Source of the DNA: Armatimonadota bacterium
GTDB lineage: Bacteria; Armatimonadota; UBA5829; DTJY01
DNA length: 64,000 nucleotides
Assembly: GCA_023511795.1 (NCBI GenBank)
Contig: JAIMAU010000001.1
Span: 1-64,000, forward strand
Reading direction: 5' to 3'
Made by a program: the position numbers and the translations under genes
The notes under the pieces: model-generated
Database searches by the model: none
What the model saw: the letters and a program-made list of their open reading frames with translations, nothing else
Told to the model about the DNA's origin: nothing
In this document: one piece after another, positions 1-64,000 of the stretch
How positions within the stretch are numbered: the first letter of the stretch is position 1
How the letters are laid out: each line of letters starts with the position of its first letter

Positions 1-19
1 CAATTTCATGACATTTTTG

Positions 20-25
20 TATAAT
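20..25 (+). promoter_or_regulatory. possible -10 box for tRNA-Val
   Basis: A perfect TATAAT lies about 55 bases before the tRNA. The matching -35 box would sit at or before the window edge, so the promoter is only partly visible. Confidence 0.3.
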
Positions 26-80
26 ATTATTTTGCTGATTGAACTTATATCGGGCTAACATCAAACAAATTACGTTGAGT

Positions 81-155
81 GGGCGGTTAGTTCAGGGGGA
101 GAACGCCTCGTTGACACCGAGGAGGTCAGTGGTTCAAGTCCACTATCGCCCACCA
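81..155 (+). tRNA. tRNA-Val (anticodon GAC)
   Basis: A full cloverleaf can be folded. The acceptor stem GGGCGGT pairs with ATCGCCC (one G-U), the anticodon stem CCTCG/CGAGG encloses the loop TTGACAC with anticodon GAC, and the T arm AGTGG/CCACT encloses TTCAAGT. The CCA end is encoded in the DNA (153-155). It reads the valine codons GUC and GUU and stands alone, with no other tRNA next to it. Confidence 0.96.
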
Positions 156-178
156 TTTTTATTTTGTGGTAAACAAAC

Positions 179-436
179 TTACGACTGAACTATCTTGAAT
201 ACAATATCATGTTCGCGCACGTGGTCTTGAACTTTCAGTCCGATATCCATTCCAGGTTTGGCTTCCTGAATGGTTTCATGTTCTAGCTGCATTGATTCGA
301 CCGGTTGTGTAAGGTCGGTCGTGTGCCCCTTTATGCGAATAATATCCCCAATTTTCAGCCCATCTGCTTCCACATGTACCCCTGCTACACCAAGCCGTGA
401 AAAGTAATGTGTTACGCGGCCAATTCGTATTTCCAT
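179..436 (-). CDS. small EF-Tu domain II-like (translation factor beta-barrel) protein
   Basis: This 85-residue protein looks like a free-standing copy of the beta-barrel domain that follows the G domain in EF-Tu-type GTPases. It opens with MEIRIGRVTHYF, has the typical alternation of short strands with G-x-D-I-I-R-I-K-G near residue 35, and ends with a V-x-D-x-V-x-x-x-D-x-V-F pattern. No GTPase motif is present, so it cannot be a translation GTPase. The ATG at 436 follows GGAGGGG by 6 bases; an in-frame TTG five codons upstream lies inside that site and is rejected. Such orphan barrels are common in thermophiles and deep-branching bacteria and are usually annotated only as EF-Tu-like; the function is unknown. 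Confidence 0.75.
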   Translation of the reverse strand: MEIRIGRVTHYFSRLGVAGVHVEADGLKIGDIIRIKGHTTDLTQPVESMQLEHETIQEAKPGMDIGLKVQDHVREHDIVFKIVQS

Positions 437-583
437 TATAATCCCCTCCAAATTTACTCTTAGCCATATTTTGCATTTTAATCATGCAAACTGTTGCTTT
501 TATATTCCCAATGCGATAGGTTGTTAATCCTTTATTATAAGGCTTGCTATGTGTTTGAATTGTAGGTAGACTCATTATCGATT

Positions 584-1030
584 ATGAAAGTCATCGTTGC
601 TCCGGATTCTTTCAGAGGCAGTTTAAGCGCGCCAAAGGCGGCAGAGGCGATCGCCAAAGGGGTACATGCTGCATTCCTTCAGTCTGAGTGTATACTTATT
701 CCTCTTGCTGATGGTGGAGAAGATACTGTAGAGGCGCTTGTTAAGACAACTGGTGGTAGAGTTGTGGCAACCCAAGCTACCAACCCACTAGGCAATCGCA
801 TTGAATCATTCTTCGGCATCCTAAGCGATGGCGAGACTGCGGTACAGATGGATTGATAAGAGCCATGCTAGATTTCGGATGTAAGCGTCTTATACTAGCC
901 ATCGGGGGAAGTGCGACAAACGACGGAGGAGTAGGAGCTGCCCGGGAACTTGGAGGGAGTTTTAGGGATGCAAGTGGGCGAGAACTCGGGTTTGTCGCCA
1001 GTACACCTCCAAAGCGCGGTTGAGATGAGC
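584..1030 (+). pseudogene. glycerate kinase, N-terminal remnant (frameshifted, truncated)
   Basis: The first 90 codons (584-856) give a clear glycerate kinase start: MKVIVAPDSFRGSLSA, then the LADGGEDTVEAL motif and a TNPLGNRIESFFGIL stretch. The frame stops at 854-856, but the family match resumes one frame over at 853 with LIRAMLDFGCKRLILAIGG and then SATNDGGVGAARELGG, running to a stop near 1030. Compared with intact family members (about 370-430 residues), roughly 30 residues are missing at the frame change and everything after the GRELG motif is gone. The C-terminal end of the gene lies at 4277-4650. The intact enzyme phosphorylates glycerate; this copy cannot. An assembly error is possible instead of decay. 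Confidence 0.85.
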
Positions 1031-1301
1031 TCTACGATGAGAATGAGGATAAGAGTTCGCATTGCCTTGGAAACACTTCCGTAGCCGTACCAGGGGAACG
1101 TGTCTTCAATCCACTGGTGAGTTCTACCGCCGCCTATTACATTCCTTCACGGCGGTCAGTCAGGGAAATCGGGGGTGACAGAATCTCAGAACCACCATAC
1201 AAGCTCTCTTTTTTGCTAAACTGGCAATATGAATTAGCGTAGCGGTTACGCCACGAACGCCTTGCATCGCGTAACCCCCTCCGCAGAGGGGGTGTGAACC
1301 T
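1031..1301. other. junction region with no recognised gene; SD-sequestering hairpin
   Basis: This is the left edge of the DNA that splits the glycerate kinase. One plus-strand frame stays open for about 70 codons after 1030 but matches nothing I recognise. At 1274-1293 a perfect stem ACCCCCTC/GAGGGGGT with a 4-base loop (CGCA) contains the GAGGGGG ribosome site used by the gene at 1302. No transposase motif or clear terminal inverted repeat is seen. Confidence 0.4.
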
Positions 1302-2371
1302 ATGATTCAGTTTCGCAAGTTCGTCCACTGCATGCTCCTAGTAGGGAGTGCGTTTGCGGTGCTGGCAGCGGGTCCCTGTGGTGCGGCCACAGCGGAGGAG
1401 CTTCTCGCTGCAGGACGTGCGGCGGTAGCCCGTGGGGACCTGGCCTCGGCCAAGGATCTCTTTGGTCAATGTATCTCCCAGCACCCGCAGACCCAACAGG
1501 CAACCGAGGCTAGTTGGAAGCTCGGCTTCATCGCCATTAAAGAGGGTGACCTCACCCTCGCCGAACAGCGCTTTTCGTGGGTAGTGGACAATCATCCATC
1601 CAGCCCGAAAGCGCCCGACTCTTTGCTGCGCCTGGCCTACCTGGCAAAAAAGCCGGGCGGGCAGACGCCCTGGATTGGTTCCTCCAGGTTATGCTTCGCT
1701 ACCCGGATACACCCGAGGCGGAGCTTGCCAGGTTCAGAGCAGCCCGACTTCAGACCGGCACTGGCGAACTGGACTTGGCGTGCGAGAACTTCAAGGCTGT
1801 CAAGGAGAACCCTAAGGCTGCTATCGAGGTTAGGGCCGAGGCCGCCGCCCTGGAGGGCATGGCGCACCTGCAGAAGTGGTACAAAACCGGGGACGAAGCC
1901 GAACTGGAGGCGGCAATAACCACCCTGGAAAGTGTGCAGCAGCAGTTTCCGAAGGAGACGAAGGGCGTCGCCTGGTCGCGATTTAGGCTAGGCCTTTTCT
2001 ACATCCATGAGGGTCGCAACGTTCAGAACGAACGTCTGCGCAACAACCCGGCCCGAGGCCGGGAGATCCTGGAAGACGCTATCCGCAACCTGCCCTATAA
2101 CTACTTCACATGGTGGATGAAGGCAGAGTTGGCTACCGGATACCTCCCGGAGAAGCGTTATGCGGACGTTGTCGCGCAGTGCAAGTCGCTTCTCTCCGAG
2201 CAGCCGCCGGCCTCCTGGAAGGCGTACATTATGTACATTCTGGGTGACTGTCAAATCCGGTTGGGCAGTAAGGACGAAGGAATGGCGACGTTGCGGCAAC
2301 TCGTCGAAGAGCTCTCCAAGAGTCAATGGGCGGATGTGGCACGTGGAAGACTCAGAGCTCTTGCTGAGTAG
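1302..2371 (+). pseudogene. exported TPR protein, broken by one frameshift
   Basis: The gene starts at ATG 1302 with a signal peptide (MIQFRKFVHCMLLVGSAFAV, then AAGPCGAA) and TPR/YfgC-like helical repeats: an AAVARGDLASAKDLFGQCI unit, a GDLTLAEQRF unit and further repeats with WFLQVMLRYPDTPEAELA. Frame 1302 makes sense up to about 1655 (LRLAYLAKK). The same protein then continues in the frame that is open from 1577 and ends at 2371 (RGRLRALAE). A single small indel near 1650-1660, in a run of A and G residues, explains the break. Rejoined it would be about 355 residues. It is GC-richer than the flanking genes. The role is probably a periplasmic or surface scaffold. Confidence 0.7.
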
Positions 2372-2380
2372 AAAGGAGGG

Positions 2381-3448
2381 AGGTACGTCCGACATGTGAC
2401 CGATACCCTGGGCAGAACAATGATCCGAACGATGCCGACGCCACTCTGACGGTGAGGGCCGTAGAGGGTGATGTCAGAAAGGTTCATTTCACCAGCGACC
2501 ATGGGATTATGACTGACTGGGACGCGAATTTTGCCGGCGAGGGCGGCAATGTTTTCACCCCAGTGGGTGGGAAAGGAATCCTCCCAAGAACAACCCAATC
2601 AGTCATACGAAGGGCTTAAGTGTTTCCGCAAATGTGGTAATATTTGATAGGCCCGCGGGTGTACCGTTTGACCTAGTGGGAAGAGGTCCCATTGGCCCGC
2701 TCAATTTCCAGGCGTCTTCGAGCACCGCAGGGGGTGAGCATACGGTCTCCGTAAGCGGTGAAAGACGTCTGCCGGCTCAGGTGGACGTGCTGAACGAGAG
2801 CATTAGCTGGATGGCGAAGATGGAGACCGATGGGGAGGTGTCGGGGGAGTGTAATATTGGTAATTCGGGCGCCCACAAGATATACGTTACGTGGGGCACT
2901 CCGGCGGGATCTAGTCCCACCCACAAGCGCATTTGGTGGGTCTGCACTACGGCTAAGGGCGCGACCACACAAGAAGAGTGTGCTGACAAGATATGGGATG
3001 GCGTAGCTGAGGGAACAATGTTTGGACCTGGCGATACCGATGGATGGGCCCTCCTTGATGGCGGTCAAGGCGACTGCGACAACCAAGCTCGGTGTATGAA
3101 ATATGCCGTTGAAATGCTAGGTGCAGGGCCTGAGAAGTTCGCTTAGTGCGTGCCTCGACAGATGCCGGGGCGGGCAATTGCCTTGATTACGAGGTTCGCT
3201 ACTGCTCCGGGTGCGGCAAGTTTGAGTATTTGCTGTTGCTCTTCCCAGGTAGCGGTCTCAACCAGTTCGAGGGTTGCTGTGATACGTCGAGCCATTATTA
3301 CGCGATCACACCGCAACTGAAAGCGACCGATGACTATGATATGCTTTGCCAACTCGGCAGCATGGGTGTGACACAGAAATGGGCCTGGTCGAATGGCTTA
3401 TGGTTTACAGGATGCACTCAGGAGGACTCCTCACCGCCAATTCCGTAG
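2381..3448 (+). pseudogene. transglutaminase-like secreted protein, broken by two frameshifts
   Basis: Three consecutive frames together form one plausible protein. The first (2404 to about 2580) reads YPGQNNDPNDADATLTVRAV and onward. The second (about 2586-3145) contains an immunoglobulin-like stretch and then the motif QGDCDNQARCMKYAVEMLG. The third (from about 3140) gives NCLDYEVRYCSGCGKF and a later DTSSHYYAI. The GDC(D/N)xxA motif followed by a later His resembles the Cys-His layout of transglutaminase-like proteases, but this call is weak. No intact start codon is visible; the ribosome-like AAAGGAGGGAGG at 2372-2383 precedes an ATG followed at once by a stop. It lies in the same GC-rich island as the broken TPR gene. 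Confidence 0.5.
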
Positions 3449-3497
3449 GTACGCGGTTTGAGAACACCCGATTGAGATTCAGATATGGAGGGTAAAA

Positions 3498-4265
3498 ATG
3501 CACAGGTTAATCATTACAGTTGCCTTAGTTCTACTTTGCACTTGCTGCGCGCTGGAAGCCTCTGGAAGTTGCAGCATAGAAGGGTTTGTTCCCATAGATA
3601 GCATTGACCTGAAGAAGGCGCTGACATCCGACCACACTTCATTCGTTATCCATGCTCTACAGCCGACACAAGAAGCCATCCGCGCGAAAAAGTACACAGG
3701 GCCTCTCGACACAGAGGTCAACGAACTTCAGCGCGTGTTGCGGAAAGTCCTGCGCGAGGAGTACCTTCCTTCAGAAGCAGCGCTTCGTGCAAATCGGATA
3801 GGCCTCGTGGATCTGTGGGGCGGGAATGACTACCTGTTGGTCAGCTACACGACCAAGTCGGGGCTTCGGATTGACATTAAGGACGGAAAACTGCTTTATC
3901 TGCTCCTGACAATGCGCAAGCGGGAGGAAGACTGTGCGGCCGACTTTTCAACCTTTATCAGGAAAGTGGCAGCTGAAGTCTTCGCGCTGCCGCAGGTGAA
4001 ATTGGAGAGTACCGAATGGCCTAAAATAGCGGTGTCAGCTTGCGATGTAGGACGTTCGAAGGTGGGCACGATAACGTACGGATCAGCACTCGATTGGGAT
4101 GGGCCAGACTGGTACACCAATATACTCTGGTGGTCGGACGGAAAGCGCGTACTCTTCCAAATCAGTAAGTGTGATTTCCAAGCTCTCTCCACCAAAGCTG
4201 GACCGCCGGCCGATCTGGGCGTTCCCAGGAAATTTTCATCCCGCGTCACCAGCACCGCCAAGTGA
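3498..4265 (+). CDS. exported protein of unknown function
   Basis: This 255-residue protein begins with a signal peptide (MHRLIITVALVLLCTCCALE). GGAGGG stands 6 bases before the ATG, which fixes the start. The mature part has no motif I recognise: it is mixed alpha/beta with conserved-looking WGGNDYLLVSY and WYTNILWWSDGKRVLF segments and three cysteines after the signal region (CSIEGF, EEDCAADF, ISKCDF). It is the only intact gene on the island that interrupts the glycerate kinase, and its stop (4265) lies about 12 bases before the kinase homology resumes. It may be passenger DNA. Confidence 0.65.
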   Translation: MHRLIITVALVLLCTCCALEASGSCSIEGFVPIDSIDLKKALTSDHTSFVIHALQPTQEAIRAKKYTGPLDTEVNELQRVLRKVLREEYLPSEAALRANRIGLVDLWGGNDYLLVSYTTKSGLRIDIKDGKLLYLLLTMRKREEDCAADFSTFIRKVAAEVFALPQVKLESTEWPKIAVSACDVGRSKVGTITYGSALDWDGPDWYTNILWWSDGKRVLFQISKCDFQALSTKAGPPADLGVPRKFSSRVTSTAK

Positions 4266-4276
4266 ACCGTTTGCAA

Positions 4277-4650
4277 CTCGTGATGCGGCTGACGAGGAGA
4301 GCTGCATAGTAGGAGCAGCACTTGTAATAACGGGCAAGGGGAGAGTTGATGCTCAGACGCTCCGATGCAAAACAATTAGTGGCGTCTTGGAAGTTGCGCG
4401 ATTAAGATGGGTGCCAGTGATTGTTCTGGCTGGTGGAACCGAAGCCGAGGGATATGAACTTCTAAACCGAGGCGCTGTTGTCCTACTCTCCATTGTCAAC
4501 AAGCCAGTGAATTTGCTTGAAGCACAATCACAAGCAGGCAAGCTTCTTGCCGTGGCTACCCGAGCGGGCAATGAGGTTGTTCTCAGCGAGCTGTTAGCCT
4601 TTCTCTTTCAAATCTTTTTCTTGATTTTTCTTCACTTGAAAGTTGTTTAA
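4277..4650 (+). pseudogene. glycerate kinase, C-terminal remnant
   Basis: The reading frame through ALVITGKGRVDAQTLRCKT matches the C-terminal core of glycerate kinases (usual form LVITGEGR-x-DAQT-x-xGK), followed by the VPVIVLAGG strand. There is no start codon or ribosome site, and upstream the frame dissolves into the preceding gene. The middle of the kinase, about 130 codons between the GRELG and LVITG motifs, is absent from both remnants. So the island replaced, and did not merely split, this part of the gene. Its last 65 bases overlap the end of the convergent WYL gene. Confidence 0.8.
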
Positions 4651-5614
4651 TCAAACGGGCGCCTGAGTATTTCTCAGCCATTGCACGTGCAGTTTGGGCT
4701 ATAGATGCACGAAGACTTTGCGGAGCAAGGACCTCCACGTTGTCGCCGAAGCTCAGCACCCAATGCTTGATTTCATCAACGCCCGCCACAGTAACTTCAA
4801 AAAGTATCGAACCATCCGGTTCCTTTGTGATTTTCTGATGTGGGTGGAAACGACAGCCTGATATCCAACGTGTAATTTTTGGGCTAAAGCGGAGAATAAT
4901 CTTTTCCGGTTCCGCATCTGCCTGAAGTTGCCAGCCGTGGCTTAGGTATTCCTCTAGGTCGAAATTTGTCGGGTATCGAAAATGATCTTTTAACACGTGG
5001 ATTGATCGAATCCTATCTACGCCAAAGGTCCGAATATCTCCCCGTAGGTGACAAAACCCTATTAAATACCACGCTCCAAAGCGAAATGTTAGTCCATAAG
5101 GATCTACTTTTCGCTTTGTAGTCTCACCACTATGGGCTGCATAGTACTTTATCTCAATTGGATTATGGCTTGATATCGCACGGCTTATGGTGTTCAAAAC
5201 TTCCGAGTTGCACTCACGAATTAGATTAACGCCAACCGAAATACGCTTCCGCATTTTCTTTATCGAAGACTCCACTTGATCCAAAAGAGTTGCGTTGACC
5301 TTTCTTAGTGCTGTTTGAATCGCATCTGCCTGCGGCATTCCAATCTGTTCGGAGGCAAAGTTTCCTGCAAGCACTAATGCTAAGGCTTCGCTTGGGGTAA
5401 AACTTGTGGGCAGAAATTTCATTTCCTTCAAGGCAAAATAGCCGTTTTTGCGCTGGATTGTGCCCCACTGCCGCAGAATGCGTATGTCCCGCTCGACAGT
5501 AGCCCTTCCAACTCCGAATTCCACCTCCAGCGCCTCAACATTCCACTTCCATGGCTCTTTTTCTATTAGCTGAAGGGTTTTTATCAGCCGTGCGAACTGT
5601 TCCTCAAGTGTCAT
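4583..5614 (-). CDS. WYL-domain transcriptional regulator
   Basis: A 343-residue DNA-binding regulator. Residues 1-65 form a DeoR/HTH-11-type winged helix (EALEVEFGVGRATVERDIRI is the recognition part). The central and C-terminal region is a WYL domain: a PIEIKYYAAHSGETTKRKVDPYG-type strand, then FRFGAWYLIGFC and RTFGVDRIRSI, followed by the C-terminal WCX extension (EVTVAGVDEIKHWVLSFG). WYL domains bind nucleic-acid or nucleotide ligands and control many stress and defence genes, but no defence gene is next to it here. GGAG stands 9 bases before the ATG. It is convergent with the glycerate kinase remnant and upstream of galE's 3' end. Confidence 0.9.
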   Translation of the reverse strand: MTLEEQFARLIKTLQLIEKEPWKWNVEALEVEFGVGRATVERDIRILRQWGTIQRKNGYFALKEMKFLPTSFTPSEALALVLAGNFASEQIGMPQADAIQTALRKVNATLLDQVESSIKKMRKRISVGVNLIRECNSEVLNTISRAISSHNPIEIKYYAAHSGETTKRKVDPYGLTFRFGAWYLIGFCHLRGDIRTFGVDRIRSIHVLKDHFRYPTNFDLEEYLSHGWQLQADAEPEKIILRFSPKITRWISGCRFHPHQKITKEPDGSILFEVTVAGVDEIKHWVLSFGDNVEVLAPQSLRASIAQTARAMAEKYSGARLIKQLSSEEKSRKRFERERLTAR

Positions 5615-5757
5615 GTTTTTAGTCTCCTCTCTGTAGAATATAATAACACTAAAGGGGCGAAAAATCCTTTAAGAAAATAAAGGTCATGTTTCCCTTGCAA
5701 GTTGTGGAGCAGTCGTTGCCAGGGATATTGTTTGCAGTTCTAGATGTTCTTTACTTG

Positions 5758-6741
5758 CTATTTCTTATATCCGTTGGGGTGTGAGGAATGCCAACGCCAA
5801 GCGGTTTCTATAATCGCCGATAGCTCGGGATACTTCGGTTTCCAGCCAAGTTCTTTCTTTATGCGGTCAGAACTTGCGACCAAACGAGCGGGGTCCCCTG
5901 GTCTCCTTGGAGCTGGTTCCCAAGTAATCTTTCGTCCCGTAACTTCCTCTGCTGTTCGGATGACTTGCATTACGGAGTGGCCGTTTCCATTACCAAGGTT
6001 GTATGCAGTAGTTTGTGCGCCTTCCTCTAGTGCGCGGAGGGCAAGAATGTGTGCATCAGCGAGATCGGTAACATGAATATAATCTCGAATGCAGGTTCTG
6101 TCTGGTGTATCCCAATCTGTTCCGAACACCCTTACCTTATCTCGCTTCCCAAGGGCTACCTCGAGGACGATGGGAATTAAATGCTCCTCAGGATTGTGGT
6201 CCTCGCCAATCTTTCCATCGGGGTCAGCACCAGCGGCGTTAAAATAGCGCAGAGAGATTGACTTAATACCATATGCAACGTCATACCACTTGAGTATCTT
6301 TTCGAACATAAGCTTAGATTCGCCATAAGGATTAGTGGGGTTCTGAGGGTGGTCTTCTTCTATTGGTATGTGTTTTGGCTCACCATAGGTGGCAGCGCTT
6401 GAGGAGAATATAAACTTCTTAACGCCGTGTTTTCTCATTGCATCAAGAAGGTTTAATCCATTTCCTATGTTATTTCGAAAATACTTGTCGGGATTGGCTA
6501 CAGAGTCTCCAACTGATGCATAGGCAGCAAAGTGCATAACAGCATCAACTGGAAATTCACGGAAGGTTTTGTCGAGTTTTTCCCTATCAGCGAGGTCACC
6601 TTTAACGATAATTCCGGCGACTACGGCTTCGGGATGACCAAGCTCCATATTGTCGAATGTGATTGTCTGATATCCTCTTTCGGTTAAAAGCTTTACTGTA
6701 TGTGAACCTATGTAACCAGCGCCGCCTGTAACGAGTATCAT
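5758..6741 (-). CDS. galE: UDP-glucose 4-epimerase
   Basis: This 327-residue protein is a full-length GalE of the extended SDR family. The NAD-binding glycine motif TGGAGYIGSH is at residues 5-14. The catalytic Ser-Tyr-Lys set is present: FSSSAATYG near residue 122, then NPYGESK with the YxxxK pair near 146-150. LRYFNAAGAD and the C-terminal RRPGDPARLVASSDRIKKELGWKP also match the family. It interconverts UDP-glucose and UDP-galactose for envelope polysaccharides and galactose use in the cytoplasm. GGGAGG stands 6 bases before the ATG. It appears to be its own unit, with a structured region separating it from the upstream peptidase gene. Confidence 0.97.
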   Translation of the reverse strand: MILVTGGAGYIGSHTVKLLTERGYQTITFDNMELGHPEAVVAGIIVKGDLADREKLDKTFREFPVDAVMHFAAYASVGDSVANPDKYFRNNIGNGLNLLDAMRKHGVKKFIFSSSAATYGEPKHIPIEEDHPQNPTNPYGESKLMFEKILKWYDVAYGIKSISLRYFNAAGADPDGKIGEDHNPEEHLIPIVLEVALGKRDKVRVFGTDWDTPDRTCIRDYIHVTDLADAHILALRALEEGAQTTAYNLGNGNGHSVMQVIRTAEEVTGRKITWEPAPRRPGDPARLVASSDRIKKELGWKPKYPELSAIIETAWRWHSSHPNGYKK

Positions 6742-6872
6742 GAATAACCTCCCATTAATTTTGGGTTTAAGTTATTAGCGAATCTTAGGCTTATATTTTA
6801 CCGTGCAATGTTTCAATCAAACTGGTGCTCGGTTGGTGCTAAGCAGACCTAAAAATTATATTAAATAAGAAG

Positions 6873-6903
6873 GCCGCAGCTCAGTGTAGCACTGTGCTGC
6901 GGC
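6873..6903 (-). terminator. terminator of the S8 peptidase gene
   Basis: A long hairpin: GCCGCAGC/GCTGCGGC plus an inner CAGTG/CACTG, separated by one T-T mismatch, with loop TAG. On the minus strand it lies 40 bases after the peptidase stop and is followed by a T-rich run. It separates that gene from galE. Confidence 0.7.
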
Positions 6904-6942
6904 AAATGTCAATTGCATAGCCCCTTTCTTTTGGGGTTTGCA

Positions 6943-8685
6943 TTAATGAGGAGTAGAGGTTACTGTGAGCGTATACTTAGTTGTCTTGCCTGACTCCGCA
7001 GAAACCCTGAAATTATATTCACCTGCAGGAAGTCCGGTAACGCAAAGTGTTGCAGGGGATGTATTGGAAGTAGATGAGGCGATTAAGGCATTTTGCGCAT
7101 CGTAAAGTTGGAGTTTGAGACCGGCTGTGCCATTCCAGGAAAGGCTTGCCTTTGTGTCTGTTGTTGAGTTTGTCGTCCACAAATGCGATTTGGATACTTT
7201 CGTAGATACCGAGCCAGAGAATACAACCGTTGAGGATAGGCTGTTGCTAACGTTCACATTAATTGTGTGGCTGGTAGTATTGCCTGCTATGTCATATGCT
7301 TTTGCTCCAATGGTATGCAAACCGTTTGCTATGCTTGTTGTGTCCCAATTCCAAGTAAATGGTCCCCATGTAACCGCTTTTGAAACTCCATCAACAAAAA
7401 ACTCGATTTTGGCTATGCCAGAATTGTCAGTGGCATTAGCGCTAACTGTGACTGTACCTGAAATTGTAGAGCCTGCAACTGGCGATATTATGGCAACAGT
7501 CGGGGGTGATGTATCTTGTAAAGGAGCTACGACTGTGGATAGTGAATCATAAGCATTAATCCGCCCCCAGCCGGATTTTTCATCCCAGCCAACTGTTCCT
7601 AAATCTTCTGCCCCCGATTTAAGTAGCTCATAGACTTGAGCACAATTGAAAGTGGGGTTCGCAGATATTATGAGTGCGGCAACTCCTGCGACGTGCGGGG
7701 CGGAACCTGATGTCCCGCCAAATCCGCCGTAACCACCGCCCCTGAGAGTAGTATATGCATTGCATGGTGATACGAAGTCGAGCGCCGAACCATAATTTGA
7801 GAAGCTTGCAACCTGGTCATATTGGTCAGTCGCCCCTACTGCTATAGCGTTTGAGCATGCAGCAGGATAATAGACAGTATTTATGCCATTATTCCCACTG
7901 CTCGCTATGACCAGACAGCCGCGTTTATAGGCGTAGTCGACAGCGCTCTGAAGTGTACTGCTTGGTGATGCCCCTGCAATGCTTATGTTGACAACGCGTG
8001 CACCGTAGTCCGTCGCGTAAGTAATGCCAGATGCTATATTTGAGTACGATGCATAACCTGTTGCATCTGCAACCTTGATTGCCATAATCTTACACGCCCA
8101 TGTAATGCCTGCTATGCCAATGCCATTGTTTGCGCACGCACCAATAATGCCCGCCACTGCCGTTCCATGGCCATTGTCGTCTATGGCATCGGAATCACGG
8201 TTTACAAAATCATATCCATTTATTATTTTGCCTTCCAGGTCGGGGTGCTTGTAATCAACGCCCGTATCAAGAACGGCAACTATTACCGAACTTTCTCCAA
8301 CGTTCATTTCCCAGGCTGCTGGTGCCTTAATTTTAAAAAGGGTCCACTGATTTGTTGCAAAGTAAGGGTCATTTGGGTTAAGCGATGTCACCCGAGCTAG
8401 GTAGTTGGGCTCTGCATACTCAACAAACCGGCTAGCTTTATACTTTGCTGCGTGGTTGATTTCTCTTCCTTTTGGCGATGAGACTATCTGTATGCCGAGT
8501 TTGGGGATGCTTCCGCGTATTACCGATCCATTTTGACGATGAATGCTTGCTATTTCCGAAGAAGGAGTTCCGGGTTTAAATTTAACGAGAATTTCTCCTG
8601 GAGCAATAGGCTGGGAGGCGCAAAAACCTGCACTGATAAGCATAGGCAAGAGGAGCAGTATAAGCGTTATCCCTATGAATCTCAT
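6943..8685 (-). CDS. secreted subtilisin-like serine peptidase (S8) with Ig-like and C-terminal PPC-type domains
   Basis: This 580-residue exported protease has a signal peptide at 1-23. A fervidolysin-type propeptide covers about 25-100 (PGEILVKFKPG). The S8 catalytic domain covers about 105-370, with Asp140 (VAVLDTGVD), His173 (DDNGHGTAVAGI) and the Ser motif GGTSGSAPHVAGVAALI near residue 330. A bacterial Ig-like domain follows (about 390-480: SPVAGSTISGTVTVSANATD, then GIAKIEFFVDG), and the last 100 residues form a PPC-like sandwich (LQLYDAQNALIAS, LPAGEYNFRV). It digests proteins outside the cell. GGGGG stands 6 bases before the ATG. It is divergent from the secretome cluster starting at 9860. 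Confidence 0.95.
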   Translation of the reverse strand: MRFIGITLILLLLPMLISAGFCASQPIAPGEILVKFKPGTPSSEIASIHRQNGSVIRGSIPKLGIQIVSSPKGREINHAAKYKASRFVEYAEPNYLARVTSLNPNDPYFATNQWTLFKIKAPAAWEMNVGESSVIVAVLDTGVDYKHPDLEGKIINGYDFVNRDSDAIDDNGHGTAVAGIIGACANNGIGIAGITWACKIMAIKVADATGYASYSNIASGITYATDYGARVVNISIAGASPSSTLQSAVDYAYKRGCLVIASSGNNGINTVYYPAACSNAIAVGATDQYDQVASFSNYGSALDFVSPCNAYTTLRGGGYGGFGGTSGSAPHVAGVAALIISANPTFNCAQVYELLKSGAEDLGTVGWDEKSGWGRINAYDSLSTVVAPLQDTSPPTVAIISPVAGSTISGTVTVSANATDNSGIAKIEFFVDGVSKAVTWGPFTWNWDTTSIANGLHTIGAKAYDIAGNTTSHTINVNVSNSLSSTVVFSGSVSTKVSKSHLWTTNSTTDTKASLSWNGTAGLKLQLYDAQNALIASSTSNTSPATLCVTGLPAGEYNFRVSAESGKTTKYTLTVTSTPH

Positions 8686-8749
8686 TTATTACCCCCTAGT
8701 TTTCAAGAGTTTTGAAATTTCTAAGCATGACAACGTAGTACAGAAATGT

Positions 8750-8791
8750 AGTGGCCTGCCTCATCTGCTGTCACGCGAGAGACAGGCCACT
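8750..8791. repeat. inverted repeat upstream of the S8 peptidase
   Basis: AGTGGCCTG and CAGGCCACT form a perfect 9-bp stem with a 24-base loop, 65 bases before the peptidase start codon. It could be a leader hairpin of that gene or an operator. It matches no riboswitch class I recognise. Confidence 0.4.
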
Positions 8792-9151
8792 AGAACTTAG
8801 GATTGTCTATCTTGCGACTGGATGGCTTGGTCGCTAAACCAGACTTTCCTAAGAAGATATGCAAAAAGTAAGCTTCTTATGCGTCCTGTCCCATATGATA
8901 GTGCGACAGATCAGCCCAATCTCGCATTACCGTCAAGATTTCTATTCCTTAATAAAAGCCAATGATTTCCTAGGGAGTGTACCAGATTTGTCTTCGAGAT
9001 AGGTGCCTTATGGCGATAAACTGGTATTTTTTACAAGTAGCAGTTGTTCGGCAGGTTGAACGTTTTTAGAGATAATGTGTCAAATTGAAGATGAACTAAA
9101 CGCATATATCTTCTTTTAGATGAGATATTATTTCGTCTTTTTAAAATAAGG

Positions 9152-9164
9152 TTGTCTATGACAG
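9152..9164. promoter_or_regulatory. dyad repeat TGTCTATGACAG, copy 1
   Basis: TTGTCTATGACAG, an operator-like element built around TGTC/GACA arms. The same 12-mer recurs at 9353-9364, 200 bp downstream, beyond the promoter. Confidence 0.35.
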
Positions 9165-9237
9165 ACAATGTCGAGCACACTTTTCGAGCGCCGCTATATA
9201 ATGGCTTGGGTAGGTTTTAATAAGCATTTAGGAGGAG

Positions 9238-9288
9238 GAATTTTGTCAAGTAATTGCAAAATTTTTTTAAAAATACTTGACAAAATTC
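9238..9288. repeat. 15-bp perfect inverted repeat overlapping the -35 box
   Basis: GAATTTTGTCAAGTA (9238-9252) is the exact reverse complement of TACTTGACAAAATTC (9274-9288). The downstream arm contains the -35 hexamer of the promoter for the first GHL10 gene. A protein bound to both arms would block RNA polymerase, so this is a strong operator candidate. Confidence 0.55.
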
Positions 9289-9305
9289 GCCTTTCTGATT
9301 AGTAT
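9277..9305 (+). promoter_or_regulatory. sigma-70-type promoter for the first GHL10 gene
   Basis: TTGACA (9277-9282), 17-bp spacer, TAGTAT (9300-9305). Transcription would start near 9312, leaving a leader of about 550 bases before the start codon at 9860. Confidence 0.55.
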
Positions 9306-9351
9306 TTAGGTAGAGGGATCCTATAAAACCGTACGCTTCCTTCGCAAACGG

Positions 9352-9364
9352 CTGTCTATGACAG
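9352..9364. promoter_or_regulatory. dyad repeat CTGTCTATGACAG, copy 2
   Basis: A perfect 5-3-5 palindrome (CTGTC-TAT-GACAG) about 45 bp downstream of the -10 box. It shares 12 bases with the element at 9152-9164. Confidence 0.4.
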
Positions 9365-9776
9365 CTTGGACATACCAGACATAGCATGATGCTTGGTATA
9401 TACTCGCGCAGCGGAAGCAAAGTTCACTCTCATCATTTTTACAATGTGGGGCAGCTTAGAAGGGCGACCGTAGCAAATAGCACTACTGAAGTAGTTCTTG
9501 ATTCCACAAGAAAGCAACAAATGATGGTCAACGCTCTTTATATGAAAACGTTTACTATTATACTCAACTAAAAGCCCATTCCCGCTATCTTTTATTCGAA
9601 AGGAGACGAACAATGTAATACGCAGCATGACATCCTGAATGCCTTCCTGGGCGAATGCAGCCTTAGGTATGACATGCCAAGCACTATTTGAAAACGGCCA
9701 CCCCCCGTTGGTGCAATTATAGTCTCTTAATTCATAGTTCATAAATCAAAATAGTTGCCGTTGAAGGAGGTGCTTG

Positions 9777-9842
9777 GTGAGGTTATCAATGCAAAGCAAA
9801 TCATCAAAGTCAGTTACCGAAGGTTTGCATGTCAAACGCTAG
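9777..9842 (+). CDS. leader micro-ORF (21 codons) ahead of the first GHL10 gene
   Basis: GTG start preceded by AAGGAGG with 6-base spacing, a nearly perfect complement of the 16S 3' end. The peptide begins VRLSMQSKSSK and ends at TAG 9840-9842, which overlaps the ribosome site (GGAAGGGAG) of the main gene starting 17 bases later. This suggests translational coupling or a regulatory leader peptide. It has no homolog I know. Confidence 0.45.
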   Translation: MRLSMQSKSSKSVTEGLHVKR

Positions 9843-9859
9843 GAAGGGAGATTTCAGAG

Positions 9860-12670
9860 ATGTCACGGATTTCACTCATCTTTCTCACGGTGTTCGTATT
9901 AGCAGCACTGTGGGCGCCCCAAACGGTGCTGTCTGCTGAGCACCGCGCCTTTTGGGTGGATGCATGGGGCTCAGGTTTCGAAAGCCCGTCGGTTACAACG
10001 GCGATGCTCGACTACGTCGATGCATGTAACTGCAACGCCGTCATAGTCGAGATGCGAAAACGCGGTGATGCCTATTACACGTCTTCTTACGAACCGACGG
10101 GGTGGAACGTAACCCCAGATCCAGGATATGATTGTCTTGCTGATATAGTTCCGAAAGCCCATGCCCGCGGGCTCGAAGTCCATGCCTGGGTTGTAGTCAA
10201 TCGCGTATGGACATTCACTACCCCACCTCCAGAGACGACTCCGCCACATGTATACAACGCTCACCCTGAGTGGTTCTCTTTAACCGATTCAGGCGAAATG
10301 TATGATTCCAGCAACGGAAGTTGGCTGGATCCCGGCCACCCCGAAGTCGAGAATTACCATAAGAACGTGTTTATGGAGATCATCTCCAACTACGATATTG
10401 ATGGTTTTTGCCTTGATTACATCCGCTATGCTGGTTCAAACTGGGGTTATAACCCCACTGCTGTAGCACGTTATAACGCCGAGTACGGTCTCTCGGGCAA
10501 CCCTCCAGCCAACGATTCTCAATGGTCAGATTGGCGGCGAGACCAAGTAACCAATATGGTGAAGAGGATATATCTTGAGGCGAAGGCAGTTAAGCCGAAT
10601 ATCAAGATAGGCGCCGCAATTTGGAATAGTTCGACCACAGGCAGAAACACGTATTTCCAGGACTGGGATCTCTGGATGCAAAACCATTGGCTGGACTATG
10701 GCGCTCCAATGGCTTATTCCTCCACCAATTCGACGTTCAACTCCTGGGTGGATACATACTATAACCAGCAATATGGCCACCACCTGTATGTAATCCAGGG
10801 CTCATATATTAATACAATTAGCAACTCAATGACCCAGATAAGTTATGTACAAAACAAACCAATGCCAGGAGTCCATCTGTACTGCTACCGCGTTACAAAT
10901 AGCGGCACCGTAGATAGAGAAGGGTTTAAGAGTGCTCTGCTTGCCGGTCCATTTGCTACTTATCAGGATCCTCCAACTATGAGCTGGATTAGCAGTCCAA
11001 CGCTTGGAATGCTGAAAGGCTTTGTTAAGAATAGCAATGGCGAAGTCGTTTACCCGGCTACTGTAACAATTCAAGGCAAGAGCACCAAAAATAGCGGTAC
11101 GGGCTTCTATGGCTTCGTAGACCTTACTCCGGGAACGTACACGGCGACTGCAAGTGCCCCGGGTTATACTAATGGCACGGGCCAAGTTACCATTACGGCG
11201 GGCCAGGTTGCCACACTAGATATAACCCTCGGCTCAGACACCGCGCCGCCCATAATTTCCAACGTACGTACCTCGGATGTTCGAGCAACAATCGCCAAGA
11301 TTCTATGGGATACAGACGAAGTTGCTACCAGCCAAGTGGAATATGGGCCTACCTCAACTTATGGGTATCAAACGAGCGAGGATATGACGCTCGTCACTTC
11401 TCATACCGTACAACTTACCGGCCTAGTGCCCAGCACTTTGTATCATTACCGGACGAAGTCGAAAGATGCTGCAAACAACCAGGCAGTATCTGGTGACTAT
11501 ACGTTCATGACAGCCTCTTCTGAGGTTGTAGATGATATTATCATTGACAACCCTCAATGTGAGTTGTATGGCTCTTGGTCTACAGGCACTTCCTCGACTG
11601 ATAAATATGGAACTAACTACTACTACTGCACAACGGCCACCAGCGAAACCAAATGGGCAAAATGGAGGCCAAACATTCTCGTTGGTGGCAATTACGATGT
11701 GTACTGCTGGTATCCTCAGGGGAGTAACCGCTCTACGAGGGCGCCATATACCGTTTATTGGAACGGCGGGTCACAGTTGATTGAAGTTAATCAGCAGATT
11801 AACGGCGGCCGATGGAATCTGCTGGTCACCTCAAAGCCGCATGTTATTGGGACAACGCAATATACCAAACTCGGGAACGGCACGGGCGAAACGTCGCTTA
11901 ACGTGATGGCGGATGCTATTAAGTACGTATTTGCAGCTGGTGCTGATACTCAGCCACCAAGTGTGCCAACGAATCTTGGGGGTAATGCGGTTTCGCCCAC
12001 CAGAGTTGACCTATCTTGGACAGCTTCCACTGATAACGTGGGAGTAGCCGGTTACAAAGTATATCGCAATGGCAGCCAGATTGGCTCCACAGCCGCGACT
12101 AGCTATTCTGACACGACTTGCACGGCTGGCACTACCTACACATATACAGTGAGTGCCTATGACGAAGCGCAAAACGAATCGGCACAAAGCAGTCCTGCGG
12201 TCGTTTCCACGCCCGCAATTCAAAATCGGAATTACGCGCCCTCGTCGATAACCTTAATAAGAGGCACAGTAGCATCCGGCTCGGTGAGCAACTTGGCGGC
12301 GAACGACGCTTCTTACTTAGTAATCAACTCCCAAAGAGTCAGCAATAAGTATTATACGGACTGGTACAGCAATGTCTTTATCTCTGAGGTTCCAAGCCAT
12401 GTAAGCAAGCTTACCATCACTTATGATGGTAAGTTATCAAGCTCACAGACGCAAAGCCTGCACCTGTGGAACTGGACTACCTCTTCATGGACGCAAATCG
12501 ACAGCAGAACTGTCGGTACTAGTGATATTACGATTAATTGGAGCACCACTTCTCCTTCTAATTACATCTCGTCAAGTGGTGAAATAAGGCTGCGGCAGTA
12601 TGTCGACGGCGTTAAGTCTAGCTTTTCATGCTCTGCCGATTTTGTCCAATTTGGAATTGAGTATTGGTAG
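9860..12670 (+). CDS. secreted GHL10 glycosidase-like protein with golvesin-like domain (copy 1)
   Basis: A 936-residue modular exported protein. A signal peptide is at 1-26. The GHL10 (formerly DUF187) TIM barrel covers about 27-385 (HRAFWVDAWGSGF, YDIDGFCLDYIRYAG, GAAIWNSSTTGR). A carboxypeptidase-regulatory-like domain (about 395-475), a fibronectin/phosphatase-N-like domain (about 485-580), a golvesin/xanthan-lyase-CBD-like domain (about 585-725), an Fn3 domain (about 730-815) and a C-terminal sandwich (about 830-936) follow. E. coli DigH of this family cleaves peptide-free peptidoglycan glycans; the substrate here is inferred. The ATG at 9860, with GGAAGGGAG upstream, starts a proper signal peptide; the longer frame from 9755 is rejected. 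Two close paralogs lie at 16802 and 18672. Confidence 0.88.
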   Translation: MSRISLIFLTVFVLAALWAPQTVLSAEHRAFWVDAWGSGFESPSVTTAMLDYVDACNCNAVIVEMRKRGDAYYTSSYEPTGWNVTPDPGYDCLADIVPKAHARGLEVHAWVVVNRVWTFTTPPPETTPPHVYNAHPEWFSLTDSGEMYDSSNGSWLDPGHPEVENYHKNVFMEIISNYDIDGFCLDYIRYAGSNWGYNPTAVARYNAEYGLSGNPPANDSQWSDWRRDQVTNMVKRIYLEAKAVKPNIKIGAAIWNSSTTGRNTYFQDWDLWMQNHWLDYGAPMAYSSTNSTFNSWVDTYYNQQYGHHLYVIQGSYINTISNSMTQISYVQNKPMPGVHLYCYRVTNSGTVDREGFKSALLAGPFATYQDPPTMSWISSPTLGMLKGFVKNSNGEVVYPATVTIQGKSTKNSGTGFYGFVDLTPGTYTATASAPGYTNGTGQVTITAGQVATLDITLGSDTAPPIISNVRTSDVRATIAKILWDTDEVATSQVEYGPTSTYGYQTSEDMTLVTSHTVQLTGLVPSTLYHYRTKSKDAANNQAVSGDYTFMTASSEVVDDIIIDNPQCELYGSWSTGTSSTDKYGTNYYYCTTATSETKWAKWRPNILVGGNYDVYCWYPQGSNRSTRAPYTVYWNGGSQLIEVNQQINGGRWNLLVTSKPHVIGTTQYTKLGNGTGETSLNVMADAIKYVFAAGADTQPPSVPTNLGGNAVSPTRVDLSWTASTDNVGVAGYKVYRNGSQIGSTAATSYSDTTCTAGTTYTYTVSAYDEAQNESAQSSPAVVSTPAIQNRNYAPSSITLIRGTVASGSVSNLAANDASYLVINSQRVSNKYYTDWYSNVFISEVPSHVSKLTITYDGKLSSSQTQSLHLWNWTTSSWTQIDSRTVGTSDITINWSTTSPSNYISSSGEIRLRQYVDGVKSSFSCSADFVQFGIEYW

Positions 12671-12678
12671 CAATTCGC

Positions 12679-12702
12679 GGGGTGGGCTTTGTAACCCACC
12701 CC
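12679..12702 (+). repeat. 3'-end hairpin after GHL10 copy 1
   Basis: GGGGTGGG/CCCACCCC, 8-bp perfect stem, loop CTTTGTAA, 8 bases after the stop codon. No U-tract follows, so it is more likely a transcript-end stabiliser or a weak terminator. Further small hairpins (AGCCCAGC/GCTGGGCT, GTCTGA/TCAGAC, ACCGAA/TTCGGT) fill the rest of the gap to 12923. Confidence 0.5.
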
Positions 12703-12922
12703 ACTTAGACATTCTAAGCTACCAAAGCCTAGAGGTGTTGCAGAAAACAAGATTGTGGGTGAGGTAATTCTTAAGCCCAGCCAGTGATTGCTGGTTAATC
12801 AAAGACAAAATTCGCTGGGCTGGGGAATGCTTTGTTTAAACCAGTCTGACTTAAAATCAGACCGAAAAATTCGGTATCGGTCTATTTTATAGGAAGTTGT
12901 AGTAAGAAAGGTAGTTTAGCAG

Positions 12923-15061
12923 TTGCGTTTAGTAGTATTTATACTCATCTTAAGTGCAGCAGTTGTTTGTAGTCTGCAAGGTTTTGTAATTAGCGCAGAA
13001 AGGGCGGAAGACGAAGGGAAAGCCGCTTTTTATGAGCGGGTTTTGAAAGACGACCCCGGAAACGTACAGGCTAACGTTTACTTCGCAGATAAAGCCTACC
13101 AAGCAGGCAAATTCGCTGATGCCATTGGGTACTACCAGACAGCCCTTGCCACTGAACCCAACAATACCCAGCTAATAATTAAAGCCGCCAAAGCCTACGC
13201 ATTGGCAAAACAACCCAATGAAGCAGAGGCTATGTATAACAGGGCGCTTTCAGTTGACCCGAAATGTGTTGATGCTCACTATGGCCTTGGTTTGTTGTGT
13301 GAGGCAAGGGGGCAATTTAAGGAGGCCGCAGAGCATTTTGCAGTTGTATTTACAGCCCAACCAGACAACGCCGATATCAGATCGCGTTTGGCATATGCGT
13401 GGCTTAATATGGGACGCTATGAGGAGGCGGCAAATCTTTTTGAGAAGATTGCAGATAACAACCCATCGGACCCGGTTCCTGTTAAGACACTTGTGCAAAT
13501 TTACCTAGAAATGAAAAATGGCCCGAAGGCTGAGGCAGTTTTAAAGAAATATGCGGCTGACAATCCAGGAGATTTGTATGCTACGGAGCTTTTGGCGCAG
13601 TTCTATGAGGAGCGCGGGCGTTTGGATGAAGCTCTGGAAGCGTTTAGGGAATTTGTGCGGCAGAATCCTGGCAACAGGGATGGCGAGAATGCAATTGGCA
13701 ATTTCTATCATAGACACAGGCAATTTGACAAAGCTGCCAAAGTATATGAGCAATTGGTAAAGGAGAACCCAAAAGACGAACGCGCGTGGACCAACCTTGT
13801 GAATACATATAGGGATTTGGGCCAGATTGAAAAAGCACTTCAGGAAGCGGATAGGTGGATAGCGAACGATCCAAACACGGCGGCCCCATATCGTCTAAAA
13901 GCAGCTATTTATAGGGAGCAAAAGCGGTTCAAGGATGCATTGCGGGCGCACGAAAGGAGCAAAGGAGCAGAACAGGGTAGCGTAGATCCTTATTTAGCAA
14001 TTGCGGAAATCTATTGGAAAGACCTTGGTCAGCTAGACAACGCTCTCCGAGAGTTAAAAGATGCAGCGAGGTTCTTTCCAATGGACCCCATTGTGAAAAG
14101 GACGATGGTTGAAATTTACGAAGAGAAAAAGGATTATACCGCGGCAGTTGACATATTGCGCAGCATGGAAATGCTTGACCCAGACAATGTTCAGATTGGG
14201 CTGAACATATCGCGGCTTTTGTTGCTAGCTGGAAAGCCACAGGATGCTATTTCCAAATGCCAGAAACTTCTCGAGAAGGACAAGGAAAATCTGGGAATCT
14301 ATGTGCGCCTTGCCGAAGCCCATGAGCAATTGGGGCAATTGGATGAAGCTATCAAAATCTACCAGAATTCTCCACAAAAGAACTTAGAGGCTCAAGCCTG
14401 GGCAACAAGTCGCATATCTGCCGTTAAGGTAAAACAGGGCAAGCTGAACGAGGCTATTGCTGGTTACAAATGGGTGCTTGATAGGTTCCCAGACGCCGAT
14501 AAGCTGTACTCGGAGATTGTGAATTTAGAAATGCAGCGTGGCAGTATTAGTGAGGCAGTTAAGTATCTCACCGAGCGGTTGAACAGTGGTTTGGAGCGGG
14601 AAGCCGCTGTTGAAGCGCTCATTGGCGCGTATGAGCTCCAAGGGTTGAAGCCATTGGAAATAGCCGCAAAAGTGCGCAAAGTCCAAGAGCAGTGTCCCAA
14701 AAACAAAACTGTTGCCTCTGTGCTTGTGGATTACTGTGAGCGAAATAAGCTTGAAGAGCTTTTAATCCAATCGTTGGAAGCTCTCATTGAGGCTGACCCT
14801 GAGGCAATAGAGCAAAGATGTAAGTTGGCTCAGCTCTATGCCGCCTCTGGTCAAAACGCTCAGGCAATTCAGCATTTGCAGAAGGTTGTTGGCAAATCCG
14901 GACACGACGCTGAAAACTATTACTTGCTAGGACAGCTTTTGGAGAAAGTTGGCAAGACGTCAGAAGCGATAGAGGCTTACACCAACGCTTGCGCTTTTGA
15001 AAACAAAGAAGCAGAGAAAGCACTTGAAAGGCTTAAAGCCAAAAATAACGGTGCTAAATAA
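12923..15061 (+). CDS. large exported TPR-repeat protein
   Basis: A 712-residue protein with an N-terminal signal or anchor (MRLVVFILILSAAVVCSL), then an almost unbroken array of about 17-19 tetratricopeptide repeats. Units such as ADAIGYYQTALATEPNN, NEAEAMYNRALSVDPKCVDA and EEAANLFEKIADNNPSD show the W/L-G-Y-A-P signature. TPR superhelices bind other proteins, so a scaffold role in the envelope is likely. It starts at TTG 12923, behind a weak AAAGG; no better start gives a signal peptide. It sits between the first GHL10 gene and the first amidase and is the only non-enzymatic long protein in the first half of the cluster. Confidence 0.85.
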   Translation: MRLVVFILILSAAVVCSLQGFVISAERAEDEGKAAFYERVLKDDPGNVQANVYFADKAYQAGKFADAIGYYQTALATEPNNTQLIIKAAKAYALAKQPNEAEAMYNRALSVDPKCVDAHYGLGLLCEARGQFKEAAEHFAVVFTAQPDNADIRSRLAYAWLNMGRYEEAANLFEKIADNNPSDPVPVKTLVQIYLEMKNGPKAEAVLKKYAADNPGDLYATELLAQFYEERGRLDEALEAFREFVRQNPGNRDGENAIGNFYHRHRQFDKAAKVYEQLVKENPKDERAWTNLVNTYRDLGQIEKALQEADRWIANDPNTAAPYRLKAAIYREQKRFKDALRAHERSKGAEQGSVDPYLAIAEIYWKDLGQLDNALRELKDAARFFPMDPIVKRTMVEIYEEKKDYTAAVDILRSMEMLDPDNVQIGLNISRLLLLAGKPQDAISKCQKLLEKDKENLGIYVRLAEAHEQLGQLDEAIKIYQNSPQKNLEAQAWATSRISAVKVKQGKLNEAIAGYKWVLDRFPDADKLYSEIVNLEMQRGSISEAVKYLTERLNSGLEREAAVEALIGAYELQGLKPLEIAAKVRKVQEQCPKNKTVASVLVDYCERNKLEELLIQSLEALIEADPEAIEQRCKLAQLYAASGQNAQAIQHLQKVVGKSGHDAENYYLLGQLLEKVGKTSEAIEAYTNACAFENKEAEKALERLKAKNNGAK

Positions 15062-15090
15062 AAAGATCTTTGAAAAGAATACCAGTTTAC

Positions 15091-15238
15091 CTATCATCGG
15101 ATAGCGATGATAGGGTGGGCCTAGCAGGGGCTTGGTGGCCGTCCCTGCTGGGCACCATAAGGGTGCGAGACCTGGCTTTGGATGCGGGGCCAGGCTTATA
15201 CCTTGGAGCCGACTCGTTTTGAAGCCGGCTCCAAGGTA
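15091..15238 (+). repeat. four-hairpin structured leader or spacer
   Basis: Four consecutive stem-loops between the TPR gene and the next amidase: 15091-15113 (9 bp, CTATCATCG), 15119-15153 (11 bp with one T-G), 15171-15194 (6 bp, CCTGGC) and 15199-15238 (13 bp, TACCTTGGAGCCG). None has a U-tract. The compact array looks like a structured RNA leader. It matches no riboswitch family I recognise. Confidence 0.5.
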
Positions 15239-15284
15239 CCCCTACAGCAAATAGCCGGAAACTAGCACCTGGAATAAGGAGGTG

Positions 15285-15338
15285 GTGAATTGTTATTCGA
15301 TTGCTAATGGGCCACTTGTTCGCGAATTTGATGCATAA
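15285..15338 (+). CDS. leader micro-ORF (17 codons) ahead of amidase copy 1
   Basis: AAGGAGGTG (15276-15284) is followed at once by GTG, and this frame runs 17 codons to TAA 15336-15338, three bases before the GAGGAGG site of the main gene. The 2-base spacing is poor. A TTG at 15290 with ideal spacing would give a 5-residue peptide instead. Either way a strong ribosome site stands 73 bases before the true start without a real gene behind it. Confidence 0.3.
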   Translation: MNCYSIANGPLVREFDA

Positions 15339-15356
15339 GTTGAGGAGGAAAAATAA

Positions 15357-16421
15357 GTGAAGAGATTCAGCATTGTTTTATTGGTGTTGGCAGTGGCTCT
15401 TATAGCCGCTCCTACCTACGCGCTGAAAGTCTACTCGAATCCGAGCATCCAGACTAACAACGTGAGCCCCGACGGGACCTACAACGAAGGCTACTCGATG
15501 CAGAGCGTGTCGGACCTGTTCTGCGCAAAGTGCGCGAATCGCGGCTTCTCAACAAGGGATAGCAACTGGCTGAGCCTTTCTGCTGCGTGCAGTGATGCAG
15601 ATGCTTGGAACCCGAACTGCTTCATATCCGAGCATACCAATGCGGCCGGCAGTGGAGGTTGGGATTCCAACCATGGCACGATGGGTTTGTATTACTGCAA
15701 CAGTAGCTGCCAGTATGATGCTATTGACCGCAGCCTCTGCATTAAGTGCGTCGACAACTGCATTGCACAGTTTGCCACCGCCGGCCGAGGTGCCAAGTGG
15801 GGGGCAGGTTACTATGGCGACTACTGCTTCTATGGGTCATATAACCTATATGTGCTGTCTCACACGCCCGACATGAACTCGGTGTTAATTGAGGGTCTGT
15901 TCCACACCAATTACGAAGACTGCCAGTTACTGAAGACGTCGAACGGCAGAAACCTTTATGCAGAGGGCCTTTACGTTGGTGTGTGCCAGCAGTATGGTTA
16001 TGACCCATATCCGTCGCCAGACATTATCATAGACAACACAGATGCTGGTTTCTCATGCTCAGCAAACTGGTCAACCGGCACCATGGCCACCGACAAGTAT
16101 GGCACCAATTACCGCTTCAGAAGCACTGCTGCTACCAGCGACCCCGCCACCTGGACGCCGAATATCCCAGTAGCAGGCAGCTGGACTATTTACGCATGGT
16201 GGACAGCTGGCACCAACAGGTCGCCGAACTCGGCCTATCAGGTGTACTACAGTGGCGGAACCACTAATGTCTACGTGAACCAGCAGACTGACGGAGGCAA
16301 GTGGAACGTGCTAACTACGCAGAATCTAGGCACGGGCACAGGTTATCCGGTAAAGAAGTCCTGCTGGGCAACTACTGGCTATGTGGTAATTGCTGATGCC
16401 ATAAAGTGGCATAAGAACTAA
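15357..16421 (+). CDS. secreted Amidase_3-like protein with golvesin-like domain (divergent, copy 1)
   Basis: A 354-residue exported protein with a signal peptide at 1-22. Residues 25-220 have the layout of N-acetylmuramoyl-L-alanine amidase (Amidase_3): a zinc-ligand Glu candidate at 44 (TYNEGYS), His93 (ISEHTNA) and the catalytic Glu179 (LIEGLFHTN). The first zinc His, normally in DPGHGG, is replaced; the region reads NPSIQTNNV, with Gln at that place. Many cysteines (CAKCAN, YCNSSC, CIKCVDNC) mark the domain. Residues 222-354 are a golvesin-like domain (IIIDNTDAGFSCSANWSTGT). GAGGAGG stands 8 bases before the GTG start. It would act on peptidoglycan or related muropeptides outside the cell, if active. 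Confidence 0.8.
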   Translation: MKRFSIVLLVLAVALIAAPTYALKVYSNPSIQTNNVSPDGTYNEGYSMQSVSDLFCAKCANRGFSTRDSNWLSLSAACSDADAWNPNCFISEHTNAAGSGGWDSNHGTMGLYYCNSSCQYDAIDRSLCIKCVDNCIAQFATAGRGAKWGAGYYGDYCFYGSYNLYVLSHTPDMNSVLIEGLFHTNYEDCQLLKTSNGRNLYAEGLYVGVCQQYGYDPYPSPDIIIDNTDAGFSCSANWSTGTMATDKYGTNYRFRSTAATSDPATWTPNIPVAGSWTIYAWWTAGTNRSPNSAYQVYYSGGTTNVYVNQQTDGGKWNVLTTQNLGTGTGYPVKKSCWATTGYVVIADAIKWHKN

Positions 16422-16696
16422 GAGTTCATGCTGAGGCGAGGGACCCCTTGCCTTGTTGGGAGTTGGCAGTTCGGCATGCTAGCCGGCTGCCGCCCTAGGC
16501 CCATGCGTTAGTTAAATCGAAGCATTCGGTTTAGCGCGTGGTCCCAGGGTGGGAGCATTTGCCAAACAAAACTCTTATTAAGAAAAATGTTAATTGTTCA
16601 AAACCCAGCCGCTCTACTAGGACCGTGCTCTTTGGGAATAGGGCGAGGGCGACGGTTGGCCACCGAAGACTTATCGGCAATAAAAGGAGGTGGGAA

Positions 16697-16720
16697 ATGC
16701 ATCAGGGCGTTTGGTTTTAA
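16697..16720 (+). CDS. leader peptide MHQGVWF ahead of GHL10 copy 2
   Basis: ATG with a perfect AAGGAGG site at the ideal 6-base distance encodes MHQGVWF and stops at TAA 16718-16720. Three hairpins follow before the main start. The order leader peptide, hairpins, gene resembles attenuation, but the peptide lacks the run of identical control codons seen in amino-acid operons. Confidence 0.45.
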   Translation: MHQGVWF

Positions 16721-16725
16721 AAGAA

Positions 16726-16786
16726 ACCCGTCCTAAACGGGTCTAAAAGGCAAAAGGGGTTTTGCCTGAATCAATTTTAGAAATTG
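16726..16786 (+). promoter_or_regulatory. three stacked hairpins between leader peptide and gene
   Basis: ACCCGT/ACGGGT (16726-16742), AGGCAAAA-GGGG-TTTTGCCT (16748-16767) and CAATTT/AAATTG (16772-16786). The last one abuts the GAAAGGAG ribosome site, so pairing here could control access to it. Confidence 0.5.
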
Positions 16787-16801
16787 AAAGGAGAAGATAT
16801 T

Positions 16802-18598
16802 TTGAGAAAAACAGCGCTATTAATGTTAACCCTAATTATTCTTTTTGCCGTGGCATCTCAAATACCAACAGATGCTGCAAAGTTTCGAGCGTTTTGGGTA
16901 GATGCATGGGGTTCAGGGTTCGAGAACCCAACAGCGACAACGAATATGATAAATTACGTTGACGCATGTAACTGCAATGCGGTTATTCCGGAGGTAAGAA
17001 AGCGTTGTGATGCATACTATACTTCAAGCTACGAGCCTACCGGTACAAGTGTTACGCCCCAAGCTGGTTATGACTGCTTGGCAGATATCGTGACCAAGGC
17101 GCATAACGCAGGGCTCGAGGTTCATGCTTGGGTGGTAGTGTACAGGGCGTGGACCAGCACTACTGCACCGCCAACGACTAATCCGAACCACGTTTTTAAT
17201 ACCCACCCAGAATGGTTCTCCCTTACCTATTCGGGATCCAAATTCGATGCGGAAAATAACAGCTTCCTAGATCCAGGTCATCCGAGTGTTGAGGACTACA
17301 ACTGGAGCGTCTTCAGAGAAATAATCAACAACTACAATATTGATGGCTTTGTTTTAGACTACATCCGCTATGCTGGGACGACCTGGGGTTACAATCCCAC
17401 AGCTGTGGCCCGCTTCAATGCCGAGTATGGAAGGACGGGCACGCCCTCTACGTCGGATACCACGTGGTGTAACTGGCGATGCGACCAGGTAACAAACATG
17501 GTAAAGAGGGTCTACCTGGAGGCTAAAGCACTTAAGCCCTCCATAAAAATTGGTGCGGCTGTTTGGAACTCTTCGACCACAGGAAAGAATAGCTACTTCC
17601 AGGATTGGGATTTGTGGATGAGCAACCACTGGCTGGATTATGCCAGCCCAATGGCTTATACATCAAGCAACACAACCTTTAACTCGTGGGTGAACACCTA
17701 TTACAACCAGCAATATGGTCGGCACATCTACGTTGCCCAAGGGTCGTATCTTAACACAATAAGCAACTCAATGACCCAGATTAACTATGTCCAAAATAAG
17801 CCTATGCCTGGTGTAGAGTGTTACAACTATCGAGTAACGAACAGCGGCACTGTTGATAGGGAAGGCTTCAAGAGCGCGTTGCTTTCAGGACCATTTGCAA
17901 CCTATGAGTCAGTCCCAACGATGTCGTGGATTAGCAGCCCGACTTATGGCATGCTAAAGGGTAAGGTGAAGGATTCGAGCGGCAATCCCATCTATCCTGC
18001 AACTGTTACTATTCAGGGCAAGAGTACTAAGAATAGCGGCACGGGCTTCTATGGCTTCGTTGATTTGTCAACGGGAACTTACACAGTTACCGCTAGTGCA
18101 ACAGGATACAACACCGCCAGTGCGAATGTAACTATCGTCGCCGGCCAGGTCAAGACCGTTGACTTTACGCTAACTCCTAGTGGTGGCGGTGGCACGGAGA
18201 TCATTATTGACAACTCAGACAGTGGTTTCTCCTGTTCTAGCAATTGGTCGACTGGTACATCTGCAACGGACAAGTATGGGACAAATTATCGCTATAGGAG
18301 TACTGCGTCGACGAGTGACCCTGCCACCTGGACTCCCAATATTCCTAGCTCCGGTACTTGGGCGGTGTACGCATGGTGGAGCCAGGGAACAAATAGATCT
18401 TCGAGTGCACCCTATATTGTTTACTACAGCGGCGGTAGCACCACCGTTTACAAAAACCAACAGACGAGCGGTGGTCAATGGAACCTTTTGACCACTAAAA
18501 CTTTTGGTACCGGAACAGGCTATCCGACTCAATTGTCTTGTTGGACCACCACAGGCTATGTGGTTATTGCAGATGCCGTGAAATGGGTTAAGCAGTAA
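16802..18598 (+). CDS. secreted GHL10 glycosidase-like protein with golvesin-like domain (copy 2)
   Basis: A 598-residue paralog of the 9860 protein with a shorter tail. It has a signal peptide at 1-26, the GHL10 barrel at about 28-390 (FRAFWVDAWGSGF, YNIDGFVLDYIRYAG, AAVWNSSTTGK), a carboxypeptidase-regulatory-like domain at about 400-470 (GKVKDSSGNPIYPATVTIQG) and one C-terminal golvesin-like domain at about 475-598 with the Cys pair FSCSSNW and LSCWTT. The TTG start at 16802 is chosen because AAAGGAG precedes it by 9 bases; an in-frame TTG at 16784 would lie before that site. The barrel is very close to copies 1 and 3, showing recent duplication. Confidence 0.88.
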   Translation: MRKTALLMLTLIILFAVASQIPTDAAKFRAFWVDAWGSGFENPTATTNMINYVDACNCNAVIPEVRKRCDAYYTSSYEPTGTSVTPQAGYDCLADIVTKAHNAGLEVHAWVVVYRAWTSTTAPPTTNPNHVFNTHPEWFSLTYSGSKFDAENNSFLDPGHPSVEDYNWSVFREIINNYNIDGFVLDYIRYAGTTWGYNPTAVARFNAEYGRTGTPSTSDTTWCNWRCDQVTNMVKRVYLEAKALKPSIKIGAAVWNSSTTGKNSYFQDWDLWMSNHWLDYASPMAYTSSNTTFNSWVNTYYNQQYGRHIYVAQGSYLNTISNSMTQINYVQNKPMPGVECYNYRVTNSGTVDREGFKSALLSGPFATYESVPTMSWISSPTYGMLKGKVKDSSGNPIYPATVTIQGKSTKNSGTGFYGFVDLSTGTYTVTASATGYNTASANVTIVAGQVKTVDFTLTPSGGGGTEIIIDNSDSGFSCSSNWSTGTSATDKYGTNYRYRSTASTSDPATWTPNIPSSGTWAVYAWWSQGTNRSSSAPYIVYYSGGSTTVYKNQQTSGGQWNLLTTKTFGTGTGYPTQLSCWTTTGYVVIADAVKWVKQ

Positions 18599-18611
18599 GC
18601 AACACCCTAAT

Positions 18612-18645
18612 TGCTAGAGGAGCCTATGGAGAGGCTCCTCTAGCA
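18612..18645 (+). repeat. 3'-end hairpin after GHL10 copy 2
   Basis: TGCTAGAGGAGCC/GGCTCCTCTAGCA, 13-bp perfect stem with 8-base loop, 13 bases after the stop codon. No U-tract follows. Confidence 0.55.
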
Positions 18646-18671
18646 GGCAGTTTAGGGAGAAGGTGATTGAG

Positions 18672-21446
18672 ATGAAAGGATGCTTAAACGTAATTTTAAT
18701 AACATCTGTACTATTTTTAGTCGCTATTCTGCTCCTTAATCCGGGGCAGAGTTTTGCAGCAGAACATCGTGCTTTCTGGGTTGATGCCTGGGGGTCTGGA
18801 TTCGAGAATCCAACCGCCACCACGGCAATGATCAATTACGTTGATGCTTGTAATTGTAATGTTGTTCTAGTGGAAGTCCGAAAGCGTGCAGACGCATATT
18901 ATACGTCGTCTTATGAGCCGATTGGTTGGAGCATTACACCTCAAGCTGGCTATGACCCCCTTGCAGATATAGTTACAAAGGGACATGACGCTGGTTTAGA
19001 AGTGCATGCTTGGGTAGTGGTCAACAGAGCGTGGACAAGCACTACACCACCACCTTCGACTACCCCACAGCATATTTTCAATGCGCATCCTGAATGGTTC
19101 TCGCTGACCGATTCGGGTTCGATGTTCCAGGAAGACGGCTGTAGTTGGACCGACCCGGGTCATCCTGAGGTTGAGAATCATTACAGTAACGTGTTTCGGG
19201 AAATTGTGCAGAACTACAATATAGATGGCTTATGCCTTGATTATATTCGATACGCTGGTACTAATTGGGGTTACAACCCTACCGCGGTTGCTAGGTATAA
19301 TGCCGAATATGGACTGCAGGGAAATCCTTCTCCGAATGACACCCAATGGTCCAACTGGCGGCGTGACCAGGTAACAAACGTTGTCAAGAGAACCTATCTA
19401 GAGGCTAAGGCAATCAGGCCTAGCATTAAGGTGGGTGCAGCAGTATGGAGCACTGCCTACACCGCAAATACGTATTATTTCCAGAACTGGGACCTTTGGA
19501 TGTCAAGCCATTTCCTTGATTACGCGGCTCCTATGAATTACTTGACGGATAACAACCAGTTCAACTCCGAGAATCAGGACAATATCACGCGACAGTATGG
19601 ACGGCATGTTTATATTGCTCAAGGTTCATACCTTAATACTATCAGCAACTCAATGACCCAGATAAGTTCGGTCCAAAGTATGGGCTTCCCGGGCGTGCAG
19701 TGTTATTGCTATCGTGTGACGAATAGTGGCACCGTTGATAGGGAAGGCTTCAAGAATGCGTTGCTTTCAGGACCGTTCTCGACCTACCAAAGTGTCCCGA
19801 CAATGTCGTGGATTAGCAGTCCGACTAAGGGCATGCTCAAAGGTTTTGTGAAGAATTCAAGTGGTGTTCCCGTCTATCCTGCTACTGTTACCGTCCTGGG
19901 GGCGAACGTGTCCACGAAGAATAGCGGGGCAGGTTTTTATGGGTTTGTTGATCTTAACCCAGGTACCTATACGGTTGTTGCAAGTAGCCCGGGCTACACA
20001 AACGGCCAAGGTCAGGTAACCATCACTGCTGGACAGGTATCGACATTGGACCTGACGCTTGGTGTAGATTCAGCACCGCCAATAATCTCGAACGTTCGCA
20101 CAAATGACGTCCGCGCAACAATTGCGCAGATCCTTTGGGATACCGATGAGGCTTCCACAAGCCAAGTGGAGTATGGGCCAACCTCCACGTATGGTTATCA
20201 AACGACCGAGAACATGACCCTAGTTACATCGCATACCGTCCAACTGACTGGGCTTACGCCGAGCACGACTTATCACTACAGGGTCAAGTCCAAAGATGGT
20301 GCTAACAACCAGGCGGTGTCGGGAGATTACACATTCGTTACCGCTGCGTCTGAGGTTGTTGATGATATTATCGTAGATAACCCGGCTTGTGAGTTATACG
20401 GCTCATGGTATACGGGTACTTCAGCAACCGACAAGTATGGTTCTGACTATTACTACTGCAGCACGGCGACCAGTGAAACAAGATGGGCTAAATGGACGCC
20501 TAATGTGTTGGTACGTGGAACTTACAACACCTATGTATGGTACTCCCAAGGCACTAACCGGTCTGCCATGGCTCCATACACCGTCTACTATTATGGCGGT
20601 TCTCAGTCGGTGAGCGTTAATCAACAGACTAACGGCGGCACGTGGAATCTAATTTCAAGCAACAAGAGGTTCGACCCAGGCACCGCTCAGTATGTAAAAC
20701 TAGGCAATGGCACTGGTGAAAGCTCTCAGGTGGTCATTGCCGATGCAGTTAAGTTCGTCTACACCGGTGCGATAGATATTCAGCCGCCTAGTGCTCCGAC
20801 TAATCTAAACGCTGTGTCGGCATCAACAAGCCAGATTAACCTGAGTTGGACAGCATCAACGGATGATGTTGGAGTGACCGGTTACAAGATTTACCGCAAT
20901 GGTTCGTACTTAACTTCTGTGACCGGAACAAGCTACTCCAACACAGGCTTGTCGGCAGGAACGTCTTATACCTATTATGTGAAGGCTTATGATGCTGCCG
21001 GCAACGAGTCGGCCGCTAGCAATAGTGACACGGCTACCACATGGATTATCTTGGATAATCCATCGGCTACATATACCGGTACATGGACGACCGGAACATC
21101 ATCAACCGATAAGTATGGGACCGACTATCGATTTGCTTCTACTGCTTCAAGCGAAACCGCTACTGCGAAATGGACTCCGACCATTAATTCAGCGGGTAGC
21201 TATAATGTCTACGTTTGGTATCCGCAAGGTAGCAACCGTTCAACCAAGGCACCGTACACGGTTTACTATAGCGGCGGAAACGTGACAATTCAGGTAAACC
21301 AGACTACCAACGGCGGCAAGTGGAATCTGATAACTACAAAGAGCTTCGCAACTGGTACAACAGGCTACGTCAAGCTAGGCAATGGAACCGGAGAAAGCTC
21401 AAAGGTTGTCATGGCTGATGCTGTACGTTGGACTAAGGTCGAATAA
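18672..21446 (+). CDS. secreted GHL10 glycosidase-like protein with two golvesin-like domains (copy 3)
   Basis: A 924-residue exported protein. The order is signal peptide (1-28), GHL10 barrel (about 30-395; HRAFWVDAWGSGF, YNIDGLCLDYIRYAG), carboxypeptidase-regulatory-like domain (about 400-480), Fn3/phosphatase-N-like domain (about 485-585), golvesin-like domain 1 (about 590-725; DNPACELYGSWYTGT), Fn3 (about 730-815) and golvesin-like domain 2 (about 818-924; LDNPSATYTGTWTTGT). The ATG at 18672 is taken over the in-frame GTG at 18663 because AAGGTG stands 6 bases before it. The barrel segment QFNSENQDNITRQYG differs from copies 1 and 2, so specificity may have drifted. It probably acts on an extracellular glycan. 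Confidence 0.88.
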   Translation: MKGCLNVILITSVLFLVAILLLNPGQSFAAEHRAFWVDAWGSGFENPTATTAMINYVDACNCNVVLVEVRKRADAYYTSSYEPIGWSITPQAGYDPLADIVTKGHDAGLEVHAWVVVNRAWTSTTPPPSTTPQHIFNAHPEWFSLTDSGSMFQEDGCSWTDPGHPEVENHYSNVFREIVQNYNIDGLCLDYIRYAGTNWGYNPTAVARYNAEYGLQGNPSPNDTQWSNWRRDQVTNVVKRTYLEAKAIRPSIKVGAAVWSTAYTANTYYFQNWDLWMSSHFLDYAAPMNYLTDNNQFNSENQDNITRQYGRHVYIAQGSYLNTISNSMTQISSVQSMGFPGVQCYCYRVTNSGTVDREGFKNALLSGPFSTYQSVPTMSWISSPTKGMLKGFVKNSSGVPVYPATVTVLGANVSTKNSGAGFYGFVDLNPGTYTVVASSPGYTNGQGQVTITAGQVSTLDLTLGVDSAPPIISNVRTNDVRATIAQILWDTDEASTSQVEYGPTSTYGYQTTENMTLVTSHTVQLTGLTPSTTYHYRVKSKDGANNQAVSGDYTFVTAASEVVDDIIVDNPACELYGSWYTGTSATDKYGSDYYYCSTATSETRWAKWTPNVLVRGTYNTYVWYSQGTNRSAMAPYTVYYYGGSQSVSVNQQTNGGTWNLISSNKRFDPGTAQYVKLGNGTGESSQVVIADAVKFVYTGAIDIQPPSAPTNLNAVSASTSQINLSWTASTDDVGVTGYKIYRNGSYLTSVTGTSYSNTGLSAGTSYTYYVKAYDAAGNESAASNSDTATTWIILDNPSATYTGTWTTGTSSTDKYGTDYRFASTASSETATAKWTPTINSAGSYNVYVWYPQGSNRSTKAPYTVYYSGGNVTIQVNQTTNGGKWNLITTKSFATGTTGYVKLGNGTGESSKVVMADAVRWTKVE

Positions 21447-21472
21447 ACGCCGAGTACTCAGCACGGCGCGAG

Positions 21473-21508
21473 GGGCAGATCGCATGCCCAACTCCATGCG
21501 ATCTGCCC
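21473..21508 (+). repeat. 3'-end hairpin after GHL10 copy 3
   Basis: GGGCAGATCGCATG/CATGCGATCTGCCC, 14-bp perfect stem with 8-base loop, 26 bases after the stop. No U-tract follows, and the next ribosome site begins about 10 bases later. Confidence 0.6.
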
Positions 21509-21528
21509 TAGGAATACGGAGGACAAAT

Positions 21529-23418
21529 ATGTATAGAATCAAGTTCTTGAAGATGGTTTTTTCGCTGTGGTTGATAGCGGCATTTGTTTGCTTGTGTGGC
21601 AATGCTGGATTGGGGGCTGATGCTAATAAGCTTTATGGGATTCATTGGTGGGGACATACTCAAGGAATAGGTGTGGATACTGCTCCAAGGAGCCTGTTGG
21701 ATGTGCCGACGTATTCAGCTTGGGATACAGAGACAGTTCTCACTCACAGCGATTACTGGTGGGGACCTTCATATTTCACTGATCTTTATTCTACCCTCTA
21801 TGGGTGGAACGTGAGCTTAATTACAAGGGTTGATTATACCTGGAATGATACCGTTCCCGCGCCTAGCGACCCTAATTATTCAAGCTGGCCGTCGGTAGTT
21901 GTAGATAACGTGGTTAATGTGCTTAAAAACCAGAGCCATATCTGGATAGTAGGTAATGAACCAAACATCCTGTGTGCTGAGGGAAGCTTGTGGCCTGATA
22001 GGAAGATTCAGCCAGCGCAGTATGCCCAGGTATATCGTAGCGTTCGGAATGCGATACACCAGAGCGCAAGTGTTGGTCCTCCTGGACAGCATATAGTTTT
22101 GCTAGCGGGACCCAGCTATGGTCCTGTGGAGGGCGTGCGGTGGATGGCAGGTAAGGATTATCTTGCCCAAACTCTCGACAATCTCTCACCAAACGAAGTG
22201 GATGGGTTTGCTCTTCATGCCTATGGTTGGACCCTATCAGAGTTCCAAGATCAATATCGCACCCAAATTCGAATCATCGACCAAAAAGGCTTTGGCAACA
22301 AACCCATTTGGATTACGGAATTTGGCCGGTATACCATCGATGACAATGATGAGCAGAATAGCGCCCAATTTGTTAGGGATGCATTTGCGGACGTAAATGC
22401 ATGGAACCAGACGCCAGGTAATCGAGATATAATCGGCATGACATGGTTTGTTTATGACTGCAATCAGCAGGCTAGTGGTGGTTGGAACAATTGGGCAATT
22501 GAGTATTGGAAGGACCATGGTTTCCCCAGCGGAGATTCGCGCGACCTCTTCACTGCCTTTCAGCAGGCGGTTGATCAACGGTATGCTGCGGGTACTTGGG
22601 GAAATCTTGAGTTTATTGTGGATAATCCATCCGCTACTTTTGCCGGTACATGGTATACGGGAACATTGGCCACCGATAAATACGGTTCGGATTACCGGTA
22701 TGCAACCACAGCGCCGAGTGAAACGGCAACTGCAATTTGGCGGCCGAACATCACCATGGCGGGTGACTATGATGTCTATGCATGGCATTCTCAGGGGAGT
22801 AATAGGTCTACTGCGGCGCCGCATACTGTGTATTGGAACGGCGGCTCTCAAACAGTGAGCATTAACCAAACAGCCAATGGCGGACGCTGGAACGTTTTGG
22901 TGAGCTCCAAGCCGTTTGCCACAGGGACGAATGGCTATGTGAAAGTTGGTAATGGCACAGGCGAGTCGGGCAAAGTCGTTATGGCCGACGCAGTGCGATT
23001 TATGTGCCTTCAGCCCGTAGACCTCATAGTTGATAACTCAGATGCCGGATTTAGTGCGTCAGCCAACTGGAGCACTGGAACGATAGCGAAGGACAAATAT
23101 GGCCCAAACTATAGATTTAGGCAAACGCAAGCTACGAGTGACCCAGCGACTTGGACGTTTAACCTGCCAGTGCCTGGAAGGTATGAGGTGTATGCTTGGT
23201 GGTCGGCAGGCACTAATAGGTCGGCTACTGCGCCTTACATTGTGTACTACAGCGGTGGCTCGCAGACTGTGGTTAAGAATCAGCAAACGAGTGGCGGCAC
23301 GTGGAACAGCTTGGGTGCTTGGGAATTCGCTAGCGGGAGCAATCAGGTGAAGCTTTCCTGCTGGACTACAACAGGCTACGTTGTTATTGGAGACGCTGTG
23401 CGAATGGTTTTGCGCTGA
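21529..23418 (+). CDS. secreted clan-A-like TIM-barrel glycosidase with two golvesin-like domains
   Basis: A 629-residue exported protein with a signal peptide at 1-30. Residues about 33-355 look like a (beta/alpha)8 glycosidase of clan A (GH5/GH39-like). The acid/base candidate is Glu144 in IWIVGNEPN and the nucleophile candidate is Glu264 in PIWITEFGRY, the expected spacing for the strand-4 and strand-7 glutamates. Two golvesin-like domains follow (about 360-490, DNPSATFAGTWYTGT; about 495-629, DNSDAGFSASANWSTGT). In the last domain the usual first Cys (FSCS) is Ala while the second (LSCW) remains. GGAGG stands 6 bases before the ATG; the longer in-frame extension from 21382 overlaps the upstream gene and is rejected. 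The substrate is unknown. Confidence 0.82.
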   Translation: MYRIKFLKMVFSLWLIAAFVCLCGNAGLGADANKLYGIHWWGHTQGIGVDTAPRSLLDVPTYSAWDTETVLTHSDYWWGPSYFTDLYSTLYGWNVSLITRVDYTWNDTVPAPSDPNYSSWPSVVVDNVVNVLKNQSHIWIVGNEPNILCAEGSLWPDRKIQPAQYAQVYRSVRNAIHQSASVGPPGQHIVLLAGPSYGPVEGVRWMAGKDYLAQTLDNLSPNEVDGFALHAYGWTLSEFQDQYRTQIRIIDQKGFGNKPIWITEFGRYTIDDNDEQNSAQFVRDAFADVNAWNQTPGNRDIIGMTWFVYDCNQQASGGWNNWAIEYWKDHGFPSGDSRDLFTAFQQAVDQRYAAGTWGNLEFIVDNPSATFAGTWYTGTLATDKYGSDYRYATTAPSETATAIWRPNITMAGDYDVYAWHSQGSNRSTAAPHTVYWNGGSQTVSINQTANGGRWNVLVSSKPFATGTNGYVKVGNGTGESGKVVMADAVRFMCLQPVDLIVDNSDAGFSASANWSTGTIAKDKYGPNYRFRQTQATSDPATWTFNLPVPGRYEVYAWWSAGTNRSATAPYIVYYSGGSQTVVKNQQTSGGTWNSLGAWEFASGSNQVKLSCWTTTGYVVIGDAVRMVLR

Positions 23419-23420
23419 AA

Positions 23421-23437
23421 TGCTTGTTTTACAAGCA
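23421..23437 (+). repeat. 3'-end hairpin after the clan-A-like gene
   Basis: TGCTTG-TTTTA-CAAGCA, a 6-bp perfect stem 2 bases after the stop codon. Weak, and without a U-tract. Confidence 0.35.
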
Positions 23438-23536
23438 GTTAGAAGGCGGGATTAATTAGGTTTTCAATCTGGCGAAGCCTCTTGGAATAAATTGAAATAT
23501 CATAAGCTCGGCTAACAGCCGGAAGGAGAGGAGGTG

Positions 23537-23590
23537 GTGTTTAGAGAAGAAGGGATATTAATTCAAAATAAACGTAATTTTAAAAATTAG
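23537..23590 (+). CDS. leader micro-ORF (17 codons) ahead of amidase copy 2
   Basis: GTG at 23537, 8 bases after GGAAGGAG and directly after AGGAGGTG, opens a 17-codon frame beginning VFREEGILIQ. It ends at TAG 23588-23590, touching the AAGGAGG site of the amidase gene. The arrangement (double strong ribosome site, short frame, stop at the next ribosome site) repeats that at 9777. Confidence 0.4.
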   Translation: MFREEGILIQNKRNFKN

Positions 23591-23606
23591 AAGGAGGATT
23601 TGAAAA

Positions 23607-24626
23607 ATGAAGGTACTTAGCATCATTTGTCTTGCTCTGCTTTGCTCGTCGGTGGCATTTGCCGGCGTTGCTGGGCAGAAGATATGCATCGACCCGGGCC
23701 ATGGCGGCTCGGACCCAGGTGCTGTAGGATTCGGGCTAGAGGAAGAGGACGTCAACCTTGATATTGGTCTCAGGGCTCGGGATCTATTCCAGCTTGACGG
23801 CGCTACGGTCATTATGACCCGAACGTCAGACGTATACGTGTCGCTGCAGGGCCGCTGCGACATCGCCAACAACAATGGTGCGGACAGGTTCCTCTGCACC
23901 CATTGCAACGCTCACAGCGACAGTAGCGCAAACGGCACAGAGACTTTCTGCTGTGCAGGATGTAGCGCCACGTCATATGATCTCCGGAATAAGATTAATC
24001 CGGAGATGGTTTCCCATATGCAGACGGTCAATAGAGGTTTGAAGACTGCCGACTTCTATGTGCTTGTAAATACCAACATGCCGGCAATCCTGTGCGAGGT
24101 GGCCTTCATAACCAACGCCGCAGACAATGCTAAGCTTGCAAGCGGAACATGGCGACAGGAAGCAGCAAGGGCTTACCTGCACGGCACGCAGAGCCACTAT
24201 GGCGAAGTGCCGCACGATCCAGTGAGCGACATTATAATTGACAATAGCTCCGGCTCATTCTCCTGTTCAGCCAATTGGGCTACCGGCACAAGCGCGGCAG
24301 ACAAATATGGAAGCGACTATCGCTGGAGAAGCACAGCTGCGACCAGCGATCCAGCTACTTGGACGCCTAACATACCTGTAGCAGGCAGCTGGACGGTTTA
24401 CGCATGGTGGTCTGCCGGCACCAACAGGTCGCCAAACTCGGCTTATCAAGTGAATACGACGAGTGGCGCCGTCAATGTTTACGTGAACCAGCAGACCAAC
24501 GGCGGCCAGTGGAATTCGCTTGGCACGTTTAACCTCGGAACCGGCGGTTATTGGGTCAAGAAGTCTTGCTGGGCATCCACTGGCTATGTTGTTATAGCAG
24601 ATGCCATTAAGTGGCATAAGAACTAG
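23607..24626 (+). CDS. secreted N-acetylmuramoyl-L-alanine amidase with golvesin-like domain (copy 2)
   Basis: A 339-residue exported zinc amidase. The signal peptide is at 1-20 and the Amidase_3 domain at about 24-200. The zinc ligands are His32 (IDPGHGGSDPG), Glu45 (GLEEEDVNLDI) and His99 (CTHCNAH); Glu164 (ILCEVAFITN) is the catalytic Glu. An unusual Cys-rich segment (FCCAGCS, residues 114-120) replaces the aromatic strand seen after GTET in ordinary members. Residues 208-339 are a golvesin-like domain with the Cys pair FSCSANW and KSCWAS. It should cleave the bond between MurNAc and L-Ala of peptidoglycan outside the cell. AAGGAGG stands 9 bases before the ATG. The 29217 gene is a shorter paralog. 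Confidence 0.93.
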   Translation: MKVLSIICLALLCSSVAFAGVAGQKICIDPGHGGSDPGAVGFGLEEEDVNLDIGLRARDLFQLDGATVIMTRTSDVYVSLQGRCDIANNNGADRFLCTHCNAHSDSSANGTETFCCAGCSATSYDLRNKINPEMVSHMQTVNRGLKTADFYVLVNTNMPAILCEVAFITNAADNAKLASGTWRQEAARAYLHGTQSHYGEVPHDPVSDIIIDNSSGSFSCSANWATGTSAADKYGSDYRWRSTAATSDPATWTPNIPVAGSWTVYAWWSAGTNRSPNSAYQVNTTSGAVNVYVNQQTNGGQWNSLGTFNLGTGGYWVKKSCWASTGYVVIADAIKWHKN

Positions 24627-24644
24627 TCTAGTTTAACTGGACCT

Positions 24645-24674
24645 TGTGGGGGCAGGCTTTGTCTTGCCCCCACA
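24645..24674 (+). repeat. 3'-end hairpin after amidase copy 2
   Basis: TGTGGGGGCA/TGCCCCCACA, 10-bp perfect stem with a 10-base loop, 18 bases after the stop. A-rich sequence follows, not a U-tract. Confidence 0.5.
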
Positions 24675-24809
24675 CAAAGGACATAACTTAATCTGTATGG
24701 CTACTCTGTCTGAAGCGGAATAGGGCATATTACAGAATCAGTTAGGGCGGAAAGAATCGGCAAACTGACGAAGGTTTATATGCTACCAATCAAAAAGCGG
24801 GAGATTTGC

Positions 24810-25883
24810 ATGAAATATTTACAGTTATTTTTGATAGTAAGTTGTCTAATATATGTTTTCATTATGCCGGCATGTGCTCAAAGGGTAGAGCTTCTCAAAG
24901 AAGAGGGTGGTGCTGTCGAGAATCCGCCTGAGAGCCTCCAGCTTGAATACAAGTTCAAAGTAGGTGATGTTCGAAAGTATGACATCAACATCGATGGCGA
25001 AGGCATGATGAGGCTGCCGGGCCAAGACGAACAATCAAAGTTGGAAGCTCGAACAACAATGAGAGTCGTTCAGCATGTAATTGCTCAACTCCCTTCGGAC
25101 GGGGGCTGGCGTATTGAGTGGGATACAATTAAAGCCACACTGCTCATACCAGAGTTCGGCGAGATATTTATGACAGTTCCACATATCGAATATGAGGTGG
25201 ATAAATATGGTAAGGTTAAAAAGCTCAAGGGCCTTGACGAACTTGCCGTTTGCCCTGGACTGCCTCAGCAGAAAACCTTAGGCAATGTCCTTAACCAACT
25301 GCCTTTTGGAGGATTTCCTCGGAAGGAAATAAAGCCCGATGAAACTTGGGAAGACTTGTATGAGATTCAGATTCCAGGTCAGCAAGCTACTAGGATAAAA
25401 GTAAAATCAAGGCTAATGGGCTTTGAGAGAATTCGAAACTTCGATTGCGCCAAAATTGAAACCACCTACGAAGCACCATTCACTCTAGATTTGAGCAAGC
25501 TCCGAAAATCTGATAAGGCAGCAAAAACTTCGGAAATAAAAGACAAGCCTGAAGAAAAATTAACCAGCGAATCTGAGAATAAACAGCCACAAAAGCCGCA
25601 AATTATTTCTGGAACAGAGACAGGCAGTGTCTGGACCTACTTTGCATATAAAGAGGGCTTCACAGTTCAAGTTTATGCACAAGTAGACTTGCATGCAGAC
25701 ATCCAAGATGACAAAGAATCAACCGCGGTTAAACCCATTGACACCAGGGCGATTGTGCCAGTAGGGGATGAATCTCCAGATACCCACAAAATAGAGCACG
25801 ATGTGGACTTAAGATATTTGACAGTATGCTTGCTTGTGCCTGAAGACGATGAAAAGGAGGAGCAAACAAAGGATGAGAAGTGA
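24810..25883 (+). CDS. exported LEYKFK-type protein, paralog A
   Basis: A 357-residue exported protein of unknown function. The signal peptide is MKYLQLFLIVSCLIYVFIM followed by PACAQ. The mature protein begins with the family hallmark NPPESLQLEYKFKVGDVRKYD and has a conserved EVDKYGKVKKLKGLDEL and DETWEDLY core. A charged, Lys/Glu-rich insert follows (about 235-275), then a strand-rich end. Paralogs lie at 27074 and, more distantly, 57474; the layout recalls DUF6263-type proteins, which I cannot confirm. The ATG at 24810 has GGGAG upstream; an in-frame ATG at 24780 lacks a site. Its 3' end overlaps the propeller gene by 11 bases, so the two are co-translated. Confidence 0.75.
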   Translation: MKYLQLFLIVSCLIYVFIMPACAQRVELLKEEGGAVENPPESLQLEYKFKVGDVRKYDINIDGEGMMRLPGQDEQSKLEARTTMRVVQHVIAQLPSDGGWRIEWDTIKATLLIPEFGEIFMTVPHIEYEVDKYGKVKKLKGLDELAVCPGLPQQKTLGNVLNQLPFGGFPRKEIKPDETWEDLYEIQIPGQQATRIKVKSRLMGFERIRNFDCAKIETTYEAPFTLDLSKLRKSDKAAKTSEIKDKPEEKLTSESENKQPQKPQIISGTETGSVWTYFAYKEGFTVQVYAQVDLHADIQDDKESTAVKPIDTRAIVPVGDESPDTHKIEHDVDLRYLTVCLLVPEDDEKEEQTKDEK

Positions 25884-26937
25884 GCCTGTCTATAAGCGCA
25901 ATTTAATTTTACCGATTTTGTTTTTGTTTGTTTTCATGGCTGTGCCGGTTTCTGCATTTCAATTGGGCGAGGGTGTTGCTCTTCCAGTGCCGGTTCCAGG
26001 CTTGTTCAACGTGCCAAAGTGGGCGCCAGATGGAAGCGGCTTAGCATTCACAGGCGAACGCTATACTGGTTTATATTACACAGACCTGGCTGGCAACGTC
26101 TCGGTGATATCTGATGCGAAGCTTGCGGGATGGCGCTATCAATGGTCCCCCGATGGCCAAAGCTTGATATATAGGATTCGTAGCGAAGATGGGATGGGTT
26201 TGGCACTAATGCAGGCGAAAAGAGGAGAGGCTGGTTCGAAGCAGCTCACTCCTTTTCTGAACGATTTGTTTCCACCAAGATGTGGAAAGGATGGGATAAC
26301 CTATAGGTCTGGCGACGAACTCATCACATTGGACGAGGAAGGCAACGTAATCTCAGTCCACAGTTTGTCCCAAGGACGAGGTGTTATGTCGCGGGTTATG
26401 AGCGTGGCGGCAAATCTTATGCTTGGCAGAATTACGGGGGCGACTTTCACTAGTTTTGCTTGTGCGCTTTCCAGCGAGGCGGCAGATGGCAAGCCAGGAA
26501 GCGGTGTCTATGTGGATTCTGAGAGCCAGATATGGATTGTTGATGAAAATGGCAACCGTCGAAAGCTTATCGACGTTGAGGGCGAACCAGGGTACTGTCC
26601 TCCGACTGAGTCACCGCAAGGAGACAAATATTGTGTAGAGGGATATAGTGGCAACCTTTATGTAGTTGATCCAAGGGGAGGCACCCCAGTTAATTTAGGC
26701 GAGGGGCACAACCCATCATGGTCGCCGGATGGAAGATATGTAATTTTTGAGGTAACAACGGATGATGGGCATATAATTACTTCATCGGACCTCTGGATTG
26801 CTAGCATAGACGGTAGCCAAAGATTTCAGCTTACTAGTACGCCTGGCATTGAAGCGGACCCATCTTGGTCGCCCGACGGTAAGTATATTGCTTATATTTT
26901 GGACGGCAAGATTTATATTGCTCCAATTGAGCCCTAA
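25873..26937 (+). CDS. exported PD40/TolB-like beta-propeller protein, paralog A
   Basis: A 354-residue exported protein with a signal peptide (LILPILFLFVFMAVPVSAFQ) and several PD40/TolB-type propeller blades. The signature W(S/A)PDG recurs: KWAPDGSGLAFTG, QWSPDGQSLIYRI, SWSPDGRYVIFEV and SWSPDGKYIAYIL. TolB-like propellers dock other proteins in the periplasm. The ATG at 25873 overlaps the upstream stop (ATGAGAAGTGA) and has AAGGAGG 12 bases before it; an in-frame ATG at 25849 is possible but lies inside the upstream gene. A near twin lies at 28066. Confidence 0.85.
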   Translation: MRSEPVYKRNLILPILFLFVFMAVPVSAFQLGEGVALPVPVPGLFNVPKWAPDGSGLAFTGERYTGLYYTDLAGNVSVISDAKLAGWRYQWSPDGQSLIYRIRSEDGMGLALMQAKRGEAGSKQLTPFLNDLFPPRCGKDGITYRSGDELITLDEEGNVISVHSLSQGRGVMSRVMSVAANLMLGRITGATFTSFACALSSEAADGKPGSGVYVDSESQIWIVDENGNRRKLIDVEGEPGYCPPTESPQGDKYCVEGYSGNLYVVDPRGGTPVNLGEGHNPSWSPDGRYVIFEVTTDDGHIITSSDLWIASIDGSQRFQLTSTPGIEADPSWSPDGKYIAYILDGKIYIAPIEP

Positions 26938-27073
26938 GGTAAGCAGTGGTGCTAAAAGGATTAGGCTCCAATTGCTGAGAGGCAATTAGCTTAAATGCGA
27001 ACCAAACCACATGGATGTGTATAAGTTAATAAGTTACACGTATAACCTTAAGCTGAGAGGAGGGATGTAAAAG

Positions 27074-28069
27074 GTGAAAAGAGCTATCGCAATTTTTTGC
27101 ACATTGTTGCTTTGCCTCCTTTCGGCTGCATTGCTTCCAATCAGAGCCGAAGACACTGGTGCAAAAAATGAAAAGATAGAAAAGGTAGAGAATCCACCGG
27201 CTAGCGTCAACCTTGAGTACAAATTCAAGGTAGGCGAGATGCGCAGATACAACATGACGATAGACGCCTCGGGTGTTTTTGCATTGCCAAAGGGAACGAA
27301 TGAGACAGAATTTAAAACGCACACTCGGCTGACTGTTATACAACATGCAACGGCTTACCTTCAAAAAGAAGATGTTTGGAAGCTTGAATTGGACGTTCTC
27401 AGTGCAATCCTTTCAATTCCTAACTTTGGCGAAACTTTGATGACCTTCCCGCCACTCGACCTAGAAGTAGATAAATATGGGCAAGTTCGAAAAATAAAAG
27501 GAATTGAGGAGTTGAAAACCAGTGGCTTGCCGAAGGATAGAACTATAGAAAACATCCTAAGCCAGCTGAAGTTTCTTGGTTTACCACAAAAAGAACTTCA
27601 TGTCGGGGATACTTGGGAACAGGAATACCCTATTGAGGCGCTTGACCAATCGGTAACAGTGAAAACGGTCTCAAAGCTGGTTGGTTTTGAACGCGTTGAT
27701 GGGATAAATTGCGCAAAAATTGAGAGCACATTCGAAGTGCCATTTAAGTTTGAGATGAAGAAGAGTGAGGATTCTGCAACCAAAAGTTCTTCTACAAAGG
27801 AGGCGCCAAAGAGATTTCTTGTTGGCACTGAAAAAGGGGAGCATGTGACCCATTTTGCATATGAGGAAGGCAAAGTAATACGCGCGCAAGCCACTATAAC
27901 ACTTGTCGCGGATATTCAGTCAGAAGGTAGCGAGTCGGATAAGAATAATTCCACGTCTACCTTAAATAAAGAGGGTTCCGCCGAAGAGCGGCATGACCTC
28001 AACATCAAATATATTTTGGTTTCAAAATTCGATCCTGAGCTTCCCATAAATTTGGAGGAAAAAGAATGA
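27074..28069 (+). CDS. exported LEYKFK-type protein, paralog B
   Basis: A 331-residue exported protein, clearly a duplicate of the 24810 protein. It shares the same order: signal peptide (1-25), NPPASVNLEYKFKVGEMRRYN, EVDKYGQVRKIKGIEEL, GDTWEQEYPI and a Lys-rich variable insert followed by a strand-rich end. It starts with GTG 27074, 9 bases after AGGAGGG. Its stop overlaps the next start (ATGA), so translation of the two is coupled. The stronger similarity at the core than in the insert suggests the insert is a flexible linker. Function unknown. Confidence 0.75.
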   Translation: MKRAIAIFCTLLLCLLSAALLPIRAEDTGAKNEKIEKVENPPASVNLEYKFKVGEMRRYNMTIDASGVFALPKGTNETEFKTHTRLTVIQHATAYLQKEDVWKLELDVLSAILSIPNFGETLMTFPPLDLEVDKYGQVRKIKGIEELKTSGLPKDRTIENILSQLKFLGLPQKELHVGDTWEQEYPIEALDQSVTVKTVSKLVGFERVDGINCAKIESTFEVPFKFEMKKSEDSATKSSSTKEAPKRFLVGTEKGEHVTHFAYEEGKVIRAQATITLVADIQSEGSESDKNNSTSTLNKEGSAEERHDLNIKYILVSKFDPELPINLEEKE

Positions 28070-29109
28070 GAGCAATGCATGCGGTTTTAATGCTTGGTCT
28101 GGCGACTTGCTTAGTTGTACTACCTGCTAGTGCTTTTCAGCTTGGTACTGGAATCGCGCTTCCTCTGCAAGGTCAGTTTGTTAGTCCTGTTTGGTCGCCC
28201 ACCGGCGAAGGTCTTGCTTTGGCTGGAGACCGGTTTCAAGGGCTTTACTATACTGACTTGATGGGCAATCTAAAGGTAATCTCTGATGCATCGCTTTCGG
28301 GATGGAAATTCTCCTGGTCGCCTGACGGCCAGGCGCTTGCGTATAGAATGCGGCCAAGTGACGACGATGTAGCAATGGCTGCTATGGTAGCTGGCATGGA
28401 TGGGAAAGTTCAGCAGGTTTCTCCTTGGGAAAACGATTTACTACCGCCGAAGTGGGGCAAGGATGGCTTAACATATCGCTCAGGTGATGAACTTGTTACG
28501 GTTGATAAGGATGGAAATGTTAAGAGCACATACAGCCTTACGCAAGGTCGGGGGTTGTTATCGAAAATTGTAAACATCTTCGGCACATTTATGCTTATGG
28601 ATGTAACAGGGGCTACATTTGCTGCTTATGGGTCCCTTTTAAGTGTAGAACAGGCGGAAGTAAAGCCTCCAGTGGGAGTGTATGTTGATTCTGATAACCA
28701 GCTTTGGGCTATTGATGAGAACGGCAATCGCAAGAAGTTACTGGAGGGTGAGGATGAAGCAGGCTTCAACATGCCAGTGGAGTCGCCCGACGGGGATAAG
28801 TACGCGGTTGAAGGTTTTGGCGGCAAGATATACGTTGTTGATAAGAAGGGCGGATTGCCAGTTGACCTAGGTCCTGGAAGTAATCCCTCATGGTCGCCGG
28901 ATGGAAGATATTTAATTTATGAAGTTACATCTGACGATGGCCATTCCATTCTTTCGTCCGACCTGTGGGTTTCAAGTGTTGATGGGCTTGAGCGATATCA
29001 GCTTACCAACACGCCCGGGATAGAGTCATGGCCAAGCTGGTCGCCAGATGGAAAGTACATCGCTTACGTAGTTGACGGCGTTGTATATATTGCTCCAATC
29101 CAACCCTAA
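28066..29109 (+). CDS. exported PD40/TolB-like beta-propeller protein, paralog B
   Basis: A 347-residue exported protein and near twin of the 25873 protein. The signal peptide is at 1-25. Propeller blades carry VWSPTGEGLALAG, SWSPDGQALAYRM, SWSPDGRYLIYEV and SWSPDGKYIAYVV, and both twins end in an identical IAPI-x-P tail. The middle segment DKDGNVKSTYSLTQGRGLLS also matches its twin. GGAGG stands 7 bases before the ATG, which overlaps the upstream TGA. Each LEYKFK-type protein is paired with its own propeller, so the two probably form one envelope complex. Confidence 0.85.
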   Translation: MRAMHAVLMLGLATCLVVLPASAFQLGTGIALPLQGQFVSPVWSPTGEGLALAGDRFQGLYYTDLMGNLKVISDASLSGWKFSWSPDGQALAYRMRPSDDDVAMAAMVAGMDGKVQQVSPWENDLLPPKWGKDGLTYRSGDELVTVDKDGNVKSTYSLTQGRGLLSKIVNIFGTFMLMDVTGATFAAYGSLLSVEQAEVKPPVGVYVDSDNQLWAIDENGNRKKLLEGEDEAGFNMPVESPDGDKYAVEGFGGKIYVVDKKGGLPVDLGPGSNPSWSPDGRYLIYEVTSDDGHSILSSDLWVSSVDGLERYQLTNTPGIESWPSWSPDGKYIAYVVDGVVYIAPIQP

Positions 29110-29144
29110 TGGATTTGGAGCTATGCAAGCAGAGGAGGTGGTCT

Positions 29145-29153
29145 ATGAGTTAA
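29145..29153 (+). promoter_or_regulatory. minimal start-stop element ahead of amidase copy 3
   Basis: A perfect AGGAGGTG (29133-29140) is followed at ideal distance by ATG-AGT-TAA, a two-codon frame. The true gene begins 64 bases later at its own AAGGAGG. This is the fifth leader in the cluster with a strong but geneless ribosome site. Confidence 0.4.
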
Positions 29154-29216
29154 GAGAACGTATGTAGGGTACAATGTGCCTATTTTGCGGAAAACTGGAA
29201 AAGGAGGAATTTGTAA

Positions 29217-29846
29217 GTGAGAAAGGTGCTAACTATAATTTGCATGCTGGCGCTTGTGATTTGTCTTGCTTCTGGCGTCAGCGCCCACCTTACGGAGAAG
29301 AAAATCTGCATCGACCCGGGTCATGGTGGCTCGGACCCAGGCGCAGTAAGTGGTGGTTATGAAGAGGAAGACATCAACCTTGCAATTGGTAACAGGATGA
29401 ATGTTCGCTTCATTAATGATGCGGCTTCAACAAAAATGACAAGGACAAGCGATGTCTACGTTTCTCTCTCAAGCAGATGCTCAATAGCCAACACATGGGG
29501 AGCAAATAGGTTCGAGAGCACCCACTGCAATGCCTTCAGCAGCAGCACGGCTAACGGTACGGAGACCTACTGCTGCCCTGGGTGCAGCACCTACTCCTAT
29601 GACCTGCGCAACAAGGTTAACCCTGAACTCGTTTCCCATATGGGAACAGTAAATAGGGGTGTAAAGACAGCTTCGTTCACAGTGCTGACCGGGACAACGA
29701 TGCCTGCAATTCTGGGCGAGGTTGCGTTCATAACCAACACCGCCGACCGCAACAAACTCATAAGCTCGACATATCAGGATTATGCAGGCATTGCGTACCT
29801 GCATGGAACGCAGAGCCACTATGGCGTAACCCCGCACACCCATTAA
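29217..29846 (+). CDS. secreted N-acetylmuramoyl-L-alanine amidase (copy 3, no golvesin domain)
   Basis: A 209-residue exported zinc amidase, nearly the catalytic half of the 23607 protein. The signal peptide is at 1-23. Zinc ligands are His36 (IDPGHGGSDPG), Glu49 (GYEEEDINLAI) and the His of STHCNAF near 103; the catalytic Glu near 168 lies in LGEVAFITN. The Cys-rich YCCPGCS loop is kept. The protein ends just after HGTQSHYG, exactly where the golvesin-like domain would begin in its paralog, so it either lost or never gained the binding module. It starts with GTG, 9 bases after AAGGAGG. A strong terminator follows, closing the cluster. Confidence 0.93.
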   Translation: MRKVLTIICMLALVICLASGVSAHLTEKKICIDPGHGGSDPGAVSGGYEEEDINLAIGNRMNVRFINDAASTKMTRTSDVYVSLSSRCSIANTWGANRFESTHCNAFSSSTANGTETYCCPGCSTYSYDLRNKVNPELVSHMGTVNRGVKTASFTVLTGTTMPAILGEVAFITNTADRNKLISSTYQDYAGIAYLHGTQSHYGVTPHTH

Positions 29847-29867
29847 TCTAAATCTCTAGGGCTTTTG

Positions 29868-29903
29868 GTGGGCGGAGGCCACAGCCTCCGCCCACTTTTT
29901 ATT
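29868..29903 (+). terminator. Rho-independent terminator closing the secretome cluster
   Basis: GTGGGCGGAGGC/GCCTCCGCCCAC, 12-bp perfect stem, loop CACA, followed by TTTTTATT. It is the only 3' hairpin in the cluster with a proper U-tract. Confidence 0.88.
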
Positions 29904-29976
29904 GCAGGAATTGAATTTGCTTTCTCTGAAATACCCTATTGGCAAGAGTTTATGAGATTTTTAGGAGGGTTAGCCG

Positions 29977-31065
29977 ATGATTGGTCTTACAAGTCTAGCT
30001 TCCTTGCCGAGGCTGCGTGATTATACGAGCCACCGCATATCAAGTTGGGATACAACTGGCGGAAATGCCGACATGTGGCGCATTGACCCTGGCGAGAAGA
30101 GAATTCTAGCCGAAATCGAGGGACCAGCGTGCATTAAGCACATATGGATGACACTGGGCATCAAACAAGAAGATTACGTTCGCCGAATAGTGCTGCGCAT
30201 GTATTGGGATGATTGCCCAGAACCGAGCGTTGAGTGTCCAATTGGCGACTTTTTTGGCATGGGGCATGGAATGCGCAAGAACTTTGTGACCCTGCCACTT
30301 CAAATGAGTCCCCAGAATGGAAAGGGATTCAATTCTTGGTGGCCAATGCCATTTAAGAAAAAGGGAATAATTGAGGTCGAGAATCAATCGCCAGAAACAT
30401 ACAGTCATTATTTTTATATTGACTACGAAAAATATCCGTCGCAGGAAGCGGTCGAAGACCTTGCATATTTTCATGTTCAGTGGCGGCGTGAGGCTGACAC
30501 ACATGGCTGGGCGTTCGAGGAGGGTTTGAGGCGCGAAGATTATGCGGAGACTCCTCGAATGAAGCATCCGAGTGCTGAGGGCAACTATGTCATTTGCGAC
30601 GTTGAAGGCGACGGTATCTACTGCGGCGCCCATCTCGATATTGACTGCTTCCAGAGAAATCCCAACGATTGGTATGGCGAGGGAGACGATATGGTCTTCA
30701 TTGATGGCGAAAAATGGCCGCCATCGCTTCACGGAACAGGTACAGAAGATTGGTTTAACTGCGCATATTGCCCAACCCAGGAGTATAATGCGCCATATCA
30801 TGGGATTATCCTCTATAGCGGAAATGAAAATTGGCGTTGGAAAGGGAAGAACACAGTTTACCGTTACTACATAGAAGACCCCATCCGATTTAGGAAGAGC
30901 ATTTTGGTGACGATTGAGCATGGACATGCAAACAAGTTAAGCAATGACTATTCGAGCACTGCGTATTACTATCTGACTAAACCCAAGCGTGGCGGGCCTG
31001 AGCTTCCGCCAGTAGAAGAGCGCCTTCCGAGGCCAAATGAGCCTGTGTATGAAGGCAAGCGATAG
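29977..31065 (+). CDS. GH172 (DUF2961) family glycoside hydrolase-like protein
   Basis: A 362-residue cytoplasmic protein (no signal peptide) of the DUF2961 family, now GH172. Conserved features are the SSWDTTGGNADMWRI start, the jelly-roll strand GPACIKHIWMTL, PIGDFFGMGHGM, FNSWWPMPFKKK and the active-site region GTGTEDWFNCAYCPTQEYNAPYHGI with acidic residues typical of the family. GH172 enzymes act on alpha-fructofuranosyl or arabinofuranosyl linkages; the exact substrate cannot be told. AGGAGGG stands 7 bases before the ATG. It follows the cluster terminator and seems to be its own unit. Confidence 0.9.
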   Translation: MIGLTSLASLPRLRDYTSHRISSWDTTGGNADMWRIDPGEKRILAEIEGPACIKHIWMTLGIKQEDYVRRIVLRMYWDDCPEPSVECPIGDFFGMGHGMRKNFVTLPLQMSPQNGKGFNSWWPMPFKKKGIIEVENQSPETYSHYFYIDYEKYPSQEAVEDLAYFHVQWRREADTHGWAFEEGLRREDYAETPRMKHPSAEGNYVICDVEGDGIYCGAHLDIDCFQRNPNDWYGEGDDMVFIDGEKWPPSLHGTGTEDWFNCAYCPTQEYNAPYHGIILYSGNENWRWKGKNTVYRYYIEDPIRFRKSILVTIEHGHANKLSNDYSSTAYYYLTKPKRGGPELPPVEERLPRPNEPVYEGKR

Positions 31066-31335
31066 TTGAGATGAGTAGGTGAATTTCTACCTAAAAGTGT
31101 TGTGGGGCTTACGAAAGTGTCCGCGTGGACGCAATAATTAAAAGACTGCGGATTAAAGTTTTGCTAATGATTTTGGCTATGGCCAGCATACCAGCGGTGT
31201 GCGAGATATGACAAATCTATGCAAGAGGTTTTTTGCCAGTGGTGCTGGTTCATTTTAAAAAACTTTGCTGCTATTCGCTTGGACCGTGTATCCTTAGAAT
31301 GTATGCAAATTTTGTTGGATCTAGCTTTGAGTCAT

Positions 31336-32388
31336 TTAAACCGGCTTAAGGCTATTAAGTATATCGCTGATGCTTACGTCAGCACCGGCAACAACGGTAT
31401 CGGCGGCGCCATAGTAAATGCTTAAGGTGTCGCCCCTTGTTAGTGCTCCACATGTGAAAACCACGTTTGGCATGAAGCCTTGTGTTTCATAGGGCGCCTC
31501 CGGACGCATGATAGGCTCGATACTTTTTGCAAGAATCTTATACGGTTTGTCAAGATCTAGGAGGAGCGCTCCAAGGCAATAATAATGGTTTTCGGTTGCC
31601 GCATGATATATTTCTAGCCAACCGTGCTCTGTTCGAATGGGTATGGCTCCACCGCCTACACGTCCGCTGTCCCAGCTGCCGCGCTGCACGCCAAGAAGGA
31701 AGCGATGATCTCCCCAATGGAGAAGATCGTGTGAGTGCGCGAGCCAAATATTTGGCGTGCCGATATATCGCGGCACAGGTCTGTGTAGCGCAACATACTT
31801 GCCGCCAATTTTTTCTGGAAAAATACAGACGTCTAAGTTCTCAGGGCAGAATATTATGCCTTTCTTTTCGAAATGTTCGAAGTCCTGAGTGACCGCCAAG
31901 CTTGTGCATATTCCTGTTGGAGAGACGCTTTTATAGGCAATGTAGTATAAGCCATCAATTTCTGTAATTCTTGGGTCTTCTACACCGTAAACTTCTGAAG
32001 GCCGATCTGGAAAAATTGCAGGCTTGGCATCCGCCGTAAAGCGCCTGCCGTCTTTGCTTCTTGCAATGCGAAGATGCGATATTGTTGTTAGAAACACTTG
32101 CTCCGAGGTGCGGATGACCCGCGGGTCCGAAAAATCCGCGTTCGGATCGTTGCGGTTGAACTCGAGAATCTCAATACATGTGCTTTCGTCCTCGCATTTC
32201 AGAGTTGGTACGCGAACGGTATTTTCGTCTCCAACTGCACGCTCGGCGACTCTCAGCAGAAGTATTATCTCATCTTTATACTCCGCCACGCCCGCGTTGA
32301 ATGCGCACGCAACTTCAAAATCAGACCTCGATGGAGGCACGTCTTTGGGTGTGATTAATGGGTTTTCTGGATAACGCACAATTTTCAT
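31336..32388 (-). CDS. GH130-family mannosyl phosphorylase/hydrolase-like protein
   Basis: A 350-residue five-bladed beta-propeller enzyme of the GH130 (DUF377) type. It shows the ENPLITP start, AFNAGV with the conserved Asn, an SRD-like FEVACAF strand, VEDPRITEIDGLYYIAY with the family's Asp pair and the WLAHSHDLLHWGDH segment. GH130 enzymes phosphorolyse or hydrolyse beta-mannosides, working on oligosaccharides in the cytoplasm; there is no signal peptide. It is followed on the same strand by nothing and preceded by the signal peptidase gene. The start at 32388 has only a weak ribosome site. Confidence 0.9.
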   Translation of the reverse strand: MKIVRYPENPLITPKDVPPSRSDFEVACAFNAGVAEYKDEIILLLRVAERAVGDENTVRVPTLKCEDESTCIEILEFNRNDPNADFSDPRVIRTSEQVFLTTISHLRIARSKDGRRFTADAKPAIFPDRPSEVYGVEDPRITEIDGLYYIAYKSVSPTGICTSLAVTQDFEHFEKKGIIFCPENLDVCIFPEKIGGKYVALHRPVPRYIGTPNIWLAHSHDLLHWGDHRFLLGVQRGSWDSGRVGGGAIPIRTEHGWLEIYHAATENHYYCLGALLLDLDKPYKILAKSIEPIMRPEAPYETQGFMPNVVFTCGALTRGDTLSIYYGAADTVVAGADVSISDILNSLKPV

Positions 32389-32477
32389 TGCAGTTGCAAC
32401 ATAGTCCTTGGGAATAATGAACGAATGGGATTATACCATGATTTGAAGGATTCATACAGGGGATATCCGCAAGAATG

Positions 32478-33104
32478 TTACGTGCGCGAATTTTCCGCCG
32501 TTATTTGTTCGCGCCCAATTAGTGAAGGAATCTTTCTCGTTGTTGGCAGGAGCACTCGGCCAATGATCTTTTCCGTCTCGACGGGACCGAAGTATCGGCT
32601 GTCAAGTGAAAGCCCCTGAGCATCTCCGACAACATAGACACAGCCCTGCGGTACACGCACTTTCTTGAATTTTACTACATTTGGAAGCTTGCCATAAAGT
32701 TCTTGAAGCTGGTCTAATTCTGAAGTTGGAATAACATACCTGGTATGCAACGGACTGTTATCCTTGGGGTATTCAAGAAGCCATAATATTTCGCCTGGGC
32801 TGCCAACTACGCGCTTGACGCACATTTCCCCGTTCCATTCGAAGACAACTACGTCGCCTTTTGCCGGCGGGTAATGCTTATAGGAACGTATTTCCATAAG
32901 AAACGGATGGTTGGGCTTGAGTGACGGCATCATCGAATCCCCGACAACAATGCCAAATCGGTAGGGCGACATGCGCCATCCAATTGCTACCAAACCAAGC
33001 ATGGCAACTACTGCGATGAGCCGGACGTTTCCCGTTTTGTTGTTCTCACATGCCAGGCGAAAGCTTGATGACCGCAAGACGTCTGGTTTGTACTCACAGG
33101 CCAT
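32478..33104 (-). CDS. lepB: signal peptidase I
   Basis: A 208-residue membrane protease of family S26. A transmembrane segment (about 27-45, LIAVVAMLGLVAIGW) anchors it. The catalytic Ser lies in GDSMMPSLKP (near residue 56) and the catalytic Lys in MCVKRVVGSPGE (near 97). The box E signature GDAQGLSLDSRYFGPV (usually GDN-x-xxSxDSR) is near 168. It cuts signal peptides from exported proteins, which are abundant in this window. AGAGGTG stands before the ATG. Its position next to the secretome cluster may be chance. Confidence 0.93.
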   Translation of the reverse strand: MACEYKPDVLRSSSFRLACENNKTGNVRLIAVVAMLGLVAIGWRMSPYRFGIVVGDSMMPSLKPNHPFLMEIRSYKHYPPAKGDVVVFEWNGEMCVKRVVGSPGEILWLLEYPKDNSPLHTRYVIPTSELDQLQELYGKLPNVVKFKKVRVPQGCVYVVGDAQGLSLDSRYFGPVETEKIIGRVLLPTTRKIPSLIGREQITAENSRT

Positions 33105-33215
33105 GATTTCACCTCTGCGCCTGGGGGTTCACGTTTTGTATCTTCATGAACCTTAGACGATTAAGGAAGTCTTACGGTTTCATCATTCCATAAAAAAATT
33201 ACAATTTTCCAAACA

Positions 33216-33244
33216 TTGACACCGATGAGCAGCACTGGTATAGT
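33216..33244 (+). promoter_or_regulatory. sigma-70-type promoter for the M20 peptidase gene
   Basis: TTGACA (33216-33221), 17-bp spacer, TATAGT (33239-33244), 53 bases before the start codon at 33297. Confidence 0.7.
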
Positions 33245-33296
33245 TTTCAAGGTGGTGACCCATTAAGCGCCATCGTTTTGAGGAAGAACTAGCCTT

Positions 33297-34526
33297 ATGG
33301 ATGCAAAAATATCCTCTTTAATTGACCAATGGTCGAATAATGCAACAAGCCTTCTTGCCAATCTCATTTCCTTCCGAAGTACGGTGGGCAATGAGGGCGA
33401 GGTTCAGAGGTTCCTTGCTGATTATATTTGCGAACTTGGTTTCGAGCCTCGCCTTGTCCCAATACATCCAGGCATTGAGATGGACCCCGATTATACGCTA
33501 GTGCCAAATCACAAGGGTTATGAAGGCCGCGCAAATCTCGTTTTCACACTTCCCGGCAATGGCAAAGGGAAAAGTATTATCTTAAACACTCATGTGGATG
33601 TGGTTCCTGGGCCAGACGAGCTTTTTAGCCCACGAGTTGAGAATGGCGTTATTTATGGGCGCGGTGCTGTTGACGCAAAAGGCCATGTAGCTACAATCAT
33701 TCAGGCTCTAGTAGCTCTTAGAGATGCCGGTGTAAGGCTTAGCGGCGATGTGATGGTTCAGTTTGTAATCGAGGAAGAGGCAGGTGGCAATGGTGCACTT
33801 TCGGTAATTCTTGATGGTATGAGGGCTGATGGCGTGGTTGTAATGGAATCAACCGATTTCGGCGTAAGGCCAGCTGGACGCGGGGCAGTATGGTTCAAGC
33901 TTGCCATCGAAGGCAGATCCACTCATATGGGGCGTTGGCGCGATGGCGTGAATGCGATTGAGAAAATGATGGATGCGATTCGCGTGCTCCAAAAATACGA
34001 ACAAAAGCTTGTGGCTGAATCCGGGGGCGATCCTTTGTTTCCCGATACAGAGGCAAATGTCAAAGTAAATATCGGCACAATCCAGGGTGGCGAGTGGCCT
34101 TCTATGGTGGCAGGCAATTGTGTGATAGAAGGCGGTGTCGGTTTCCTGCCTAATAAACGATTAGCAGATATCAAGGCGGAGGTCAAAGCTGCGCTCGAAG
34201 CAGGCGTTGATGATTGGACTCGCAACCACTATACCCTTGAGTTCACGCGCCTTCATAACGAGGCTTACCGCATGCCACCAGACCACCCGCTGGCGCAGGA
34301 GCTTTACAAATCAGCAATTTCATTGGGCGCAAAGTCCGATGTTACAGGAATGACGGCATCGTGCGATGCGCGCCTTTTCTGGCATAGAGGTGGTATGCCC
34401 ACGGTTGTATTCGGACCAGGAAAGTTTCCTTACGCCCATGCGCTCGACGAACAAATCACAATAGATGAGATAGCGCTTGGTGCGAAGATCTTGGCAGATT
34501 TTCTTATTCGCTGGTGTGGAACCTAG
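33297..34526 (+). CDS. M20 family metallopeptidase (ArgE/DapE/ACY1-type deacylase)
   Basis: A 409-residue cytoplasmic zinc deacylase. The metal-binding motifs are ILNTHVDVVPGPDE (His and Asp), GRGAVDAKGHVA (bridging Asp), FVIEEEAGGNG (catalytic Glu pair) and a C-terminal FGPGKFPYAHALDEQI with the last His. A dimerisation lid domain fills about 190-310. Such enzymes remove acyl groups from amino acids or cut small peptides. The substrate cannot be fixed: neither arginine nor lysine biosynthesis genes are adjacent. It has its own promoter at 33216. Confidence 0.93.
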   Translation: MDAKISSLIDQWSNNATSLLANLISFRSTVGNEGEVQRFLADYICELGFEPRLVPIHPGIEMDPDYTLVPNHKGYEGRANLVFTLPGNGKGKSIILNTHVDVVPGPDELFSPRVENGVIYGRGAVDAKGHVATIIQALVALRDAGVRLSGDVMVQFVIEEEAGGNGALSVILDGMRADGVVVMESTDFGVRPAGRGAVWFKLAIEGRSTHMGRWRDGVNAIEKMMDAIRVLQKYEQKLVAESGGDPLFPDTEANVKVNIGTIQGGEWPSMVAGNCVIEGGVGFLPNKRLADIKAEVKAALEAGVDDWTRNHYTLEFTRLHNEAYRMPPDHPLAQELYKSAISLGAKSDVTGMTASCDARLFWHRGGMPTVVFGPGKFPYAHALDEQITIDEIALGAKILADFLIRWCGT

Positions 34527-34695
34527 AGAAATACGATTGCCTTGTAGTTTAATATACATACGCTTTGGTATCTTGAGCATCGGAGTAGAACTTGGGTTTT
34601 GTTAGGAAGAACGGATACGCTAGTGGTTCGGAAATTTCAGGAGTCTTTTGCGGTAGAATGGGGTTCAGAAACTTTTTGTTCTTTCGGAGGTTAGC

Positions 34696-35766
34696 ATGGC
34701 AGTAAAGATTGCAGTAGTGGGGGCAGGAAAGTTCGGCGAGGTCCATTTAAAAATCTTCAAACAGCTGGAAATGGATGGCGTTGCTGAGCTGAAAGGTTTT
34801 TCCACTATCAAGCAGGAGGAGATTGACCGTAACGAGCCAATCTATGGAGTCAAAGGCTATCTTGATTATAAAGAGATGCTGGAAAAGGAAGATCTTGACG
34901 CAATTACTGTGGTGACTCCCGACTTCCTCCACCGCGAAATTGCCGTGTACGCCGCGAATTGCGGCAAGCACGTTCTATGTGAAAAGCCGCTCGATGTCAC
35001 AGTTGAGGGCTGTGACAAAATGATTGAAGCGGCAAGGAAAAACAATGTAATTCTGCAGGTGGATTTTCATAAGCGTTATGATCCCGACCATATGGCGGTC
35101 GAGGCGGGTGTTCGTGCGGGGAAGCTAGGGGATATCCTATATGGCCATTGCTATATGGAAGACCGAATTGAGGTGCCAGTTGATTGGTTTCCACATTGGG
35201 CGCCACATGGCTCGCCGCTCTGGTTTCTAGGCAGTCACTTTATAGACTTGATGAGGTGGATTATAAAGTCTGACGGTGAATCTGTTTGGGCAAAAGGTAG
35301 CAAGAAAAAGCTCCTTGGCGAGTTTGGCATAGATATGTATGATTCGGTGAGTGCACTTGTGGCATTCAAGAATGGCGCAGCTGTTTCGTTTGATGTGTCT
35401 TGGATACTTCCTCGAAAATTTGAGGCAATTGTGAATCAAGGCATGAGAATAGTTGGCACGAAAGGCGTGTGGGAGGTTGACAGCCAGGACCGCGGCGACA
35501 GGTCATGCTTCGAAGACGAGGGTATGCGCACCTGGAACAACAACTTCATGCGTGAGGAAAAAGACAAGCAGGGGCGAACAATATATCGAGGCTATGGAGT
35601 TGAGAGTATCGCCGATTTTGTTTATAACGTGCAGTTTTTGAAAAATGGTGGCACCCTTGAACAACTAGCTGGGAAGTATCCTTCAGGTGAAGATGGTCGC
35701 GAAGTAACCCGCATATGTGCGGGAATTGCAAAAAGCTTGGAGACCGGCGAGGTCGTCAAGTTGTAA
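34696..35766 (+). CDS. Gfo/Idh/MocA family oxidoreductase
   Basis: A 356-residue NAD(P)-dependent sugar or inositol dehydrogenase-like protein. The N-terminal Rossmann fold begins AVVGAGKFGEVHLKIF. The family motif CEKPLDVTVEGCDKM (EKP with the catalytic Lys) is near residue 95, followed by DFHKRYDPDHMAVEAG. A large C-terminal sheet domain covers about 130-340. GGAGG stands 5 bases before the ATG. The next gene, a class III aminotransferase, starts 24 bases after its stop, so the two likely form an operon; oxidation of a hydroxyl to a ketone followed by transamination would fit an amino-sugar or amino-cyclitol pathway, which is inference. Confidence 0.93.
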   Translation: MAVKIAVVGAGKFGEVHLKIFKQLEMDGVAELKGFSTIKQEEIDRNEPIYGVKGYLDYKEMLEKEDLDAITVVTPDFLHREIAVYAANCGKHVLCEKPLDVTVEGCDKMIEAARKNNVILQVDFHKRYDPDHMAVEAGVRAGKLGDILYGHCYMEDRIEVPVDWFPHWAPHGSPLWFLGSHFIDLMRWIIKSDGESVWAKGSKKKLLGEFGIDMYDSVSALVAFKNGAAVSFDVSWILPRKFEAIVNQGMRIVGTKGVWEVDSQDRGDRSCFEDEGMRTWNNNFMREEKDKQGRTIYRGYGVESIADFVYNVQFLKNGGTLEQLAGKYPSGEDGREVTRICAGIAKSLETGEVVKL

Positions 35767-35790
35767 AGGTAAGTACGAGGAGAGTTATCA

Positions 35791-37107
35791 ATGGAAATAC
35801 CATGCATTAAGACAGAACTACCAGGCCCAAAAGCCTCAAAGTTTATTGAAATGTCAAAAAAGTACGAGCCACATTCAATGTCAGATCAGGTGCCTGCTGT
35901 GTGGCGAAGTGCTAAAGGCGCCGTTGTAGAGGATGTGGATGGCAACCTGTTCATTGATTTTACATCCGGCGTGCTTGTCACTAATGTGGGCCATTGCCAT
36001 CCGAATCATGTCCAGGCAATCCAAGAGCAAGCTGCCGAATTGATGAACTCATATGATTTTGTGAACCCTTGGCGAGCCCAGTTGGCTGCAAAACTAGTGG
36101 GGATTACATCTCCGAATTTAGATAAAGCGTTCATCCTCTCAACTGGTGCAGAGGCTACGGAAGCCGCAATCAAGGTTGCAAGAAGATACACAGGCAAATA
36201 TGAGATTATCGCGTTCCATGGTGCATTCCATGGGCGGACATACATGGCGATGTCCGTTGGAGGAAAGCAGGGCGTAAAGCGACACTTTGGACCAATGGTT
36301 CCCGGCATTCTGCATGCGCCGTTCTGTTATTGCTACCGATGTGTCTTCGAGCAAACGTATCCAAAGTGCAATTATACATGCCTGCGCTATCTCGACCACT
36401 TGCTGGAAACTGAGAGCACAGGTTCTGTGGCAGCGTTAATTACAGAATCCTATCAAGGTGGTGCAGGCTCGATTATTCCGCCGGGTGACTACATGCAAAG
36501 GCTAAAGAGGTGGTGTGAAGAACGTGATATCCTCTTCATATTAGATGAGGTTCAATCATCGTTTGGACGCACCGGGAAAATGTTTGCCTATGAGCATTGG
36601 GGCATTGAGCCGAACCTTTTATGCCTGGGCAAGGGCATTGGAAGCGGAGTGCCCATTTCGGCGCTGGTCGGTGAATCTCGGATACTTGATGTTTTGGAAC
36701 CAGGAAGTATGTCGAGCACCAACGGCGGAAATCCTTTATGTTCAAGGGCTGCTTTGACTGCAATTCAGATTATAGAAGAAGAAGGACTTGCGGAGAGAGC
36801 AGCAGATCTTGGACAAAAGATGATTAATCGCCTAAATGAAATGAAGGAAAAATATGAAATGATAGGCGACGTCCGAGGAATGGGTTTAGCTGTCGGCGTT
36901 GAGGTAGTAAAGGACAAAGTGAGCAAAACTCCAGATGCCGAAATGACTCGCCGAATCACCCAGGAAGCATTCAAGCGGGGGTTAATCCTAATAGCCCCGA
37001 TTGGTTTCTATGGCAATGTTATTCGCATCGCTCCGCCGCTTGTCATTCCTGAGGACTTGATGATGAAAGGGTTGGATATTTTAGAGGCGGCTGTAAGCAG
37101 CCTTTAA
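35791..37107 (+). CDS. class III PLP-dependent aminotransferase
   Basis: A 438-residue aminotransferase of the 4-aminobutyrate/ornithine group. Motifs: FIDFTSGVLVTNVGHCHP near the start, STGAEATEAAIKVARRYTG for PLP phosphate binding, FHGAFHGRT, the ILDEVQSSFGRTG strand with the PLP-contacting Asp, and LLCLGKGIGSGVPISALVG with the Schiff-base Lys near 275. An unusual CYCYRCVFEQTYPKCNYTC stretch in the middle adds several cysteines. GAGGAG stands 8 bases before the ATG. The gene is paired with the oxidoreductase upstream and followed by a UroD-like gene. Confidence 0.95.
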   Translation: MEIPCIKTELPGPKASKFIEMSKKYEPHSMSDQVPAVWRSAKGAVVEDVDGNLFIDFTSGVLVTNVGHCHPNHVQAIQEQAAELMNSYDFVNPWRAQLAAKLVGITSPNLDKAFILSTGAEATEAAIKVARRYTGKYEIIAFHGAFHGRTYMAMSVGGKQGVKRHFGPMVPGILHAPFCYCYRCVFEQTYPKCNYTCLRYLDHLLETESTGSVAALITESYQGGAGSIIPPGDYMQRLKRWCEERDILFILDEVQSSFGRTGKMFAYEHWGIEPNLLCLGKGIGSGVPISALVGESRILDVLEPGSMSSTNGGNPLCSRAALTAIQIIEEEGLAERAADLGQKMINRLNEMKEKYEMIGDVRGMGLAVGVEVVKDKVSKTPDAEMTRRITQEAFKRGLILIAPIGFYGNVIRIAPPLVIPEDLMMKGLDILEAAVSSL

Positions 37108-37190
37108 AATACTAGTTTGGGAATGGGCGAATATGAAATTCTTGTCTTCTTCAATCCCTAATTCGCCCATTCAAAATTTGAGAGGTGCCC

Positions 37191-38252
37191 ATGGCCGTAC
37201 CCAATTTGCAAGAACGGCTGGAAAAGTTGGACTCACTGATAGATATTAATCATATCAGGCAGTCAGAGCGGTTGCTTGAGGATGCATTCTCATACAGGGC
37301 AGTTGACAGGCTGCCAGTACTGAATCCAGATTATGTCCCGGGCTGGGAGACATATCCATATTCCGAGGCGTTTTATGATATGGAGAAGATGCTCATAAAT
37401 GAGCTCGCTGGTGTATGGCAAGGTGCGAACCTCAGGGATGATAGAATGTATACCATTCGTGCGAACTATGGTGTCGGAACAGTTGCTTCACTATTCGGTT
37501 GCAGAATATCTCTTACGATGAACAATATGCCTTGGTGCGAGCCTCTTTCTGAGATGGAACTAATGAAAGCGCTTGATAGGGGTGTTCCTGACCTTTCATC
37601 AGGTCTTGGGGCAAGGGTTTTTGAGACTGAGCAGTTCTATCTGGATACCCTCTCTCAATACCCAAACTTGAGCAAAGCAGTGCATGTGTTTATCTGCGAT
37701 ACACAAGGGCCGTTTGATACCGCACATCTCATCATGGGGCACCGAATTTATACCGAGATATATGACAACCCAGATTTGGTTCACCGCTTGCTTGATGTCG
37801 TCACCGAAACTTATATTGCTTTTACAAAGGCTCAGAAAGAGATAATTGGCGAGCGCAATGACTGGAGTTACCACTCGCAAATGAAAGTAAAAGGCGGCAT
37901 ACGCATATGTGAGGATGCTCCGACAAACATTTCGTCGTCCGCATACCTGGAGTTCTGCCGGCCTTACAACGAGCGCTGTCTTGTAGAATTTAACGGTGGC
38001 TGGATTCATTACTGTGGAAAGGGCTATCAGATATTCCCACATGTGATTTCCACCCCAGGTCTTTGTGGCATGAACTTTGGCAACCCGGAGGTTCAAGACT
38101 TGCAGTATATTTATTCAGAAGCCAGCAAAAGGGGAATTGGCATTATAAGCTGGAGTGGGCGATTTACACCCGAGGATGAAAAAGTCATCAAGACGGGTAT
38201 TAGCCTTGTCAAAAGTGGTGAGCGTAGGTCGCCTGAGGCAGCACTTTACTAG
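37191..38252 (+). CDS. uroporphyrinogen decarboxylase-like (URO-D superfamily) protein
   Basis: A 353-residue TIM-barrel protein of the URO-D superfamily, which includes HemE and many corrinoid-dependent methyltransferases. Features: an N-terminal AFSYRAVDRLPVLNPD segment, a FVICDTQGPFDTAHLIMG-like strand, a central RICEDAPTNISSSAYLEFCRPYNERC region and FNGGWIHYCGKGYQIFPH. The substrate-binding Arg pair of true HemE is not seen, so it is more likely a methyltransferase or orphan. The ATG at 37191 is used: GAGAGGTG lies just before it. It follows the aminotransferase by 83 bases. Confidence 0.8.
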   Translation: MAVPNLQERLEKLDSLIDINHIRQSERLLEDAFSYRAVDRLPVLNPDYVPGWETYPYSEAFYDMEKMLINELAGVWQGANLRDDRMYTIRANYGVGTVASLFGCRISLTMNNMPWCEPLSEMELMKALDRGVPDLSSGLGARVFETEQFYLDTLSQYPNLSKAVHVFICDTQGPFDTAHLIMGHRIYTEIYDNPDLVHRLLDVVTETYIAFTKAQKEIIGERNDWSYHSQMKVKGGIRICEDAPTNISSSAYLEFCRPYNERCLVEFNGGWIHYCGKGYQIFPHVISTPGLCGMNFGNPEVQDLQYIYSEASKRGIGIISWSGRFTPEDEKVIKTGISLVKSGERRSPEAALY

Positions 38253-38370
38253 TAATAATTTTAAACCTCGTTATCTATTTTGGCGCCTAAAAACTCTTAA
38301 CTCATATTATTAAGACCGCGCGACTCATTTGTCAGCCGTTAGCTATTGGCATATGGCTTCTTTGTCGGAT

Positions 38371-38386
38371 TGGCACAGTTCTTGCA
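38371..38386 (+). promoter_or_regulatory. sigma-54 (RpoN)-type promoter
   Basis: TGGCAC-AGTTC-TTGCA matches the sigma-54 consensus at every key base, with the -24 GG and -12 GC separated by exactly 10 bp. Transcription would begin near 38397. It requires an activator ATPase; inverted repeats upstream (CTTAA/TTAAG at about 38299-38317) might bind it. No rpoN gene is in the window. Confidence 0.65.
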
Positions 38387-38396
38387 TTATGTTTTT

Positions 38397-38489
38397 ATGT
38401 ACTCTACTCCTTCCAAACCTCACAGCAGTAGAGGCAGCTGCTGTGCATGTGCCTGTCCCGCATTCCAGGACGGGCACATTATTTTTTTA
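38397..38489 (+). ncRNA. putative sigma-54-dependent small RNA 1 (about 90 nt)
   Basis: Bounded by the sigma-54-type promoter and a strong Rho-independent terminator (38447-38488). The 5' part is unstructured and C/U-rich with CTCCTTCC, complementary to GGAAGGAG ribosome sites; a short CAGCAG/CTGCTG hairpin follows, then the terminator. This is the usual plan of a base-pairing small RNA. A leaderless 31-codon frame from the predicted start (MYSTPSKPHSS...) is an alternative but would run through the terminator. Confidence 0.5.
38447..38488 (+). terminator. Rho-independent terminator of small RNA 1
   Basis: ATGTGCCTGTCC/GGACGGGCACAT, 12-bp stem with one G-U pair, then TATTTTTTT. It lies nearly 200 bases after the UroD-like gene and could also end readthrough from it. 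Confidence 0.8.
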
Positions 38490-38490
38490 T

Positions 38491-38516
38491 AAAAAATGAA
38501 AACGTTTTCATTTTTT
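38491..38516. promoter_or_regulatory. LacI-family-type palindromic operator
   Basis: A perfect palindrome centred on the CG of ATGAAAACGTTTTCAT and extended by A and T runs to 26 bp. The AACGTT core is typical of LacI/GalR operators. It stands between the two small-RNA candidates, about 50 bp upstream of the second one's presumed -35 region. Confidence 0.55.
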
Positions 38517-38587
38517 TGGGAACTCCCTTTCTGTTTCTTTCGTCTTAAATAGTGAAGAAGATTACTAACGGCAGGTGATTGCAGCGC

Positions 38588-38593
38588 TATAAT
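38588..38593 (+). promoter_or_regulatory. -10 box of small RNA 2
   Basis: Perfect TATAAT. At 17 bp upstream CTAACG (38565-38570) matches the -35 consensus at only 3 of 6 positions, so the promoter may need an activator. Confidence 0.4.
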
Positions 38594-38599
38594 CATACC

Positions 38600-38690
38600 T
38601 CCTTCATCCCAATGCATTGCCGGTTCTCTTGCCGGCATGTAGCCATCCCTCATGAGAAAGCCCACTGGAAGTTCAGTGGGCTTTTTTTTT
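38600..38690 (+). ncRNA. putative small RNA 2 with anti-Shine-Dalgarno 5' end (about 90 nt)
   Basis: Starts just after the TATAAT box. At its 5' edge the DNA reads ACCTCCTTCATCCC, which contains the exact anti-Shine-Dalgarno core of 16S rRNA (ACCTCCTT). A TGCCGG/CCGGCA hairpin (38618-38637) and a strong terminator (38657-38690) follow. The plan is the same as small RNA 1, 200 bases upstream. If transcription starts at 38597, ten consecutive bases can pair with the leader site at 9762-9771. Confidence 0.45.
38657..38690 (+). terminator. Rho-independent terminator of small RNA 2
   Basis: AAAGCCCACT/AGTGGGCTTT, 10-bp perfect stem, 8-base loop, then nine T residues. The A run before the stem lets it work for the minus strand as well, where it could stop the ABC-importer operon about 75 bases after its last stop codon. 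Confidence 0.85.
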
Positions 38691-38766
38691 GGCTGGTTTG
38701 GGCGGGGAGACTGTAATTTATGAGGTTTTTGGGAATTTGCCTTGTCTTATTATTTTGAGGAAACAG

Positions 38767-39630
38767 TTATCCCTTCAACGCACCTGCGGTGAGACCTTCG
38801 GTAATTTGACGTTGGAAGAAGAGATATACAATGAGTGTGGGGATCATTACGATTACTAAACCCGCAAAGAGCACCCCCCAATTTGTCTCATAGTGTTCAA
38901 CCATCAGGAGGTTGGCAATTCCAAGAGGCAGAGTTCGGAGTTCATTGCTACTTATAATGACAAGTGCCAGCGGATATTCATTCCAAATGCCAAAGAAATT
39001 AAAGATTCCAGCCGTAATCAGCCCTGGTTTGGCAAGGGGAAGCATAATCCGCCAGAAGACGGAGAAATGCGAGCATCCGTCTATTAGGCCGGCCTCTGCA
39101 AGTTCATAGGGCAACGTTTTAAAGAAACCAGTAAGGACAAATATGGTGAAGGATAACGAGAATGCAACATAGGCGGTTATTAATCCAAAATAATTGTCGA
39201 GCATATTTAACCGGCTAAGTAGGAGGTAGAGCGGAACAATGCCGAGAAACACAGGAAACATCATTCCGCTAATAAAGGCAGTGTGCACTATCTCTCGCCC
39301 TCGAAAGACAAAGCGCGCAAGGGCATAAGCCGCCATTGAACCAATAAGTAGGATGAAAAACATAGAAATTGAGGTGACGATTACGCTATTAAAGAAACAC
39401 CGCCCAATCTCGGCTCTTTGCCAAGCATCAATAAAGTTTTGCCACTGGGGTTTTAGAGTTGGTAGCCAAGGATTTGTAAAAATTTCATACGACGTCTTCA
39501 GCGAAACAGAGATAAGCCAAATCATTGGGTAGACAACAATAATGGCATATGCAATGAGAATCGCCTCGACAGGTATCAGAATTAGAATCTTTTTTAGCTT
39601 ATTCTCATTCCCACCACGCTTAATGCCCAT
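38767..39630 (-). CDS. sugar ABC transporter permease, MalG type
   Basis: A 287-residue inner-membrane permease with six predicted helices (for example LIPVEAILIAYAIIVVYPMIW at 15-37). The EAA loop that docks the ATPase is YELAEAGLIDGCSHFSVFW near 190. With the 39632 permease it forms the channel of a carbohydrate importer (CUT1 family). It is the last gene of a three-gene operon, starting one base after the stop of the MalF-type gene. No ATPase gene is in the operon, as in systems served by a shared MsmX-like ATPase. Confidence 0.95.
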   Translation of the reverse strand: MGIKRGGNENKLKKILILIPVEAILIAYAIIVVYPMIWLISVSLKTSYEIFTNPWLPTLKPQWQNFIDAWQRAEIGRCFFNSVIVTSISMFFILLIGSMAAYALARFVFRGREIVHTAFISGMMFPVFLGIVPLYLLLSRLNMLDNYFGLITAYVAFSLSFTIFVLTGFFKTLPYELAEAGLIDGCSHFSVFWRIMLPLAKPGLITAGIFNFFGIWNEYPLALVIISSNELRTLPLGIANLLMVEHYETNWGVLFAGLVIVMIPTLIVYLFFQRQITEGLTAGALKG

Positions 39631-39631
39631 T

Positions 39632-40522
39632 CTAAAACTCCACTGCCTCTCGCTTCATCAGGCGAAGTGATATGAGCGCGAAACCAAGTATCAACAGGAA
39701 AGCTACAACACCCAAAGCTGTAGCATATCCATAATTACTTTCAGTAAATGCCAATCGATAAAGATAGGTCAACATCGTTTCGGTGTGGTAATTCGGGCCA
39801 CACTGACCACATGTGATAACGTAGACTAATCCAAAGATGTTTAGTGTATGTATTACAAGGTAAATAACTCCTAGCTTTAAGATTTCCCAGAGCAGTGGTA
39901 TTGTGACATGGCGAAATGACTGCCAGTGGGTTGCACCGTCTATTGCAGCTGCCTCATAAAAAGACGTAGGTATGCTTTGCATTCCAGCCAGGAAGAGCAC
40001 AATATAAAAGCCGAGACTGTACCAAATGCTTACGACGACCACCGCTGGCAGTGCAGTTGAGGGTTCGCCCAGCCATCCGGTTGCATATCTTTCGAGGCCG
40101 ATTGCTTTTAGGAAGCTGTTGAGGAGTCCAAACTGCATGTTATAGACGAACGACCACAGGACGGCTACTGCAACGACCGAGATCATGTTTGGAAAGAGGT
40201 ACACAGCTCGGTACATGCTTGCGCCCCATACCTTGCGGCTCAGGGCATAGGAGACGAATAGCCCCACAATTAGAACTATAGGGAGCGATATGCCCAAAAA
40301 AACTAGGTTGTGGCTGAGTGCCTTCCAGAAAATTGGGTCTTCCAGAAGTAGGCTGCGGAAATTCTGCAGTCCAACGAACTCTTTGTTTGTTGAGAGCCCT
40401 CGCCAGCGGAAAAGCGCAATATAGAATGCCTGCGCCATGGGAAAGAGGAAGAAAATGGCATATAGAATTACCGCTGGCGCCAGAAAAGCTATAATCGTTA
40501 GTTGTTGGTTTCGCTTGCGCAT
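39632..40522 (-). CDS. sugar ABC transporter permease, MalF type
   Basis: A 296-residue inner-membrane permease of the CUT1 class with an N-terminal helix (IIAFLAPAVILYAIFFLFPM) and the EAA loop SFYEAAAIDGATHWQSFRH near 190. The ATG at 40522 overlaps the stop of the binding-protein gene (TGATG), indicating coupled translation; an in-frame TTG one codon earlier is possible. It pairs with the MalG-type permease to import a sugar or oligosaccharide of unknown identity. Confidence 0.95.
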   Translation of the reverse strand: MRKRNQQLTIIAFLAPAVILYAIFFLFPMAQAFYIALFRWRGLSTNKEFVGLQNFRSLLLEDPIFWKALSHNLVFLGISLPIVLIVGLFVSYALSRKVWGASMYRAVYLFPNMISVVAVAVLWSFVYNMQFGLLNSFLKAIGLERYATGWLGEPSTALPAVVVVSIWYSLGFYIVLFLAGMQSIPTSFYEAAAIDGATHWQSFRHVTIPLLWEILKLGVIYLVIHTLNIFGLVYVITCGQCGPNYHTETMLTYLYRLAFTESNYGYATALGVVAFLLILGFALISLRLMKREAVEF

Positions 40523-41838
40523 CAAATTTTATGTTTTGGTATTGATTTGTCTTTTCGTACTTTTTCGGCTGCTGCTTCCATGGCATCCACGCATTGTTTT
40601 GGCGTCATTTCCCCGCTAAGGAGTGCGCCCATTGCACTCTCAGTGGCTGCTTTCATTGACGGGTACCATTGCTCAAAGTCCATGTCCCACGTTGCCTTAG
40701 CCTCGCGCATGCATTTTGCAGCCGACACAAGATCAGGAGGTAATTTAACCTGCTCAGCGGCTCCTTTGATGGACATTAGTGTGTTCTTTTGAACGATGAA
40801 CTTCTTTGCCATATCTATTGAGCTCATAAATTTGAAAAAGTCAGCGGCAATGTCGTGATGCTTGCCTTCTTTCGGAATTATCCAGCTTTCTGGCCCTGCT
40901 GAGACGATGGAGGGATCCCCTTTGCCTCCCTTTACAACCGGTGGGTTGATGAAGTCCATCTTGAAACCAGGAGGTATTTGGTTCTTCATTTCCGAACCTA
41001 ACCATGTGCCGCAAGGAATCATGGCGGCGCGACCGAGGATGAATTCCATTTGCGCTTCTGTGTGGCTCATTCCCATTGCGCCTTTTTGGAAGTAACCTCT
41101 GTCACGAAGCTCGGCTATCATTTCGGCGGCTTTAAGGAATGCCGGACTGTTCCACGCTCCTGGTTTTAGGTTTTGTGCGTCTTTGTAAGCTTGAAGTCCG
41201 CCGATGCTAATTGCCCATGGAATAAGAAAGCCTCGAAGTGTGTAGGCTTGATATTTGCCTTGATAAGTAAGAGGGGCAATTCCTGCTTTCTTTATCTTTT
41301 CGCATAAAACAAGCAGTTCATCGTATGTCTTGGGTGGAGTCCAACCATGTTTCTTAAACATGTTGACGTTGTACCACCAACCGGTGATATTTAGGTTATA
41401 GGGAATGATATAATAATGCCCATTGTACTTTCCTTTTTCAAGTAAGTCAGGGTAAAATGTGTCCTTCCACTTGACGTTCTGGCCATATGCCTTCGTTTCC
41501 AAATACTTGTCCATTTCCAGGACTTTACCCTCTGCCACGAGACCCCATACGTCCATTCCCCAGCCGGGCCATGTTAAGTCGGGTGGATTGCCTTTCACAA
41601 ACCTTGGCCGGAGTTGTTCCCAAATTCTCGGGTTGCCCCACACCTTAATTTTTACATTTGGATGAAGTTTTTCGTATTCACGAGCGGCGTACTCAAAAAA
41701 GTCGAGTCCAAAGCCACCTTGAAATGAAGCAACTTCGATTATGATCTTGCCTTCCTCTTTGGCTTGTTTTTTGCCGCAGCCCCCAGTTACAAGGGAAACC
41801 AAAACCAAAAATGCTAAGATGTAAAGTGTTCTCCTCAT
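40522..41838 (-). CDS. extracellular sugar-binding lipoprotein of the ABC importer
   Basis: A 438-residue solute-binding protein (family 1). Residues 1-20 form a lipoprotein signal peptide with the lipobox LVTGGC and modified Cys at 20. The mature part has the family 1 layout: an EVASFQGGFGLDFFEYAAREYEKLHPNVKIKV start, PDLTWPG, NLNITGWWYNVNMFKKHG and a C-terminal GPESWIIPKEGKHHDIAADFFKFM. It captures the sugar outside the membrane and passes it to the two permeases downstream. GAAAGGA stands 9 bases before the ATG. Confidence 0.95.
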   Translation of the reverse strand: MRRTLYILAFLVLVSLVTGGCGKKQAKEEGKIIIEVASFQGGFGLDFFEYAAREYEKLHPNVKIKVWGNPRIWEQLRPRFVKGNPPDLTWPGWGMDVWGLVAEGKVLEMDKYLETKAYGQNVKWKDTFYPDLLEKGKYNGHYYIIPYNLNITGWWYNVNMFKKHGWTPPKTYDELLVLCEKIKKAGIAPLTYQGKYQAYTLRGFLIPWAISIGGLQAYKDAQNLKPGAWNSPAFLKAAEMIAELRDRGYFQKGAMGMSHTEAQMEFILGRAAMIPCGTWLGSEMKNQIPPGFKMDFINPPVVKGGKGDPSIVSAGPESWIIPKEGKHHDIAADFFKFMSSIDMAKKFIVQKNTLMSIKGAAEQVKLPPDLVSAAKCMREAKATWDMDFEQWYPSMKAATESAMGALLSGEMTPKQCVDAMEAAAEKVRKDKSIPKHKI

Positions 41839-42005
41839 GTGAGCCTATCCTTTCGATAAAAGTCCCAATTATTAATAAAATTAAGCATAAATTGTAACCC
41901 TAGTATTTTAAGTGTTGAGCTTTGCCAGCCATAGTAGCATTTCGTCGAGGTAAGTGGAAAATCCTGCATGAGGCATTTGTGTTCGGCTCAAGCGCCAGAG
42001 TTCAA

Positions 42006-42692
42006 TTAATCGTCAATATCGTCAATTTCCTGATTGTTAAGCGGGCTTTGTTCGCTAAGTTCACGATATCCTATTGGCATTTCAACATAGTTTCCATAGC
42101 CGATGCCGAACGGAACATAGCTGCTGGGGTAGCCCCCGTAAATGCCAGGACCGCCCATGTAAATGCCGGTAAAGCCGCCTCCAAAGTAGCCGTGTCTGCT
42201 TGGATAACCTCCGCCAAACCAGTTCCGTGGACGCATCGTTTCTACTCCAAGTATGTTGGCGATATCCAAGCAATCAACAAATTGGATGGGAATTTTTACA
42301 ACCCGAGTTTTAGGCTTGGATTGTTCCTGCTCTTTAATCCATGGCTCCTGTTGAGCATATATTTGAGTTTCTTGTTTCTTTGGGCAAATAATATAAACTC
42401 CATTTTCGATGCGGTGGGTGCAACCTGCGGAGCGGAGGACGGCGTTTAGCGCTTGGTCGAAAGGAGTGTCCTTGATTGAGCATGTAACTAGTCCATTGGT
42501 TCCGCTTTCAAGAACGTATCCTCGGTTTGTCCCTTTGAAAAGCACTTCTACTGCTGATTTTATAGGCGTGTCTCGGAATTGGACTGTTATGAGCGGTTCT
42601 TCGGAATCGGTGGCTTGTGTTTTCTCCCCCGAGACCGCGCATGCTTGCAGAATTATAAGAATTATTGAAATTAGTAATACTTTTTGTGACAT
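42006..42692 (-). CDS. lipoprotein with secretin/TonB short N-terminal (N0-like) domain
   Basis: A 228-residue protein with a lipoprotein signal (MSQKVLLISIILIILQAC, Cys at 18). Residues about 35-105 resemble the STN/N0 domain of secretins and TonB receptors: ITVQFRDTPIKSAVEVLF, then VTCSIKDTPFDQALNAVLRSAGC and a YIICPK strand. A second short secretin-like segment (RVVKIPIQFVDCLDIANILG) follows. The C-terminal third is rich in Gly, Tyr and Pro (GGGYPSRHGYFGGGF) and ends in an acidic tail. The secretin barrel is missing, so it cannot be a pore. The ATG at 42692 is chosen because it starts the lipoprotein signal; the longer frame from 42722 does not. Confidence 0.65.
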   Translation of the reverse strand: MSQKVLLISIILIILQACAVSGEKTQATDSEEPLITVQFRDTPIKSAVEVLFKGTNRGYVLESGTNGLVTCSIKDTPFDQALNAVLRSAGCTHRIENGVYIICPKKQETQIYAQQEPWIKEQEQSKPKTRVVKIPIQFVDCLDIANILGVETMRPRNWFGGGYPSRHGYFGGGFTGIYMGGPGIYGGYPSSYVPFGIGYGNYVEMPIGYRELSEQSPLNNQEIDDIDD

Positions 42693-42795
42693 TCTCGCTT
42701 TTTCTAAAGGCTGTGAAGTCAAGGTGATTTTCTAAAATTAACATCACCACATAAGGGTATTCTACTCTTTGCGAGGGTTTACCTTTTATGGGTTC

Positions 42796-43956
42796 TCAAT
42801 ATGCTTGATTGTACAGTTCCATCCAAAGGGCTTTCTTTAGAGCCTTATGGGCGTCTGAGGTAACATCCGCAATTGACTTGCCCGAAAGTTCAGCATCCTC
42901 TGCCGAAGGGTGAATTATCACTTTGCCTTTAATAGTCACGTACTGCCCTCCGCCTTCGAGTTTGATGTCATGCAGTCCAGCGCCAGCTAGAAGAGCAGTC
43001 TCAATCTTCGCCGCTATATCCTCAGCTCTAGCGATTGCCTTCTTGCCACCAGAGTCGGCGGTTCGGATTACAAGAACATCACCGATACTCACATCTGCTG
43101 CTTGAATGCCGTTTACTTCGGTTGGTTTGACTTGAACTCTTAAGTAGCTTGTAACGAGACGGCGATTGATCTTAATTCCCCGAGCCTCAAGCTCGGAAGT
43201 GATCTCTCGTGCACGCAGATATGCAGGTGGGTGGGTGGCAAATATGCCCCAGTTTATTGATGGCTTTCTCCCTTCATCGCGAGCAAGCCGTTCCATGAAC
43301 GTAAGCATGCCAGTAGGATTGAACTTTGAGGCTGTCAGGTAGGCAACAGCAGTGCGGTCTGCATCAAGCTCTGCTTTTTGGCCATAGCCGCTCATTTTTG
43401 CAGTGTTAATAAGATTAGCAATCATTACTGTATCGCTGATGTCCATCCCTGCTGCCTTGCCCGCTAGAATGGCAGCCATCATTCCTAGCATTGCCTTTTG
43501 CTGGGCTTTATTCAATTGCAAAGCATGGTGATGCGCAATATGGGCTATCTCGTGGGCAATGACAGCAGCAAGCTCGTCGTCCGACTGGACATAGTCCAGC
43601 AGCCCTTTGTTTATATATACGAAGCCGCCTGGCAGCGCGAATGCGTTTACATCTTTGTCGTCTATTATCTTAAAGGAGTATTGGAAGTTTGCCGGGGCGC
43701 TACTTCCATAGCTTGGCTTTATTTGGAACTGGCAAGCTACTTTGGCTATTGCCATGCCGATATCTTGAACGCGCTTTACCAAGGTTTCGTCGGTAATAAA
43801 CTTTGATTCCTTTTCAACCTGTGCTGCTGCTTCCCTGCCAATCTTGATTTCTTCTTCGATATCAATAGCAAGTGTTGGCGTGGCGTGGAAGCAGCTACAG
43901 GCGATAACTAACGCTAAGATAAAAAATTTTAAAGCTTGAAATCTTAGGAATTTCAT
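42796..43956 (-). CDS. exported M48-family metalloprotease
   Basis: A 386-residue exported zinc protease. The signal peptide is at about 1-30. The M48 domain carries DKDVNAFALPGGFVYINKGLL, the zinc motif HEIAHIAHHH near residue 144 and the third-ligand segment ELDADRTAVAYL near 195. The C-terminal part (about 260-386) has a domain with VTIKGKVIIHPSAEDAE that may bind a partner. Relatives such as BepA and LoiP handle quality control of envelope proteins. AGAGG stands 7 bases before the ATG at 43956; the frame from 43989 adds 11 residues without a ribosome site. Confidence 0.92.
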   Translation of the reverse strand: MKFLRFQALKFFILALVIACSCFHATPTLAIDIEEEIKIGREAAAQVEKESKFITDETLVKRVQDIGMAIAKVACQFQIKPSYGSSAPANFQYSFKIIDDKDVNAFALPGGFVYINKGLLDYVQSDDELAAVIAHEIAHIAHHHALQLNKAQQKAMLGMMAAILAGKAAGMDISDTVMIANLINTAKMSGYGQKAELDADRTAVAYLTASKFNPTGMLTFMERLARDEGRKPSINWGIFATHPPAYLRAREITSELEARGIKINRRLVTSYLRVQVKPTEVNGIQAADVSIGDVLVIRTADSGGKKAIARAEDIAAKIETALLAGAGLHDIKLEGGGQYVTIKGKVIIHPSAEDAELSGKSIADVTSDAHKALKKALWMELYNQAY

Positions 43957-44020
43957 TTTGACGCCTCTTTTGGGCTCAGAGTCTTCCATATATAATGACG
44001 TTTTTTACATCATTGTAGTT

Positions 44021-45448
44021 TCATTTGGCGTTAAGCTTGCCTGCTTCCTTGCATATGCGAGCCATCGCCTCGCGTGCCGCCTTGAGGCCGAGCTTTGGCT
44101 GGCGATTGGCATCATGACATTCTGTACAACGCGATTGTAAAACTGCTCCGAATGGCTTGCTAGGCCGCCGCACATGGATGACTCCGGGCCCATGGCATGC
44201 TTCGCACTGAACACCCCAGAAGCGATTTGATGAGATTGAGGAGCTTGTTTGGTTGACCTGAAACCCAGTGGTGTGACAGCTTGTACAAGCTGGGTCATTT
44301 TCCTTATGTTCTTTCCGCAATGTCTCTAAAGCTCTAGCGTGTGGTGTTTCTACCCATGCCTCGTATTGTTTCAAATGACATTCTCTGCACTTAAGCGCTG
44401 AAACATATGGTTGCGGATCCCTATGTTCATAATAAATCTTTGGTGTTGTATTTCCCATTGGCGCAGTAGTCTGGCTTGCATGCGTGAGGTATTCTCGAAG
44501 ATCAGCATCATGTTTTGCGACAAGTTTTTCCATTTCCGCGTCCTCGCCGCACTCCTTGCCTAAAGCAATGTATTCGCCGGTTGCGTTTTTAATGCTTCTG
44601 CCCTCGTCAATATCTAAAACTAATTTGCCAATGTATTTCCCATTGAATCGGCTAATCATTAATATTGTATTTCCAACACGTTCGAAAGTTTCCATTTCCT
44701 TGCCGGTATTATGACCGCAAAGGATTACGTCGATGCCGGGGACTTTAGAGGCAAGCATCTTTGCCCCGTCATAGCCGCTGTGACTTAGGATTATAATAAG
44801 GTCGCATTGTTTCCGTAAATCTTCAACTACCTTGTGGGCAGTTTCAATAATTGGAAGAATACGTATGCCGGTCCTTTCTTGGAGAGTTGGATGAATAAGC
44901 GAATCGCTAAGCAGCGATGTGATTCCAACCCGCAGGCCTTCACGCGTTGTTTTAACAATGAAAGGTTTATCTCCAAGAAGATTGCCGTTTGAGAGTTCTG
45001 TAACGTTTGCTGTGATTAACGGGACGTTATCACCGAACATCTTAGAGATGCCGGATTCCTTAACAAACCTAGCTTCCATATCGCCCATTCCGACTGCATC
45101 ATAGCCCATGTAAGGTAGTGCTTGGCGGTATAATTCTTGTTTAATTTCTGCGTGCCTTCCAACGCCAGCAATTACATCACCAACATCAAGGAGCAGAAAA
45201 TCCAGGCCCTGTTCTCGAAGTGATTTCAAAAATGCAGCACGATGCGAGACCCCACCGAGGTCTCCACGAGGTGGGCACCCACAGCTTTTCACTTGACCAT
45301 GGTCGTCGCCTGTGAAAAGTATTGTTAATTGGTGAGGCTTTACTTTGCTTTTCTGCGCAAAAATACAAGGCGATAACAAGCCCGTGGCCAAAAAAACTGC
45401 TGCGAGAAATAGTAGGCCCAAAAAGGTTTTGGCGGATTTATCACACAT
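44021..45448 (-). CDS. exported metallophosphatase fused to tetraheme cytochrome c domain
   Basis: A 475-residue exported protein. After a signal peptide (about 1-31), residues 40-310 form a 5'-nucleotidase-type metallophosphatase domain: LFTGDDHGQ (metal Asp and His), LDVGDV, SHSGYDGAKML and LCGHNTG. Residues about 350-475 hold four CxxCH heme sites (CRECH, CTSCH, CEACH, CTECH), typical of a cytochrome c554-like tetraheme module. A GCGCPP-like Cys pair (KSCGCPP) lies in the phosphatase part. Redox-coupled phosphoesterase or sulfur-metabolism roles (SoxB is in the same fold family) are possible. AAGGAG stands 8 bases before the ATG at 45448. Confidence 0.88.
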   Translation of the reverse strand: MCDKSAKTFLGLLFLAAVFLATGLLSPCIFAQKSKVKPHQLTILFTGDDHGQVKSCGCPPRGDLGGVSHRAAFLKSLREQGLDFLLLDVGDVIAGVGRHAEIKQELYRQALPYMGYDAVGMGDMEARFVKESGISKMFGDNVPLITANVTELSNGNLLGDKPFIVKTTREGLRVGITSLLSDSLIHPTLQERTGIRILPIIETAHKVVEDLRKQCDLIIILSHSGYDGAKMLASKVPGIDVILCGHNTGKEMETFERVGNTILMISRFNGKYIGKLVLDIDEGRSIKNATGEYIALGKECGEDAEMEKLVAKHDADLREYLTHASQTTAPMGNTTPKIYYEHRDPQPYVSALKCRECHLKQYEAWVETPHARALETLRKEHKENDPACTSCHTTGFQVNQTSSSISSNRFWGVQCEACHGPGVIHVRRPSKPFGAVLQSRCTECHDANRQPKLGLKAAREAMARICKEAGKLNAK

Positions 45449-45640
45449 CACAACATCTCCTTTCGAGAGGAGAATAGCTAATGTTTAGTATAGCATTTTG
45501 TTCTTCAAAAGACAAGGTTGTAAACTATGGGGCAATTGTGACAATCTCCGCCGAAAGCCCTTGCCAACTTACCTTGAAATCTAGTAACATGTTTCGGATT
45601 TCCGGGTAAGAAAAGATTGAGAAAGAACGAGGAGGCAGCA

Positions 45641-46879
45641 ATGGAAGGTTTGAAAGCAATTCTCCTAGTGTGCGACGGGATGGGCGACCGCCCTGTGCCC
45701 CAGTTGGGCGCTAGAACACCTCTTGAAGCAGCGAATAACGTAAACATGAACACCCTTGCACTTCAGGGTGAATGCGGGCTAATGGATCCAATTGCACCTG
45801 GTGTTAGGGCTGGTAGCGATACCTCGCATTTGGCGATACTTGGATATGACCCTTATTCATCCTATACCGGTCGTGGTCCATTTGAGGCGGCAGGAATTGG
45901 CATGGATGTAAAAGGCGGTGATATCGCCTTTAGATGTAACTTCTCCACAGTTGACGAGAATATGGTCGTTGTTGACAGACGCGCCGGACGAATTGAAACC
46001 GGTACAGATCAACTTGCGGCCGCGGTCAACGGTATGCAGATAGAGGATGTCACTTGTTTTTTCAAAGAGTCAGTTGCTCACCGCGGTGCTTTGGTTCTTC
46101 GTGGACCAGGACTTGGGGCTGGTGTTACCGATGCCGATCCCCACGAAGTTGGTGCAAAAGTACACAAAGTGCAAGCAATTGACCCAAACGACCATGCAAG
46201 TGCAAAGACTGCGAGAATTGTTAATGAGTTCGTTCTCAGGTCACACGAAATTCTCAAAGACCACCCTGTGAATAAACAACGAATCGCAGAGGGGAAAGCT
46301 CCGGCGAACATCATTCTTCCTAGGGGAGCTGGACTTGCGCCGAAGCTGGAGAGCTTCTGGGAGAAATATCATCTAAAAGGTGCTGCCGTAGTCGAAACCG
46401 GATTGATTGCAGGAATAGCCGTCTACGTTGGTTTAGACATCCTTGAAGCTCCGGGTGCAACTGGCGGTTTGGACAGCGATGTTATGTCGATTGGCAAAAC
46501 GATCTTAAAAGCACTTGAGAACCATAATTTTGTTCTTTGTAATGTCAAGGGCCCCGACGTTGCAGGCCATGATGATCAGCCGATGGTGAAAAAAGAGTTT
46601 ATTGAGAAAATAGATGCAATGGTCGGAATGCTTATGGAAAGTGTGGATGAGCAAACTTATATAGTTCTGACCGCCGACCACTCGACACCAGTTGCGACCG
46701 GCGACCATTCTGGTGATCCTACGCCAATTTGCTTTTGGGGTCCTGGCGTTCGAGTGGATTCAGTCAAGGCATTCGACGAGCGTTCGGTTGTTGGCGGCGG
46801 TATAGGGCGCATTCGCGGCTGTGATGTTATGAATATCCTGACTAATCTAATGAACGTTCAGGAGAAATTCGGAGCCTAG
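45641..46879 (+). CDS. apgM: 2,3-bisphosphoglycerate-independent phosphoglycerate mutase, archaeal type
   Basis: A 412-residue cytoplasmic enzyme of the alkaline phosphatase superfamily. It has the ApgM start [14 protein letters not shown] with a metal Asp, [16 protein letters not shown] with the catalytic Ser candidate, the long insertion domain (about 80-290), and the late metal-binding residues in [11 protein letters not shown] and [21 protein letters not shown]. It interconverts 3- and 2-phosphoglycerate in glycolysis. The shorter start at 45641 is chosen because GAGGAGG precedes it by 6 bases; the frame from 45617 is rejected. A convergent terminator follows. Confidence 0.95.
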
Positions 46880-46895
46880 GTGATTTGGTGGTTAA

Positions 46896-46939
46896 AAAGT
46901 GGCAGAACAGCGAAAAACAAGCCGATGTTCTGCCACTTT
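46896..46939. terminator. bidirectional terminator between apgM and the GlcNAc-kinase-like gene
   Basis: AAAGTGGCAGAACA/TGTTCTGCCACTTT, a 14-bp perfect stem with a 16-base loop, flanked by A and T residues on either side. It lies exactly in the gap between two convergent genes. Confidence 0.8.
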
Positions 46940-46940
46940 G

Positions 46941-47933
46941 CTATTCGCGCTTCAGTTCGTTGGGAACCGAATTATCCAATCTGAATTGTGCATTGCCTTC
47001 GATTTGGACACCAGCTGCTTCAAGTGCAAGCATTAGGGCGCCAACAACGGGTTCATATCTCGGAGTAATAACTCGGGCCTTAGGTGCAACTGGCAAGACT
47101 ATGCTTCGCACTGTGTCCATCATGAGTGTTCCCTTGCCCTTGAAAACACTGCCAGCCATAACACATTCGAACTCCTCATTTTCAAAGCCTAGCCTCCGGA
47201 TTAAGGCATTCGCAGAGATGCCAGCTTCTTCGCCAAACTTGCGAATGATACCTTGTGCTACTTCATCGCCATCAAATGCTGCTTCGAAGACCTTTGGACA
47301 GAATGGGGATATCTTCTTAAGAGACTCCTTATTGTAGTAAAGAATTCGAGCAAGCTCTTCCATATCCTTCGCGCCCCAATGGTCGAGTGCCTTTTGCATT
47401 AAGACAGTTGGTTTCCCGCGCCCATCATAAGCCCGCATAGCATGAAAAAGCGCATCTCTGGCGATTGCTCCCCCTCCGCCAAGGTCGCCAAAAATGTATC
47501 CTTCACCGAAGAAGCGAACCTCCGTGCCATCTTTGCCAATCCCTGCACCATTAAACCCTGTGCCCATGATGATGCAAACGCCATAAGGGCGGAATGTACC
47601 TGCGCGCAAGCCAGCAATTGAGTCATTGCGGATTATTACTTGCTTTGCCACCCCTAATTCTCGCATTGCCTTCTCAAGTAAATCGAAGTCCTCAGGATAG
47701 AAGTCTGCTCCCGCAAGGGCAAAACAACCTAGTTCCACTGCGTTCCTTGGAGTGTCCTTTTGGGAAAGCGCCTGTTCAATGGCGTCAAGTATGTTTGATT
47801 TTGCGGCTTCTATGCCTGCCATCTCATAGCTTCCACATCCCGATTTGCCAAACCCAACTATTGTTCCATCTGTTTGGGCGACAAGCGCAAACGTTTTCGT
47901 TGCGCCGCCGTCAACACCAATTACATATTGCAT
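46941..47933 (-). CDS. BadF/BadG/BcrA/BcrD-type ATPase, N-acetylglucosamine kinase-like
   Basis: A 330-residue ASKHA-fold kinase. The phosphate-1 motif is VIGVDGGATKTFALV (residues 4-18), the phosphate-2 region is VCIIMGTGFNGAGIGKDG and GDLGGGGAIARDAL follows, as in GlcNAc and glucosamine kinases of the BadF group. It would phosphorylate an amino sugar in the cytoplasm. The ATG at 47933, with GGGAGG 5 bases upstream, is used; the frame from 47978 overlaps the GH4 gene. Together with the GH4 gene it makes a two-gene sugar operon behind the operator at 49268. Confidence 0.9.
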   Translation of the reverse strand: MQYVIGVDGGATKTFALVAQTDGTIVGFGKSGCGSYEMAGIEAAKSNILDAIEQALSQKDTPRNAVELGCFALAGADFYPEDFDLLEKAMRELGVAKQVIIRNDSIAGLRAGTFRPYGVCIIMGTGFNGAGIGKDGTEVRFFGEGYIFGDLGGGGAIARDALFHAMRAYDGRGKPTVLMQKALDHWGAKDMEELARILYYNKESLKKISPFCPKVFEAAFDGDEVAQGIIRKFGEEAGISANALIRRLGFENEEFECVMAGSVFKGKGTLMMDTVRSIVLPVAPKARVITPRYEPVVGALMLALEAAGVQIEGNAQFRLDNSVPNELKRE

Positions 47934-47964
47934 GAAGTCCTCCCAGGGTGAAATAAAAATTTTC

Positions 47965-49251
47965 TCATGATTTTGCACGCTTGCGCATAGACCTAAATTG
48001 CGGCAGATATTCTTTATTCGCCTCTAGAATCCGTTCTAGGAGCTCTCTTGCTACTGCAAATGATGGTACGAGTGGATGTGCAACCAATGCTTGAAGCGCC
48101 GCCGTATACGACCCCTCGACCCCTGCTATTACAGTCAGCTCTTCGTAGCATTTTACGGCTTGAAGTAGACCCCTGATTGCGAGAGGGACTTCGCCTATGC
48201 TTAGTGGATGGGCTCCTGTGCCGTCTACGACGCAATTCGCCTCAATTGCGCAGTCATGTGGCAGACATTGAATTGTTCCCTGGTTTCTTACATTAACAAT
48301 ATGTAGTTCCTTCTTGTTGTTGTAGATTGCACTAGCAAGTGATACTGCAGCAGTTGAATAGTGGGCGCCACCTCGTTTTTCAAGGAGTTTTGGCTTTCTA
48401 CTTAGCTTAGGATTCTGGTATGTTTTTAATAAGTTGCTTTCAACCTCGGCGACGATTTCTCCGCGCGTTTTGCCAGCTTTCTTTTGTTCCTCAACAACTT
48501 TGTCTCGCGCATAGTAGTAATGAAGATACCCATTTGGAATCATGCAATACTGCCGCATCCATTCCTGATCTTCTGGTGCACGTCCTGCCGCTGCCTTTTC
48601 GACCGCTTCTTTGGTGACGTCCCTTCCGCGAATAGTCACTCGAGTAACCCAGCTTAGGTGGTTTAAGCCTATATAAGTTAAATGAAGGTCTTCCTGTTGG
48701 CATTCGAACTTTGCGGCAAAACTTCTAATCATTCCTATTGGCACGTTGCATAGGCCAATGACGTTCACTTTCGAGTGCTTAAGTAGGGCTTCTGTTATAA
48801 TCCCGCTGGGATTAGTGAAATTGATTAGCCAAGCACCAGGCGCTAGTTTTTCGATATCGCGTGCTATATCAAGCATAACAGGGATTGTTCGCAGGGCTTT
48901 GGCAAACCCTCCTGGCCCTGTAGTTTCTTGACCTAGGATTCCAAATTCTAGAGGGATATGTTCATCCTTAATTCTTGCCGGAATGCCGCCCACACGAATT
49001 TGCGTCAGAATGAAAGCAGCGCCTTCAATTGCTTTCTTTCGGTCCGTCGTCAACTCAATTTCAGCGCCAAGGCGGCTCCTTTCGGCCATCCGAATAGCCA
49101 GGTTGCCAACGATATCTAGCTTGTGCTCGTCAATATCCATAAGGGATATGTGAGCTATTGGCATTTCCTTTTTACGTTTTATGAATCCTTCGATGAGTTC
49201 TGGCGTATATGTGCTCCCGGCGCCGATTACGCAGACCTTTAGACCTTCCAT
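47965..49251 (-). CDS. GH4 family glycosidase (6-phospho-beta-glucosidase-like)
   Basis: A 428-residue NAD- and metal-dependent glycosidase. Residues 3-20 form the NAD site (KVCVIGAGSTYTPELIEG). Conserved GH4 elements are QIRVGGIPARIKDE, QETTGPGGFAKALRTIP, the metal-binding FTNPSGIITEALLKHS and GLCNVPIG with its Cys, and GLNHLSWV with its His. The C-terminal HYSTAAVSLASAIYNN also fits. GH4 enzymes hydrolyse phosphorylated or free disaccharides by an oxidation-elimination route. The ATG at 49251 follows GGCGGTG; the in-frame extension to 49272 overlaps the operator and is rejected. Confidence 0.93.
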   Translation of the reverse strand: MEGLKVCVIGAGSTYTPELIEGFIKRKKEMPIAHISLMDIDEHKLDIVGNLAIRMAERSRLGAEIELTTDRKKAIEGAAFILTQIRVGGIPARIKDEHIPLEFGILGQETTGPGGFAKALRTIPVMLDIARDIEKLAPGAWLINFTNPSGIITEALLKHSKVNVIGLCNVPIGMIRSFAAKFECQQEDLHLTYIGLNHLSWVTRVTIRGRDVTKEAVEKAAAGRAPEDQEWMRQYCMIPNGYLHYYYARDKVVEEQKKAGKTRGEIVAEVESNLLKTYQNPKLSRKPKLLEKRGGAHYSTAAVSLASAIYNNKKELHIVNVRNQGTIQCLPHDCAIEANCVVDGTGAHPLSIGEVPLAIRGLLQAVKCYEELTVIAGVEGSYTAALQALVAHPLVPSFAVARELLERILEANKEYLPQFRSMRKRAKS

Positions 49252-49267
49252 TTTTTCACCGCCTGCT

Positions 49268-49281
49268 TGCAAACGTTTGCA
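49268..49281. promoter_or_regulatory. LacI-family-type operator of the GH4-kinase operon
   Basis: TGCAAACGTTTGCA, a perfect 14-bp palindrome with central CG, 16 bases upstream of the GH4 start codon. It lies in the gap between GH4 and the divergent DUF362 gene. The AAACGTTT core equals that in the palindrome at 38491-38516, pointing to related repressors. Confidence 0.65.
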
Positions 49282-49356
49282 TTACATGACAATCTTAAGG
49301 CTGGAGCAGGTTGTTTGTCAAACTTTGACGAAAAGAAGATAATAAGGATAGCGACT

Positions 49357-50547
49357 ATGTCAGCAAAAGTATCAATCGTTAAGTGTGAAGATTATACACC
49401 TTCAAATGTCTTGAGGGCAGTAAAAGAAGCGGTTAGCCTCCTCGGAGGGATGGAGAAATTTGTGCGGCAAGGGCAGAAAGTTCTGCTTAAGCCTAACCTC
49501 TTGTCAGCTCGGCCGCCGGAGTCGGCAGTATGCACCCATCCCGCAGTGGTGGAAGCCATTATCAGTCTTGCTGCGGTCGCAGGGGGCATATGCATAGTTG
49601 GCGATAGTCCGTCGGTAGGTGCTAATACTCAGGAAGGGTTTGAAAACTTGCTTCAAGTTACGGGCATGATGGATGTGATTCGGCGCACGGAAGCTGGCAT
49701 TGCGTGGTTCAACAAAAGCGGCACAGAGCGCCGAATTACAAACGCAAAAGTCTTCCGTCGAATACTCATAGCGGATGCCCTCGCAGAAACAGATGTCCTT
49801 ATCAATGTCCCTAAGTTCAAAACCCATGAGCTCACTCGATTAACCGGTGCAGTAAAAAACCTATTTGGCTGCATCCCTGGCCGCCGGAAGGTTGAATTTC
49901 ATCTCCAGGCTGGAGCAGACCCCGAAGTATTCGCTCAGATTCTGGTGGATACGCTTTGGGAAGTCCGACCAGCGCTTAATATTATGGATGGCATTGTTGG
50001 AATGGATGGCCAGGGGCCGGCCGCAGGGCGACGGAGAACCTTTGGATTTATCATTGCTGGCGAGGATCCAGTGGCCGTTGACGCAGTTGCTTGCATTACA
50101 GCGAACATCGATCCGATGGAGGTTCCAATGCTCAGGTTGGCCACCGAGCAGGGTGTGGGAGCTGCAAACCGCACTGAAATCGAAATACTTGGTGTCCAGC
50201 CTGAAGAGGTACGAATTCCTGGGTTTCTAATGCCTGGGCGCGGTGACATCATCAGCCGCCTCCCGAGGTCAGTTTACCACATTGCGCGAAACCATCTCGT
50301 TAGGCGGCCGGTGTTTATTCGAAGCAAGTGTACTGGTTGCCGGGAATGTGTTGCGATATGTCCTGTTGGGGCAATACGTGGCAATGATAAGAGGCTGGCA
50401 GTGGACTATTCCACTTGCATTCGATGTTACTGCTGTCAGGAAGTTTGCCCAGCAGAAGCGATTGCTTTGCGGGATAGCCGGCTCCGAGTTTCGTTGGAAA
50501 CTGCGCTTGCCATCCGTCGGGCAATTCGCCGTATTCTTAAAAAATGA
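49357..50547 (+). CDS. DUF362 domain protein with C-terminal 4Fe-4S ferredoxin domain
   Basis: A 396-residue cytoplasmic iron-sulfur protein. Residues about 1-300 are a DUF362 domain (KVLLKPNLLSARPPESAVCTHP, GDSPSVGANTQEGF, NVPKFKTHELTRLTGAVKNLFG, MDGIVGMDGQGPAAG). The C-terminal part holds two 4Fe-4S sites: CTGCRECVAICPVGAI and CIRCYCCQEVCPAEAI. Members are linked to anaerobic redox reactions, some to uncommon aminotransfer or reduction steps, with no single known substrate. The ATG at 49357 follows AAGGATAG and is preferred to the frame opening at 49267, which crosses the operator. Confidence 0.9.
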   Translation: MSAKVSIVKCEDYTPSNVLRAVKEAVSLLGGMEKFVRQGQKVLLKPNLLSARPPESAVCTHPAVVEAIISLAAVAGGICIVGDSPSVGANTQEGFENLLQVTGMMDVIRRTEAGIAWFNKSGTERRITNAKVFRRILIADALAETDVLINVPKFKTHELTRLTGAVKNLFGCIPGRRKVEFHLQAGADPEVFAQILVDTLWEVRPALNIMDGIVGMDGQGPAAGRRRTFGFIIAGEDPVAVDAVACITANIDPMEVPMLRLATEQGVGAANRTEIEILGVQPEEVRIPGFLMPGRGDIISRLPRSVYHIARNHLVRRPVFIRSKCTGCRECVAICPVGAIRGNDKRLAVDYSTCIRCYCCQEVCPAEAIALRDSRLRVSLETALAIRRAIRRILKK

Positions 50548-50719
50548 AACTTTTAGCTGTTCAGGACGTCTTATATTCTAAAGTATAATTATGAAAAATT
50601 CTCCCGAAGGGTGAGCCTTTGAATAAAATCACATTTTGACCTTCCAGACTCAGCCGAAGCTAAGCTGTTGCCCTTGTTTCAATTAGTTTCCTCCCATTAT
50701 TATCGAAAGGAGAACATCA

Positions 50720-52225
50720 ATGAGAAAGCTTATGTTTGCAGTTTTCCTATTTCTGCTAATTGCCTATCCTTGTATCTCATCTGAAGGGGTCGGCAAGCCG
50801 ACAAGTGTCGAGCTCACCATCTACAACCAAAACTTTGCTTTGGTGAAGGAAGTGCGGCGCATGGCTTTGGAAAAGGGGATTAACTTCATTTCCGTCCCTG
50901 ATGTCGCCGCAATGATTCAGCCTGAGACGGTAGCCTTTAAATCACTTACGGATCCAGAATCGGTGGCTGTTCGGGAGCAGAACTATCGTTATGACCTTAT
51001 TAATCCTCTAACAATTTTAAACAAATCGGTTGGGAAGCCTGTGAAAATAAGACGGTACTCTGGAGGAACAATGTTCACCGATGAGGGCATTTTGTTAAAT
51101 CCAGCAAGCGTTGTAACACAGTATGTGCAGCCTACAGGGTATGGTTATGACGTTAGTCAGTCAAGCCCCTTGACTCAGTACAGTGGTTTGGTAATTCAGA
51201 CTGAAAAAGGCATAATCTTGAATCCAATAGGCGAGGTTGAGGTAACAGAGCTTCCCGAAGGGCTTGTATCCCGTCCAACACTTGAATGGAAAATCGAAGC
51301 TACAAAGCCAGGCAACCATGATACTGAAATTTCCTATTTAGCCAATTCAATTAACTGGAAAGCCGATTACGTCGCTGTAGTTGATGCTTTAGATAAGAAA
51401 GTTGACATTACTGGGTGGGTGACCCTTGACAACAAAAGTGGAGCAACATATGAGAATGCCACACTAAATCTTATGGCGGGCGATGTGCACCGTGTTACCC
51501 CAAGCCCTAGGGGTGTTGGTGCGTATGGAGGATACGATGTTAAACTGGCAATGCCAGAGCCGCAATTTACCGAGAAAGCATTTTTTGAATACCATTTGTA
51601 TACCTTGCAGGGTAAAACAACTGTGCGAGATAAAGAAACCAAGCAGATTTCCCTTCTTTCTGCTACGGAAGTACCTGCAAAGAAAGTTTACATCTATGAT
51701 GGAAGGGAAAGTTGGTGGCGAAGTTGGCGTGGTGGTGTGGGCTACCGGCCTGGAGAGAGTTATGATGTAAGTACGAATAAGAAAGTTAATGTTTTTGTCG
51801 AATTTGTCAATAACAAGGACAATAATTTGGGCATACCACTTCCAAAGGGCACTGTGCGTGTGTACAAGCAAGAGGCGGATGCAAATCGCCACTTTGTGGG
51901 CGAGGATGAAATTGATCATACGCCCAAGGACGAGAAAATTCGGCTGTACCTGGGCGATGCTTTTGATATTGTGGGCGAACATAAGCGGACCAATTTCCGC
52001 AGAGTAAGCGACCGTGAAGTGGAGGAGAGCTTTGAAATAACTATACGCAACCATAAAGATTTGCCGGTCAGTGTCTTGGTCGTCGAACACTTATTGGGTG
52101 ATTGGCGAATAGTCGAAAGCTCGCACAAGTATTTTAAGAAGGATGCGTCTACAGTCGAGATTCCAGTTGAAGTGCCTAAAAACTCCGATTTGAAGATTAC
52201 CTACGTGGCAAGAACAAGATGGTAA
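50720..52225 (+). CDS. exported DUF4139-domain protein
   Basis: A 501-residue exported protein. A signal peptide covers 1-22 (MRKLMFAVFLFLLIAYPCIS). The mature part starts VELTIYNQNFALVKEVRRM and contains the DUF4139 sandwich (about 195-500): ISYLANSINWKADYVAVVD, GWVTLDNKSGATYENATLNLMAGDV and KRTNFRRVSDREVEESFEITIRNH. DUF4139 proteins are widespread envelope proteins of unknown biochemical role. GAAAGGAG stands about 8 bases before the ATG. It is a lone gene, followed by a promoter for surE. Confidence 0.85.
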   Translation: MRKLMFAVFLFLLIAYPCISSEGVGKPTSVELTIYNQNFALVKEVRRMALEKGINFISVPDVAAMIQPETVAFKSLTDPESVAVREQNYRYDLINPLTILNKSVGKPVKIRRYSGGTMFTDEGILLNPASVVTQYVQPTGYGYDVSQSSPLTQYSGLVIQTEKGIILNPIGEVEVTELPEGLVSRPTLEWKIEATKPGNHDTEISYLANSINWKADYVAVVDALDKKVDITGWVTLDNKSGATYENATLNLMAGDVHRVTPSPRGVGAYGGYDVKLAMPEPQFTEKAFFEYHLYTLQGKTTVRDKETKQISLLSATEVPAKKVYIYDGRESWWRSWRGGVGYRPGESYDVSTNKKVNVFVEFVNNKDNNLGIPLPKGTVRVYKQEADANRHFVGEDEIDHTPKDEKIRLYLGDAFDIVGEHKRTNFRRVSDREVEESFEITIRNHKDLPVSVLVVEHLLGDWRIVESSHKYFKKDASTVEIPVEVPKNSDLKITYVARTRW

Positions 52226-52275
52226 TTTAAAAGTTTTTTGCCGGCAAACGTAAAACACGAGCTGACAGCTGATTA

Positions 52276-52304
52276 TTGCCTTAATCTGTTCGCTATAGTA
52301 TAAT
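52276..52304 (+). promoter_or_regulatory. sigma-70-type promoter of the surE operon
   Basis: TTGCCT (52276-52281), 17-bp spacer, perfect TATAAT (52299-52304); start near 52311. A hairpin AAGCCCTC/GGGGGCTT (about 52330-52357) lies in the short leader just before surE. Confidence 0.65.
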
Positions 52305-52369
52305 CTGTCGGGCGGTTTACAGGTTGTCCAAGCCCTCGGACTATTGAACGGGGGCTTTGCTATTGAGTC

Positions 52370-53161
52370 ATGATTAGAAAATCTCAGCCAAAAATCTTGA
52401 TAACCAATGACGATGGCATCTATGCGGAAGGTCTTTTTGCACTCAAGACAGCGCTCGACCGCATAGGTGCTGTATATGTCGTCGCCCCTGACCGCCCAAG
52501 AAGTGCATCTGGGCACTCTATTACCCTTCATAAACCGCTTCGTCTAAGCAAGGTTCGCCTTCCTGACGGCTCTTATGGGTATTCTACAAACGGTACACCC
52601 TCGGATTGTGTTTCGCTTGGACTTCTTGATGTCATCGAGGGTAAGGTAGATCTTGTGGTCTCGGGAATTAATTGGGGGCCGAACTTAGGCTGGGATTTGA
52701 CCTACTCAGGCACTGTTTCCGCGGCAATGGAAGCGGTGATAATGGGAATACCAGCGTTCGCCGTCTCGGTTGCATCATATGAAGAAGGTGTTTCATTTGA
52801 CTGCGCGGCGGAATTTTCTGCATTTCTGGCAGAAGTTATTCTAGAGCATCGCCTTCCTCCTGATACTCTTTTGAATGTCAATGTTCCAAATCAGCCACCT
52901 GAGCATATTCAAGGGGTGGAGATAACTCGACAAGGGCGAAGAAGATACACTGGGAAGCTCGAAAAAAGAGTTGACCCATCGGGTCGAGCATATTATTGGC
53001 TTGGTGGCGAATCGATTGATGAGCTTGCAGAAGGCACCGATACAAAGGCAATCGCTGATGACAAAATCTCGGTTACACCCATACACCTTGATTTAACAGG
53101 CTATTCTGCACTAGATGAATTAAAGAAATGGGGAATCGAATCGTGGACTTCCAAATCATAG
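52370..53161 (+). CDS. surE: 5'/3'-nucleotidase SurE
   Basis: A 263-residue metal-dependent nucleotidase. The hallmark TNDDGIYAEGLFAL (metal Asp pair) is at residues 12-25; APDRPRSASGHSITLHKPLR, STNGTPSDCVSLGL, VVSGINWGPNLGWDLTYSGTVSAAMEA and VNVNVPN follow in the usual order. It hydrolyses nucleoside monophosphates and is a stress-survival enzyme. The ATG at 52370 has only a distant GGGGG site. The next gene overlaps its end by 34 bases, so the three genes 52370-54623 form an operon. Confidence 0.95.
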   Translation: MIRKSQPKILITNDDGIYAEGLFALKTALDRIGAVYVVAPDRPRSASGHSITLHKPLRLSKVRLPDGSYGYSTNGTPSDCVSLGLLDVIEGKVDLVVSGINWGPNLGWDLTYSGTVSAAMEAVIMGIPAFAVSVASYEEGVSFDCAAEFSAFLAEVILEHRLPPDTLLNVNVPNQPPEHIQGVEITRQGRRRYTGKLEKRVDPSGRAYYWLGGESIDELAEGTDTKAIADDKISVTPIHLDLTGYSALDELKKWGIESWTSKS

Positions 53162-53871
53162 ATGCGAATACGCTATTTGGATTTCATCCCATCCACAAAC
53201 TTGATATGTCAATTGAACGCCTGATGAGGGATATGGAGAGATACAAAATTGGGGCGAGCATTACTCTTTCAACTATAGGCCTCTTTTGTGATTATGTAGA
53301 GGGGAATAAGATAACAAAAGGAGCGGCCACAGCAAATAGTCGTCTAATTCCTGCAGGCACAGTAAATCCTCAAGGCTACTTCGGTACTGATGAGGACATG
53401 CGTGCAATAGTTTCGCAGGGTTTTCGCATATTTAGATTCTTCCCAGCAGAGCAAGGCTGGCCTATTGACTCAGCAGCATTCAAACTAGTGCTGAAGCAGT
53501 TGGCTTCATTCAAAGTTGCGGTGATGGTGGATGCAGGCAAGCCAGGGGAGCCCACTGCTCTGGCGCACGTTGTAGCCGACTACCCAGGGGCAGTGATTAT
53601 GTGTTCAATCTCCGCCGAATCAATAGCTGAAGCGCTTGCCGTGATGCTCGAAATGCCAAATGTAATGGTTGAGACCCATGAATTACATGTTCCTGGTGCC
53701 CTCAAAGTAGTGGCCGAAAGAGTAGGGGCCAATCGAGTAATTTTTGGGTCGGGTGCTCCACGGCGTTCGACTGCTAGCTCGCTAAATAGTGTTCTCAATT
53801 CAGAGCTCTCAGATGCCGAGAAGCAGCTTGTGCTTGGTGGGAATATCAAGCGAATCCTGGAGGTCGGATAA
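53128..53871 (+). CDS. amidohydrolase-fold protein lacking metal ligands (paralog 1)
   Basis: A 247-residue TIM-barrel protein of the Amidohydro_2 type by its overall pattern and its end FGSGAPRR...LSDAEKQLVLGGNIKRIL. Yet the metal sites are gone. The first-strand HxH is replaced (IIDANTLFGFHP), no ligand His is seen on later strands, and the last Asp of FGSD is Gly. It is therefore unlikely to be a normal hydrolase. The ATG at 53128 lies inside surE; a GTG at 53143 with GGGGA 8 bases upstream may be the true start. It overlaps surE and touches its paralog (TAATG). Confidence 0.7.
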   Translation: MGNRIVDFQIIDANTLFGFHPIHKLDMSIERLMRDMERYKIGASITLSTIGLFCDYVEGNKITKGAATANSRLIPAGTVNPQGYFGTDEDMRAIVSQGFRIFRFFPAEQGWPIDSAAFKLVLKQLASFKVAVMVDAGKPGEPTALAHVVADYPGAVIMCSISAESIAEALAVMLEMPNVMVETHELHVPGALKVVAERVGANRVIFGSGAPRRSTASSLNSVLNSELSDAEKQLVLGGNIKRILEVG

Positions 53872-54623
53872 TGGCTGTTGACATTCGGATAAATTATGTT
53901 GAGCATGATTTGTTAGGGCGACCTTTTGGTAGCAATGGCATATTAGCGTCTATGGACAAATACCGTATAGATACCGCCATCCTAGTTTCTGGCCATGCGG
54001 TTGCATGTAATTTCCGCGAAGGGAACGCACAACTCCTGGAGGCAATCAAGGATAACAACCGCCTTTTTGGGTATATTGTAGTAAACCCGAACTACCCCGA
54101 AGAATCCATTGAGGAAATTAGAAATTTAGGCGGCAACCGCAAGATGGTGGCACTAGCGCTATTTAGCGGTGCGTTTCGTCCCTACCCAACATTTGACGAC
54201 TGCGAAGAAATCCTGAATGCATATAGACGCTATGTCAAGCCTGTGCTGCTTTATGTTCCACACGCGGAGGCAGTCGAGGCTGCCAAGGAAATAGCCGCAA
54301 AGTTTCCAACAATTCAGTTTGTGTTTGGTTCGATGGGCGGAGCGGACTGGAAGGCAACATTGAACATAGGAAAGTTGCTCAATGTGCATATGGAGACTTC
54401 GGGTTCGTTCGACGTTGAAAAAATTGAAGAGGCAGTGGCGCGCATTGGGGCGCACAGGATTCTCTTTGGTAGCGATCTGCCGATTTCTGATCCTGCTTCT
54501 GAGATTGTACTCATTCGAGCGAGCAATATTTCAAAGGATGCAATGATAAAAATATTCAACCAAAACGCGGTCAGGTTATTCCGACTCCAAACACCTTCTC
54601 AGGAGGAAGAGTCATCAGGTTGA
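53871..54623 (+). CDS. amidohydrolase-fold protein, ligand-poor (paralog 2)
   Basis: A 250-residue relative of the preceding protein, starting at the TAATG overlap. It keeps the terminal FGSDLPISDP motif with its Asp and the ISKDAMIKIFNQNAVRLF helix of Amidohydro_2 proteins. The first-strand HxH is absent (IRINYVEHDL), and FVFGSMGG stands where active members have a HMGG-type His. Two adjacent, co-translated, ligand-poor copies suggest a heterodimer or a non-hydrolytic role. Function unknown; surE is the only informative neighbour. Confidence 0.7.
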   Translation: MAVDIRINYVEHDLLGRPFGSNGILASMDKYRIDTAILVSGHAVACNFREGNAQLLEAIKDNNRLFGYIVVNPNYPEESIEEIRNLGGNRKMVALALFSGAFRPYPTFDDCEEILNAYRRYVKPVLLYVPHAEAVEAAKEIAAKFPTIQFVFGSMGGADWKATLNIGKLLNVHMETSGSFDVEKIEEAVARIGAHRILFGSDLPISDPASEIVLIRASNISKDAMIKIFNQNAVRLFRLQTPSQEEESSG

Positions 54624-54632
54624 GGAAGTTAA

Positions 54633-57356
54633 ATGAAAATCGCTTTAATTCTCGCCATCATTCCTGCTGTCTTCGTGCATTCTGAAGCTTACCCTGACAC
54701 AAACTTTAGAACCCTTATTGAGTGGGATTTTAGTTCGCCATCCGCCATTAGCCAATGGAAGCCGAATTCCCAAATTAAGAGCTTGGAAATCAAAAACGGA
54801 TGTCTTACTGGCAAGACCGAAGGCGCGGATCCCATACTCGTAGGACCACTCTTTGAAATCCCTGCATCTCCATTTCAATTTGTTGAGGTGAGAGCAAAAA
54901 CAAGCGTAGACGGTGAAGGTGAGCTTTTTTGGACAAATACAATAGAAGAGCCTTATGGAGGGTTCCGGCAAGAGAAAGCAAATTCAATCTCTTTTAAAAA
55001 AGGCGATTTTCAAGTATACCGCATATTCCCGTTTTGGCAAAAAGAAGGCAAGATTATCCATCTGCGTTTTGACCCCCCTTCCGACTGCCAGTTTGAGGTT
55101 GACTATATACGTGTATTAGAACTGACTGGCCTTGAAACCGAAGAATCCTTTTTTGATTTTAGAAAATCAAGCCAATGGATTCCGACAGGCGGCGAATTAG
55201 TAACATATTCATCGGCAGGAATGAAGCTAACAACCTCAGACAAGGCACTCCTTTTCTCGCCTATGGTTAACATTGAGGCTGATACATGGCGCTGGCTCGG
55301 TTTCATGATAAGATGCAACAATGATGCCTATGCGGTAGCTAAATGGATAACAGATGTATTGCCAGGCGTGCAGTCAGCGTCCTTTAAGCTGAAGGGTGAC
55401 GGTAAATGGCATGCGTACAATATTCAGTGCGAGAACCTTCCCGAGTGGCAGGGAAAAGTCATGCTTCTGGGGCTCGAGCTCTGTCCAAGTTCTAGAACTA
55501 CTTTCGAAATTGCTTGCGCAGGAGTTGATAATGATAGACTAGGGCCGGCTGAGCTGGAAGTGGAAAGCTTTGGTTTTACTAAGGCAATCAATCGTGCAGG
55601 CACGGCGACTTCTCTTCGTGCAAAAATAACAAATGTTGGTGGTGAGCCGACACACGAATTGCGCATAAACCTAAGCCTTGGGGACGGATTGTCCTTACAG
55701 GGTGGATTGTCTGAAATGCAAGTACCTCCACTTGAACCCGGTGGTACGATTGTCTATGAGTGGTCAGTTTTCTCTGATAAGCCAAGAACCTCATGGGCAA
55801 CGGTTGAAATAAAAGATGATTCTGGCATTCTCGCACGCAGACAGTCTAAATTGCGATGGGACCCACCTTATCAAGTGGTGAAGGCAGACTATGTCCCCGA
55901 GCCTAATCCGGTTCGAGGTGACTATGAAATTGGAATGTACTATTATCCTGGCTGGTGGAACTATCAGCGATGGGCAGTGCTCGATGACTATCCTGAAAGG
56001 CGTCCAGTTTTGGGCTACTACCGCGAAGGCGAACCCGAGGTTGCCGACTGGCACATAAAATGGATGGTCGAGCACGGGGTGACATTCGTTGTCTACGATT
56101 GGTATTGGTGTGCAGGTGCTCGGAGTCTCGAGCATGCGCTTCATAACGGCTATTTGAAGTCGAAATATAGGAAAAAAATTAAGTTTTGCCTGCTTTGGGC
56201 AAATCACAACCCTCCAAAGACTTCCTCGGCAGAAGATATGGTCAATGTTACAAATTACTGGCTTGATAATTATTTTTGCCTGCCAGAATATTTCAAAATT
56301 AATGGAAAACCTGTTGTTATTATATTTTCACCCCACCGGCTCACTGAGGACATGGGTTCCGACGGAGTAAGAAGGGCTTTTGAAAAATCGAGGGAGATGG
56401 CAAGAGCGAGGGGTTTCCCAGGTATCTATTTTGTTGGATGCGTTGGGCCCAACAAACATCAAATCGAGATATTGGAGAGCGAGGGATACGACGCTCTCAG
56501 CGGTTACAACTATCCGAGCGCTGGTGATAAGGGACGGCTCATTGCACCGTACGATGATATGGTGACTGGATATCGAGATATTTGGAACGCTATTGCAGCT
56601 TTTTCAGAGATACCTTACATACCTGTGACTGAGCCTGGATGGGATTCGCGTCCCTGGCACGGCATAAACTCTCGCGTTAGAACCGGGAAGACGCCCGAGA
56701 AATTTGCGCAAATGCTGCGAAATGCAAAGGAGTTCTTAAATACCCATAAAACTTCACCAAAGGTGGTCCTTATCGAAGCATGGAATGAGTTTGGCGAAGG
56801 CGACTATATTGAACCCCATTTGGAATGGGGCTTTGGGTACTTGGACGCAATTCGAGAAGTATTCACCGACGCACCACATGAGCACATTGACCTTGTTCCG
56901 CAAGACGTTGGCCTTGGCCCCTATGAATTTACAAAGCCCAAGCCTCTTACAAGCTGGACGTTCGATGGATTGGAAGAAGTGGGATGGAGCGCATCTCAGG
57001 AACTTCGAGATGCTAGCATCGAGAATGGTAGCTTTGTAGCTACTTCCATTGGTTCCGATCCAGCCTTCTATGGGCCACCAGTAAACATTGATTCCTCAAA
57101 GTTCAAGACCCTAGAAATACGAATGAAGGTAGATAGAGGGAAGCAGGCTCAGCTTTTCTGGGCAGGTCGGGGCAGAAACTTCAATGAAACAATGAGTGTG
57201 AGGTTTGAAATTTTTACTGATGGCGAGTTTCATATTTATAGACTAAATCTAAGCACTTTGCCGACTTGGCGTGGTACAATTACCGGCTTGCGGTTTGACC
57301 CTACCGATGCTGGCAAAGCACGTATAGAGATTGACTACATTCGTTTTCTACCTTAA
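54633..57356 (+). CDS. secreted GH99-like/WbsX-type glycan-active protein
   Basis: A 907-residue exported protein with a signal peptide (MKIALILAIIPAVFVHSEA). Two beta-sandwich domains follow (about 25-300), then a CARDB-like domain (about 310-400, TATSLRAKITNVGGEPTHELR). The GH99-like/WbsX barrel covers about 430-745: GMYYYPGWWNYQRWA, MVEHGVTFVVYDWYWC, FCLLWANHNP, PVVIIFSPHRL, SGYNYPS and VVLIEAWNEFGEGDYIEPH, with the Glu residues expected for the family. A last sandwich (about 765-907) resembles the N-terminal ones. GH99 enzymes are endo-acting on mannosyl linkages; WbsX relatives are thought to handle O-antigen. Substrate unknown. GAGGAAG stands before the ATG; it is 9 bases after the upstream stop. 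Confidence 0.85.
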   Translation: MKIALILAIIPAVFVHSEAYPDTNFRTLIEWDFSSPSAISQWKPNSQIKSLEIKNGCLTGKTEGADPILVGPLFEIPASPFQFVEVRAKTSVDGEGELFWTNTIEEPYGGFRQEKANSISFKKGDFQVYRIFPFWQKEGKIIHLRFDPPSDCQFEVDYIRVLELTGLETEESFFDFRKSSQWIPTGGELVTYSSAGMKLTTSDKALLFSPMVNIEADTWRWLGFMIRCNNDAYAVAKWITDVLPGVQSASFKLKGDGKWHAYNIQCENLPEWQGKVMLLGLELCPSSRTTFEIACAGVDNDRLGPAELEVESFGFTKAINRAGTATSLRAKITNVGGEPTHELRINLSLGDGLSLQGGLSEMQVPPLEPGGTIVYEWSVFSDKPRTSWATVEIKDDSGILARRQSKLRWDPPYQVVKADYVPEPNPVRGDYEIGMYYYPGWWNYQRWAVLDDYPERRPVLGYYREGEPEVADWHIKWMVEHGVTFVVYDWYWCAGARSLEHALHNGYLKSKYRKKIKFCLLWANHNPPKTSSAEDMVNVTNYWLDNYFCLPEYFKINGKPVVIIFSPHRLTEDMGSDGVRRAFEKSREMARARGFPGIYFVGCVGPNKHQIEILESEGYDALSGYNYPSAGDKGRLIAPYDDMVTGYRDIWNAIAAFSEIPYIPVTEPGWDSRPWHGINSRVRTGKTPEKFAQMLRNAKEFLNTHKTSPKVVLIEAWNEFGEGDYIEPHLEWGFGYLDAIREVFTDAPHEHIDLVPQDVGLGPYEFTKPKPLTSWTFDGLEEVGWSASQELRDASIENGSFVATSIGSDPAFYGPPVNIDSSKFKTLEIRMKVDRGKQAQLFWAGRGRNFNETMSVRFEIFTDGEFHIYRLNLSTLPTWRGTITGLRFDPTDAGKARIEIDYIRFLP

Positions 57357-57473
57357 TCCTCTTTCTAGGCTCTCTTAATCACTTAGAAATCATCTCTTTT
57401 TGGATTCCTCTTATGGCACAAATGATTTGGTGGATTACGTATTTCTAATATCCAGTGCGCTTGAGGAGGAAAT

Positions 57474-58355
57474 ATGAAAGCGATTAGGCGAGTCGTCTTT
57501 ATTGTTTTGATGGGCTTAGCCCTTAGTATGATTACTAGATATGCATATGGCAGTGATGTTGTCAAGCTGGAATATAAGTATGTCCCTGGCGAGCTTTTGC
57601 GCTACAAAATGGTTGCAGATATGAAGATTCATATGACGGGCGGTCCAAACGCCGCATCAATCACCATGCCAGTAAGAATAGCGGGCGTGTTTAAACAGAA
57701 AACCAAGCGTTTGCTATCTGATGGCGACGCAGAAATCATTTTGGCACTTGAGTCGCTGAGAATGGAGATGATGGGCAAAACCTGTGAGCTGCCTTTCAAG
57801 CAAATTCCCCCAATATCCATGGTTGTCTCAAAAACCGGCATGGTCAAGGGTTTGGCATCAAATGAATTGCTTGGTAGCTTTATACCTGGCGGGAAACTGA
57901 TGTGCCCGAGCGGCATGGGCACAAATATGGTACTCCTCCCGCAAGAGGAACTTCGTATTGGTGATACTTGGGCGAGGGATTTCCCGAAAATAGAGGGCTT
58001 GAATAACGTTAAGCTAACTGGAAAGCTACTTAGCATCGACTTCAAAGTTGGCAAATACACTACTGCTGTGTTCAAGCAATACTTCGGCAGCGACTTTGAT
58101 ATGACATCACCAATGGCAATGAATGCCCATGGAGGTTCTGTTTTGCCTGTTGGTGGCAATATGAAAGGTTCATTCCTTGGAGATACGACAGTTTGTTTTT
58201 CAGCCGAGAAAGGACAACTAATTCGAACTGATGGCCAGTTAAGCATGAATATGACTGCCAGCATGCCAGATACAAATGGGAATCACGCAAATGTGAGCCT
58301 CAATGTGGAGATTGCATACCAGATGTTCCTTTTGTCAGCCAGCACACAGAAATAG
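57474..58355 (+). CDS. exported LEYKFK-type protein, distant paralog C
   Basis: A 293-residue exported protein with a signal peptide (about 1-26). The mature start VVKLEYKYVPGELLRYKMV parallels LEYKFKVGDVRKYD of the 24810 and 27074 proteins, and the later VVSKTGMVKGLASNEL and RIGDTWARDFPKIEG match their DKYG and DTWE positions. Compared with those it lacks the Lys-rich insert and has no propeller partner beside it. GAGGAGG stands 4 bases before the ATG. A function cannot be given. Confidence 0.7.
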   Translation: MKAIRRVVFIVLMGLALSMITRYAYGSDVVKLEYKYVPGELLRYKMVADMKIHMTGGPNAASITMPVRIAGVFKQKTKRLLSDGDAEIILALESLRMEMMGKTCELPFKQIPPISMVVSKTGMVKGLASNELLGSFIPGGKLMCPSGMGTNMVLLPQEELRIGDTWARDFPKIEGLNNVKLTGKLLSIDFKVGKYTTAVFKQYFGSDFDMTSPMAMNAHGGSVLPVGGNMKGSFLGDTTVCFSAEKGQLIRTDGQLSMNMTASMPDTNGNHANVSLNVEIAYQMFLLSASTQK

Positions 58356-58437
58356 GTACTTTGGCTATGCTATGGGTGCAATAGTTTAAGGAGGCAATTA
58401 TTCCACTGCTTGCGTCAAAGCACAAGAGAATTAGATT

Positions 58438-58944
58438 TTATGCGGCTTTTTGCTCACAGCTTTGAAGTTCGCGCATATATGACCGTGCGAAAGCCTCTAC
58501 AGTTCGCTCGTCAACTGTGCCTTCAGCATCGTGCTTGAGAATTTCCAGCGCATCGTTTTCATTCAACGGTCTCCGATATCTTTGCGGTGAAGTCAGACGG
58601 TCGAATGTATCGGAAATCGCAATGATGCTAGCACCCTCATCGGCTCTGTCAGTAAGTGTTAATAGTCTGACGTGGGGGTTGGCTTTTCTTCTGTTGAAGC
58701 TGGTTAGATAAGCTGCTACTTTGCGCGAGATAGCAGACTGAGGCACTAGCGAGCGGTTCATGTGGTGAAGCAAGGCTGCCAATTTGAGGTCTGAAATTTC
58801 CTCAGAATTCCAATTCATCTCGGCAGCAGTCATTGCACACAACTTTTCAACACGACGGCAATGCTGACGCTCTTCTGAATCTCTTTCTGCCATGCCAGCA
58901 ATCAAGTACTCAATTGCTATATCTATAATAGGACTTTTTTCCAT
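58438..58944 (-). CDS. degenerate HD-GYP-like protein
   Basis: A 168-residue protein with the backbone of an HD-GYP cyclic-di-GMP phosphodiesterase but without its catalytic parts. ERQHCRRVEKLCAMTA matches the first helix; the HD pair is HH (KLAALLHHMNRS); the HHExxDGxGYP block is absent; SIIAISDTFDRLTSPQRYRRPL and ILKHDAEGTVDERTVEAF match the last part. It may bind without hydrolysing, as a receptor or scaffold. The ATG at 58944 has GGGGGA just upstream; the frame from 59010 adds residues without support. It is divergent from hisG. Confidence 0.72.
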   Translation of the reverse strand: MEKSPIIDIAIEYLIAGMAERDSEERQHCRRVEKLCAMTAAEMNWNSEEISDLKLAALLHHMNRSLVPQSAISRKVAAYLTSFNRRKANPHVRLLTLTDRADEGASIIAISDTFDRLTSPQRYRRPLNENDALEILKHDAEGTVDERTVEAFARSYMRELQSCEQKAA

Positions 58945-59101
58945 TTCATCCCCCATTAGGTTAATTGGCAACAACCAAACTAGATTATCGGTTGCAGTTG
59001 GCTTATTCATAAGCCTCTCGTATGCGGGTGAACATAAGTCCTCACAAAGTCGTCTAACACCCGGAACCGTGACCGCATGTACAGGTTTTGCTGCGTAAAC
59101 C

Positions 59102-59130
59102 TTGACTTAGCTATATTTCTCTTGTATACT
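59102..59130 (+). promoter_or_regulatory. sigma-70-type promoter for hisG
   Basis: TTGACT (59102-59107), 17-bp spacer, TATACT (59125-59130). Transcription would start near 59137, about 33 bases before the hisG start. Confidence 0.75.
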
Positions 59131-59169
59131 GAACTAACACATTAAAAATGCACAATTGAGGTGACACGC

Positions 59170-60039
59170 TTGAAACTAAAGATAGGGCTGCCAAAGGGGA
59201 GCTTACAAGAGTCAACGTTAAGTTTATTTAGAAAGGCGGGCTGGGAATTCCACATCAATAGCAGGTCTTATATGCCGTCTTGCGATGATAATGAGCTGGA
59301 TGCTCTTCTTGTGCGGCCGCAAGAAATTCCCAGATATGTGCAGGATGGCATCCTCGATGTGGGGCTTACTGGCTATGATTGGGTTGTTGACAACGGTGCA
59401 GATGTCGTGGAGGTAGAAGATCTTTCGTATAACAAAGCAACTTTCCGTCCCCTACGCGTGGTTGTGGCAGTGCAGGAGGAATCAAATTTTCATAGCCCCA
59501 AAGATTTGAATGGAAAGCGAATCTCCACCGAATATGTCAACCTCACCAAGCGGTGGCTTGAAACTCATGGAATTTCCGCGCACGTCGAGTTTTCGTGGGG
59601 TGCATGCGAGGTTAAAGTTCCTGACCTAGCCGATGCAATAGTTGTAAATACCGAAACTGGCAGTTCTTTGCGTGCACACAATCTGCGCATAATGGAAACA
59701 ATCCTTGAGTCAACTGCACGGCTAATTGCCAATAAGATTTCTTGGGAAGATCCTTGGAAGCGCACGAAAATTGAAAATCTTGCCATGCTTTTGAAAGGTG
59801 CAATCAGTGCGGAACAGCTAGTAGGCTTGAAAATGAACGTGCCTAAGGAAAGATTAGGGGACGTGATTGAAGTTCTTCCGGCGCTTAGACGGCCGACGCT
59901 TTCGCCGCTCAGCGACGAGAATTGGTATGCAGTAGAAACGATAATTGATGTGAAAACAGTGCGCGAACTCATACCAACCCTACGGCGTGCAGGTGCTGAG
60001 GGATTAGTAGAGTACCCTCTAAACAAAGTAATTCCTTGA
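59170..60039 (+). CDS. hisG: ATP phosphoribosyltransferase, long form
   Basis: A 289-residue enzyme that begins histidine synthesis by joining ATP and PRPP. Features: [18 protein letters not shown], the [21 protein letters not shown] segment, the PRPP loop region [17 protein letters not shown] (usually VDxxxTGxTLxxN) and a C-terminal PII-like regulatory domain (about 215-289, ending [15 protein letters not shown]). The C-terminal domain marks the long form, which needs no HisZ. The TTG at 59170 is preferred: GAGGTG precedes it by 6 bases, and the in-frame GTG at 59161 lies inside that site. No other his gene is adjacent. Confidence 0.95.
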
Positions 60040-60104
60040 GCTAAGATAAACCGAAATTCAAAATAAAATTGTGTTAAAATCTTATACTTCCCGTGGAGAA
60101 ATAT

Positions 60105-61373
60105 ATGATCTGTAAAAATTGCGGGAAAAACAACGAGGATGATAGCAAGTATTGCCGGGAGTGTGGCACCAGGCTGTTTTCGGGAAAACAGCTAACGCCA
60201 GATGATCACCTCAAAATTGGCGAGCTAATTTACAGCGCATATAAGCACAGCGAGGCCGGACGGTTGGATGACGCCATACTCGCGTGCCAGGGTGCACTTG
60301 CTATAGACGACGACAATGCGTCTGCGCATTCGCTTCTTGGTTCATTATACGAGAAACGTGGCGATATTAGTCTTGCCATTGCAGAGTACGAGCGCGTGGT
60401 AGCTCTAAATCCTAACAGTATAGCAGACCAACAGAAGCTTTTAGACCTAAGGAGCGGGAAGGTTAGTAAAGTAGTCCAAGCGAAAAAGAGAGAAGAGTAT
60501 TTTGAAAAGCTTCGACCATATTTCCCCTCTATTGCAGCAGCTACTGTAACCCTATTCATACTAATCATTGGGTTATGCATGCTTAGAGGTTCGTCCGGAA
60601 GCAGTAAAGAAACAAAGCGGCATTACGCACAAAGCCGTCCACCTCAGCAATCTACAGCCTATCCTGGTCAGCCTAGTCAACCATTCATGGGAAGCCCCCA
60701 GCCTGGAACCCAGGTGCAGGGCCAGCAGATGAATCCGATGCAAGGCATCCAGCAGGCCACGGGCCAGCAAACAGCCAGTCAATCAACAGCAGAAAGGAAG
60801 CCTGAAACTGAACGTCAGCAGGCCGAGGCGCCAAGGATTGCTAAGCAAGGTATTCCTTCAGTGCCGCTTCCTGGTACGGAAAATAAGCAGCAGACTCAGG
60901 TGAAGAGCGGAGAATCTGTGCGACAGCCTTCTAATAAAACTACGGCTACTACTTCAAAGGAGCAGCCTGTGATAGTACCTCTAACGGATGGCGTCGAGGC
61001 TCAGGCTCAACCATCGCCGCCTGCAGCACCCCCAAAGCCAGCGCCCACTATAATCGTCCATGAGCCAGCGCCGGAACCGCCGATTGACGTTGAAGATAAG
61101 GCGGTCCAACTTCAGAGAGCTGGGAAATATAGAGAAGCAATCTCTGCGTATCGGGAATCGCTTAACCAGACAACCGATCCAGGGCGAGTATATCAGCAAA
61201 TTGCGTTATGTTATCAGAGGCTTGGGGAGTACAGCCAGGCGATAGACAACTATAATAGAGCAATTCGGTCTTTCCGCGAACAGCAAGCTGCAGGTCGAGA
61301 TGCGGCCGAAGTGCAAAAAAATATTCGTTCCTGTGGAGCCGGCATAGAGGTGTGTCGAAATCACGCTCGATAA
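60105..61373 (+). CDS. zinc-ribbon, TPR, membrane-anchored protein with Pro/Gln-rich linker
   Basis: A 422-residue membrane protein. Residues 1-24 form a zinc ribbon (MICKNCGKN, then KYCRECGTRLF). TPR units cover about 40-110. One transmembrane segment lies near 140-160 (IAAATVTLFILIIGLCML). A long Pro, Gln and Ser-rich region covers about 170-320, followed by two further TPR units (RAGKYREAISAYRESLNQ). The zinc ribbon faces the cytoplasm if the usual orientation holds and the tail lies outside. GGAG stands 7 bases before the ATG at 60105; the GTG at 60093 is rejected. It is co-oriented with another TPR gene 14 bases downstream. Confidence 0.82.
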   Translation: MICKNCGKNNEDDSKYCRECGTRLFSGKQLTPDDHLKIGELIYSAYKHSEAGRLDDAILACQGALAIDDDNASAHSLLGSLYEKRGDISLAIAEYERVVALNPNSIADQQKLLDLRSGKVSKVVQAKKREEYFEKLRPYFPSIAAATVTLFILIIGLCMLRGSSGSSKETKRHYAQSRPPQQSTAYPGQPSQPFMGSPQPGTQVQGQQMNPMQGIQQATGQQTASQSTAERKPETERQQAEAPRIAKQGIPSVPLPGTENKQQTQVKSGESVRQPSNKTTATTSKEQPVIVPLTDGVEAQAQPSPPAAPPKPAPTIIVHEPAPEPPIDVEDKAVQLQRAGKYREAISAYRESLNQTTDPGRVYQQIALCYQRLGEYSQAIDNYNRAIRSFREQQAAGRDAAEVQKNIRSCGAGIEVCRNHAR

Positions 61374-61387
61374 TAAGATAACTAAAA

Positions 61388-62929
61388 ATGAAGTCTAATG
61401 TAATAGCTATTACTTTGGCATTGATTTTAATCATATCAAGTTCCTGTTTTGCTGCTAAAGAACCCAATGCTCCAAATCGCCCTTTGGTATTGATTGTCCC
61501 AATCACGCTCACAGTGGATGGGAAAGATTCCCCGAGCGACCCTGACGTTATAGCTGCGGTATCGAAGCTAATGGCGGAAAGTGGTAAAGTTGACACGCTT
61601 ATATTTGACCCCGATTTGCCAACTGTCACTAGAGCGGTATTCGAGGGAAAGTTGAAATCGGAGGTAATCAGGAAAGTTTCGGATGCATCGAGGGCAATGG
61701 AGATTGGGCGTGCGCTTAACGTCGGTTATACTCTTATATGCCGGGGAACAGTTGTAGGAAATCAAGTAGATGTGGCTCTCGAACTGCTTAAAATTCCGTC
61801 TGGTGGCAGATGGGTTGCTACCTCTGGTAGTCTTATTGCCGAGGGGATGGGCTCCATAGCTGATATTAATAGAAAGAACGCAATTTTGACGGCGGCAAGC
61901 TCTGCTGTATCCCAGATTGCCATTATGGCTTTTGGAGGGGCTGTAGCTCAACCTACCGATAAACCAGCTGAATATGTGCCAGTGGTGGCGGTGCCGAAGA
62001 TTTCCGAGCCGAAGCCACGCAACATTCAGGTTGAATATGAACAACACGTAAAACAGGCGAATGAATATATTCAGAAGAACGATTTAATTAATGGCATTCA
62101 TGAATTGCGAGAGGCAATTAACCTTAATCCATCGAATTCGGAGAGTCGCGTCAAGCTTGCGGAACTCTATTGGAAATTTGGAATGGTGGATGAAGCGATT
62201 GACGAGTGCCGCCGGGGGTTGCTTTTTAAGAAGGACGATGCATCGCTTATAACTGCGTTAGTTCAGTATTATATGACAACAGGTAATCTTGAGGAAGCCG
62301 CCGAGGAATGCCAAAAAATTTTGCAGCTCGAGCCGCAAAATGTTAAAGTCCGCCTTAGTCTTGGGGATATTTATTGGAACCAGGGCAAGATTGACGAGGC
62401 GGTAAAGACTTACGAGGAAGCAGCGGAGCTCAATCAAAAAGATGCCGCGCCACATGAAAAGTTGTACAAACTATATGCTGCAAAGCGTATGTATGCGGAG
62501 GCGCTGAAACATTTAGTCAAGGCTAAAGAAGTGGCGCTTGGTGATAATCCAACTGCTGCCGAACGCCATGGGGTTCTCGCTCAAATTTTGGAAGAGCGAT
62601 TCAATGCAGTATTAGAGAAACTAAAAGTTGCATCCGAAGACTATAGCCGGCAGAAGCTCAGCAGGGAAGACTATTACCAAGAATGCAAAGATGCTGATGC
62701 AGAGGCAGAGGGGCTTGCGACGTTTATTTCAAGCCAAAATAGCTCTGACAATCTAAAAGAGGTGCTTCCCAGAGCTGTGCTTGCGACAAGTCTTCTAGCT
62801 CAAGCAACTGGCAGCCTAGTCTTATATCTTGAAACCGAAAAAAAACAGTATATGGAGCAGGCGTCGATTTTACAGGATGAAGCAAAAGCAGAGTTAGCAG
62901 CCTTTCTCAGCGCAATAAGGCAAAGATAA
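61388..62929 (+). CDS. exported protein with N-terminal alpha/beta domain and TPR repeats
   Basis: A 513-residue exported protein with signal peptide MKSNVIAITLALILIISSSC (possibly a lipoprotein, Cys at 20 without a strong lipobox). Residues about 30-180 form an alpha/beta domain (PLVLIVPITLTVDG, VGYTLICRGTVVGNQVDVALELL) that resembles the N-terminal region of CsgG/GNA1162-like lipoproteins in secondary structure only. TPR units cover about 215-380 (LREAINLNPSN, ECRRGLLFKKDD, ECQKILQLEPQN). The C-terminal third is helical. It likely acts with the upstream zinc-ribbon TPR protein in the envelope. Confidence 0.78.
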   Translation: MKSNVIAITLALILIISSSCFAAKEPNAPNRPLVLIVPITLTVDGKDSPSDPDVIAAVSKLMAESGKVDTLIFDPDLPTVTRAVFEGKLKSEVIRKVSDASRAMEIGRALNVGYTLICRGTVVGNQVDVALELLKIPSGGRWVATSGSLIAEGMGSIADINRKNAILTAASSAVSQIAIMAFGGAVAQPTDKPAEYVPVVAVPKISEPKPRNIQVEYEQHVKQANEYIQKNDLINGIHELREAINLNPSNSESRVKLAELYWKFGMVDEAIDECRRGLLFKKDDASLITALVQYYMTTGNLEEAAEECQKILQLEPQNVKVRLSLGDIYWNQGKIDEAVKTYEEAAELNQKDAAPHEKLYKLYAAKRMYAEALKHLVKAKEVALGDNPTAAERHGVLAQILEERFNAVLEKLKVASEDYSRQKLSREDYYQECKDADAEAEGLATFISSQNSSDNLKEVLPRAVLATSLLAQATGSLVLYLETEKKQYMEQASILQDEAKAELAAFLSAIRQR

Positions 62930-62973
62930 CATAAAAGTTTAGTCAAATGTCTTTTATGGAGAGAGGTTTTGTA

Positions 62974-63213
62974 ATGAATGGAGTTGCATCCGCCGGCAAG
63001 ACAATTATTGCCATAGGGGTGTTGTTGATAGTAATCGGCGGGATTATTCTCCTGCTGTCGAAGGTTTCGGGCGGGCGAGGACATCCGTTGCCCGGTGATA
63101 TAGCCATTCGGTGGGGAAATGTAAGGATTTATTTCCCAATTGTTACCAGCATAGTGATTAGCATTGTGCTGACACTGCTTTTCATGGTTTTCTCATGGTT
63201 GAGCAGAAAATAA
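62974..63213 (+). CDS. DUF2905 small membrane protein
   Basis: A 79-residue inner-membrane protein of the DUF2905 family. Two helices (TIIAIGVLLIVIGGIILLL and IVTSIVISIVLTLLFMVF) flank the conserved GHPLPGDIAIRWGNVRIYFP loop. The family usually lies beside queA or ruvB, as here; the role is unknown. The ATG at 62974 with AGAGG 7 bases upstream is preferred over the in-frame ATG at 62947. Confidence 0.88.
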   Translation: MNGVASAGKTIIAIGVLLIVIGGIILLLSKVSGGRGHPLPGDIAIRWGNVRIYFPIVTSIVISIVLTLLFMVFSWLSRK

Positions 63214-63226
63214 ATGTAGCAGGACC

Positions 63227-64000
63227 ATGCGGCTAAGCGAGTTTGATTATGATTTGCCGCCTGAGCTTATCGCTCAGGAGCCGCTGCCGGAAAGGGATAA
63301 ATCAAGGCTGCTCGTATTGTTTCGCAAAACGGGCCGCATCGAACACCGATATTTTTATAATCTTCCTGAGTACCTGAATCCTGGCGACCTTCTGGTGATG
63401 AACAACACGAGAGTAACTGCTAAGCGGCTCAGGGGAGTTAAGCCAACAGGCGGCAAAGTCGAGGCTCTTTTGCTACACGAGGTCGGCCCAAATAAGTGGG
63501 AGGCATTAGTCAAACCTGGTAGACGAGTTGAGCCTGGCACGGTTATAAACTTTGGCGATAATTTGAGTGCCGAAGTGATTGCCCGGACAAAAGAAGGTGG
63601 TCGCATCCTTGATTTTGGCGATGTTCCAGAGGTGAGAGAGGCAATCGAGCGGATCGGAGAAGTACCTCTGCCGCCATATATAAAAAAGGAACTTAGGTTA
63701 GCAGAAAGATACCAGACAGTTTACGCGCAGGTTCCAGGTTCAGCAGCAGCGCCAACTGCAGGTCTCCATTTTACGCCGAGGCTTATTTCGAAGATACGCG
63801 AAAAGGGGGTCGAAATAGCGTTCGTAACCCTCAACGTTGGCGTTGCAACGTTTCGGCCAGTAAAGACTGAGCTGATTGCCGAACATCCGATGCATCGCGA
63901 GATGATTTCTGTCTCTCCAAAAGCTGCAGAGATGGTAAATTCGGCCAAAGGGCGCATAATTGCAGTTGGAACGACTACCGCAAGGGCGCTTGAAAGTGCG
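63227..64000 (+). CDS. queA: S-adenosylmethionine:tRNA ribosyltransferase-isomerase (runs past the window end)
   Basis: The first 258 codons of QueA, which transfers ribose from S-adenosylmethionine to preQ1 in tRNA to form epoxyqueuosine. Family landmarks: MRLSEFDYDLPPELIAQEP, VMNNTRVTAKRLRG, a KPGRRVEPG stretch, PLPPYIKK, ERYQTVYAQVPGSAAAPTAGLHFT and VTLNVGVATFRPVKTE. The frame is open to the last base. AGGA lies just before the ATG. It starts 13 bases after DUF2905 and is probably in the same operon. Confidence 0.97.
   Translation, partial: MRLSEFDYDLPPELIAQEPLPERDKSRLLVLFRKTGRIEHRYFYNLPEYLNPGDLLVMNNTRVTAKRLRGVKPTGGKVEALLLHEVGPNKWEALVKPGRRVEPGTVINFGDNLSAEVIARTKEGGRILDFGDVPEVREAIERIGEVPLPPYIKKELRLAERYQTVYAQVPGSAAAPTAGLHFTPRLISKIREKGVEIAFVTLNVGVATFRPVKTELIAEHPMHREMISVSPKAAEMVNSAKGRIIAVGTTTARALESA

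What the first reader, a model, noticed from the sequence alone, without database searches (positions are those of the whole stretch)
9860..29846. Secreted amidase plus GHL10 cluster sharing one binding module: possible new glycan-processing system
In 20 kb there are three Amidase_3-type proteins, three GHL10 proteins and one clan-A-like barrel, all exported. Six of the seven carry golvesin/xanthan-lyase-CBD-like domains, eight copies in all. In E. coli, amidases remove stem peptides and DigH (GHL10) cuts the denuded strands, with SPOR domains binding that glycan. The same two activities joined by a different shared module suggest a SPOR-independent denuded-glycan system, or a secreted cocktail against other cells' walls. 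Tandem copies show recent expansion.
Basis: partly seen in the sequence, partly recalled or inferred. Interest (0 to 1): 0.85.

Follow-up and report, generated by a model that had tools for sequence, protein, structure and literature searches.

The report
Exported wall-cutting enzymes sharing sugar-binding module
A two-membraned bacterium carries a conserved row of exported enzymes that probably strip and then cut bacterial cell-wall sugar chains, nearly all tethered by the same sugar-binding module; this is a new arrangement of known parts, not a new kind of machine.

Summary
Pfam finds three Amidase_3 proteins, three GHL10 proteins and one Glyco_hydro_cc barrel, with eight Golvesin_C (PF25275) domains on six of the seven; one amidase (W3) is divergent. 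Golvesin_C is not peptidoglycan-specific: its AlphaFold model (pLDDT 94) matches the xanthan-lyase C-terminus (TM 0.92) and CBM35/CBM6 folds (TM 0.6-0.7), and elsewhere it sits on pectate-lyase-like, FAD-oxidoreductase, protease and PQQ proteins. A 2,382-aa protein in the same genome fuses Amidase_2 + GHL10 + four golvesins. One golvesin lineage serves GHL10s and amidases and moves between them. A compact amidase/GHL10/DUF6263-like/propeller locus recurs in another genus. New functional evidence: GHL10s of this motif type lie beside anhydro-MurNAc kinase in six of eight Deinococcus plasmid loci and in a haloarchaeon, so they most likely cut peptidoglycan glycan. "SPOR-independent" fails: the genome has a SPOR protein, next to a golvesin-free GHL10. 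"Recent expansion" also fails: the duplicates predate the genus. Best reading: an exported peptidoglycan-dismantling set (amidase, then lytic-transglycosylase-like GHL10) held to a shared glycan by a CBM35-like anchor; own or foreign walls remains open.

The parts
9755..12670 (+). W1: GHL10 (9977-10771) + CarboxypepD_reg + PapN-like/fn3 + Golvesin_C (11540-11926); likely start ATG 9860
   Evidence: Pfam; Cwp19-like GHL10 profile match
12923..15061 (+). exported TPR protein inside the cluster
   Evidence: Pfam TPR; 96% identical in G001
15357..16421 (+). W3: divergent Amidase_3 (15552-15986; motif-1 His lost, later H and E motifs kept) + Golvesin_C (16023-16409)
   Evidence: dN/dS 0.041
16784..18598 (+). 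W4: GHL10 (16886-17713) + CarboxypepD_reg + Golvesin_C (18200-18589)
18663..21446 (+). W5: GHL10 (18798-19583) + fn3-type domains + 2 Golvesin_C (20370-20759, 21051-21434)
21382..23418 (+). W6: Glyco_hydro_cc barrel + 2 Golvesin_C (22615-23004, 23026-23409); likely start ATG 21529
23607..24626 (+). W7: canonical Amidase_3 (23682-24185) + Golvesin_C (24231-24614)
24780..25883 (+). DUF6263-like exported protein, copy A (likely start 24810); part of the conserved core unit
25834..26937 (+). PD40 beta-propeller (TolB-like repeats; no TolB_N in the genome), copy A
27074..28069 (+). DUF6263-like, copy B (39% identical to A)
28066..29109 (+). PD40 beta-propeller, copy B (57% identical to A)
29217..29846 (+). 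W8: Amidase_3 (29304-29807), no golvesin

Best explanation
The locus encodes an exported peptidoglycan-dismantling set. Canonical Amidase_3 proteins (W7, W8) remove stem peptides. The GHL10 proteins (W1, W4, W5), a subfamily distinct from DigH, cut the stripped glycan, most likely as lytic transglycosylases that yield anhydro-MurNAc ends. Golvesin_C, a CBM35-like jelly roll, holds six of the seven enzymes on the same glycan surface so that the two steps run side by side. Which glycan it binds (wall glycan, a wall-linked anionic polymer or exopolysaccharide) is unknown. Shown by computation: domains, fold, Amidase_2-GHL10-golvesin fusion, conserved synteny, purifying selection, muramyl-catabolism context of the GHL10 subfamily. 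Inferred: substrate, order of steps, anchoring role. Not resolved: own-wall remodelling versus digestion of foreign or dead walls.
For: Domains. Fusion Amidase_2 + GHL10 + 4 Golvesin in one 2,382-aa protein, also in G001, with the expected Amidase_2 His/His/Asp residues. 12 of 19 golvesin proteins of the genome carry an amidase or GHL10, 13 counting a frame-broken amidase gene. Golvesin tree: GHL10/amidase golvesins versus others need 8 label changes against about 37 for shuffled labels, while amidase and GHL10 golvesins interleave (7 changes among 14 amidase rows). Synteny GHL10-golv / amidase-golv / amidase / DUF6263-like / propeller in G003, and amidase-golv / DUF / propeller in G015. Deinococcus and haloarchaeal GHL10s with the window-type motif beside AnmK, MurQ, NagZ, DUF1343 or an amidase. 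Closest solved GHL10 is Cwp19 (profile E 1.6e-46), a lytic transglycosylase (PMC6016235). Diderm with Omp85 and secretins. AnmK in the genome. A GH20 hexosaminidase gene follows a GHL10-golvesin gene (L056).
Against: GHL10 here lacks the second Asp (Cwp19 D196) of the DigH/Cwp19 motif and differs at other proposed active-site positions. A Deinococcus chromosomal GHL10 (DogH) was reported to act on starch (PMC9967864). Golvesin also sits on non-wall proteins. In the window's own genome AnmK is not beside a GHL10. The shuffled-label test does not correct for relatedness.
Confidence: 0.62

Rival explanations
1. One reading: Golvesin_C specifically recognises denuded peptidoglycan glycan and replaces SPOR in a division-linked amidase/GHL10 pathway.
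For: One golvesin lineage is shared by amidases (two unrelated folds) and GHL10s; the organism is a diderm, so Sec-exported enzymes meet its own sacculus.
Against: The genome has a SPOR protein, beside a golvesin-free GHL10 in G000, G001, G003 and G007. The golvesin-richest genomes keep SPOR and several SPOR-less relatives have few golvesins. The fold is CBM35-like and partners are diverse.
Confidence: 0.15
2. A secreted cocktail that lyses or scavenges other cells' walls (necromass digestion or predation), exported across the outer membrane through a secretin system. This is a sub-case of the best explanation that fixes the target as foreign walls.
For: Many paralogues (23 GHL10 and 28 Golvesin hits in 3.1 Mb); modular fn3/Ig linkers typical of extracellular enzymes; three secretins; AnmK in the genome. 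The GHL10 subfamily occurs in sugar-uptake loci of Deinococcus and in a haloarchaeon, an organism without peptidoglycan of its own.
Against: No dedicated secretion signal or immunity gene identified; no uptake operon next to the cluster.
Confidence: 0.4
3. The GHL10s act on a non-peptidoglycan polysaccharide of the cell's own capsule or matrix, and the amidases are only neighbours.
For: Golvesin's solved homologue is a xanthan lyase domain. Golvesin partners include pectate-lyase-like and heparinase-like proteins. The proposed D196 is missing. DogH was reported on starch (PMC9967864).
Against: Amidase-GHL10 fusion and conserved synteny; muramyl-catabolism neighbourhoods of same-motif GHL10s.
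Confidence: 0.18

Closest known systems
E. coli AmiA/B/C amidases + DigH (GHL10) + SPOR proteins, denuded-glycan processing at the septum (PMC12288456)
   Same: Amidase_3 plus a GHL10 enzyme in a diderm; two-step removal of peptide, then glycan
   Different: The enzymes carry a CBM35-like golvesin module, are clustered and multiplied, and the GHL10s belong to a different motif subfamily (xD[YRF][VI]RY...PM[NA]Y, not FDDYFY...PQIY); SPOR is also present in the genome
Cwp19 of Clostridioides difficile, GHL10 lytic transglycosylase with wall-binding CWB2 repeats (PMC6016235, PMC5765458)
   Same: GHL10 catalytic domain joined to a glycan-binding module; closest solved structure
   Different: CWB2 instead of golvesin; has D195-D196 whereas the window proteins keep only the first Asp
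Paenibacillus xanthan lyase (PDB 6F2P), C-terminal domain
   Same: Golvesin_C homologue, TM 0.92 to the model, 41% identity in the structural alignment
   Different: Attached to a polysaccharide lyase acting on xanthan
CBM35 of exo-beta-D-glucosaminidase CsxA (PDB 2VZP/2VZR), a CBM35 that interacts with a cell-wall surface polysaccharide (Montanier 2009, as cited in PMC11002231)
   Same: Jelly-roll fold, weak profile similarity (E 0.012), a binding module that can place an enzyme on the cell wall
   Different: 16-18% identity; uronate-binding signature not demonstrated in golvesin
Deinococcus AnmK/MurQ/ABC/GHL10 muramyl-sugar loci (L194, L195, L208, L210, L211, L213)
   Same: Same GHL10 family (29-32% identity to W4 over 67-91% of the query); motif read in two of the six, L194 and L195, as FDRVRY
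   Different: No golvesin annotated in the loci seen; linked to sugar uptake and kinase genes

Membership tests
GHL10 (PF02638) | Profile match over the curated cut-off across the barrel | tested here: met
   126-152 bits against cut-off 27.9
GHL10, DigH/Cwp19 type | FDDY motif with the second Asp (Cwp19 D196) and the PQxY motif | tested here: not met
   All 50 GHL10 motifs counted in this class read xD[YRF]xR[YF]; M instead of Q before xY in the own-genome rows aligned
Amidase_3 (W7, W8) | Zinc/catalytic motifs DPGH...E...H...E | tested here: met
   Alignment
Amidase_3 (W3) | Same motifs | tested here: not met
   First His replaced (SNPSIQ); SEHTN and LIEGLF kept; conserved in G001 with dN/dS 0.041
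Golvesin_C (PF25275) | Profile match over the cut-off | tested here: met
   8 copies, each over 31.6 bits
CBM35/CBM6-like fold | Beta-jelly-roll matching solved CBM35 structures | tested here: met
   TM 0.6-0.7, Foldseek probability 1.00 for the CBM35/CBM6 matches
CBM35 family proper | Sequence membership and uronate-binding residues | tested here: inconclusive
   Profile E 0.012 only; ligand site not mapped, no coordinates available
SPOR-independent denuded-glycan system | Absence of SPOR | tested here: not met
   SPOR at C2:27797-28012, E 5.1e-15
SPOR-independent denuded-glycan system | Shared module binds denuded glycan preferentially | not testable with these tools
   Needs a binding assay
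Canonical Tol-Pal link (TolB) | TolB_N domain | tested here: not met
   No PF04052 in the genome; propellers are PD40 repeats only

The most novel reading that the evidence does not exclude
Golvesin_C of the wall-enzyme lineage is a new peptidoglycan-glycan-binding CBM (denuded strands or anhydro ends) that works beside SPOR, and unites three enzyme folds (Amidase_2, Amidase_3, GHL10) into a processive wall-dismantling system typical of this phylum.
Probability: 0.22. Interest if true: 0.78.

Novelty: new variant of a known kind. Interest (0 to 1): 0.52.

Why it matters
GHL10 is a large, thinly characterised family. The D[YRF][VI]RY subfamily has no assigned function that I could find; its linkage to anhydro-MurNAc kinase, MurQ, NagZ and NamZ-like genes, and its fusion to amidases, point to a second branch of peptidoglycan-glycan lyases and make a testable prediction. 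Golvesin_C could become a CBM family with a wall-directed lineage. The locus supplies ready constructs for both tests.

Tried and rejected
(3) GHL10 structure model from four sequences: mean pLDDT 59.5, too weak for active-site reading; its top match was still Cwp19. (4) GHL10 relatives in viral contigs: none; golvesin in four viral contigs only. (5) 'GHL10 replaces lytic transglycosylases': rejected, all 21 genomes have SLT domains. (6) 'Golvesin replaces SPOR': rejected as above. (7) Own AnmK beside a GHL10: not so. (8) Promoter and terminator scans: no more sites than shuffles. (9) Literature: no paper found on bacterial golvesin-domain function; the 'golvesin' hits were mostly cell-biology papers, many on Dictyostelium.
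Full report
WHAT IS THERE. The 12 genes from 9755 to 29846 are co-oriented; besides the seven enzymes they include a TPR protein and two tandem copies of a two-gene unit, a DUF6263-like exported protein plus a PD40 propeller. All seven enzymes start with a hydrophobic Sec-type signal and none shows a lipobox.

AGE AND CONSTRAINT. A same-genus genome (G001) keeps the whole row gene for gene at 95-99% identity with dN/dS 0.03-0.15. Paralogous enzymes within the row are only 65-73% identical, so the duplications predate the split of these two genomes and are not recent. W3 has lost the first zinc-motif His yet is under strong purifying selection (0.041), so it is a maintained variant rather than a decaying gene.

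GENOME SETTING. The 3.09-Mb genome has 23 GHL10 hits, 28 Golvesin_C and 8 Amidase_3. Of 19 golvesin proteins, eight carry GHL10 and four Amidase_3; a fifth amidase-golvesin gene (L050) is broken over three frames in this assembly while a counterpart in G001 (L106) is intact. One protein (L048, 2,382 aa) fuses Amidase_2, GHL10 and four golvesins, also in G001; its Amidase_2 keeps the expected His/His/Asp residues. The others are a pectate-lyase-like protein, a heparinase-like protein, a PQQ protein, a LamG protein, a DUF5722-like protein and W6.

THE SHARED MODULE. A 15-sequence golvesin alignment gave an AlphaFold model with pLDDT 94.1. Foldseek: xanthan-lyase C-terminal domain TM 0.92, then CBM35/CBM6-type modules at about 0.6-0.7, including uronate-binding CBM35s and a xanthan-binding module; by profile, only 6F2P is strong and CsxA CBM35 is marginal (E 0.012). 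[quoted passage not shown] SPOR is a different fold (my knowledge). So golvesin is a carbohydrate-binding jelly roll with unknown ligand.

IS THE PARTNERSHIP REAL? In class relatives outside the genus, 31 of 63 golvesin proteins carry GHL10 and four an amidase, 28 something else or cut off by a contig end (the overlap filter missed at least one more amidase-golvesin gene). Across the phylum golvesin is in 75 of 151 genomes, and in other classes also on Amidase_2, serine beta-lactamase-like, subtilase, FAD-oxidoreductase and pectate-lyase-like proteins. In the golvesin tree the wall-enzyme label needs 8 changes against about 37 for shuffled labels, and amidase and GHL10 copies interleave; W4's golvesin groups with those of W3 and W7. 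One lineage of the module is thus shared and exchanged between amidases and GHL10s, while pectate-lyase-like, PQQ and FAD proteins carry others. Caveat: shuffles ignore relatedness and the alignment is short.

SYNTENY. G003 (another genus) has GHL10-golv, amidase-golv, a long amidase, DUF6263-like and propeller in a row; G015 (another family) has amidase-golv, DUF and propeller. Among 151 genomes of the phylum the close form of the DUF was found only in these four, always beside an Amidase_3 gene.

WHAT DO THE GHL10s CUT? Cwp19, the closest solved structure (profile E 1.6e-46), is a lytic transglycosylase (PMC6016235), and DigH cuts denuded glycan (PMC12288456). But the GHL10s here form a separate motif class: the first Asp (Cwp19 D195) is invariant, the second (D196, proposed as catalytic or stabilising in PMC5765458) is Tyr, Arg or Phe. 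The same class occurs in two Deinococcus species and a haloarchaeon. Six of eight Deinococcus plasmid loci place GHL10 with anhydro-MurNAc kinase and an ABC importer, often MurQ or a serine hydrolase, and in some DUF1343 (NamZ family, from memory) or an amidase; in the archaeon it lies beside AnmK, NagZ and DUF1343. AnmK acts on anhydro-MurNAc, a lytic-transglycosylase product (established knowledge). This is the best available evidence that the subfamily cuts peptidoglycan glycan. In the window's genome one GHL10-golvesin gene is followed by GH20 and another GHL10 by a beta-lactamase-family hydrolase, and AnmK is present, though not adjacent.

SPOR. The genome has one SPOR protein; its gene neighbours a golvesin-free GHL10 in G000, G001, G003 and G007. 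That looks like an ordinary SPOR/GHL10 housekeeping pair and argues that the golvesin set is additional, not a replacement.

MECHANISM AND OPEN POINT. Amidase strips, GHL10 cuts, golvesin tethers. Omp85 shows an outer membrane, so default export puts the enzymes at the own sacculus; three secretins, modular linkers and the scavenging context elsewhere make export to foreign or dead walls equally plausible. I rate peptidoglycan as substrate about 0.75 and the full model 0.62; the own/foreign question is close to even. The confidence of the foreign-wall rival (0.4) overlaps with that of the best explanation, because it is a sub-case of it.

VERDICT. Observation confirmed, interpretation partly supported: a new variant of a known kind, of good but not exceptional interest; the GHL10-AnmK link is the most useful lead.

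Noticed in passing
L192:11884-17442 (Natrononativus amylolyticus, a haloarchaeon): GHL10 beside anhydro-MurNAc kinase, NagZ and DUF1343: a peptidoglycan-sugar catabolic locus in an archaeon that has no peptidoglycan of its own.
   Followed up: partly
L194, L195, L208, L210, L211, L213 (Deinococcus plasmids): Conserved locus AnmK / mostly GntR / ABC sugar importer / GHL10 with variable MurQ, serine hydrolase, DUF1343 and amidase; absent at two other Deinococcus GHL10 loci (L209, L212).
   Followed up: yes
L061:2777-6333; also L152, L154, L156: SPOR gene next to a golvesin-free GHL10 (with a TPR tail in the same genus and family) in four genomes of two families.
   Followed up: partly
L048:6160-13305 (G000 C7): 2,382-aa exported protein: Amidase_2 + GHL10 + four Golvesin_C + fn3; counterpart in G001 (L100).
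   Followed up: yes
L050:6435-9457 (G000 C6): Amidase_3 + Golvesin gene broken over three frames; a counterpart is intact in the same-genus genome (L106). Pseudogene or assembly error not decided.
   Followed up: partly
L058:8902-15372 (G000 C1): About 2,150-aa PQQ-repeat protein with two divergent golvesins, upstream of pilus-assembly-like genes; similar 1,900-2,500-aa proteins recur across the class.
   Followed up: no
L056:7280-11972; L064:5596-7919: GHL10-golvesin followed by a GH20 hexosaminidase gene; another GHL10 overlapping a beta-lactamase-family serine hydrolase gene.
   Followed up: partly
L045:1-4620 (Ignavibacteriales): Golvesin-bearing barrel-like protein, FAD-oxidoreductase-like ORF and a DigH-type (FDDYFY) GHL10 in a row; the two enzymes end in type IX secretion-like C-termini (judged by eye).
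   Followed up: no
L135, L136, L137 (other classes of the phylum): Compact Amidase_2 + Golvesin_C proteins of 444-617 aa.
   Followed up: partly
window 6943-8685 (-): Subtilase with Big_7 domain just upstream, transcribed away from the cluster; in G146 (L132) a subtilase carries two golvesins.
   Followed up: no
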